Source of the DNA: Sanchytrium tribonematis
Lineage: Eukaryota > Sanchytriomycota > Sanchytriomycetes > Sanchytriales > Sanchytriaceae
DNA length: 36,362 bases
Reading direction: 5' to 3'
Assembly (NCBI GenBank): GCA_018985235.1
Contig: JADGIG010000034.1
Span: forward strand, 1-36,362
Below the pieces are notes generated by a model that did not search any database, was not told the origin of the DNA, and worked only from the letters and a program-made list of their open reading frames with translations. Below are positions 1-36,362 of the stretch, in pieces (within the stretch, counting starts at the first letter, position 1; every line of letters starts with the position of its first letter). The position numbers were made by a program, and so were the translations under genes.

Positions 1-531
1 CGTCGACTGCAGACTGAGCGAACGCTAGTGCGACCAAAAATGACATTTCGTTTACGAGCTGCTCTGTTTCTTTTTAATTAATTGCATCACTTGCCTTGAG
101 GTATTTGTGCCAATCAAAATGATGCAAACATATTTGCAAGATTAACATTATGGTTTGAAATATAGCGGTCAAAAATTTGTATTCTATTTTTTACCAAGTT
201 TTGCAAGTCATTTTTTGCCTGTTTTGGTTTTCGCGAAACTTCAAAATTATTCTGCAACTGATATTTATACATGCTTAATAATAATCTTTTTAAAGATGAA
301 CCTTTGTTACAACTTACGAAGCAATGTTTTACTAAGACCATTGTATTTGCAAGCGGGTCATGTAATTTATAATTTTCAACTACTGAATAAATTATTAGAG
401 ATTTGATTTCTGCAGCGTTTGGACTAAAGATATGACACTCTTAACGTTTGTCACACGTTGACAATTTTGCCATTCAACAATGGTCTGATATTGTAAAACG
501 TCAAAAACGGAGAGGATGTGTCACAAGGGCA

Positions 532-538
532 CCAATCA
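532..538 (+). promoter_or_regulatory. CCAAT box of STE12
   Basis: CCAATCA lies 47 nt upstream of the STE12 ATG, with a TATATAA box following at 544-550. CCAAT boxes are bound by the HAP/NF-Y complex in fungi (family knowledge). The same heptamer recurs at nearly the same distance before four other genes here. Confidence 0.6.
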
Positions 539-543
539 GTCTC

Positions 544-550
544 TATATAA
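544..550 (+). promoter_or_regulatory. TATA box of STE12
   Basis: TATATAA ends 35 nt before the STE12 ATG, next to the CCAAT box. It is one of the clearest core promoters in the window. It implies a very short 5' leader if transcription starts about 25-35 nt downstream, or that initiation is close to the ATG. Confidence 0.55.
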
Positions 551-585
551 AGACGTTATAAAGTCTCCCCTCCCCTTCTACATCG

Positions 586-1893
586 ATGTCAGTGACTACA
601 CATGAAGCTCCGCAACAACTAACTCCTACAGCTGTCAGTGCCGAATCTGTCGAAAGATTGCGATACTTTCTGGCAACAGCCCCGTTAAATTGGCAGCCGC
701 AAGAAAGTATTAGAAGACATTTGTTACCAAATGGCGAATATGTCAGTTGTGTACTATGGGAAAACACTTTTCACATTTCTGGAACTGATATAATAAGAAT
801 TTTGATTTATAGATTTCATGCATATGGGCGACCTGTACAAAACATCAAGAAGTTTGAAGAAGGTGTATTTTCAGATTTGAGAAATTTGAAAGTGGGAGTA
901 GATGCCAGATTAGAGGAGCCCCGATCCCCGCTACTGGAGTTACTATATAAACACAATTGTGTCCGTACTCAGAAAAAACAAAAGGTGTTTTTTTGGTACT
1001 CAGTTCCTCATGACAGATTGTTTGTCGATGCTCTTGAACGCGATTTGAAAAGGGAGGCATTAGGTATTCAACCAACAACAATCCCAATTCATCCACCTCC
1101 TCCACTTCCTATGATCTTAGGACCCCCAAGATCACCAAAGCAAATAGAAGAAGACAAAATGAACAATCAATACAAAGAATCAGATGAGAATAGCAATGAA
1201 ATGCACGGGGTATCAGCCTTAAACGGAGAATCAGGTGAGCAACCTCAACTTACATTTCAGGCGCCTCCAATGGACTTTTACAATGATCCTCTTATGATGA
1301 TGTCACCTCCGCAGCAGGGTGAAATGATTGCAAATATGAATATGATATTAAGTAATCAGGGTCCAGCTGTTCCTGTGCCGGTGAATGAGAAAGATAAGCA
1401 AGACTCAAAAAATGAAGACTTGGACATGCATTCTAACATGGAATCGCCAGAAGGGACTCCAAATCAAAAAGCATTGGATGCCATGGCCGATCTTCCTTTT
1501 CCTGAGTTTAGCCCCCCAATTAGTGACCCTGGTATGGATTTAAAGCATAGTTCTCCTTTCAACCTTCCGGCACAAGCTTACACAATGGATGATTCTTATT
1601 TGTACATGGGCGCATTACCTCCATCAGCAATGGCTCATAGCTATCCCATGACCCAATTTGAATGGAAAAATGACACTGAAGAAAGGCCATTCCAGTGCTC
1701 TTGGGAAGGCTGTGGTAAACGCTTTAAACGCTTCGAGCATGTTAAGCGACATGAAAGGATTCATAGTGGTGAAAAACCATATTCATGTCCTTATAGTGGC
1801 TGTGAAAAAAGATTTAGCAGAAGCGACAATCTCCAGAATCATATTAGAGTTCATCAAAAACAAGAGAAAAAGGCGCAATTGCAACGAAAGTAG
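586..1893 (+). CDS. STE12: STE12-like transcription factor with STE domain and two C2H2 zinc fingers
   Basis: This 435-residue protein starts at an ATG 35 nt after a TATA box. Residues ~20-145 form the homeodomain-like STE DNA-binding domain ([20 protein letters not shown], then a conserved [12 protein letters not shown] stretch and a FFWYSVPHD stretch). The middle is Pro/Met/Asp-rich and probably disordered. Residues ~369-423 are two tandem C2H2 fingers joined by a classical HSGEKPY linker, followed by a basic tail ending in a TAG stop. STE12 proteins act downstream of MAP-kinase cascades in mating and invasive growth. The zinc fingers are the arrangement of filamentous and early-diverging fungi and are lacking in S. 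cerevisiae Ste12. Identification is firm; the targets are unknown. Confidence 0.95.
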
Positions 1894-1935
1894 ATTTTAA
1901 GTAAATGATTTAATTTTTAGAGTTTTTTTGACGAT

Positions 1936-1943
1936 GTGGCTTG
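1936..1943 (+). promoter_or_regulatory. Start-proximal GTGGCTTG element
   Basis: GTGGCTTG lies 4 nt before the ATG of the 12-TM gene. The same octamer, in either orientation, sits 1-7 nt before the ATG of four other genes in the window. It is probably a core promoter or initiator-like element in a TATA-less gene with a very short leader (inference). Confidence 0.5.
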
Positions 1944-1947
1944 CTAA

Positions 1948-3580
1948 ATGTCCAACAGAAAAGGGTTTGTGCATCATGATGCAACATCTCCAAAAGAATC
2001 GGAAATAACTACCTATACAGAAAATACCACTACTCAATCGGTTCCTTCGCTGCGCGTCAAAGCAATTTCATTATCATTTATTGACCCACAAATGGAAAAA
2101 GGGTTTAAAAAATGGACTCTCCAAAAGTACGACAGATTTCACGTTTTTTTATACGCTATGATATTGATTTGGGTGTCTTTGTTATTTATATTTGATTATT
2201 TGGAACACGGTTTCGTAAGCCCAAATTATTTTAGAATTGGTTACTATGCTATTGCACTTATTGGGATTTTAGTTACAAAATTGACAACCAAGCATAATGA
2301 TTTTGTGGCTATAATTCTAATAACAATATTGCTCGTGTTATCTACAGGTGATGATGTCACAACATTCAATTCACTTTCTGATTTCTCAAGTTTGGAGTCG
2401 AATTGGTTTCCGATGCTAGTAATTCTCCATGCCAGCCTAAGTCTTATACACTCCCGTTCGTGGTTATATTTATTGATAGTTCCGACTTGCTACTTTGTAA
2501 GTTATTGTATTTCAAGATCATTTTTCCACACAAACAAGGTAAATTTGATTGATTTAGAATTGGTTAGACACTCAAACATTATGGTTATTATTAATGATAT
2601 TTTGCACAAGTGTGTCTGGTATGGTCGGTCAATTTCAACAACATTACCTAACAAGAAGTCTTTTTCGAGAGGAACGGATGCAAGGAAATCTTGGTGGTCA
2701 AAATAAGAGTGTAAGAAGCGAATACAAGCAGCATCTGCTATCCTTAAAATTCAAAGACAAGTCGCTGGAAAAAAAGTATTTGGCAACAAGATGGAGAGAA
2801 ACTATATTGACTAATAGACGATATTCAGCTTTCTTAGTATTGAATGCTGCGATTAGCATCATCTATGAACATTTTTGGAAATTTAATGATACCACAGTTT
2901 TAATGTACCGGTGTTTATTTCATGGCTTACCATTAATTGTATTAATGGCTGCCATTTATTTTATAAATCATACCAAAGAGCAAGAATTGAGTAAAAAATC
3001 AATAAGAGTAGCTTGGTTATACTCCGCAGTGAGAGAAAAAGTGGTTAATTACTATAGAATAACACAAGTCGGTTTACTTTTAGTATTTCTCAGCATATTA
3101 TCTGTTTATATACATCTAACTACATCTCAAAAAGATGCCCCGTTTGAGAGCGTTTTGATGCTTGTATATCTGCAATTCTGTGTTTCCACGCGATTTGGGA
3201 CTTCATACTTTCTTTTTGGAACAGCTGTACTTTTGATACAAAGCGTTGCAGTTTCGTTCTTTAGACCTGATGTTTCTAATTATGTTGTTGGAATTTTATT
3301 TAGTGCTGTAAATGCAATGATATTTATTAGATTAACTGCTTTAAAGAGAAGAAAGCTTTTTATGTTTGAGTCTTCAGAACAACATGGACTATTTACCCAA
3401 TTAGATACTCAAGTAAAAAGCATTGAGACTTTATCCACTGAATATAGACAGAGTTACGCTTCTAGTAATTTGAGCAAAGGCAATTTGAAAACTTCGTCAA
3501 ACACAAATTCAACTTTATCAAGCTCATCTGGTACAAGCTACAAATTTATGGAAAATGTCTTGAGTCTATATAGTGAATAA
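1948..3580 (+). CDS. 12-TM membrane protein with tandem 6-TM duplication; one 19-nt intron
   Basis: Read without splicing, this locus is two overlapping frames. Removing a 19-nt intron at 2539-2557 (phase 0) gives one 537-residue protein and restores a hydrophobic helix across the junction (NK then NWLDTQTLWLLLMIF). It has two similar halves. Each starts with an F-x-D-x-x-[ML]-E-K-x-[FY] motif (residues ~44-53 and ~262-270), followed by about six membrane helices. The first half ends with a Gly-Met-Val-Gly turn and a basic R-x-x-F-R-E-E stretch. Such 6-TM modules resemble the membrane halves of some class III cyclases, but no catalytic domain follows; that comparison is weak inference. The Ser/Thr-rich C-tail ends in LYSE. 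The stop TAA is inside AATAAA. Confidence 0.85.
2539..2557 (+). other. 19-nt intron in the 12-TM gene
   Basis: GTAAATTTGATTGATTTAG, phase 0. It has GT and AG ends and a TTGAT branch-like motif whose A is the sixth base from the 3' end. Its removal joins two frames that otherwise overlap out of register. Confidence 0.85.
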
Positions 3581-3610
3581 ATCTGTAATAGCTTAAAATT
3601 GGCCTGAAAG

Positions 3611-3617
3611 CCAATCA
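3611..3617 (+). promoter_or_regulatory. CCAAT box of single-pass membrane protein gene
   Basis: CCAATCA lies 48 nt before the ATG at 3666, the same orientation and almost the same distance as in STE12 and the gene at 4959. Confidence 0.5.
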
Positions 3618-3665
3618 CAGGATTTTCTCGTTCCTTTAAATCAAATCCCGAAAAGATCAATCCAA

Positions 3666-4250
3666 ATGAGCGTCTTTTTTATATCTATATTGGTTTTTGC
3701 AAGTATAGCTGACATTGATCCTAGTACATGGATGGATCCGTCTACCAAATCATCCTCATCTACTGGCCAACCCAGTACTAGTGTTCAACAAATTCCGGCG
3801 CCTTCCGATTCCCAGAAACCAACAGAATCGGCTAAATCAGGAAACAGCAACTCCACAACTGCAGCAAGCTTGTCTTCATCAAGCAGCTCAGGAGGAGCTT
3901 TACAAACTGAGTCCAATGATCAAAGTTCGTCAACAACAACGATTTCTATAATCGTAGGCTGTGCAGTTGCAGTATTATTTGGAATCGCGATCACATTTGT
4001 CTGTTGGAAAAGAAAGCGACAGGCTAGTAATCAAATAGAATTTGGAAATAAATTCGACACTCCGACATCAGCCAATTCAGATATTCCGCAGTGGAAAAGA
4101 TTTCCTTCGACTTACAATAATGTCGACGAACAAGGGTCAGTTTCTCAAATACAGTCCATTGCAGGAAAATCCGATTTTGGTGATTCCGTTTTCCGATCAA
4201 GACAATATGAATTCGAGGATTTTAATTCAATATACATGAGGTCAGGTTAA
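3666..4250 (+). CDS. Single-pass Ser/Thr-rich membrane protein (cell-surface sensor type)
   Basis: This is a 194-residue protein. The N-terminus (MSVFFISILVFASIAD) is a short signal peptide. Residues ~18-95 are extremely Ser/Thr/Gln/Pro-rich and likely O-glycosylated. A single membrane helix follows at ~98-117 with a KRKRQ stop-transfer signal, then a cytoplasmic tail of ~75 residues with several aromatic residues near its end (YEFEDFNSIYM). The architecture is that of WSC/Mid2-like wall-stress sensors, but no cysteine-rich WSC domain is present, so a sensor role is inference. The genes at 4959 and 33904 share this plan and a CCAATCA box at the same distance. Confidence 0.8.
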   Translation: MSVFFISILVFASIADIDPSTWMDPSTKSSSSTGQPSTSVQQIPAPSDSQKPTESAKSGNSNSTTAASLSSSSSSGGALQTESNDQSSSTTTISIIVGCAVAVLFGIAITFVCWKRKRQASNQIEFGNKFDTPTSANSDIPQWKRFPSTYNNVDEQGSVSQIQSIAGKSDFGDSVFRSRQYEFEDFNSIYMRSG

Positions 4251-4338
4251 AGACACAAGTATGTATCATTTTTCGTTTCAGAGCCTCTAATGAAATCATA
4301 GTTTCCCGTAATACAACTGGAGTAAAAGGGTAAAACGT

Positions 4339-4830
4339 ATGACTGACGGAAGATCTAAGGAACCAAAATGTTGTTGTTGCGGAGTTAGAATCGGGCTAGG
4401 TATTTTATTCGTACTATCATTGATTTTCGGAATTTTAGGATTAGTTGGACGAAATTATGGACAAGGTGCCTGTATGGTTGTTGGTGGACTAGTAGGGCTC
4501 TTTGCCGTAGTCAAAAAGAGCGTTAAAGCAGCTACATTTACATTATATTTCTTCATCTTAACGCAATTAATTTCTGTTGCATTTGGAATTTATTACATTA
4601 CAACAATTGGAAGTGCTGTTGATGCTGCTATCGATGATGCTAAAAAGAACAATGATAACACTGACTTATCTCCGGATCAAATTGAGTCATTGCGAGGTGC
4701 GACGAAGTCATACTACTACGCTATTTACATTATAGGTTTGGTGATTAGTGTCATCATTACTATATTAGTTTCGGAGAGAATGATTGCTTTCAGAAAGTGG
4801 CTTAAGACTAAAAGAAGTACCTACACTTGA
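4339..4830 (+). CDS. Four-TM membrane protein, unknown function
   Basis: This is a 163-residue protein. A Cys cluster (KCCCCGVR) at residues 10-17 precedes the first helix and is a candidate palmitoylation site. Helices lie at about 18-36, 41-57, 65-88 and 125-144. Between the third and fourth there is an acidic, Asn/Asp-rich loop of ~35 residues. The tail is short and basic. The layout recalls small tetraspan proteins, but I see no CCG tetraspanin signature and assign no family. TGA is followed at once by AATAAAT, giving a very short 3' UTR. Confidence 0.75.
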   Translation: MTDGRSKEPKCCCCGVRIGLGILFVLSLIFGILGLVGRNYGQGACMVVGGLVGLFAVVKKSVKAATFTLYFFILTQLISVAFGIYYITTIGSAVDAAIDDAKKNNDNTDLSPDQIESLRGATKSYYYAIYIIGLVISVIITILVSERMIAFRKWLKTKRSTYT

Positions 4831-4903
4831 ATAAATTATTGAAAAACGATTGAATTGTATACAAGCATTTTGTTTTTCACAAATTTGATTTTTTTCCTGT
4901 TAT

Positions 4904-4910
4904 CCAATCA
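4904..4910 (+). promoter_or_regulatory. CCAAT box of single-pass membrane protein gene
   Basis: CCAATCA lies 48 nt before the ATG at 4959, identical in orientation and distance to the box at 3611. Confidence 0.5.
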
Positions 4911-4958
4911 AGATACATTTCAAGTCTTGAAAAGAATCACGGTTCTCTCCAAACGAAA

Positions 4959-5621
4959 ATGATCTTTGTTGGTGGATTGAGTGCCCTAGCTACATTAGAT
5001 CAAGTTCACGATTTTATACAAACTGTGTCGCCTAATCAGGATATTCGAAATTGGGACAACTCGTTACAAGATAAGGTTGAGAAATTAACGGAATCTGGAA
5101 TTGCTGACTCATCAGTATCCACTACCAATACCACAGTACCTGCAAGTACCACGTCTACTGATGTTTCTGAACCGACGCCGACAGTTGCTGTGTCGACTGA
5201 ACAAGATAGTGGTGGACAGGATAGCCAAAACAATGGTGATGATTCTAACAGCTCCAACAGCAGCTACAATACCTATTATGTGGTAGGAGGTGGTTGTGGC
5301 GCTGTTGTACTTGGGGGAGTTGTCGTATTTTATCTACATCGTAGAAAAAAAGCAGAAAAAGATATTTCTGGAGTTACCAGCGATTCGTCCTATTCTTCTG
5401 ATGTTGAGGAAAATGAAAGCAGAGTCACGCCAACACTTTATATGAGTGACGAGGAGCTGCAAAATTGTTCTGCTCGAAGTTCGATTTTGAGAAATGAGTA
5501 TCTCAATACTGACTCAATTATGGAAGGAAGTGTTTACTCCGAAGTTTCTGGAGTGGCAAGATACTCAAGCATATCTGAACCCTACTCAATATATTCTGAA
5601 AATTTATCTTCTGATGCTTAA
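4959..5621 (+). CDS. Single-pass Ser/Thr-rich membrane protein with Tyr/Ser-rich tail
   Basis: This is a 220-residue protein. The N-terminal signal (MIFVGGLSALATL) is weak but hydrophobic. Residues ~50-105 are Ser/Thr/Val-rich, the membrane helix lies at ~107-126 (glycine-rich) and the stop-transfer sequence is HRRKKAEK. The ~95-residue cytoplasmic tail is acidic and repeats Tyr-Ser pairs (SSYSS, VYSEV, RYSSI, PYSIYSE). This motif style recurs in the tail of the protein at 33904 and at the C-terminus of the 12-TM protein. It is probably a surface or wall protein; its function is unknown. AATAAA lies ~20 nt past the stop. Confidence 0.75.
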   Translation: MIFVGGLSALATLDQVHDFIQTVSPNQDIRNWDNSLQDKVEKLTESGIADSSVSTTNTTVPASTTSTDVSEPTPTVAVSTEQDSGGQDSQNNGDDSNSSNSSYNTYYVVGGGCGAVVLGGVVVFYLHRRKKAEKDISGVTSDSSYSSDVEENESRVTPTLYMSDEELQNCSARSSILRNEYLNTDSIMEGSVYSEVSGVARYSSISEPYSIYSENLSSDA

Positions 5622-5670
5622 CAAATGACAAACTCATGCTGCAATAAATCAGGTCTGTTTACGTTGTGTC

Positions 5671-6582
5671 ATGAAACACTTTTTATCAACTATTATTTGC
5701 AGCCACTTATTTTTCGTCCCTGTGCTTTATTTTGGCTTATTCTTTACATCAGCATGGCACTTGGCTATAATTTACATGATTTGGATAATGCTAGATAGGT
5801 CGCCTTTCAAATTTGGGAGGTACAATAATTTCATGAGAAATCTAAGAATTTTCAAAAATTTTGGTGAGTTTTTTTCCAGTGAAATTGTTTGCGATGTGCC
5901 TTTAGAAGATAAGCAGTACATGTTTGCTTATTCACCTCACGGGATAATCGGAACAGGGTCTTTTTTATCGTTCGGAACAAATGCCAACGGATTGACTAAA
6001 TATTACAAACGTCCGGTGAGGGTTTTGACAATCGATTTCAATTTTTACATGCCAATTTTTAGAGATGTATTTATTTTACTAGGTTATTTGAGCTGTAGCA
6101 AAGAAACTATGCAAAAAAATTTGAAAGAAGGCAATTCATTGGTAATTCTACCTGGTGGTGCTCAAGAGGTAACTTACTTTGATAAGAACAACATCAATGT
6201 TATCATAGACAAACGCTATGGTTTTTTTAAATTGGTTATTGAGAATGGAGTAGATCTTGTTCCCGTTTTAGGTTTTGGAGAAAACGATATTCACAGAATT
6301 ATAAATATATCGCATCCAGTCATTGTCAAATTACAATCAATTTTAAAAACTTATTTCGGATTCATGGCGATTCCTTTTATTGGAGAGTATGGCTTTATAC
6401 CATACAACAAAAAATTGACAACAGTTATTGGATCACCTATCTCGGTTAAAAAAAATTCAAAACCACTAGCAAGCGACATAAGATCCCTACAAGAGCAATA
6501 CAAAGCGGAGTTACTACGAGTATTTGACAAATATAAGAGTTTATATGGCTCTCATGTGAAATCTTTAAAGGTGGTAGAATAA
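5671..6582 (+). CDS. DGAT2: Diacylglycerol O-acyltransferase, DGAT2 family
   Basis: This is a 303-residue enzyme of the DGAT2/MOGAT family, which makes triacylglycerol from diacylglycerol and acyl-CoA at the ER and lipid droplet. Two N-terminal helices (~5-42) anchor it. YSPHG at 87-91 is the family's [HY]-P-H-G-type catalytic motif. PGGAQE near 155 and RYGFFKLVIENGVDLVPV followed by GFGEND (~175-200) are the other signatures. Length is near the family norm apart from a short N-terminus. The stop (GAA TAA ATC) lies in AATAAA, and the next gene's stop on the other strand is 1 nt away. The acceptor could be mono- or diacylglycerol. Confidence 0.9.
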   Translation: MKHFLSTIICSHLFFVPVLYFGLFFTSAWHLAIIYMIWIMLDRSPFKFGRYNNFMRNLRIFKNFGEFFSSEIVCDVPLEDKQYMFAYSPHGIIGTGSFLSFGTNANGLTKYYKRPVRVLTIDFNFYMPIFRDVFILLGYLSCSKETMQKNLKEGNSLVILPGGAQEVTYFDKNNINVIIDKRYGFFKLVIENGVDLVPVLGFGENDIHRIINISHPVIVKLQSILKTYFGFMAIPFIGEYGFIPYNKKLTTVIGSPISVKKNSKPLASDIRSLQEQYKAELLRVFDKYKSLYGSHVKSLKVVE

Positions 6583-6583
6583 A

Positions 6584-7429
6584 TCATTCAAGTTTGAATT
6601 TTTTAGATTTAGATTTATCAGCAATAAGTTCACTTAGCAAAGGTATTCTATAACCTTGCTGAATTCTCTTCCTTTTTCTTGTTTGTTTTTTGGGAATAAT
6701 GTGATTTTCTTTTTGGCCAACTACGGCTTCATAGTAATTTTGAACCGATTCTTGAGAAAAAGAAGGATTCTCTGGGATTCCTTCTACAACATGCGAAAAT
6801 ATTTCAATACTCATGCATTGGGGATGTTTAGCTTGAGCTACCGTGGATGATTCTTCAGCAATGTTGGAGACTGGGATCTGGTCCGACATTAAATTCTCAA
6901 AATTTCTCTGATTAGCAAGCTGGGAGATAGACAGCTTATCAATGTCGATCATGTAATCCAATTGAGATGTGGGAATGACATTGGTCTCTATAGAAGGAAG
7001 CACCTGAGTGAATTCGTCACAGAGCATGTCAAGTTTGCCAAGAGATTCTTGAGGATTGAATATGTTTTGTATTTCGGAAAATCTCTTGTCGTATAGATCG
7101 TTGAGAGTTTCATCTGATCCTTTAAACGTATTGGCAAATGGCATCAACACGTTTGAAAATGACTGTACTCCATTTTCAAATGGAAAAATTTGACAGTGAT
7201 CATCAAATTCGAAACTTGTTTCCATTTTGTCACATGCATAAATGCAAATATGAGGACTTAATTCTTTGATTTGCATTTCAAATGAATTCAACGAGTAAAT
7301 TCCATTTTCCATATCATCTACAAAACAAAAGTATTGCCCATCATAAATTTTGCCGTCTCTAATGTAAACTCTGCATCTAAAACTGTACCTGGTGTTTTGC
7401 CGTAGTAACAAGAATAAAGGTCTCAACAT
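6584..7429 (-). CDS. Unknown, probably nuclear protein
   Basis: This is a 281-residue protein of unrecognised family. The N-terminal ~110 residues look folded, with alternating hydrophobic and acidic stretches (RVYIRDGKIYDGQYF). The middle is acidic and low in structure. The C-terminus carries strong nuclear localisation signals (KKQTRKRKR and KSKSKKFK). The start is uncertain. In the same frame an upstream ATG at 7525 opens 27 sense codons that read like protein, separated from this ATG by GTAACAAATTCTTAG (7430-7444). That stretch could be a 15-nt intron, making a 308-residue protein, or the end of a short upstream ORF. It lacks the branch motif of the five better introns, so I keep the downstream ATG. 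Confidence 0.65.
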   Translation of the reverse strand: MLRPLFLLLRQNTRYSFRCRVYIRDGKIYDGQYFCFVDDMENGIYSLNSFEMQIKELSPHICIYACDKMETSFEFDDHCQIFPFENGVQSFSNVLMPFANTFKGSDETLNDLYDKRFSEIQNIFNPQESLGKLDMLCDEFTQVLPSIETNVIPTSQLDYMIDIDKLSISQLANQRNFENLMSDQIPVSNIAEESSTVAQAKHPQCMSIEIFSHVVEGIPENPSFSQESVQNYYEAVVGQKENHIIPKKQTRKRKRIQQGYRIPLLSELIADKSKSKKFKLE

Positions 7430-7745
7430 CTAAGAATTTGTTACAAGAGCTCCAATGTCAAGCGCATTTTCGACGCCCCATTCAATGAAACGCTGATAAC
7501 CAGTTAGAATGCATTCCAACTGCATAAAGTAGTAATTTCAATTTGCTAGCATAGACTGCATTTCGATTTCCAAAGTTAATTATATGCGTGTATTTGTTTG
7601 CTAAATTTGAATGCAACGCATTTAAATAAGAATATGTTGAAGTTCTAAATAGACGGAAACTTGACAAACCCTGCAGTTTGTAAATATTTAAGCTTAATTT
7701 TCCATAAAATGACTTTTATGCTTGATGACCTTTTTAAAACAATAG
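7430..7745. promoter_or_regulatory. Divergent intergenic region
   Basis: This region lies between the minus-strand gene starting at 7429 and the plus-strand gene at 7746. It holds the possible upstream exon or short ORF at 7445-7525. The longer minus frame at 7482-7667 looks like noise. I see no clear TATA box or any of the recurrent motifs described here. Confidence 0.5.
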
Positions 7746-9869
7746 ATGTTTGTGAGTGTTTACAATCTCTTCGAAATAGCCATAATGGGTATTCAATTTC
7801 TATCACTTACGGCTAGTTACAATGTTGTCTGGAATAACGATTGGATTGGAATTGCTAAAGTTCTTTCTTTTTTTACACAAATCCCGATAACAGAGGATGT
7901 TAGAATTCAGCACGGTTATATTTCTTGCTTATTTCCTTTGGTAATCAGTTTGATTGTTTTATTAACTTTCAAACCTCTTTTTACTGTTTTTAAGGATGTA
8001 GTATCACTCTTTTGTTGGGCAGGACTAGGATTTGGGATATACGAATCAACTTCAAAAGAAAATGTTTCTTTGGGATTCCAGCTAATCAGTATATGTGGAG
8101 CAATATTAGGAATTTTACTCGCTGAAGCCATTATCAAAAAACTTTGGAAAAGGAGAGCAAAAAAGCTTAATCGAGCAGAAAGCTTTGATACCGAGCCAGA
8201 CGATTCAAACAAAAAACCCTTCTGGAAGCAGCTGAGAAATTTATCACTCTCTGGAATATTCATATTTGTTGCAATATTGGCGATCCAGTCCTCACAAAGT
8301 TGGTGGTATATCTTAATATTATTTGCTTGTAGCTCTCTCCTTCTCTACAATTTTATATCTAATTTAGTTCCCAAAGGAAGAGAGTTGAACTCTAAAATCA
8401 ATTATCTTTTCCGAAAGCACACAACAAAAATCATATTAACTATTCTAAGTGCTTTTTATATTCCTTTAACTCTTGATTGCTTACAATTTATCCTGCCTTC
8501 TAAATACCTTCTATATGGAAAGGATATAACTTGCACTTCGAATCAAATAATTAAAATGAAAATGCCCTTTCCTCCAGCCACCTTTGACAGCCTGATGTGC
8601 CTAGAGTCTTTTAACAACAATACTAATCATGTAAGCCTAAAAATGAGCAATTATCATCTTAGTGTTGACTTAAATCAAGAGAGATTTTACCAATCTGATA
8701 CTACCATCCCACTTTATAGTGAGGTGTATCCTTATTTGTTTCCAAGCAGCTTTATTATTTTTGCCCTGGTTTCCATAGGTCTCCCATTTTTATATTACAA
8801 GCTGGTAAATATATGCTATATTTATTTACAAGAATTACCCAAATACAACATTTCTGAGAAAAGTCAGGACTGGGGTGTCGCATCGAAATTATCCTCAAAC
8901 TGTTGCAATTCGCTTTATTGCAATTTGAATGAAAAATTCAAGGATTTTAAATTGATGATGTTGGCTTTTAGACTTTTGGTTGTGATTGTGACAAGTGCGA
9001 CCTATGTCCCAAATATTGAAGGAAACGGATCTCAATATGTATTTATAATATTAGTATTTGTACATTTTGTTATATTAGCTTCAGAAATATATTTTAGGCC
9101 CTTTACGAATTACACGGAGAATTTCTTCCTCTTTGGCTTTCAATTTGTCAATTTGGTGTTTGTAATTTTCGCAACCTTATCGGCATATAGGACAAATCTT
9201 CCAGCTGTCTTACCATTTGTGACTTTAGCTGTTATAATATTGGTGCCTATTCTGGCAATTATTGTAGGATTTTCATATGATCTTTACATTAAAAAGAAAA
9301 AAACTGAAATTGATGCCTCCTTTACTAATGTCGATGCTAGCAAAGTGATTTTGGATTTGGATATGAAGATTGACAAAAAATTACAGTCTCTAGTAGTGTT
9401 CTATTTTGCGACCCTGTATGGATTAATATTTGTAGGTTCTGCTGTGTATTATTATGGTACCACTAAGAATTTCTTCACCTTCAGGTTCTCGAATGGTAGA
9501 ACCAATGGTAACATGGAGGTGACTTTGAAAGAAATGACTAGCTTAGAAGACAAATTTCAATTTGGAAGATCTTGCGAAGATATTTCTATTTTATTGAAAA
9601 ATTGTAACTGTGTTAATATTCCACAAGTATACAAACTCAATAGTACCGAGGTCTGGAAATGTGATCAGGTTGCCTATGCTGATCAACTGCTAATTTTAGA
9701 ACGAACTACAGAAAGTAACTTTATGGATTTAAACTTCAAAATACGCCCATTTTGTTCCAACCAATTTGATACAAACTATTTATTGAGTAACATGACTCTT
9801 CGAAAGGAACCAATTGCAGATTTAGTTAATTTTGATGATTTTAATTCAGAATGGATAAAATTTTGCTGA
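7746..9869 (+). CDS. Large polytopic membrane protein, possibly channel-like
   Basis: This is a 707-residue protein with some 14-15 hydrophobic segments. Four or five lie in the first 250 residues. A lumenal or extracellular domain of ~80 residues with Cys and N-glycosylation sites (NNTNH) follows. A block of helices spans ~345-510, and one late helix lies near 550. The C-terminal ~145 residues are soluble, Cys-containing and rich in N-x-S/T sites, so probably non-cytoplasmic. A YFRPFTNYTENF turn between helices (~450) resembles the R-P-[YF]...N motif of fungal TRP-like and polycystin-like proteins; this is a weak resemblance and I assign no family. An in-frame TAG immediately before the ATG fixes the start. 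No AATAAA is close to the stop. Confidence 0.75.
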   Translation: MFVSVYNLFEIAIMGIQFLSLTASYNVVWNNDWIGIAKVLSFFTQIPITEDVRIQHGYISCLFPLVISLIVLLTFKPLFTVFKDVVSLFCWAGLGFGIYESTSKENVSLGFQLISICGAILGILLAEAIIKKLWKRRAKKLNRAESFDTEPDDSNKKPFWKQLRNLSLSGIFIFVAILAIQSSQSWWYILILFACSSLLLYNFISNLVPKGRELNSKINYLFRKHTTKIILTILSAFYIPLTLDCLQFILPSKYLLYGKDITCTSNQIIKMKMPFPPATFDSLMCLESFNNNTNHVSLKMSNYHLSVDLNQERFYQSDTTIPLYSEVYPYLFPSSFIIFALVSIGLPFLYYKLVNICYIYLQELPKYNISEKSQDWGVASKLSSNCCNSLYCNLNEKFKDFKLMMLAFRLLVVIVTSATYVPNIEGNGSQYVFIILVFVHFVILASEIYFRPFTNYTENFFLFGFQFVNLVFVIFATLSAYRTNLPAVLPFVTLAVIILVPILAIIVGFSYDLYIKKKKTEIDASFTNVDASKVILDLDMKIDKKLQSLVVFYFATLYGLIFVGSAVYYYGTTKNFFTFRFSNGRTNGNMEVTLKEMTSLEDKFQFGRSCEDISILLKNCNCVNIPQVYKLNSTEVWKCDQVAYADQLLILERTTESNFMDLNFKIRPFCSNQFDTNYLLSNMTLRKEPIADLVNFDDFNSEWIKFC

Positions 9870-10071
9870 TTAATTTTAATCTATATGAATTGAACATTCA
9901 ACATGCCAAAAGCGATCTATATGTCAGGAACATTTTGTCTTTCAGGAATCAATCTTAAGGCTTAATTGTATGCACATGTTTCACCAAAATTGCATTTCAA
10001 ATTGGATTCAATACAAATACAGCTGTCCAATTTGTTTAGAGCCATGTGAATGATGGATATCATGTTATTTA

Positions 10072-10329
10072 TTATATTTTCAATAAATAATACCAGTAAT
10101 GAGGAGGCCTAGCCACGTTCTGCAACAAGCCTTGCGATAGCACCTCATAAAAATCATTTAAATTACTGCAGTAGCCTTTCTCCGCACAGTCACTAATAAA
10201 TTTGTCCAGCTGTTTTATTTCCGTATCGTTAAGCCTTGATATTCTCAGAAGTTTCTTTATATCCGTAAGGTAATTGTATGCCATAAATGGATCTGTAAGA
10301 CCATTAACAATGATAACTGTACTGTTCAT
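10072..10329 (-). CDS. Small protein, unknown
   Basis: This is an 85-residue ORF with an ATG start. The stop is followed directly by TAATAAATA, the compact poly(A) arrangement seen at well-identified genes here, which supports it as real. It shares a loose pattern (L-x-x-T-E, then Ile, then YC ~14 residues later, then an aromatic and Leu) with the C-terminal half of the neighbour at 10471-10785, suggesting diverged paralogues. No signal peptide or membrane helix is obvious. Function unknown. Confidence 0.5.
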   Translation of the reverse strand: MNSTVIIVNGLTDPFMAYNYLTDIKKLLRISRLNDTEIKQLDKFISDCAEKGYCSNLNDFYEVLSQGLLQNVARPPHYWYYLLKI

Positions 10330-10470
10330 GAAGTAACGGGTGCTTTACTCATTAAATACATCAAAAGCGATCTCTCATTCAGACACATCGAAGTCAAATT
10401 GGAAATATCGATTTTTGGTCGGATCGGTCAAATATTAGGTTGGATCGAAAATTTCAGGTAAAATTGAAAG

Positions 10471-10785
10471 TTATTTACTTTTATGCCCCACAAGATCGCT
10501 GTAGCTGAATGACTTTCGGGATATCCTGCAATATGTGCTATTTTGCTCTTGCCAGCCAATTATTTGCTTGAATCTTGCGACTTCGGTCGGCGTCAAATAT
10601 ATGCTGATGATTGCTAGCCATTTTTTATCACAAATGTTTTCTCTTGGAGAATACAAAATCCTATCGTCAACTTTGATAAGGAATTTGTTCATCCTTAAAA
10701 GTTCACGTAATTCTTGTGGACGATTAAGTAAAGAACACTCTTGGTTGCTGATTGTTGGTAACACAATTTTGGCGGCCAAAGTCAT
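10471..10785 (-). CDS. Small protein, unknown
   Basis: This is a 104-residue ORF with an ATG start (MTLAAKIVLP). It is mixed alpha/beta in composition with basic residues throughout and three or four Cys. The C-terminal half (LTPTEVARFKQIIGW...YC) loosely matches the 85-residue neighbour downstream on the same strand. The stop lies in AAATAAC, not a perfect poly(A) signal. Function unknown, and it could be a chance frame. Confidence 0.4.
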   Translation of the reverse strand: MTLAAKIVLPTISNQECSLLNRPQELRELLRMNKFLIKVDDRILYSPRENICDKKWLAIISIYLTPTEVARFKQIIGWQEQNSTYCRISRKSFSYSDLVGHKSK

Positions 10786-10853
10786 TTTTATTGATATCTA
10801 GTTTTAGTGGGCCGCCCCCTTTTTAATTTTAGTCTAAAAATTGGCAAAAAAGT

Positions 10854-11033
10854 TTATTGGGCGTATTGGGGCAAATTGTCAAAGCTACCCGATGAAAAAA
10901 TTAGATCATAAGGAGGTAGACCATTGATCTTGGCTTGTATTGATCTGATATAAAACTGATGTTTACGAAATTCGAAAATCTTCTCATCTGGATGTTCTAT
11001 GTGATAAAGTAGAGATCCTTTGTTGTAGGTCAT
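10854..11033 (-). CDS. Very small protein (59 aa), unknown
   Basis: From the ATG at 11033 an uninterrupted 59-codon frame runs to TAA. The end is CAA TAA ACT, so the stop lies inside AATAAA exactly as in SEC13 and SPO22. The peptide (MTYNKGSLLYHIEHPDEKIF...) is protein-like, charged and aromatic, with no membrane helix. Its start faces the EDEM-like gene across a 119-nt divergent promoter containing a TATATAG stretch. It is one of three tandem small minus-strand genes. Function unknown. Confidence 0.5.
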   Translation of the reverse strand: MTYNKGSLLYHIEHPDEKIFEFRKHQFYIRSIQAKINGLPPYDLIFSSGSFDNLPQYAQ

Positions 11034-11152
11034 CTTTGGTTTTGGTTGTGATGAGGTGTGACTATATACCTGATCTATTCATTAGTGATCTCTAAATATT
11101 AAAAGAGTGCTCTCCGAGTTAACATATTTGTTTTAAATCTTAAATTTTGCAA

Positions 11153-12844
11153 ATGTTGCTCTTAATTTTCTTTCAAATCGGGTCGTGTTTAAAAGTTGAA
11201 GACATGTTTGATTTTTCTGTAAATTCCTATTTGAAATTAGCGTACCCTAGAGACGAGCTTCATCCTTTAAAATGTGTCGCAAAAAATCGAACAGAGCATG
11301 AAGAGGTTATGGGAGATTATATGCTAACACTTGTTGATTCGCTGACTACTGCTATCTCCATGAGACAGCCGAATCGACTTTTGCAGCTTCTTAACTTGCT
11401 GACATTGAAAAATTTTGACCTGAATTCTACAGTTGCGGTTTTTGAAGCTAATATTCGAGTTCTAGGTTCTCTAAGCAGCACAGCCTTGCTCCTCGAAGAT
11501 ACCAAATTTTTAAAATGGTTTTCTTCCAATAACACTATAACACAACAATTACGGCAACATCAGAAAAGGCTAATATCACTTGGCAAAGATCTTGGAGACA
11601 GGCTTATGAAATCATTTGCAACCTATTCTGGTATCCCAACTTCAAAAGTCAATTTAAGATACCCATTGCAACTCTACAATGTTACGTCAGAATATGTCCG
11701 AGCAGAAAACGTTGAATCCTCTCATAGAAACACAAATTGTGCCTCGGCCGGTACTCTTTTACTGGAATTTGGTATGCTTTCAAAGCTCACTAGCAATTAT
11801 ACCTACTACCGCTATGCTCGACGAGCCTTGATCGCAGCAGTCCATACTCAAACCTATTCTGGCTTGTATGGAAACGAAATTGATGTTGATGGCCGAATTA
11901 TAGACATACACCACTCATTAGGTGGAGGCATAGATTCACTTTATGAATATTTGCTGAAAGGCTATGTAGTTTTCAATGATGAAACATTACTGGATTTATT
12001 TTACCATTCTTACCAAAATCTATTTGCTCTCAATGCGTACAAGTCTCAAACCAAATATTTCTTTAAATTCAATAAGCAGTGTATTCCTGTACTTATGCCA
12101 CCGACTTTTCACTTAAATGTCAATGCAAAAACAGGTCAACTTTTAATTCCACGCATCAATGGTTTGGCCGCATTTTTTCCTGGTTTGCAAATTCTTTTTG
12201 GGGATGTGGACTTTGCATTTTATCATTTGCTAGTATATATCAGGTTATTGGAAGTGTACCCTTTTGTACCTGAGGCCTTCAACATCAATGTCCATAATGT
12301 GGAATTTAACATGTACCTATTACGTCCCGAAGTGTATGAAAGCATGGTATTTGTCAAGTCGGCTTTCAAGGCAAGTAATTTAGAAATTGACGTGACACTG
12401 GAAAATCTTACTAAAGATTGTATGGCGCGGTTTGAAAAATATTGCAAAACTAAATGCGGATACGCTAGTTTGATAAATTTGTTGCTAAAGAAGAAAGAGG
12501 GTAGAATGGAATCCTACTTTATTAGTGAAACTTTGAAATATATGCACTTAATGTTTGAAAACGAAAAGCATCCATTCTTGAGTGAACATTTTACTTTTAC
12601 AACAGAGGGTCATCCTATTAGAGTCATGAATTGGAAAAAGCAAATGTCAGAATTTCCATTGTTTAATATTAGTATCCCTAGAATTAAAAAGATTAAATTA
12701 ACCAAAAAATGCATCAAACCGCAAAATCCTTACACAAATTTAATTGAAAATCACAAATTTTCGACTTTTGAAAATTTTATATTTACTAGGAAAGTTAGGA
12801 AATTACTAAAGAAGGCATACAGAAAGGTGCTATTTAATTTCTAG
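11153..12844 (+). CDS. EDEM1: EDEM/Mnl1-like GH47 alpha-mannosidase-family protein
   Basis: This is a 563-residue protein starting at the first ATG of the frame, giving a signal peptide (MLLLIFFQIGSC). The N-terminal SYLKLAYPRDELHPLKC is the hallmark opening of EDEM proteins. The GH47 (alpha/alpha)7 barrel follows, including VDSLTTAISM (~60), YSGLYGNEID then HHSLGGGIDSLYEYLLK (~240-268) and HPFLSEHFTFTTEGHP near 485. EDEMs trim mannose from misfolded glycoproteins in the ER and route them to degradation. Several potential N-glycosylation sites and a basic C-terminus are present. The last bases overlap the end of the convergent 7-TM gene by 15 nt. It is shorter than yeast Mnl1 and lacks its long C-terminal extension. 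Confidence 0.88.
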   Translation: MLLLIFFQIGSCLKVEDMFDFSVNSYLKLAYPRDELHPLKCVAKNRTEHEEVMGDYMLTLVDSLTTAISMRQPNRLLQLLNLLTLKNFDLNSTVAVFEANIRVLGSLSSTALLLEDTKFLKWFSSNNTITQQLRQHQKRLISLGKDLGDRLMKSFATYSGIPTSKVNLRYPLQLYNVTSEYVRAENVESSHRNTNCASAGTLLLEFGMLSKLTSNYTYYRYARRALIAAVHTQTYSGLYGNEIDVDGRIIDIHHSLGGGIDSLYEYLLKGYVVFNDETLLDLFYHSYQNLFALNAYKSQTKYFFKFNKQCIPVLMPPTFHLNVNAKTGQLLIPRINGLAAFFPGLQILFGDVDFAFYHLLVYIRLLEVYPFVPEAFNINVHNVEFNMYLLRPEVYESMVFVKSAFKASNLEIDVTLENLTKDCMARFEKYCKTKCGYASLINLLLKKKEGRMESYFISETLKYMHLMFENEKHPFLSEHFTFTTEGHPIRVMNWKKQMSEFPLFNISIPRIKKIKLTKKCIKPQNPYTNLIENHKFSTFENFIFTRKVRKLLKKAYRKVLFNF

Positions 12845-13540
12845 CCTAGTGCGCTTGTTTTTGAATATGCTGTCTATCTCAAACAACAATTGGAATCCCA
12901 TTAATGTTACAACCAGATTGCTTTCTATTGCTAAAATGGCAGTAATATTATATTCTGACAAACTTTGTACATAAATGATCAATAAACGACCGAAGATCAT
13001 AATTGTTAGAGTATATAAAGATACGATTTTGAAATTATTTCCTTTCATTTTGGAGCACTTTGACATTAGAGAGCCAATAGAGATAATGTAAATAAGTACC
13101 AAGAAAATGGTTTGAGTAGTTGAAGTCGCCTGAAAATTGCTAGGTAGTGAAATTATATTGCTTTTATGGGTGCATTGAAATGAGTTAATGAGTACCAATA
13201 TGGAAAATATAAATAACCCCAAGTCGAAAAGGATAATCGCAACTTTTAGAACTTTTATCGTTGATTTGAAAGACCTCAAAATCAAAAATTGAGCTGTCAG
13301 TAATGTTGATGCTATTTCTAGAGATCTAAACGTATAGATAAATGAAAAGCAGTCCATGAGATTATATTTGAGTACCATAATGCTACAAATAATTAGACAA
13401 ACATTTGAAAAAATTAGGACCAAATTCACTCTCCTTTTCTTCCTTAATAAAAAAAAGCCTAGACATATACCTTGCAAATTCGCACAAGTAGCCATGCCAA
13501 ATAGAATGATGCCGCTCACATCCTTATTGAAATTTGTCAT
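12830..13540 (-). CDS. 7-TM protein, member 1 of a local family
   Basis: This is a 236-residue protein with seven hydrophobic segments. It shares FGMATCANLQG (~14-24) in the first helix and SNLVVTLMGFQLLFEI near the end with the proteins at 14157 and 15045, so they are paralogues. It is the most diverged of the three and lacks their long Ser-rich C-tail. Its conserved DC near residue 63 matches member 2. Opposite orientation to the other two. The size and topology suit a small receptor or transporter, but I recognise no GPCR motif. Its end overlaps the EDEM gene by 15 nt, in antisense. Confidence 0.75.
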   Translation of the reverse strand: MTNFNKDVSGIILFGMATCANLQGICLGFFLLRKKRRVNLVLIFSNVCLIICSIMVLKYNLMDCFSFIYTFRSLEIASTLLTAQFLILRSFKSTIKVLKVAIILFDLGLFIFSILVLINSFQCTHKSNIISLPSNFQATSTTQTIFLVLIYIISIGSLMSKCSKMKGNNFKIVSLYTLTIMIFGRLLIIYVQSLSEYNITAILAIESNLVVTLMGFQLLFEIDSIFKNKRTRLEIK

Positions 13541-13668
13541 TCACAAAGACAAGACAGTCCCCAATATTTCATTAAATCGACATCCTCACCACGCCTATCA
13601 AATCTTGTTCCTCTGTTCTTCATGGCAGGTATATTTGATAAAAGCAAGTTCAAATTCACAAAGAGGAT

Positions 13669-13947
13669 TTATTCAGCTTTAACAGTTGCCCTTGTGTAAA
13701 TAAGTTGTGCGTTGCTTCTTGCAATCAGTTTGATATGTCCTTCCTTTTCAAGAGCCAAAAGTGCTTGCTTTGCGAGAGAAGCAGTTACATTAAGCTTTTC
13801 AACCAAGGCACTTTGAGTAATAACTCTCATAGGAGGAACTTCTTTATATAATTTGTCGTAAGTTTCTTGGTCTAAGACGACAGCTCTGTTGGCTTTATCC
13901 TTGACTTTTCCTTTTGACCACTTCTTTTTCTTTTGTCCTGCTGCCAT
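13669..13947 (-). CDS. RPS25: 40S ribosomal protein S25 (eS25)
   Basis: This is a 92-residue small-subunit protein. KKKKWSKGKVKDKANRAVVLDQ is the family's basic N-terminal signature, followed by the winged-helix core (KEVPPMRVITQSALVEKL, then LEKEGHIKLI) and the conserved end IYTRA. I chose the ATG of MAAGQKKKKW; the frame stays open further upstream but those residues match nothing in S25. The N-terminus is shorter than in yeast or human. The stop (GAA TAA ATC) lies in AATAAA. ATTCACGTGT lies 40 nt upstream of the start, shared with RPL14. Confidence 0.95.
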   Translation of the reverse strand: MAAGQKKKKWSKGKVKDKANRAVVLDQETYDKLYKEVPPMRVITQSALVEKLNVTASLAKQALLALEKEGHIKLIARSNAQLIYTRATVKAE

Positions 13948-13987
13948 TTCTCGACTAATATAATTAAGAGTTGATAGAATCAAAGTC

Positions 13988-13997
13988 ACACGTGAAT
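13988..13997 (-). promoter_or_regulatory. Ribosomal protein gene element (ATTCACGTGT)
   Basis: Read on the gene strand this is ATTCACGTGT, 40 nt before the RPS25 ATG. The identical decamer is 34 nt before RPL14, and its ATTCACG core is 44 nt before RPS3. Confidence 0.55.
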
Positions 13998-14147
13998 AAT
14001 ATGAAACTGATTGCCGATAATTTTTATTCGTAAACAATGGGGAATAATCATATTGATGTATGAAGATCTTTAAATGAACACACAACTAGAGGTTTTTAAG
14101 GCAAGTGCGGCGACTATCAAGAAATCCCTCTGCGATAAAGTGTTTTT

Positions 14148-14155
14148 CAAGCCAC
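14148..14155 (-). promoter_or_regulatory. Start-proximal element (inverted, CAAGCCAC)
   Basis: CAAGCCAC, the reverse complement of GTGGCTTG, ends 1 nt before the ATG at 14157. Confidence 0.5.
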
Positions 14156-14156
14156 A

Positions 14157-14987
14157 ATGATTTTTCAAAATATCGACTGGAGTCATTACATATATTTTGG
14201 AATCGCGATCAATGCGAATTTACAGGGATTAATTATGTCTCCTTTGCTACTTATGAAGGATTTTAAACGAAATTGGTTTATTGTGATATCTAATATTCTA
14301 TATTTCATTGGAAACTGGGTCTCATTTTTCGGTAATTCCATCGATTGTGACACGGCTATGTACGTAGTACAATTAACGATAATCACAGGCTCAATCTTTG
14401 AGGTTCACACGCCTCTTGTACGCGCTTATAAATTATTGGAAGGTAAGTTGAAGAGGAGCATTCCAATACTTAGTGGATCTTTAATTATATGTATATTCTG
14501 CAGTCTCGCTGGCATTCATAGTATGTGCTACACAAGTTCGTCTCATTTTGTGAAAATATTTGTTTCGATTGTTCCAGACTTGATTGCTAGTATATTTTCC
14601 ATTTCGATTTATTTGATCTCATTTTGGAAAATCATTGAACTTATTGATAGCAGTGAATTTGGCAAGGACAATCCTAAGATGCAAATGATAAGAGCCATAG
14701 CCAAATTTTCTATGTATTTTATGGTATTAGTACGATGTTGCATGATAGGATTTTCAATAGGAGGACTCGATACAAATCAAAAACTTTCCACTGCTTTAAG
14801 AACTAATCTAGTTGTGTTCTTAATGATAGTACAACTAACTCTAGAGCTCACCAAGTCATCAGGAGAAACATCTGAACGAAGTGATGTTGAATCAGTTGGA
14901 AAAAGAAGAAATACTAGAGACGATTTCAAGGATAATAACAAACAATCTGTAAAGCCAACCCAGTCATTTGCTATAATGCACGAATAA
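14157..14987 (+). CDS. 7-TM protein, member 2 of a local family
   Basis: This is a 276-residue protein. Helices lie at about 12-32, 40-59, 67-87, 102-121, 134-157, 183-203 and 213-232. The conserved FGIAINANLQG is at 14-24 and TNLVVFLMIVQLTLEL at 216-231. The IFEVHTPL stretch at 80-87 is shared with member 3 (LFEAHTPL). A hydrophilic, charged C-tail of ~40 residues follows. Paralogue of the next gene (head-to-tail, 57 nt apart) and of 12830-13540. I do not recognise the wider family; a lineage-specific receptor is plausible but inferred. The stop (GAA TAA ATT) lies in AATAAA. Confidence 0.8.
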   Translation: MIFQNIDWSHYIYFGIAINANLQGLIMSPLLLMKDFKRNWFIVISNILYFIGNWVSFFGNSIDCDTAMYVVQLTIITGSIFEVHTPLVRAYKLLEGKLKRSIPILSGSLIICIFCSLAGIHSMCYTSSSHFVKIFVSIVPDLIASIFSISIYLISFWKIIELIDSSEFGKDNPKMQMIRAIAKFSMYFMVLVRCCMIGFSIGGLDTNQKLSTALRTNLVVFLMIVQLTLELTKSSGETSERSDVESVGKRRNTRDDFKDNNKQSVKPTQSFAIMHE

Positions 14988-15031
14988 ATTTTAGATGTTA
15001 TAATTTGATAATATATTTTATGTTACTCGTG

Positions 15032-15039
15032 GTGGCTTG
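15032..15039 (+). promoter_or_regulatory. Start-proximal GTGGCTTG element
   Basis: GTGGCTTG lies 5 nt before the ATG at 15045. Confidence 0.5.
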
Positions 15040-15044
15040 TTCAA

Positions 15045-15914
15045 ATGTCATCTTCAGGAGACTATTACGATTATGCTGACTGGGGATTTTACTTCTGTTT
15101 TGGAGCCGCTATATGCGCTAATTTTCAAGGATTGTTAATATCAACCGTGCTACTTAAGAAAAACTGGAGAAGAAATATCGTGATTGTCATAGCTAACATC
15201 TGTTATTTAATCAGCAATTGGATTTCATTCGGTCAATCTACAACAGAAAATTGCACCTCTACAGGATACGCGGTCCAAATAATGCTTATCTTTGGTTCCT
15301 TATTTGAAGCTCACACCCCTTTGCTTCGAGCCTTTTCCTTACTTACACCAAGGTGGAAGAAGGCGGCGCCAATTTTAAGCGCTATAATGATTATTGCCCA
15401 ATTTTGTACCTTAATTGGTGTGCAATTTATATGTGATTCAGAAGAACATCAGTTTATGGTGGTAGTTCATAGACGATCTGCTGACGCGGTCGCTTCTTTG
15501 TTTGCAATTTATATTTATATATTGTCATTCTCTAAAATTATTCAAGTAATTGATACTAGTCAGTTTGGTAAATCAAATGGAAGAATGAAAGTCATTAGGA
15601 CTTTGTCAAAATATTCCATGCTTTTCGCTATTGCCATGAGAGTTGTTATCGCTCTATTCGACATTGGACGACTTGACAAAAATGGAAAAGTTGTTATGGC
15701 AATGAGATCGAATATTGTGGTGTTTTTAATGGCTACACAATTGTGCTTAGAACTGAGCAAGTTGAGCAGTGACGGTTCAGAGTATAGTGACTCAGATAGC
15801 ATTACCGGTGCAAACAAGGGTACAGGATCAGCGACTGGTCATACTACATCCAAATCTAAAGCTGAGCACAGAATTTCAGCTATGTCCGCGTCCTCCAAAA
15901 AATTTCACAAGTAA
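15045..15914 (+). CDS. 7-TM protein, member 3 of a local family
   Basis: This is a 289-residue protein, closest to member 2. It has an acidic, Tyr-rich N-terminus (DYYDYADW), FGAAICANFQG in helix 1, LFEAHTPLLRAF in helix 3 and SNIVVFLMATQLCLEL in helix 7. The Ser-rich, basic C-tail of ~50 residues (EYSDSDS...) could be phosphorylated. Conservation between members 2 and 3 covers all seven helices, indicating tandem duplication. Family and ligand unknown. AATAAA occurs ~11 nt after the stop. Confidence 0.8.
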   Translation: MSSSGDYYDYADWGFYFCFGAAICANFQGLLISTVLLKKNWRRNIVIVIANICYLISNWISFGQSTTENCTSTGYAVQIMLIFGSLFEAHTPLLRAFSLLTPRWKKAAPILSAIMIIAQFCTLIGVQFICDSEEHQFMVVVHRRSADAVASLFAIYIYILSFSKIIQVIDTSQFGKSNGRMKVIRTLSKYSMLFAIAMRVVIALFDIGRLDKNGKVVMAMRSNIVVFLMATQLCLELSKLSSDGSEYSDSDSITGANKGTGSATGHTTSKSKAEHRISAMSASSKKFHK

Positions 15915-15938
15915 ATATTTTAAAATAAAGCAATTTAC

Positions 15939-16376
15939 TTAAATCAAGACAATTGTTGATAGGCCAATGATACAACTGATAACTACAGAACCAGCTACAC
16001 CACTAGTTGACTTATTTTGAGAGTTGTTTCCATTTGCAGATGATGATGAGTTTGAAGAATTGCTTGAGCTTGAGTCATTCCCAACAACCAATGTATCGTT
16101 GATACCATCGTTCTTTGAAGATACAAATTTACCACCCTGTTGAGTGATAAAATCTGCAATGCAAGAGTTATAACAATTTGCATCCGCCCCACAAGATTTT
16201 TGACATTGTGCTTGTTTATCGACAACCTTTGAGTCTCCGAATGGAACTTGTGCACATTTGCTACGACATTCTAGATTTGCAGCAGAGTCAGTGATAGAAT
16301 CGCATTTTGCGCGAGCACATTGTTCGATTTCGGCTGTGGTTAATCCAAAAATTGAAGAAATTGAAAGTAGAACCAT
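15939..16376 (-). CDS. Cysteine-rich secreted, probably GPI-anchored protein
   Basis: This is a 145-residue protein from the ATG that gives a compact signal peptide (MVLLSISSIFGLTTA). An upstream in-frame ATG at 16427 would spoil that signal. The mature part has about nine Cys in close pairs (CARAKC, CRSKC, CQKSC, then CYNSC), a small disulfide-rich domain. A Ser/Asn-rich linker with many N-x-S/T sites follows, then a C-terminal hydrophobic stretch after GVAGS, the pattern of a GPI attachment signal. It is probably a wall or plasma-membrane surface protein. The paired-Cys domain is not CFEM as far as I can judge; family unknown. Confidence 0.7.
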   Translation of the reverse strand: MVLLSISSIFGLTTAEIEQCARAKCDSITDSAANLECRSKCAQVPFGDSKVVDKQAQCQKSCGADANCYNSCIADFITQQGGKFVSSKNDGINDTLVVGNDSSSSNSSNSSSSANGNNSQNKSTSGVAGSVVISCIIGLSTIVLI

Positions 16377-16803
16377 TGTAACTGTTTCCTCCTTAGCGAC
16401 CAAAAAAATGGGGTAAATTATAATCATTAATCATCGCAAGAGAATCTCTTCCACCGTGCTGCTTTTCTTTCTTATCATGATTTCAAAATCCAGTAATAGT
16501 GTGAAACATCCTCTGTAATTTTGGATGTAAATTTATCTTATGGGACCAACTTAAAAATCTCCGACATTTCAAATGTCTAATGTAAAAATTGTATGGGCGA
16601 CAGTTTAGATTCAATGTGTCGCATTCTTCTTCGTAATAGTCGTCTAGGTTGCATTTTTTATTAGCTGAAGATAGTTGCAATAAACTTCCTTATTTACTCG
16701 AAATGAAATTTAAAGAGTTATTGTCTTTATATTTAGTGCACCATGTATTGTATTTGCACCACATTGAATGCAATTTTAAATTGCGGGGAAAGGACCAGAC
16801 AGA
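16377..16803. promoter_or_regulatory. Divergent intergenic region
   Basis: This lies between the GPI-type gene (minus) and RLP24 (plus). It contains a minus-strand open frame (16483-16680) without an ATG; the in-frame segment upstream (ATG at 16764) is cut by a TAA. I do not accept it as a gene. No tRNA, repeat or recurrent promoter motif is visible. Confidence 0.5.
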
Positions 16804-17322
16804 ATGAGAATTGAAAAATGCTTTTTCTGTTCATCCAACATGTATCCTGGACACGGCATACAGTTCGTTAGAAATGATGCCAAAATATTTAGGTTTTGCA
16901 GATCCAAGTGCCATAAAAACTTTAAAATGAAGAGAAATCCAAGAAAGGTTAAGTGGACAAAAGCCTTTCGAAAAGTTAGAGGAAAAGAGTTGCAGGTGGA
17001 CAGCACACTTGACTTTGAAAAGCGAAGAAATATTCCGACCAGGTACAATAGAGATTTGATGATGGACGTTTTGAAAGGAATCAAGAAAGTGAACAAAGTT
17101 AGACTAAAGAGGGAGAGATTATTCACAGTCAATAGGTTAAAGAACAAGCCAGTGCAGGATATAAAGAATGCAATCAGATTTATTGATATCCACAAGAAAC
17201 TTGCAACCAAGGAGGAATTAGAACAAGTCAGTGAGTTGAAGCAAACTCTACCTAAATCAGTTTTGACAAAGGAATCAAGACAGAAGGTAACTGTCAAGCA
17301 GGACTTAATGGAAACAGAATAA
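16804..17322 (+). CDS. RLP24: Ribosome biogenesis protein RLP24
   Basis: This is a 172-residue eL24 paralogue that acts in late nuclear 60S maturation and recruits the AAA-ATPase that later exchanges it for eL24. The zinc-ribbon start ([31 protein letters not shown]) has the four Cys. [19 protein letters not shown] and [19 protein letters not shown] are specific to RLP24 rather than ribosomal L24. The charged C-tail is typical. The stop (GAA TAA ATC) lies in AATAAA, and the convergent POP1 gene ends 1 nt away. Confidence 0.95.
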
Positions 17323-17323
17323 A

Positions 17324-18670
17324 TCAACTTATTAATGTAAGCTTTCCTATAATCATTTGATCCGAAGAATCAATTTCAACTTCAATATTATTGATTTTTA
17401 CATTTATATATCCAACACAACATACTTTTCCTTCGGTCATATTAAATTGAGATTTTGTTATAACACCGATATTTTTGTTATTGTAAAATATCGCACTGTG
17501 CTTTTTAGCCACTCCTTTAATTACATGAATAAAGCACCAATACAAACTATCGTCAGATTCCTTTGGCCGAAAATGACATTCAGTTAGATCCGGTATATTA
17601 AATTCAGAAAAATTGATATTATAATCCTGAGGATAAAATGGTAGCTTGTTTTCAAAATAAAATGAGGAAATGTTATCAATTCCACAAGCTTTTACATTCT
17701 TCATTATAAATTGAATCCAAACTCGCTTGGTTAATAATTTTGGAACTAACAGGGTTGCTCTATTCATTTGAAAGCAAGACGTATTAATCCATCCAAATTT
17801 TGTATCATCAATATTATCAATGGAACTTTCACCATTAAAGATAATTCGTTTTGGTGACGCAAAATTATAGCCAAATGAATAAGCGCCATTATTGTAATGA
17901 GAAGGAAACTTGTCAAGGTTGGAAAAATCACTTTCGCATCCATTTTCGCTCATTAGGGTTTCTTTAATTTTGGATATTGATTGTTCACCGTACAGATCAA
18001 AAATAGAATGTTGCAATACGCTAAAAGAAATCTTGCAGTCGTTTAATGAAATTCTCACCTTTTGCTCTAAAAGGGGATGACTAATAATAATCATCTTTGA
18101 TGCAGAAATGTGACAATGTACCTCACCTAAAATTATATTATTAACATGAAAAAAATACAAATTCATATTATTTGAAATTTGCTCAAAATGGTTTTCTATA
18201 TAAGCGTCGTTTCTAGATGCTATAAAAGTTGTCCAATATGACCTGTCATGAATTACACTCGAAATTTTACTACATTTAATCAAGTGTTTATAACACTTTA
18301 GTGTGGGAAATGAAGCAATTTTAAATGAATATAGATTAATCATTTTCATTCTTTTCGCATGCCAAATGTGAGTTGCCAGCCATTTTGAATTTGAGTTTGA
18401 TTTTCGATTGCTATAGTTTCTAATTCGATGAGGAAACTTTTTTATCTTTGAATTGTAGCTATTCGCTCTTCTTCGTAAATAGTGGGGTAGTCTCTGATTA
18501 GGTAATCTAATTTTAAGTTTGTCGCTTTGTTTGATACTTTGCTCTATGTTCTTAATTTCATTTGCTCTTAGCAAAACAAATTGCTCAACATTGATAACAT
18601 CTTCTTTGGGCAATGTTACGTCAATTGTTGGCCTAGCTTTTCGTTTCTGTAAAGCTACTTTATTTTTCAT
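17324..18670 (-). CDS. POP1: RNase P/MRP subunit POP1 (shortened)
   Basis: This is a 448-residue protein. The POP1 N-terminal signature is clear: RLPHYLRRRANSYNSK (~55-72), then SKWLATHIWHAKRMKMI (~95-111), the most conserved part of the family. The middle is poorly conserved. A POPLD-like segment (KRVWIQFIMKNVKACGI, ~318-334) and the C-terminal beta domain (ending VGYINVKINNIEVEI) are recognisable. POP1 is the large scaffold protein of RNase P (tRNA 5' processing) and RNase MRP (rRNA processing). S. cerevisiae Pop1 is about twice as long, so this is a reduced version. It ends in TGA, 1 nt from the RLP24 stop. Confidence 0.85.
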   Translation of the reverse strand: MKNKVALQKRKARPTIDVTLPKEDVINVEQFVLLRANEIKNIEQSIKQSDKLKIRLPNQRLPHYLRRRANSYNSKIKKFPHRIRNYSNRKSNSNSKWLATHIWHAKRMKMINLYSFKIASFPTLKCYKHLIKCSKISSVIHDRSYWTTFIASRNDAYIENHFEQISNNMNLYFFHVNNIILGEVHCHISASKMIIISHPLLEQKVRISLNDCKISFSVLQHSIFDLYGEQSISKIKETLMSENGCESDFSNLDKFPSHYNNGAYSFGYNFASPKRIIFNGESSIDNIDDTKFGWINTSCFQMNRATLLVPKLLTKRVWIQFIMKNVKACGIDNISSFYFENKLPFYPQDYNINFSEFNIPDLTECHFRPKESDDSLYWCFIHVIKGVAKKHSAIFYNNKNIGVITKSQFNMTEGKVCCVGYINVKINNIEVEIDSSDQMIIGKLTLIS

Positions 18671-18828
18671 GTTTTATCCTAGAGAACTTTCAATGTAAAA
18701 TAACATGTAAATTTAATAGGCAGCCGCACCTGGCTCTAACTAATTCCTTTTGAATCCATCAATTCAATGCAATACGCGTCATACGCGTCGAAGTGTGGCT
18801 GGTGATTGAAACATCAAAATATCAAATT

Positions 18829-20503
18829 ATGATTTATAGCGCTATATACTCTGGAGTTCAAGTTTATGAAATTAGAGTGAGAAACGTGGATGTAATGAGA
18901 AGAATGGAAGATAACTGGGTGAACGCCACACAAATTTTGAAAGTAGGAGATATTGATAAGCCTCAAAGAACTAAAATACTTGAAAGAGAAGTGCAAACAG
19001 GAAGACACGAAAAAGTTCAGGGCGGCTATGGAAAATATCAGGGAACATGGGTTCCATTTGAACGTGGTGTGCAATTAGCTAAAGATTACAATGTGTACCA
19101 TGTCATGAGTGAGATATTGGAATATATACCCGGCGAATCACAAATACAGCAAAAGAGATCACTGCCATCTAACCCAACCCCAAAACCACCCAAGAAAAAG
19201 AAGACTAGTAATTCTACTGCAATTTCCACCACAACCACAAGAAAAAATAATGTATCTAACGAATCTAAAAGCATTCCTACCGCTACATTTACTTATAATG
19301 TTCCACAGCCAAAAGACTATCGAGACCTTCTGATCAAATCGCTTCTGGAAAGTTCAATGGGTACACCGCCGTTTCTGTTAAAATTACCTCTGGATCTGGA
19401 TCTACAAATGAATTTGGACGCACAAGGACACTCGGCATTACACTGGGCATGTGCTCTTGCAAGAGTAGACATAGTCCGACACTTGTTGAAGATAGGAAAA
19501 GAGCGAAATGTAAATTTAAAACATCACCTTAATGTATTTGGACAATCCCCGCTTATGCGAGCCATCATGTATGCAGATAATTATGAGGAAAAAAGATTTC
19601 CGGAACTATTGGAAATGTTCAAGGATTCAATTTTCTCCATTGACTATATGAATCGCACAATCTTGCATCATATTGCCATAGTTTCTGGCGATGAGGGTAA
19701 GCAAGCCGCTTGTAATTATTACCTGAAATGCATTTTTGAGCTTCCAATTCAAGGTAAAGAAAAATTGCTGGACTTTGTTGATTTAGACGGACTTACCGCC
19801 CTTCAATTAGCTTTTATTAAGAAAAACAATAATTTGGCTAAAATTTTAATGAATTCGGGAGCCAAGCCTCCATCAATCTCGACACGTCCACTGGCTCAGC
19901 CAGCAGATCCTAATTCTCTCACTTACTTGGAAAATTTAAATTCAAGTTACTCTTCCCAAATATCACTATCACTGAAAGAGGCCAGAGAACTCAAATCTCA
20001 GCTAGACAGTCTGCAAAGTGTGGCTGGAGATTACTTAAATCAATACGAGCGTGTTAAAGCTATGAATAATGACCTGTCAAAACTTAAAGATCGAGAAGAA
20101 ACTTTAAAGAAGACTTTGAAGAAACTCAAGGTAGACATGTTTGATTTGGATATTAAAAATTATGTAAGAAAACATCCTAATTTGGAAATTCCATCAGACA
20201 ACTTAGACTTAAGAAATTTCGCATCTGAATATGTCTTGTCTTCTCAAAAGCCTGAAGTTCTAAGCCAAATGGCAAAAAATCTCCCGAAATTGAAAGAATA
20301 TGTCGAAAAGCAACAATTTCCAAAAGCCATGCTCGATGAGTGGGTGAACACTGTTGCAGATGGACATAAGGATGAAATAATTCGAGAAGGTTAATATTAT
20401 TCATGTAGATAACAGAGGAATTTCAAAGCTGAATCTATTGAAGAACATTATGACCAAAATATGTAACGTGAACGAGGCAGAATTAATAAAATTAGCACAA
20501 TAA
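18829..20503 (+). CDS. MBP1: APSES-ankyrin cell-cycle transcription factor (Mbp1/Swi4 type); one 19-nt intron
   Basis: I start at the ATG of [15 protein letters not shown], which aligns with the APSES family opening; the frame upstream lacks ATG. Residues ~1-105 form the APSES/KilA-N DNA-binding domain ([25 protein letters not shown]). A PPKKKKTS nuclear signal follows, then ankyrin repeats (~205-350: [40 protein letters not shown]) and a coiled coil (~385-440). Unspliced, the frame stops at 20394. Removing a 19-nt intron (20390-20408) adds a 31-residue helical tail ([15 protein letters not shown]...) as expected of Mbp1/Swi4 C-termini. Its stop, CAA TAA ATT, falls in AATAAA. Total 551 residues. 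It would drive G1/S genes. Confidence 0.92.
20390..20408 (+). other. 19-nt intron in the APSES gene
   Basis: GTTAATATTATTCATGTAG, phase 1 (splits a GAT codon). It contains the stop of the unspliced frame. Branch-like TTCAT with its A sixth from the end. It lies 95 nt before the true stop. Confidence 0.85.
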
Positions 20504-20533
20504 ATTATAATTTTCGGAAATTTGTTTCAAAAG

Positions 20534-20540
20534 TGATTGG
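20534..20540 (-). promoter_or_regulatory. Inverted CCAAT box upstream of RPS3
   Basis: TGATTGG on the plus strand, 55 nt before the RPS3 ATG and just upstream of its ATTCACG element. Confidence 0.4.
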
Positions 20541-20544
20541 ACAA

Positions 20545-20551
20545 ATTCACG
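20545..20551 (+). promoter_or_regulatory. Ribosomal protein gene element (ATTCACG)
   Basis: ATTCACG lies 44 nt before the RPS3 ATG. The same core, in the same orientation relative to the gene, precedes RPS25 and RPL14. Confidence 0.5.
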
Positions 20552-20595
20552 AAAATAAAAAATCTACACAAAATTCATTCTATTTCTACTATATA

Positions 20596-21312
20596 ATGTC
20601 TGTCGCAATCTCCAAGAAGAAGAAGTTTGTAAGTGATGGAGTATTTTACGCTGAATTAAACGAATTTTTTGCCAGAGAATTAGCTGCTGAGGGATTTGCT
20701 GGTGTTGAAATCCGTGTCACTTCCTCAAAGACCGAAATTATCATCAAAGCTACCAAATCACAAGATATTCTGGGCGAAAAAGGCAGAAGATTAAAAGAAC
20801 TTACATCCTTAGTTCAAAAAAGATTTGGCTTTCCTGAGGACAGCTTAGAATTATTTGCAGACCGTGTTTCTAACCGTGGATTATGCGCAGCTGCACAGTG
20901 TGAAGCTTTGAAATACAAACTATTGGAAGGGCTTGCCGTTCGACGTGCTGCTTATAGCGTTTTAAGAAATGTTATGGAAAGTGGAGCAAAAGGTGTCGAA
21001 GTTGTTATCTCTGGTAAATTGAGAGCAGCTCGTGCAAAATCCATGAAATTTAAAGATGGTTTCATGATTCATACTGGACAACCTGGAAAAGATTTTATTG
21101 AACATGCTACTCGTCATGTCATGTTGCGTCAAGGTGTTCTCGGTGTCAAGGTAAAAATTATGAAAGAAGTTGACCCAACTGGAAAGAATGGTCCTAAAAA
21201 TCCTTTACCAGACAAAATCACATTTTTCGAACCTAAAGATGAACCTGACGTTGTTGTTCCAACTTCCGAGAATTTTAACGACAAGAGCGAGCGTCAAAGC
21301 AAGCCTTATTAA
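20596..21312 (+). CDS. RPS3: 40S ribosomal protein S3 (uS3)
   Basis: This is a 238-residue protein, close to the yeast (240) and human (243) lengths. I use the ATG giving [20 protein letters not shown], which aligns with the eukaryotic N-terminus; the open frame further upstream is not conserved. The KH type-2 domain spans ~21-92 ([20 protein letters not shown] carries the GxxG-type loop). The C-terminal domain holds [20 protein letters not shown] and [20 protein letters not shown]. It sits at the mRNA entry channel of the small subunit. Intronless. AATAAA begins in the base after the stop. SPO22 follows 48 nt later. Confidence 0.97.
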
Positions 21313-21360
21313 ATAAATCAAGGTCGTATTATAATACTTCTGAAACTTCGTTGTGAGATA

Positions 21361-23635
21361 ATGAATCAATTAAAAGAAGCCTTTTCTAACAAAGACATAA
21401 ACTTGTTACTAAAAAGATGCAAATTGGTGTTAAATTCTTCAGGAAATGATGCCAAAGATTTGAATTCATTAGGGGTTGAAATATGGAACTCAGCTGTAAA
21501 GTTGCAACTGGATAAAAGATATAAAATATGCGCTTTTATATTGATGGCCGCATATTTTAAAGATTCTTATGATTTCAAATCTTCTATTAAACTTATTGCG
21601 ATGGCAGGAAGATTGCTTGCTGAATCGGAAAAAACAGACTGTGATTATATCTATGGTCTTGTATCAAATAGAATTGATCAAACTCTTGGAATGCTAAAAG
21701 CTAAGAACAAGTACCAAAAATTTGTTGCTGATATTGTTCCGATTTTGCTTTACAAACTAAAACAAGGTTGGTTTGAAAATGACCTTTCAATATCAATTCT
21801 TCATATTGAAAAGTTCATGCTGGTTCAAACATCTAAAATTGAAAAAGAACAATTATTGATGTGCATTCTCAATTTATACAGGTCAGATCAGCCTACAGAC
21901 GAAACTCAGTTGACTTTATTGTCGTTGCTTGAAAATTTAGCAAATGCCAGTGATAATCCTTTCGCAGCAAAATACTACTTGATTATCAGTGAGGTAAATT
22001 TGAAACTTAACAAAATAGAAGAAGCCAAATGTGCTCTGATTAAATCTTCTGAGGCGCAAATCATGTTAAAGGGGATTTTTCTAGCACTGACAATACCCAA
22101 TTTTCTCAACACATCCCCAGAAACGTTTCTATTCGAGTGTTTATCAAAAATTGGTATTGTGCATGAAACCTACAACGATGTTGCTTTGTTGTATAATGAA
22201 GTTTGTAAAATTTCCAATGAACTTGCTCTTGCCTATTTAACTGCTGTATTCTCAAGAAGTCGAGCACACCCTGCAAAATGTAAAGATTTAACTAACAAAA
22301 CTGCTTCTTTGATGTTAGAATGTTTGATAGGAAATGAAGACACAAAGCAAATCAACATTTTCATTGAAGACATATTTGAGACCATCAATGATGCAAAGCT
22401 TTCTAATAGTATTTGCATATTATTATGGATAAAGGGGGATGATTGTTTATCAAATTTTGAATACCAAAATGCTTTGAATTATTTTGAGCCATCTCTGAGA
22501 TTATTAAAGCCCGAACAAGATAATTATCTGATTCTGAAAAAGAAAATCTGTTTCTGCAAACTGCAATTAGGTGCTTTGGACTCCAGCGATATTTTAGACG
22601 ATCCGTTCCTATCGTTCCAATACAACTTGCTGTTTAGTATTTCAAATTGTTTTGGTTTAATTGAAAGTATGGAAGACCCTAATGTATTAATTGGATGTGC
22701 TTCTCTAGCTTTTCAAAAAAAAGAATCAAAACTTTTATTGTGTATTCTTGATAAAATTCATACTGTCTGCAGCAAAGGCGATTTGGATATTTGTTTGACA
22801 AGGGCAGCGATTCGTTTAGCCATCAAAGTAGATTTAAACATTGAATTGATCATCTCGATTCTTAAGAAAGCCGATAATCAACTTGATAAAGAGGAAATGA
22901 ACTGGTTTTACAATGTCACTTGGAATCTTTGCCTACAAATATATCAAATAGATCAAATATCTGCTTTTAGGTTGCTTGAAATCAACGTAAATTTTGCAGC
23001 AACAACAGATTTAAGAATTAATAGCCTTTTGTTCATGTGTTCTATAGGCTATGAGATTTTTGAGCAATATAACGTTGATCACATTTTAACCGATATTGAC
23101 AATGCTTGTAATCTAATAGCGGAAAATAATTTGACAGACTTGATCGAAACCTCGGCAAAAATGCAGTTAGAAATTTATATGTTATTTCAGAAGGAGCAAG
23201 AAGCGTTAGATCTCTTACCGTGCTTTAAGTCATTACAGCCCGGAATCTTAGTTGAAGTGTTGGAAAATAGCTGTATTTCGATAAAATGTAATTTTATTTA
23301 ATTAAGTTGCGATTCCTCTTTTAGAAACGATTTTATTGTCGAACAATATAGTAGCCATTTCCAAGGCGTTGCGAATTTTTATATCGAATCATAAAGAAGT
23401 TGACCATTTGCCTTATTTTAAAAAGGCCTTGGCTTTTGTTCACGATAAGGCGTATTGTCAAGAGGAACTTATTTGGCTCATGATAACTGCTTGGAATAAA
23501 GGGATTAATGAGTTCACTTTATACAAAAAAGTAGGCGAATGGTGTGATATCGCATTTCAAATCCTAAAGCATCTGGATAATAAGGAACAATACCAAAAGC
23601 AAATGGAAACTGCATATATCGAGATGATGCAATAA
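21361..23635 (+). CDS. SPO22: SPO22/ZIP4-like meiotic TPR protein; one 19-nt intron
   Basis: The unspliced frame ends at 23301, and a second open frame to 23635 continues it. Removing 19 nt at 23288-23306 (phase 1) gives one 751-residue protein with an uninterrupted helix across the join (SCISIKFAIPLLETILLSNN). It is all-helical and TPR-like throughout. The C-terminal EELIWLMITAWNKGINEFTLYKKVGEWCD is the conserved end of the SPO22/ZIP4/TEX11 family, which acts in synaptonemal complex assembly and crossover formation. Its presence implies a meiotic cycle. The stop CAA TAA ATC lies in AATAAA. Starts 48 nt after RPS3. Family call rests mainly on the C-terminus and repeat character. Confidence 0.8.
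23288..23306 (+). other. 19-nt intron in SPO22
   Basis: GTAATTTTATTTAATTAAG, phase 1. Branch-like TTAAT with its A sixth from the end. The alternative acceptor at 23323-23324 would create a TAA at the junction, so the shorter intron is preferred. Confidence 0.85.
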
Positions 23636-23833
23636 ATCTATGCCAATAAAATTTGATCACCGAGTTTTGCCAATTAGTTATTGGGTGGGTAATTATAAAT
23701 TGGTCTCTAACTTTAACTTTGTGGCAATCCGGTTCCCTTAGTTTCACTGATACTACTTAATTAGACAGTATACCACATATAAATACTCCAAAAAGCATTT
23801 TTATATTTTAATTGAATGAAACACCTTGGGTAG

Positions 23834-23841
23834 GTGGCTTG
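23834..23841 (+). promoter_or_regulatory. Start-proximal GTGGCTTG element
   Basis: GTGGCTTG lies 7 nt before the ATG at 23849. A TATAAA is also present further up, at 23778-23783. Confidence 0.5.
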
Positions 23842-23848
23842 AGTAAAG

Positions 23849-26434
23849 ATGATCCAGTTTTTGTTATTTGTGGTAGCTATTACCACACCAGTGGATTTAG
23901 AGTCTTTCTGTATTGAAATCGCGGACTTTTTCGCAACTTTAAATGCATATCGGACTTGGAGTGATACATATTGCACTAACACCACATTTCCGACTTTCTT
24001 TGGAGTTATTTACAATGACGCAGATTATATAATAGATTTCAACACTCTAGTCATACCTGGAACATTTGACTTTGCTAAGATCCCGTATGTTGATCAATTA
24101 ACTTACATAAGATTGAATGGAAATGAGATTACAGAAGTGGTGAATACAACATTAGCAGTGAATTTGAGACAATTGAGCGTCGCTAATAATTTGTGCACTT
24201 CAATACCACTATTACCCCAAAATCTAGCTGTATTTGAGTTTGACGGAAATCCAGTTCAAAACAGAAGCTACCTACCAGAATTACCACCTCGACTTGAGTC
24301 ACTTATGATAAGGTATTTGAGCTTGAACATATCATTGCCTCATCTTCCCACATCTCTGCGTTTTGTCGATATAGAATACAACACGTTCTATGGATTACTA
24401 CCAGATCTGAGTACTTTTTCGAATTTAACAAATTTCAAAGGATATGGTAATTATCTGACAGGCTCTCTTCGTTTACCAGAATCCGTTTTAGAATTACGCC
24501 TGAGTGGAAATGGGCTAAATGGGACTCTTCCAATACTACCTCATAATTTACAGACATTTATTGTCAATGGCAATCATTTCACAGGAACTTTGCCTAAATT
24601 CCCAGTTTCTATTCAAAACATTAGACTCAAAAACAATCGTTTAGAAGGAAATGTAAATTTAACAAATCCAAATTTGCAAATTGTAATTTTAAGTGGCAAT
24701 TTATTTTCAGGCACTCTGCTGGTTGACAGTTTGTCATTAACGCATTTAGATGCATCAGACAACTATTTTGAAAATGCGACCATTATTGCTAGTCAGTCGT
24801 TTTTCACCCCCCTCGACTGCGTGTTGACACTAAATAGAATTTATCTGGCTGAAGTAAGTGATCCAAATATTAAAAGTTGTGACATTACTTTTAGAAACGA
24901 TACCTTACCTTCAAATACGTTTTTGTCAGAAACAATATTAAAGAACAGCTTTTCTACGTTTTCCACAGTTTTAAATTCGTCAACCCAAATTGAGAGCCTT
25001 GCAAGTTACAATGGCGACACATTGACTGCAGAAGTTGCTGCGTCAACTTATGAAGTTGTTTTATCAATCTCTGAAAATACAGCATCTTCGAATTACCATG
25101 AGAGTGTGTCATTCGGCACAAATGATCTTGCTCCTACCGCTACTTTATCATCAGAGAATCTTTTACTGTCAAATTTTTATAGTAGTGAATCTACCGATAC
25201 AAATCCAATTACACAGACCAGTTTTCACGAAGGCTTATCGAATATAGTAGATGTTATTACCAACACTAACTCTCTAGATTCGCTTACCACTGTTGACTCC
25301 ACCAGTAGTTACAGTAGTTTCACCTCTAGTTTGGAAAATTCATATATGTCTAGTATTCAAAATTCGTCTCAATTATCTTCTAAAATGTTAATTTGGCAAA
25401 AAGCAAATATTATAACGATGGAATCAACAATTGTCTCTACAAGACCGATCGAATTAGCAGATTCTTCAATTGAAATTAAAGAGACGGCCATTGTCGTCAC
25501 TCGATTTAAGCAATTTACTTACAGCCACGAAGATCTAAATGTCACAGAATCGAAATCGAATGAAATTATACAAGTCTTTGCTAACCCGCCAAAAAACTTA
25601 CCTAAAAATTTTGTCAACAATAATTTAAGCGATCGTTTTGTTATACTTTTAAATTCCGAAATAGACCCATCCACAATTGTAGGAATTTTAATCGCCGGCT
25701 TGGCTTTGGTGACATATATAATATGCTTAATAGAAAGAAAGAAGACACTTGTTAAGCAGTTCAGCTTGCTTTTGATCAGTTTTTTATTTGTTGGAATATT
25801 AATATCATGTCTAGGACTGGTTTTTAATATACCAGGTTACTTCTGGGCTCGAAATATTTGCAAAGAAACTGGAATGTGGTTAGCTACGTTGTCTTTTATG
25901 TCTTATTATGCCCGAATTTTCTTTATTGTTGAAAGGCCAATCAATAGTAAGTTATTGACTAGGTTTTCCAATTTAGCGATTACTTGGTATATAACCCTGT
26001 TATTAGTTATATTGCCGACTCTGATTGTAGCTTTAACTTCCATATTCACATTCGATAATCAGTTTGTGCCAGTAACATTTGGGTGCATAAGGCTTTTAAT
26101 GCTGCTTAGATTCACCACAAGTGTCTTTCTCGAAGAATCAAAATTACTGCCATTTAAACCGGTCTTGGCGCTTCTGATATTAAGCGCTCTAGATTTGGTT
26201 TTTACGTTGCCATTAGAAATAACTAGTGAAGTTGCATTTGGCTTAGCCTCAATGTCTGCACTATTGGGCTACTTGCTTGTAGCTTTTTCATTGGTAGGTT
26301 GGAAACGGAAAGCAATGGAGTTACAGTCAACTAAATTGGCTTCGCAATTCACAAGTGTTTCTAAACATTTGGGACCTATATTCTCCTGGACAAAACAACC
26401 CGTAACGAAATCTGAGATTAGATCGAAACAGTAA
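23849..26434 (+). CDS. Leucine-rich-repeat ectodomain fused to a 7-TM domain (receptor-like)
   Basis: This is an 861-residue protein. The signal peptide is MIQFLLFVVAITTP. Residues ~60-320 hold about ten LRRs of the plant/fungal extracellular type (LRLSGNGLNGTLPILPHNLQ, FIVNGNHFTGTLPKFPVSIQ), capped by Cys. Residues ~340-600 are a Ser/Thr-rich, probably O-glycosylated stalk. From ~608 to 835 there are seven hydrophobic helices. Between helices 2 and 3, FWARNICKETGMWLATLSF resembles the Cys-x(n)-Trp start of TM3 in class C GPCRs; this is suggestive only. The C-tail is short and basic. It looks like an LRR-containing GPCR-like sensor, unlike animal LGRs. The stop is followed by AATAAA. Confidence 0.82.
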   Translation: MIQFLLFVVAITTPVDLESFCIEIADFFATLNAYRTWSDTYCTNTTFPTFFGVIYNDADYIIDFNTLVIPGTFDFAKIPYVDQLTYIRLNGNEITEVVNTTLAVNLRQLSVANNLCTSIPLLPQNLAVFEFDGNPVQNRSYLPELPPRLESLMIRYLSLNISLPHLPTSLRFVDIEYNTFYGLLPDLSTFSNLTNFKGYGNYLTGSLRLPESVLELRLSGNGLNGTLPILPHNLQTFIVNGNHFTGTLPKFPVSIQNIRLKNNRLEGNVNLTNPNLQIVILSGNLFSGTLLVDSLSLTHLDASDNYFENATIIASQSFFTPLDCVLTLNRIYLAEVSDPNIKSCDITFRNDTLPSNTFLSETILKNSFSTFSTVLNSSTQIESLASYNGDTLTAEVAASTYEVVLSISENTASSNYHESVSFGTNDLAPTATLSSENLLLSNFYSSESTDTNPITQTSFHEGLSNIVDVITNTNSLDSLTTVDSTSSYSSFTSSLENSYMSSIQNSSQLSSKMLIWQKANIITMESTIVSTRPIELADSSIEIKETAIVVTRFKQFTYSHEDLNVTESKSNEIIQVFANPPKNLPKNFVNNNLSDRFVILLNSEIDPSTIVGILIAGLALVTYIICLIERKKTLVKQFSLLLISFLFVGILISCLGLVFNIPGYFWARNICKETGMWLATLSFMSYYARIFFIVERPINSKLLTRFSNLAITWYITLLLVILPTLIVALTSIFTFDNQFVPVTFGCIRLLMLLRFTTSVFLEESKLLPFKPVLALLILSALDLVFTLPLEITSEVAFGLASMSALLGYLLVAFSLVGWKRKAMELQSTKLASQFTSVSKHLGPIFSWTKQPVTKSEIRSKQ

Positions 26435-26450
26435 TAAATCTTGACTTTTT

Positions 26451-27819
26451 TTATTCCTTATACGATTTTTTGGTTCTTTTCCGAAGATTTCTTGTTTCAC
26501 TGTCTTCACTTCCCAAAACATCTGATTGTAAAGATAGTGTTTTGTGAATCTTAGACTTAGACCTTTCTTTAGTGGGGGCGGAGTAAGAGACACTTTTAGG
26601 CAGATGTGGTGTTTGCTTCGAATTTAGGGTATCTACTAATACGAATTTGTATATTGCGAATAATATCAAGAATATCGCAAAGAGAGCCCAGCCCACGATA
26701 ACATGCGGTGGGAAAGGTTTTGGAAACATTCCTTTCCCAAATTTGATAACTATTAATAATTCTGTGGTTATTGCTGCCAGCATAACCCACGCATTTGGAC
26801 CTAACCTTTTACTACATAAAACTTAAATACTCAGATTCGTTTAAATAATGATATGCTTCTCTGACTGCTGGGAGAGCCATAAAATAAACCCAGACCAATC
26901 TCTGGGTGTTTAAAGGATGCTCTGGTGGAATATGTAGTACAAATTTCAAATAAAAGGCATTTAACTCGCAAAGCAATACAGTCATTGCAATTAAAATTAA
27001 ACCAACATAATGCCTAAATGTACTGGTGAAATGCCATTCAAATCTAGTCCAAGAATGAGGTGTGAATTGCTGAAACGACCGATAAACTTTCCCTTTTATG
27101 GTTGCTATAGAGGAAATTCCAGTCCATGAATATTCTTTTAGCTCCAAATATCTACATGTTTTCATTCCAAGAACTATCCCAAGATAATTGCAGACCATGA
27201 CATCTAATATCCAATGATCCCACCAACATTCTTTGAAATTAGGTAGCTGGTGTTCAAATGAATATTCTAATAGTTCAAATCCAATCGATAACCCCCAACA
27301 TAGGTAATAATCCCGTAACAACAGGGCTTTGAAAAACCATCCGAATGCATGAGCAATCACAAAAATGTCCATTTGCCTCATTACATTCGCATAATTTAAA
27401 TCGCACGAGTCTCCGTAACTTCTTTCCGTCAAGGTTTTTCCAAGTGTGTTGTCATAAGTTTTCAGCATATACATAACATCACTTTTTGATTGAGATAAGG
27501 TGAAAATTAAGATTTGTAAATAAATGATAGCACAACCAAGTACACCTCTCCAAAGTACCGGATGTGGTCTTAAAAAAGGCCCATTTTTAAACTGAACCAT
27601 TCCAAAGACAATAAATATAGTTGCGCTGCTCAATATTCCATACTTTACATTTTCAACAGTTTCGAAAGGGAAGAACGCGATATAAAAGAGCGCAGCCAAA
27701 ACCATAACTAGCACACTAAAAGAATGTGGGGTATATAAAAATTGAATATCAACGTCTTCCGTATCCATGCTGAGGCGTCGCGGGATATTTGGGAGAGGTG
27801 CCACTGAATTAGAAGACAT
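26451..27819 (-). CDS. PTDSS1: Phosphatidylserine synthase, PTDSS1/2 type; one 19-nt intron
   Basis: The frame from 27819 stops at 26812, and a second frame continues to 26451. Removing a 19-nt intron (26812-26830, phase 2) gives a 449-residue protein whose junction (LNESDKRLGPNAWVMLAA) matches the base-exchange family. FRPHP-like LRPHPVLWRGVLG, NFKECWWDHWILDVMVCNYLG and GMKTCRYLELKEYSW are PSS hallmarks, with about nine helices. The C-terminus is basic and Ser-rich. These ER enzymes exchange serine for choline or ethanolamine on phospholipids; yeasts instead use the unrelated CDP-DAG-dependent Cho1, so this type is typical of animals and some early fungi. I use the ATG at 27819. The stop GAA TAA lies in AATAAA. 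Confidence 0.92.
26812..26830 (-). other. 19-nt intron in the PSS gene
   Basis: On the gene strand GTATTTAAGTTTTATGTAG, phase 2 (GA|T). Branch-like TTTAT with its A sixth from the end. Its removal skips the stop of the first frame and joins the two halves of a well-conserved enzyme. Confidence 0.9.
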
Positions 27820-27979
27820 AGTGTGTTTCAAAAATTTTGCACTATTGCTGCAAGCATACCAAATCTCTTATGACTACGGCTTGGATATTCAGTTTAAAAC
27901 ATAAACAATATTATTGTTGACAAGGATGAAAAGTTGAGGTAAAAAATTTTATTTACAAGGCGGATAAAACAAAGTTCCA

Positions 27980-28459
27980 ATGGAAAAACTTGCTTCAGCT
28001 CTCAAACCACAAGTAGCTACAGAATTATTTGGATTTTTAAAACAACACCAAACTCTTAAACAAAAAGTGACGCAGCTTAAATCGCAATTAAATGTCAAAT
28101 TAGATTTTACTCCTAAACAAGGTGACTATGGAAAACATGTTAAACAAGCCGAGCAAGTTTACAAATCTTTTAAACCCAAGTCGGTAGATACTTCTGTCGC
28201 ATTGGAAAATATTTCTAAATTTGAGAAAGTTGCTTTAAAGAGAGCGGAAGAGACTTCCAAATTGGTTAGTCAGAGTGTTTCTCAATACAAAGAGTGCTTA
28301 CAAAACATTTCCAAAGCTTTACCTGTCGAAGAGTTGACTTTGAAAGATGTGGAGAAAGCATTCCCTGAAGTAGATGAAAAAGTCACCGAATTAGCCAATA
28401 AAGGTGAATGGTACAATGAGAATTACTATGGAAAATTCGGATCCATGAGAATTTTCTGA
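27980..28459 (+). CDS. ATP7: Mitochondrial ATP synthase subunit d
   Basis: This is a 159-residue, helical, charged protein of the peripheral stalk of the F1Fo ATP synthase. The spacing and content match yeast Atp7: YKSFKPKSVDTSVALENISKFEK in the middle, LPVEELTLKDVEKAFPEVDEKV and KGEWYNENYYGKFGSMRIF at the C-terminus. The N-terminus is a little shorter than in yeast and lacks the LDW motif; a different 5' end cannot be excluded. It is expressed divergently from the PSS gene across a 160-nt promoter that contains a perfect palindrome at 27904-27918. Confidence 0.88.
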   Translation: MEKLASALKPQVATELFGFLKQHQTLKQKVTQLKSQLNVKLDFTPKQGDYGKHVKQAEQVYKSFKPKSVDTSVALENISKFEKVALKRAEETSKLVSQSVSQYKECLQNISKALPVEELTLKDVEKAFPEVDEKVTELANKGEWYNENYYGKFGSMRIF

Positions 28460-28487
28460 GTAAACTATGTTCAGAATTTATTTACAT

Positions 28488-28928
28488 TTAAATTTGAGAC
28501 AAAATCTGTTTCCTATCATTTTCCTTAAATACAACGGAATGGACTTTTCTATGCCTAAATGACATAAGAATCTTTTTAGGATAACAAGGCAAGCTCTGAG
28601 ACTCTACTGCATTCAATTCTTGCTGAAGGCTCACATTCTTTGGCCGTTTTCTATAATTATTCGAGAATTCTTCAGCCCGTTCAATTCTCTGGTCATAATC
28701 CAAATATGAGTAAGTTGTGCAAAATACTGCACATCTCAATAAGTGTGATTTATATGCATAAGGCCGCGAATTAAGTTTTAGTCCCTTTTTACAAAATTGA
28801 CAAGCTACATGCAGACTATGCACATTTCTTTGATGTCTCAACATTGTGCACCGTTTTGTAAATCTTTTACCGCAGAGATTGCACTCTTCCATCTCTTTGG
28901 AGTGATTTAATATATCCATTATATCCAT
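28488..28928 (-). CDS. Small C2H2-type zinc-finger protein
   Basis: This is a 146-residue protein. Residues ~16-37 (CNLCGKRFTKRCTMLRHQRNVH) are a good C2H2 finger. Residues ~43-66 (CQFCKKGLKLNSRPYAYKSHLLRC) look like a second, variant finger with a longer loop and a terminal Cys (C2HC). The remainder is basic and unstructured-looking (FRHRKVHSVVFKEN). It is probably a nucleic-acid-binding regulator; targets unknown. AATAAA occurs ~10 nt past the stop. Convergent with ATP7, 28 nt apart. Confidence 0.7.
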   Translation of the reverse strand: MDIMDILNHSKEMEECNLCGKRFTKRCTMLRHQRNVHSLHVACQFCKKGLKLNSRPYAYKSHLLRCAVFCTTYSYLDYDQRIERAEEFSNNYRKRPKNVSLQQELNAVESQSLPCYPKKILMSFRHRKVHSVVFKENDRKQILSQI

Positions 28929-29121
28929 TTAAGTGATATTGAAGTTTTAAAATGTCTTGGCAGGTTTAACCTAGACGTATAACGTATTTTATTTGAATGC
29001 GATACAAGAAGTCAAATATATGGCTTCCTTTCATACATAGTGATTCAGGCAAGAAGTGATTAATAAATTTAATAAAAATTTGTAACGGAGTTTATAAAGC
29101 AACAAGAACCAATTATAATCG

Positions 29122-29195
29122 GTCTCAGTGGGCAAGAGGTTTACGCCGTTGCTCTCCGGAAGCAAAGATCGGGAGTTCGAATCTCTCCTGAGACG
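29122..29195 (+). tRNA. trnR-CCG: tRNA-Arg (CCG)
   Basis: A full cloverleaf can be drawn. Acceptor GTCTCAG pairs with CTGAGAC, discriminator G. The D stem is GGC/GCC. The anticodon stem is TTGCT/AGCAA with loop CTCCGGA, giving anticodon CCG, which reads CGG (Arg). The variable loop is AGATC. The T arm is GGAG-TTCGAAT-CTC with one G-U pair. No intron. The internal B box (GTTCGAATC) is intact. A TTTTT terminator lies at 29216-29220. Confidence 0.93.
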
Positions 29196-29215
29196 ATCTT
29201 CCTTCTAAAATAATA

Positions 29216-29220
29216 TTTTT
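29216..29220 (+). terminator. RNA polymerase III terminator
   Basis: TTTTT, 20 nt after the tRNA. The convergent SEC13 stop codon begins only 8 nt further on. Confidence 0.6.
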
Positions 29221-29227
29221 GACTTGT

Positions 29228-30168
29228 TTATTGCTCACTAAATTCTTTAACTAATCCCCATTCACCATTAACTTGTTGCTGATACATATATACCTAAATT
29301 AGTATTGTAATACTTTGTTATCTCCACAACTAGCAGCCAATATTTGTCCCACCAAGGACCAGTTGACTCTCCAGACTACGTCTTTCAAAGAAATTTTTTG
29401 AATTTTAAATTCCTGATAATCGGATGTAGCATATATGTAAACATTTTTATCTTGCGAGCAAACAGCCAAAAATTGTCCAGGTAATCCTATTGAAGGTGCG
29501 CAACTAACATCTCGAACCCAGTCACCGCATAATCCAATTGGTTTCGGAGTCCATTTCGCCTGTCCTTCATCAACGTGCCTGGTCCATAAAATCACTTTAT
29601 TGTCAGACCCACCAGTTATAAGCCTTAGATTGCTGGAAACGCTTTCAGATCTTTTAACCAAAGAATTTGATTTTACAAAAGGAACAAAAGAAAGAGAGGT
29701 ACATCCTAAATGATGAGCTTCAAATGAATCAGTACTCCATTGCTTTGTCGATTCGTCGTAATATATTAAGGCAACACTTCCATCACTACATGCTCCACCA
29801 ATGATTAGCCCATACTCAACATCAGCAAATTCTACTTGATTCATACTCTTTTGTCCGCTATATTGGTATACTTTTTGCCAATGGTCACTGAATTTATAAA
29901 TGTTGATTTGCTTGTCATAGCCGCAAGTTGCTAGAAGATTATATTTTGGATGTGAAAATTGGACATTCCAAACTGGGCCAGAGTGATCTTTTAATACGTC
30001 TTGTAAAACATAATTTTGTGGCCCACTGGAACTTGTCGTCTTGAAAATTCTGACTGTCTTATCACTAGATCCAGTGGCTAATAAGGTACCATGGTAATTA
30101 AATGCAGCAGAATGTATCACATCTTCATGACCAGAATCAAACTCGTTCTTGTTGGATAATTTCTCCAT
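29228..30168 (-). CDS. SEC13: COPII/nuclear pore protein SEC13; one 20-nt intron
   Basis: This is a WD40 protein of the COPII outer coat and the Nup107/Nup84 nuclear pore complex. The N-terminus (SGHEDVIHSAAFNYHGTLLA) and repeats such as DHSGPVWNVQFSHPKYNLLA and LCGDWVRDVSCAPS are diagnostic. Unspliced, the frame ends at GDNKVLQY (29299). Splicing a 20-nt intron (29294-29313, phase 0) replaces this with GDNKVYMYQQQVNGEWGLVK..., matching the conserved Sec13 end (family pattern GDNKV, then GKWE). Total 306 residues against 297 in yeast. The stop, CAA TAA ACA, lies in AATAAA. Divergent from the coiled-coil gene at 30230, 61 nt apart. Confidence 0.96.
29294..29313 (-). other. 20-nt intron in SEC13
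   Basis: On the gene strand GTATTACAATACTAATTTAG, phase 0. It contains the classical TACTAA branch motif with the branch A sixth from the end. Removal restores the conserved Sec13 C-terminus. This is the strongest of the five intron calls. Confidence 0.93.
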
Positions 30169-30218
30169 GTGTCAAAAATTGATTTGTGTATTCCCATGAA
30201 ATTTGTGCGATATCTCAG

Positions 30219-30226
30219 CAAGCCAC
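30219..30226 (-). promoter_or_regulatory. Start-proximal element (inverted, CAAGCCAC)
   Basis: CAAGCCAC ends 3 nt before the ATG at 30230, as in the 7-TM gene at 14157. Confidence 0.45.
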
Positions 30227-30229
30227 ACT

Positions 30230-31291
30230 ATGGACTCATTAATTAAAGAAAATACGCGTTTAGTAGAATTACTTAGGAAGGTCCATCAAGTTTCCGTTGA
30301 AGCTTATACCGATATTTTACATTTAAATTCAAGAGTTAAAAATTTAGAAGAGGAAAATACTAAAATACTGACAGAGAATAATCAATTAAAAAACCAATTA
30401 CAGCTTATTGATGACAGACAAGCAGCATTAGAAAATATTAGCAAGGCGATCAAAGTAGCTGTTAGCGAATTTCAAAAACTGAAAGACCAATATAATCTTG
30501 AAGTTCAAAAACGCGAGCATGCCGAGGAAATCGTTGAAATACTTGAGACTAAAATAGAAAAATTAGAGAAAATAATCAAAGCAAACCAAACTTCAACGGC
30601 CCCCAGCCTTAATAATCCTTATTTAAAAGAATCTACTCAGCTTAGAAATGAATTATTAGGGGTTCATAGAGAACTTAGGGAATCAATTAAACAGTATGAA
30701 CAGGTTAAAACTCAACTCGGAAAGTCAAAAGAACATCAGCAATATTCTAACGGTGAAAGAATTGGATCCAACGTAAGTTTTAGAACACAAAATACATACA
30801 AAGAAGAAAAAAATAGTGATAACGAATCGGAAACTAATAGAACATTTTTAACAAGCGTCGCTAGCCCGGTTTCGCATTCTGACATTGCAAATGCCAGACT
30901 GACTCAATTGAAATCGTTGGTAGGTGAAATGGATGCAACTCTATTATCAACTCAAAAACCGCTATATAAACGACGAGAATCGAGTTCTCAAATAAGCACA
31001 GTATCATCTATTCCTGTATTTCAATTAGATGCGAACTCCAATGTTCCATTTGCCACAGAGTCGAGTGGTACGATACAGAGTAAAAAGTCAGAACCTTTTA
31101 GAAGACCATCCTATCAATATAATAGTCAAACTGTAGTTAGAAGACCGTCTGTTACAGAGATAAAAACCCGACCAATTTCGCCACCCAAAGACGGCAAATT
31201 CATTCAAAGGATATCAAAATTTGACGAATATTTTGACCAGCTTCAAGATGAGCTTCTGGCTTTAGGTTCGCCCTCTGAGCAGAAGCCCTAA
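30230..31291 (+). CDS. Coiled-coil protein, unknown
   Basis: This is a 353-residue protein from the first ATG of the frame. Residues ~1-180 are heptad-rich coiled coil (RVKNLEEENTKILTENNQLK, then ETKIEKLEKIIKANQ). Residues ~185-315 are Ser/Thr-rich and basic, likely disordered and phosphorylated. The end carries RRPSVTEIKTRPISPPK and a short predicted helix (FDEYFDQLQDELLAL). The design is that of a cytoskeletal or centrosomal adaptor, but I recognise no family. AATAAA is ~14 nt after the stop. The next gene follows 45 nt later on the same strand. Confidence 0.7.
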   Translation: MDSLIKENTRLVELLRKVHQVSVEAYTDILHLNSRVKNLEEENTKILTENNQLKNQLQLIDDRQAALENISKAIKVAVSEFQKLKDQYNLEVQKREHAEEIVEILETKIEKLEKIIKANQTSTAPSLNNPYLKESTQLRNELLGVHRELRESIKQYEQVKTQLGKSKEHQQYSNGERIGSNVSFRTQNTYKEEKNSDNESETNRTFLTSVASPVSHSDIANARLTQLKSLVGEMDATLLSTQKPLYKRRESSSQISTVSSIPVFQLDANSNVPFATESSGTIQSKKSEPFRRPSYQYNSQTVVRRPSVTEIKTRPISPPKDGKFIQRISKFDEYFDQLQDELLALGSPSEQKP

Positions 31292-31336
31292 ATTATAATA
31301 ATAAATATCTATTTACTTTCAGGTTTCAAATTTGAG

Positions 31337-32545
31337 ATGTTTCCGAGAATATTCGTGGAAAACTCACATGGGCTACCTTATAAGGAGTTAAAATCAAATA
31401 GGAAAGTGAGTGATTCTATTGGAAATAATTATTCTCCTTTTGCAAAAGACCTTAATTTGGAAATTTTAGCCTTAAATAACACCGCAAGTATATCAAAGAA
31501 AATATTGGTAGATATGGGTGAATTACTCAAAGAAAAAAAGTCCAAACTCGTCACATCAAGACCACAATCTCCACTTTCGCGAAAAAGAGCGATTCATATT
31601 AGCAAGGCAATAGACGACAGATTTATATACTACGTCGAGAATCTTTTTGACGAAGATTGTATTTGCAATTTCGAAACTTTTCAACAATTAAATATCCCTC
31701 CTGAAAGATATGATGATTTCAGCTCATCTCAGAAATGGGCTATTTTGAATTATTTATTATTGGAATTCAAAGAGTGCGAAAGGCTCGTAATGACCTCTTA
31801 TCCTCCTTCGTTTCCACAATCATTCAAGACTCATGCACCTTGGAGTTCAAAACTTATTCGAGAACAATTTAAACTACCTTTTTTCTATAATACAGAATTG
31901 TTTAGGAATTATTTCGACATTACAACCCGTGAATTACAACCTTTTGAAGAGAAAAATTTCTCTTTGTATATTGAAAAATATATAAATTTGCTATCTTCAG
32001 AGAAATTTTTATTAGAGACTACATTCAAAAAAATTTCTGATTTACGTTTGCAAAAATTAATCAAGTTTTCTGCTTTGAATCAGTTCCTATTGAGTTTGAG
32101 TCAATCAATTCAAATTAAAAACCACTTTGAGATTGAGGTGGTAAACCTTGAAAGTGACTTGCAATTAAGTCATGACAGCACTAACTTGCGGAAAGATGTA
32201 GAAGCTTTTCTGAATGCTTTAAACAACTTTTTGGAAGACATGAATATGGAGGCCGTCCCTGAACTTGAACATCATTTAAAAATAATTAATTTGATTTTGG
32301 ATGGCATGGAGTTGGAATTTAAAGACCTAAAGCAGCAAATTATTGAGAATTTGAGAAATGTGACAAATTTGGTTGAGAGTTGTACTTCCTTCAAGGAAAC
32401 TGAAAATCTTTTGAATTATGGAGAACGGCAATTAGATTGTAAAAAAAAGCTTAGACAGATTTATCCTCAAAGTATCAAATCACAGAATTTTGTAATTTAT
32501 TTTCACAAGTATGTTGCATCCCAAATATCACGAGTAGAGAAATAA
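31337..32545 (+). CDS. Helical protein, unknown (weak formin-GBD resemblance)
   Basis: This is a 402-residue, mostly helical protein. After a ~70-residue variable start, SRPQSPLSRKR precedes a folded region. FETFQQLNIPPERYDDFSSS followed by QKWAILNYL loosely resembles the start of formin GBD/FH3 armadillo regions, but no FH1 or FH2 domain follows, so I do not assign it. Later helices (FLNALNNFLEDMNMEAVPEL) continue to the end. It is not closely similar to its neighbour at 30230, although both may be cytoskeletal (inference). The stop AAA TAA ATA lies in AATAAA, 3 nt from the convergent gene's stop. Confidence 0.65.
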   Translation: MFPRIFVENSHGLPYKELKSNRKVSDSIGNNYSPFAKDLNLEILALNNTASISKKILVDMGELLKEKKSKLVTSRPQSPLSRKRAIHISKAIDDRFIYYVENLFDEDCICNFETFQQLNIPPERYDDFSSSQKWAILNYLLLEFKECERLVMTSYPPSFPQSFKTHAPWSSKLIREQFKLPFFYNTELFRNYFDITTRELQPFEEKNFSLYIEKYINLLSSEKFLLETTFKKISDLRLQKLIKFSALNQFLLSLSQSIQIKNHFEIEVVNLESDLQLSHDSTNLRKDVEAFLNALNNFLEDMNMEAVPELEHHLKIINLILDGMELEFKDLKQQIIENLRNVTNLVESCTSFKETENLLNYGERQLDCKKKLRQIYPQSIKSQNFVIYFHKYVASQISRVEK

Positions 32546-32548
32546 ATA

Positions 32549-33904
32549 TTAATCGTAGTATTCTGATTCGCGAACGTCTGTAAACATACTGTTTTCAGTG
32601 TACATTGTATTTTGTTGTTCGTATTTAGACTCATATTCTGGTTCGTACTCGGGCTCAAAATCAGGATCTTCAGTATACTCAGAATAATTAGTTTTGGTCC
32701 TGTCTTCTGTAAATTCTGTATAGTTAGTCTTGGTACGATCCTCTGTCAGATCCGATAAATCTGAATTGTTGTCGTCAGAAAATTCAGTGTAATTTGTTTT
32801 GCCTCTACTGGTCAATTCCGAATAATCAGTGAAGAATGTATCAACCTTCGAGTAGTCATTTTCAGAAGGTATATCACTTGCATTTGAATATGCTGTGAAG
32901 CCATCACTATTTTTTGAAAAATCAGTGTAAATAGTGTTGCTTGCGAACTCGGAATACTTATCATCATCGCTTTCTTTAGAGTAGGATGTCCTACCTACAG
33001 AATAAGTCGTATACTTGTCTGAATTAGAGTCTGTTGATACTCTTTTGCCACTAATGTCTTCAAATTCTTGCACATTATCTGTTTCACTCCATTTTGTTTC
33101 TCTTGGATCTTCAGCATATCCAGCTGTAGAGATATCTGTATATGTTGTTTCTCTAATGCTATCGAGCTGGTTCTCAGACGATCCACTGCTCTCGTCTATT
33201 TTATAAGTTCCACTAGAAATTTGCTTTCCAGTTTTAAATCGTGAACGGAATTTAAAACATAATCCAACGATTAGGAAAAAAACCAAGGCACCAACTATGG
33301 ATCCAATAATGACATAAGGCAATGTGTTTGGAGTCGGTGGAGGACTAGATATATCTACCATTCCGTCAGTCTGTAAAAACTCAGCAGGAATGTCAGTGGT
33401 AACACTGGTTAGGTCAGTTGTCGCGGAGTTATCTGCAGATTGATATACAGCTTGTTGATTTGATGATACGTCGGGCAAAAATCGTAGTAAAAATCCATTT
33501 ACAACATCGGGAACAATTTCCTGTAATAATAACGTCATATTCGTTCCTTCTTGAATATTACCATTCACACCAATAAATCTAAACAAAGTTGAATACTGAT
33601 TGTTGGTTTTGCCTAGAGCATCTTTCGGGAGACGCGCATCAAACCACAAATTTGGACTTAAATAAATGCTAAATGGTTTCCATATTTTTAGAATTTTCGT
33701 TTGTGAAGCAAAATTTAAACTCAGTGCTATTGCATTAACTGTATTTGCTTTTGAAAGAAAATCTTCTGGCACAGATGCCGTGAATTCTGCACCAAATTGT
33801 CTAGCCTTGTAGTCGATATATTTCACTTGATAAGAAATAGAGGAGCCTGGTATCTTGGGGGGTGATTGAGCCATTACTAGAAGACCCGGCCAAAGAACCA
33901 TCAT
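32549..33904 (-). CDS. Single-pass membrane protein with repetitive Tyr-Ser/Thr-acidic cytoplasmic tail
   Basis: This is a 451-residue protein. The signal peptide is MMVLWPGLLVMAQS. The ectodomain (~15-195) looks folded, mostly beta. A helix at ~197-219 is followed by FRSRFK. The ~230-residue tail is strongly acidic and repeats Tyr-[Ser/Thr]-[Glu/Asp]-[Phe/Tyr/Ile]: NYTEF, NYSEY, IYTDF, DYSEL and KYSEF, about fifteen variants in all. A dodecamer (TEDRTKTNYTEF) is tandemly duplicated, showing growth by repeat expansion. Function unknown; a multi-site phosphorylation or adaptor-docking tail is inferred. It shares a bidirectional promoter with the gene at 34185, each with a CCAAT box. Confidence 0.8.
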   Translation of the reverse strand: MMVLWPGLLVMAQSPPKIPGSSISYQVKYIDYKARQFGAEFTASVPEDFLSKANTVNAIALSLNFASQTKILKIWKPFSIYLSPNLWFDARLPKDALGKTNNQYSTLFRFIGVNGNIQEGTNMTLLLQEIVPDVVNGFLLRFLPDVSSNQQAVYQSADNSATTDLTSVTTDIPAEFLQTDGMVDISSPPPTPNTLPYVIIGSIVGALVFFLIVGLCFKFRSRFKTGKQISSGTYKIDESSGSSENQLDSIRETTYTDISTAGYAEDPRETKWSETDNVQEFEDISGKRVSTDSNSDKYTTYSVGRTSYSKESDDDKYSEFASNTIYTDFSKNSDGFTAYSNASDIPSENDYSKVDTFFTDYSELTSRGKTNYTEFSDDNNSDLSDLTEDRTKTNYTEFTEDRTKTNYSEYTEDPDFEPEYEPEYESKYEQQNTMYTENSMFTDVRESEYYD

Positions 33905-33953
33905 AGCAAAATGCCGGAAATCAATTAAGTATTGTAATTAATTTAACTTGCAG

Positions 33954-33960
33954 CCAATCA
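33954..33960 (+). promoter_or_regulatory. CCAAT box of the gene at 33904 (inverted)
   Basis: CCAATCA on the plus strand, 49 nt before the ATG of the minus-strand gene. Confidence 0.45.
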
Positions 33961-34135
33961 GTTAGAAAAAAAGTAATACGCAGGGATTTTGAAAATTGGC
34001 ATTTGCTGTGGTACGTAATTTTTCATATGTTCTTTCAGATGAATAAAATCTCTATACAATTATGGAAAATACAATTGGACTTGAAACGAGCCAGCCAGCA
34101 TTGCATACAGGTGGAATCATTTGATTCGAGGAGTC

Positions 34136-34142
34136 TGATTGG
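34136..34142 (-). promoter_or_regulatory. CCAAT box of the gene at 34185 (inverted)
   Basis: TGATTGG on the plus strand, 42 nt before the ATG. A TATATATT box follows at 34151-34158. Confidence 0.5.
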
Positions 34143-34184
34143 TACACATTTATATATTAATCGATCAGTTTCCGTTTGCCAATT

Positions 34185-35084
34185 ATGAGTCAAAATTATC
34201 CGTACCAGGCTCCACAACAGAGATTTTCTTTCGTTGACACTCACCAGACATCAGCTTTCGATCGTCCACTTTCACATCAGGATCCGTATCAATCGCCATC
34301 TGAAGGAAAATATAAAAATCAAGAATATTACGAACAACAAAATTTGAATGACAGTTATGCGGAGGAAGAAAACTCAATTTATGACACGTCTGATTATGGC
34401 AGATCCACTCTCAACAAAAATGAATCAACAGCTAATTTTGGTAATACAAAGAAACGTGGTTGTGTTTCTAGACCAATTTGTTATTTTCTATCATGCTGTT
34501 GTTTTTTGATAGTCGTCGGAATTATTCTTTTAGCAGTTGTGTTGCTGACATTCAAAGTACCATCATTGGATGTCGGATCTATAACACAAGGTGATCCTCT
34601 TTATGAAGTCACAAAATCTGGAAGTAGCGTCTCAAAAAGGAGCTTCTTAGATATATTTGGAGGCTCTTCAAAGGTTTCCGCCAGTGATATTCCAGAAAAC
34701 ACTGACATTAAAGTTAATTTAATTGCCAACTTGGTCATTGACAATCAAAATTGGTATAAGTTGGCGATTGGAAATCAAGTGGTACAAATGTTTGTTAAGT
34801 CGGACATGAGCAATTCAATTGGTAGTGGTGTTTTGCAAAGCGACATTCCTGCTAACCAAAAATCAAATAATCAGATAAATATGCAAGTTGAGTATAAAAA
34901 GCAGGGTACTCCACCGGCGGGGATTCAATATTTATTTGACAAATGTGATGGAACAAATCAGAATATAGACTTGGTATTTCGAGCTAAAGTGATAGTCAAA
35001 ACGGTCGACATTCCAAAGACACTCCCTTGTCCAGTCAATTTGCAGGACCCTCAATTAAAACAAAAGATTCAGGATGCACAATAA
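34185..35084 (+). CDS. Type II membrane protein with LEA-2/NDR1-like extracytoplasmic domain
   Basis: This is a 299-residue protein from the ATG of MSQNYPYQAPQQ. The N-terminal ~95 residues are cytoplasmic, Gln/Tyr/Ser-rich and low complexity. A Cys-rich, strongly hydrophobic helix follows (YFLSCCCFLIVVGIILLAVV, ~103-122). The outer domain, with TDIKVNLIANLVIDNQNWYK and a later VEYKKQGTPP, has the layout of LEA-2/NDR1-HIN1-like domains found in plants and many fungi; this is an architectural match. Divergent from 33904. The stop CAA TAA ATT lies in AATAAA, 1 nt from the RPL14 stop on the other strand. Confidence 0.75.
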   Translation: MSQNYPYQAPQQRFSFVDTHQTSAFDRPLSHQDPYQSPSEGKYKNQEYYEQQNLNDSYAEEENSIYDTSDYGRSTLNKNESTANFGNTKKRGCVSRPICYFLSCCCFLIVVGIILLAVVLLTFKVPSLDVGSITQGDPLYEVTKSGSSVSKRSFLDIFGGSSKVSASDIPENTDIKVNLIANLVIDNQNWYKLAIGNQVVQMFVKSDMSNSIGSGVLQSDIPANQKSNNQINMQVEYKKQGTPPAGIQYLFDKCDGTNQNIDLVFRAKVIVKTVDIPKTLPCPVNLQDPQLKQKIQDAQ

Positions 35085-35085
35085 A

Positions 35086-35469
35086 TTATTTTTTATTGAT
35101 GGCTAATCTCTTTTGCTTCTTCAAGCTACGAACCTTAAATCGATCAAAATCAGTTAAATTTTCTCTCTTCTCGCGTTTGACATGTCTTTTGTAAAGTGCA
35201 GTCTCCTTGATTTTTTCATTAAATTTTGCAGCTTCTAATTTTTTCTTAAGAATTCCGGATCTAAGTGCTCTTGGAATATCCAAAACGATAGGTGTTAATT
35301 CCAAATGTGTAAATTTAACTTTTTTTGGATAGTATTCAATTCCTCCGATTAAACCAAAGTTTTGGTCAATGATATCACTTATGACTCCGAATTTTTTCTC
35401 AAAAGATAGATACACGACTCTACCTACTTGAATGTAGTGACGACTAGGTGTAGTAACTTCACAAGGCAT
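35086..35469 (-). CDS. RPL14: 60S ribosomal protein L14 (eL14)
   Basis: This is a 127-residue protein. The KOW/SH3-like start (HYIQVGRVVYLSFEKKFGVI, SDIIDQNFGLIGG) and the C-terminal ENLTDFDRFKVRSLKKQKR are eL14 signatures; the length matches the family core. The stop is 1 nt from that of the convergent gene. ATTCACGTGT lies 34 nt before the ATG, overlapping the AATAAA of the next gene upstream. Confidence 0.95.
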   Translation of the reverse strand: MPCEVTTPSRHYIQVGRVVYLSFEKKFGVISDIIDQNFGLIGGIEYYPKKVKFTHLELTPIVLDIPRALRSGILKKKLEAAKFNEKIKETALYKRHVKREKRENLTDFDRFKVRSLKKQKRLAINKK

Positions 35470-35503
35470 TAATATTTTTGACGAAGGAGATGAAATTGAA
35501 AAA

Positions 35504-35513
35504 ACACGTGAAT
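35504..35513 (-). promoter_or_regulatory. Ribosomal protein gene element (ATTCACGTGT)
   Basis: On the gene strand this is AATAAATTCACGTGT: the AATAAA usable by the upstream gene runs directly into the RPL14 promoter element, 34 nt before the RPL14 ATG. Confidence 0.55.
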
Positions 35514-35536
35514 TTATTGTGAGACATTTTGCCGAA

Positions 35537-36362
35537 TTAAAATGGGGGTACCTGATAGAAAAAAAGCCCGTTTTCAGAAAACAGAGCTAATGTTTTATCG
35601 TAGAGAGCCATTTCTAAAAATGAGCCTTCAACCCTGCGAATCAGTTTAAATTGGATAAATTCTTCGACGCCTTGTTTTGTAAGTAGCAAACATCCATTAA
35701 ATGACGGAGCAATATTTATGACATTTATAGCCACACAATGCATTATTGTCATCTCATTGGAAACAACGAAAAATTCAAACCTGGAGCTTGCGTAGATCTT
35801 ATTTTTATGAGTCCTGATATGGGTAATTGCGAAATTTGTCAATGTCACGCTGTTTTCAAAGACGCACATATCGTTCGAAACTCTGTATTGCTTTATAATA
35901 CCATTATATGTTCCAATTAATATAAAGTCATTTCCCAGCGATGCGAACGAACTGATATTTTCATTTAGAACAAACTTCTCACCCATTAGAATCCCTTCGG
36001 ATAGCGCTACCAAGTTTTTGGAATAAGAAATATCCAGAATTTTAGAGCTGTGGATTTCCTTTTTGTTATATGATTTAAAATCAATGGTATTACCTAAATA
36101 CGTGCCAAATTGACTTTCCATTATAGCACTAATTTTTTCGTGTAATTGTTTGGTATTCATATTGCCGCCTTCATCAATGAGGTACAAAAATGATGATTTT
36201 TGATTGTTAATAACAACTAAACAATTCTGATCATTGATACTTAAGAGAACTTCCTCGTATTTCTTCGCCTGTATTTGATTAATAGCTTTCATTAGATAAT
36301 AAGCATTAGAGTCTGCATATTTGTAAATACCTGAAAACATTCTATTTTCAATTATTGCTTCT
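35537..36362 (-). CDS. Partial gene, beta-propeller-like protein, unknown
   Basis: The frame is open from the window edge; the first ATG inside is at 36340 but seven sense codons precede it, so the gene probably starts outside. The visible ~275 residues alternate short beta-type stretches with turns (FASLGNDFILIGTYNGIIKQ, ITHIRTHKNKIYASSRFEFF), suggestive of a WD-like propeller, without clear WD dipeptides. It ends FFYQVPPF. AATAAA follows ~20 nt after the stop, inside the RPL14 promoter. Family not recognised. Confidence 0.6.
   Translation of the reverse strand, partial: EAIIENRMFSGIYKYADSNAYYLMKAINQIQAKKYEEVLLSINDQNCLVVINNQKSSFLYLIDEGGNMNTKQLHEKISAIMESQFGTYLGNTIDFKSYNKKEIHSSKILDISYSKNLVALSEGILMGEKFVLNENISSFASLGNDFILIGTYNGIIKQYRVSNDMCVFENSVTLTNFAITHIRTHKNKIYASSRFEFFVVSNEMTIMHCVAINVINIAPSFNGCLLLTKQGVEEFIQFKLIRRVEGSFLEMALYDKTLALFSENGLFFYQVPPF

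Follow-up and report, generated by a model that had tools for sequence, protein, structure and literature searches.

How small an intron can a seemingly ordinary spliceosome remove? The question is raised by a 36,362-nt stretch of the genome of the parasitic fungus Sanchytrium tribonematis (contig JADGIG010000034.1, analysed whole and here called the window), in which donor, branch point and acceptor would all have to fit within about 19 nt, a size near the lower limit of known introns. A sequence-only reading of the window had proposed five spliceosomal introns of this size, and the five segments, each with the gene that carries it, are as follows:

Intron 1: 2539-2557, + strand, 19 nt, phase 0, in a multi-TM gene (1948-3580, +) whose spliced product is a 537-aa membrane protein; branch-point-like A at 2552 (TTGAT); motif score 13.1.
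Intron 2: 20390-20408, + strand, 19 nt, phase 1, in an APSES/KilA-N plus ankyrin gene (18829-20503, +) for an APSES-type regulator; branch-point-like A at 20403 (TTCAT).
Intron 3: 23288-23306, + strand, 19 nt, phase 1, in a large gene (21361-23635, +; 751 aa); branch-point-like A at 23301; motif score 11.7.
Intron 4: 26812-26830, - strand, 19 nt, phase 2, in a phosphatidylserine synthase (PSS) gene (26451-27819, -; 449 aa, PF03034); branch-point-like A at 26817.
Intron 5: 29294-29313, - strand, 20 nt, phase 0, in the SEC13 gene (29228-30168, -); branch-point-like A at 29299 (CTAAT).

All five segments start with GT and finish with AG at exactly the positions proposed, and taking them out gives back a single frame in every gene. 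The stops reached after splicing lie inside AATAAA in all five genes, and those reached without it in none. Two of the gene names fared less well: no SPO22 family appears among the Pfam matches at E<=1 of the gene at 21361-23635, which had been called SPO22, and the protein described as "12-TM" matches just part of an adenylate cyclase conserved domain, at 24.0 bits (cut-off 21.1). The APSES intron is the least certain of the five: it has an atypical 5' end (GTT), scores 7.2 with a 14-intron motif matrix (a value equalled or exceeded by 47 of 2304 GT..AG segments of 19 or 20 nt), is absent from the calls of every gene-model run, and extends the protein by just 31 residues. For the gene called SPO22, the motif-aware model described below favoured a longer intron of 34 nt that shares the acceptor of the 19-nt candidate.

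A length preference is visible well beyond these five genes. Our sample comprised 236 kb, made up of 10 kb from each of 20 other contigs and the whole window, and was searched with a gene model that had a flat length prior (10-60 nt) and no motif prior. Among the 69 GT-AG introns called, 18 were of 19 or 20 nt (12 and 6, respectively); eight control dinucleotide pairs gave 0, 0, 2, 3, 2, 1, 0 and 7 at these lengths, the 7 belonging to AG..GT, which may in part be a re-reading of GT-AG sites. The peak was kept under stricter intron penalties (11/35 and 8/23); at the strictest (-14) six introns were called, one of them of 19 nt, without a clear pattern; each base contributes little coding signal. 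None of the window's own five introns was called by the flat-prior model, which is thus insensitive, and the length peak is independent of them. With a motif-aware model and a flat prior of 16-80 nt, 24 of 35 introns were of 19 or 20 nt and the other 11 had 11 different lengths. No second length class stands out in the 236 kb at 10-60 nt (flat prior) or 16-80 nt (motif), lengths beyond these, up to 120 nt, having been covered at the strictest penalty only. Our final set contains 26 introns (24 model calls, with the APSES and SPO22 introns added by hand), 21 of 19 nt and five of 20 nt; this corresponds to about 0.16 introns per predicted gene (158 genes in the sample), mostly within the 3' half of genes of varied kinds.

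The introns also share a sequence pattern, which has to be read with the way in which they were collected. Twenty first-round candidates of 19 or 20 nt yielded 14 seeds picked for a GTA start (the six non-GTA candidates were dropped), and the motif matrix was trained on 22 candidates from other contigs, one of them of 16 nt. In the final set a branch-like A stands at -6 in 26/26 introns and the 3' end reads YTNAYNHAG in 25/26, a uniformity that is partly by construction, given the GTA-chosen seeds and the motif-based picking; GT..AG ends (26/26) were a search requirement. The A at -6 was nevertheless present in all 14 seeds, which had been chosen before a 3' motif entered the search. One seed (L020, 3825-3843, - strand) was missed on re-calling by the motif model. 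Within the window, six sites of 18-21 nt on both strands score above 9, and four of these are introns of the original reading (12-TM, SPO22, PSS and SEC13). Exons are not depleted of decoy motifs, uncalled matches of 14-40 nt numbering 51 on the sense and 51 on the antisense strand; at 19 and 20 nt there are five and two sense matches and one and two antisense matches, respectively, and part of the uncalled sense matches could be further introns.

Conserved proteins show whether the predicted junctions fall where a family is continuous. The earlier claim that SEC13 and PSS match their families across the junction holds for SEC13, in which GDNK/VYMY (the slash marks the junction) aligns gap-free to solved SEC13 chains; PSS also matches, but not cleanly, as YLNESD/KRLGP is gapped exactly at the junction, by one residue against PSS1 and two against PSS2. 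The gap is one residue against most of 19 database relatives, and the PSS of one relative (P0002) terminates at the identical boundary. On other contigs, six conserved genes (SNF1, HGD, RPB1, SF3B1, HDAC and NADPH oxidase) have gap-free junctions, so that with SEC13 seven of the nine genes tested against solved homologues are gap-free; the two gapped genes are PSS and alpha-glucosidase II, the latter with a one-residue gap that lies four residues downstream of the junction. SEC13 of two relatives, P0122 and P0124, has a 19-nt intron at the same place: of the lengths from 10 to 40 nt tried, only 19 nt lets their read-through co-encode 12 and 8 exon-2 residues, respectively. The case is carried by SEC13 and the junctions on other contigs.

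The genome encodes parts of the machinery that such introns would need. U1, U2 and U6 were found, with the U1 5' end (AUACUUACCU), the U2 GUAGUA and the U6 ACAGAGA all intact, the U1 score (43.7) lying below the gathering score of 69.5. Prp8 is full length (2224 aa), and the C-terminal part of SF3B1 was found; a match to the U2AF large-subunit model is sub-threshold (51.6 against a cut-off of 310.3). Nothing matched in searches for U4, for U5 or for the helix-hairpin domain of SF1, and since the control set was likewise empty this silence is no proof of absence.

The host lineage is fungal (Sanchytriomycota). In a plain-model Prp8 tree of 45 rows the clade is left at the midpoint root, at the end of a long branch; because of this long-branch warning a mixture model was used, and in the resulting tree, of 23 rows with one long row flagged, it joins the fungi, apart from holozoa and others, with an SH-aLRT support of 100. 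The PSS tree has weak support at depth. An STE-like transcription factor, of a family that is fungal, is also present. As side observations, a TPPP frame on contig C34 runs to 174 aa from its first M, the length given for TPPP of S. tribonematis (180 aa in Amoeboradix gromovi), and the contig with the mitochondrial Cox1 has a GC content of 25.6% over 8,016 bases, against 25.86% for the mitochondrial genome of S. tribonematis and 30.69% for that of A. gromovi.

We conclude, with a probability of roughly 0.95, that these are spliceosomal introns of the U2 type, reduced to 19-20 nt, much as the sequence-only reading had proposed: length peak, motif, conserved junctions, snRNAs and Prp8 all support it. 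By this account, a short GTA..T donor would be paired by U1 and YTNAY by U2, with the adenosine fixed at -6; the acceptor would be the first AG past the branch A, 2 nt separating the branch motif from AG, which would leave no space within the intron for a polypyrimidine tract. We infer excision at the RNA level, use of the branch adenosine and pairing with the snRNAs.

Three other explanations have to be weighed against splicing. Ribosomes might hop over 19-20 nt that are kept in the mRNA, a translational bypassing known from certain genes of phages and of yeast mitochondria; protein-level evidence alone does not distinguish hopping from splicing, and 20 of the 26 segments hold an in-frame stop, but bypassing is made very improbable by the GT..AG ends, by the fixed distance of a branch motif complementary to U2 and by the encoded U1, U2, U6 and Prp8. 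We regard as equally improbable that the unspliced stop is the true end of each gene, with the downstream frames decayed or separate. The APSES gene, with its small gain in residues and weak motif, would suit such an ending, whereas RPB1, SF3B1, HDAC, SNF1 and HGD would be stripped of conserved parts; moreover, AATAAA lies at -3 to +40 of 18/26 spliced stops (the stop itself being within AATAAA in 10/26) and of 0/26 unspliced ones.

The least probable alternative, to which we give almost no credence, is that single-base indels from assembly or amplification break the frames and that a chance GT..AG nearby mimics an intron. The published sanchytrid genomes did come from whole-genome amplification and from SPAdes assemblies made in single-cell mode (PMC8371127), but such errors give no reason for a common length of 19-20 nt, for a GTA..YTNAYNNAG motif or for a place common to relatives' assemblies, and the conservation of the SEC13 intron in relatives therefore disfavours them.

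Spliceosomal introns of this size have known counterparts elsewhere. The sequence-only reading had named mainly chlorarachniophyte nucleomorphs and heterotrich ciliates; both are known cases, but mikrocytids, with introns of 16-17 nt, were omitted (PMC10245619). Nucleomorph introns of chlorarachniophytes measure 18-21 nt (PMC10245619), and 19 nt in Bigelowiella natans (PMC2483917); they resemble those of Sanchytrium in length range and narrow spread, but belong to a relict algal nucleus within another cell, whereas Sanchytrium's lie in a fungus's main nucleus. Mikrocytids are likewise parasites with uniform ultrashort introns of conserved sequence, but they are Rhizaria, their introns are 2-4 nt shorter, and their spliceosome is reported to be strongly reduced (PMC10245619), whereas at least Prp8 is full length in Sanchytrium. 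Heterotrich ciliates share a fixed tiny length (15-16 nt, cited in PMC10245619), shorter than Sanchytrium's, but are free-living, with large cells and large genomes.

Closer to home, microsporidia are parasites related to or within Fungi and have short introns (23-52 nt in E. cuniculi and 24-33 nt in O. bayeri, the shortest tabulated being 23 nt; PMC2784321), but these are longer, few per genome and often at the 5' ends of ribosomal protein genes, unlike the introns in Sanchytrium, which lie mostly in the 3' half of varied genes. Yarrowia lipolytica shares the arrangement of branch motif, 2 nt and AG without a polypyrimidine tract, in introns that are, by contrast, rather long (PMC2483917). 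As the earlier reading had also stated, no description of 19-20-nt introns in Fungi was found in the literature searched, which left most subscription papers out of reach.

Together, these findings suggest a wider picture that we consider rather likely, less firmly than the identity of the segments: an entire fungal phylum may have a spliceosome bound to one intron size, with nearly all introns of the genome, as we infer from the sample, in the 19-20-nt class and with A at -6. Against the literature this would be a separate ultrashort-intron lineage and the first one among Fungi. If this is so, introns have shrunk to an extreme in Fungi too, and in a nuclear genome other than an endosymbiont's. 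Gene finders that impose a lower limit on intron length truncate such proteins, and so does prediction from plain reading frames, as in the database SEC13 and PSS of relatives, which are truncated copies. The earlier sanchytrid gene catalogue was made from plain reading frames and would miss introns of 19-20 nt; published proteomes would then lack several hundred splice events, some gene counts and losses would be artefacts, and sanchytrid gene counts and claims of loss may require re-annotation.

Five GT..AG segments in the window, which is contig C240 of an assembly of 6,336,753 bases in 311 contigs, had been proposed by the sequence-only reading as spliceosomal introns of 19-20 nt, and all five were recovered at exactly the positions proposed:

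2539-2557, forward strand, in a multi-TM membrane protein of 537 aa
20390-20408, forward strand, in an APSES/KilA-N plus ankyrin regulator
23288-23306, forward strand, in a 751-aa protein
26812-26830, reverse strand, in phosphatidylserine synthase (PSS; PF03034, 360 bits, cut-off 25)
29294-29313, reverse strand, in SEC13

The name SPO22, originally attached to the 751-aa protein, has no Pfam support. Three other long frames in the window (23849-26434, 14157-14987 and 7746-9869) are receptor-like or channel-like by eye only, and no Pfam family scored above cut-off in them; the highest score, 13.3 bits against a cut-off of 20.6, came from a leucine-rich repeat. A tRNA gene at 29122-29195 is the sole Rfam match at gathering score in the window.

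Intron lengths were surveyed in a sample of 236,362 bases, made up of the window plus 10 kb from the start of each of 20 of the 310 other contigs, by a codon-periodic gene model trained on long reading frames, which accepts any donor/acceptor dinucleotide and introns of 10-60 nt with no length preference. With GT..AG and a penalty of -5 the model called 69 introns, with 12 at 19 nt, 6 at 20 nt, and at most 3 at every other length. The control pairs CT..AC, GA..AG, GT..AC, TG..GA, GT..GA, TG..AG, GA..GT and AG..GT gave 0, 0, 2, 3, 2, 1, 0 and 7 introns at 19 and 20 nt. A Poisson model set to the control mean of 1.9 gives 18 introns a probability of about 2e-12, and one set to the worst control gives about 4e-4. 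The window's five introns are absent from these 18 calls; the flat-length model is therefore insensitive, and the peak is independent of them. A second run combined a flat length range of 16-80 nt with a motif matrix seeded by 14 introns from other contigs (the GTA-starting ones among 20 candidates), and returned 35 introns. Of these, 19 are 19 nt long and five 20 nt, and each of the other eleven has a length of its own. The resulting set of 26 introns of 19 or 20 nt, 21 of them outside the window, includes those of the APSES gene and the 751-aa protein, which were added by hand. Density in the sample is about one intron per 9 kb; provided the sample is representative, this would extrapolate to roughly 700 across the 6.3 Mb of the genome.

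In these introns the donor is GTA in 25 of 26, partly through selection, and T occupies +6 in 18; a branch-like YTNAY with its A at -6 is present in all 26, and the fuller YTNAYNHAG in 25, the exception being HDAC, whose junction is exact all the same. GC content is 21% in the introns versus 35% in the sample, phases 0, 1 and 2 are represented by 8, 10 and 8 introns, and retention would bring in an in-frame stop in 20 of 26. The introns lie at a mean relative position of 0.69 along the gene, with 21 of 26 past its midpoint, a 3' location to which detection bias may contribute; in microsporidia, by contrast, 5' placing has been reported.

The match of SEC13 to its family across the junction held: the spliced sequence ILAASCGDNK/VYMYQQQVNGEW (slash at the junction) aligns ungapped to four solved SEC13 chains, those for which alignments were shown. 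For PSS the claimed match was borne out in part, as the flanks fit (YHYLNES.. / KRLGPNAWVML) but compared with synthase 1 the junction lacks one residue, and compared with synthase 2 it lacks two. Most of the 19 database relatives extending beyond the junction (22 rows aligned) have one extra residue there. Because no alternative GT..AG cut at this site restores the missing residue, and because the 77% identical relative P0002 also stops at this boundary, we infer a small local deletion. Among seven genes outside the window whose junctions were compared with solved structures, those of SNF1, homogentisate dioxygenase, RPB1, SF3B1, HDAC and NADPH oxidase are ungapped, and in alpha-glucosidase II a single-residue gap lies four residues past the junction; overall, of the 9 genes tested (two in the window and seven outside), 7 have ungapped junctions.

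Three close relatives other than the query itself came up in the SEC13 search: P0122 from EukProt, and P0123 and P0124 from ENA (80-84% identity, local alignment). All three track the query up to GDNKV and change abruptly after it, as unspliced frames would be expected to look. The EukProt relatives probably belong to A. gromovi. When a single DNA string with an intron of 10-40 nt and GT and AG ends was required to yield the read-through peptide as well as the query's second exon, 19 nt was the only fitting length, over 12 residues in P0122 and 8 in P0124; P0123 ends four residues past the boundary, too short for this test. ENA-derived protein sets hold further relatives of the lineage, with identities of 82% (P0123) and 80% (P0124) for SEC13 and 68% (P0242) for Prp8.

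Gene ends offer an independent sign. Within the 26 intron genes the stop lies inside AATAAA in 10 spliced versus 0 unspliced frames, and AATAAA occurs at -3 to +40 of 18 spliced versus 0 unspliced stops; after splicing the signal is present in each of the five window genes, the APSES gene among them. We take these motifs as pointing to true gene ends at the spliced stops. In the window, for example, the TAA stops at 3578-3580, 23633-23635 and 29228-29230 are embedded in such poly(A)-signal-like motifs. Stop codons lie within AATAAA in 37 of 117 frames of at least 200 codons, frames ending near an intron being left out, versus 16 of 692 out-of-frame TAA, which points to compaction of 3' ends. 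In Trichomonas, stop codon and poly(A) signal overlap in a similar way.

Components of a spliceosome are encoded in the genome. U6 and U2 score 61.8 and 115.9 bits, and U1, at 43.7 bits, is below cut-off yet has a perfect AUACUUACCU end. Prp8 is an intronless frame of 2224 aa with an identical protein in EukProt; it is full length, yet in the Prp8 tree the stem branch leading to it and its relatives is very long, at 1.85 changes per column. A U2AF-like frame gave matches below cut-off only, and the genome search gave no match for U4, U5 or SF1-HH, a result uninformative on absence. On the mitochondrial contig C311, cox1 matches fall in four pieces about 1-1.3 kb apart with 13 in-frame TGA and one TAG, which suggests large organellar introns and TGA read as Trp.

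TransDecoder does not model splicing. Galindo et al. 2021, who sequenced two sanchytrids and assembled them with SPAdes in single-cell mode, used it on contigs for protein prediction, and in the available text of that paper a word beginning with "intron" occurs once only, within a reference title (PMC8371127). TPPP is 174 aa long here, the length published for S. tribonematis, while that of A. gromovi has 180 aa (PMC10459994), which points to S. tribonematis. In the accessible part of one survey, the shortest introns are those of nucleomorphs (18-21 nt), heterotrichs (15-16 nt) and mikrocytids (16-17 nt), no fungus is named among these extremes, and microsporidian introns are described as few and relatively short (PMC10245619); for two microsporidia with short introns, a table gives a minimum of 23 nt (PMC2784321). 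No fungal intron below 23 nt appears in the available parts of PMC3486916, PMC3749934, PMC4435813 and PMC10815200, where lengths are mostly not given. The suggestion that such introns lack an earlier description in Fungi thus agrees with the literature searched, whose coverage is incomplete. In Yarrowia, 2 nt separate the branch motif from the AG (PMC2483917), the same spacing as in the introns here. On sequence evidence, the fungus S. tribonematis very probably has genome-wide U2-type introns of 19-20 nt; the mechanism is already known in kind, and it is the fungal setting that is new, as far as the literature was searched.
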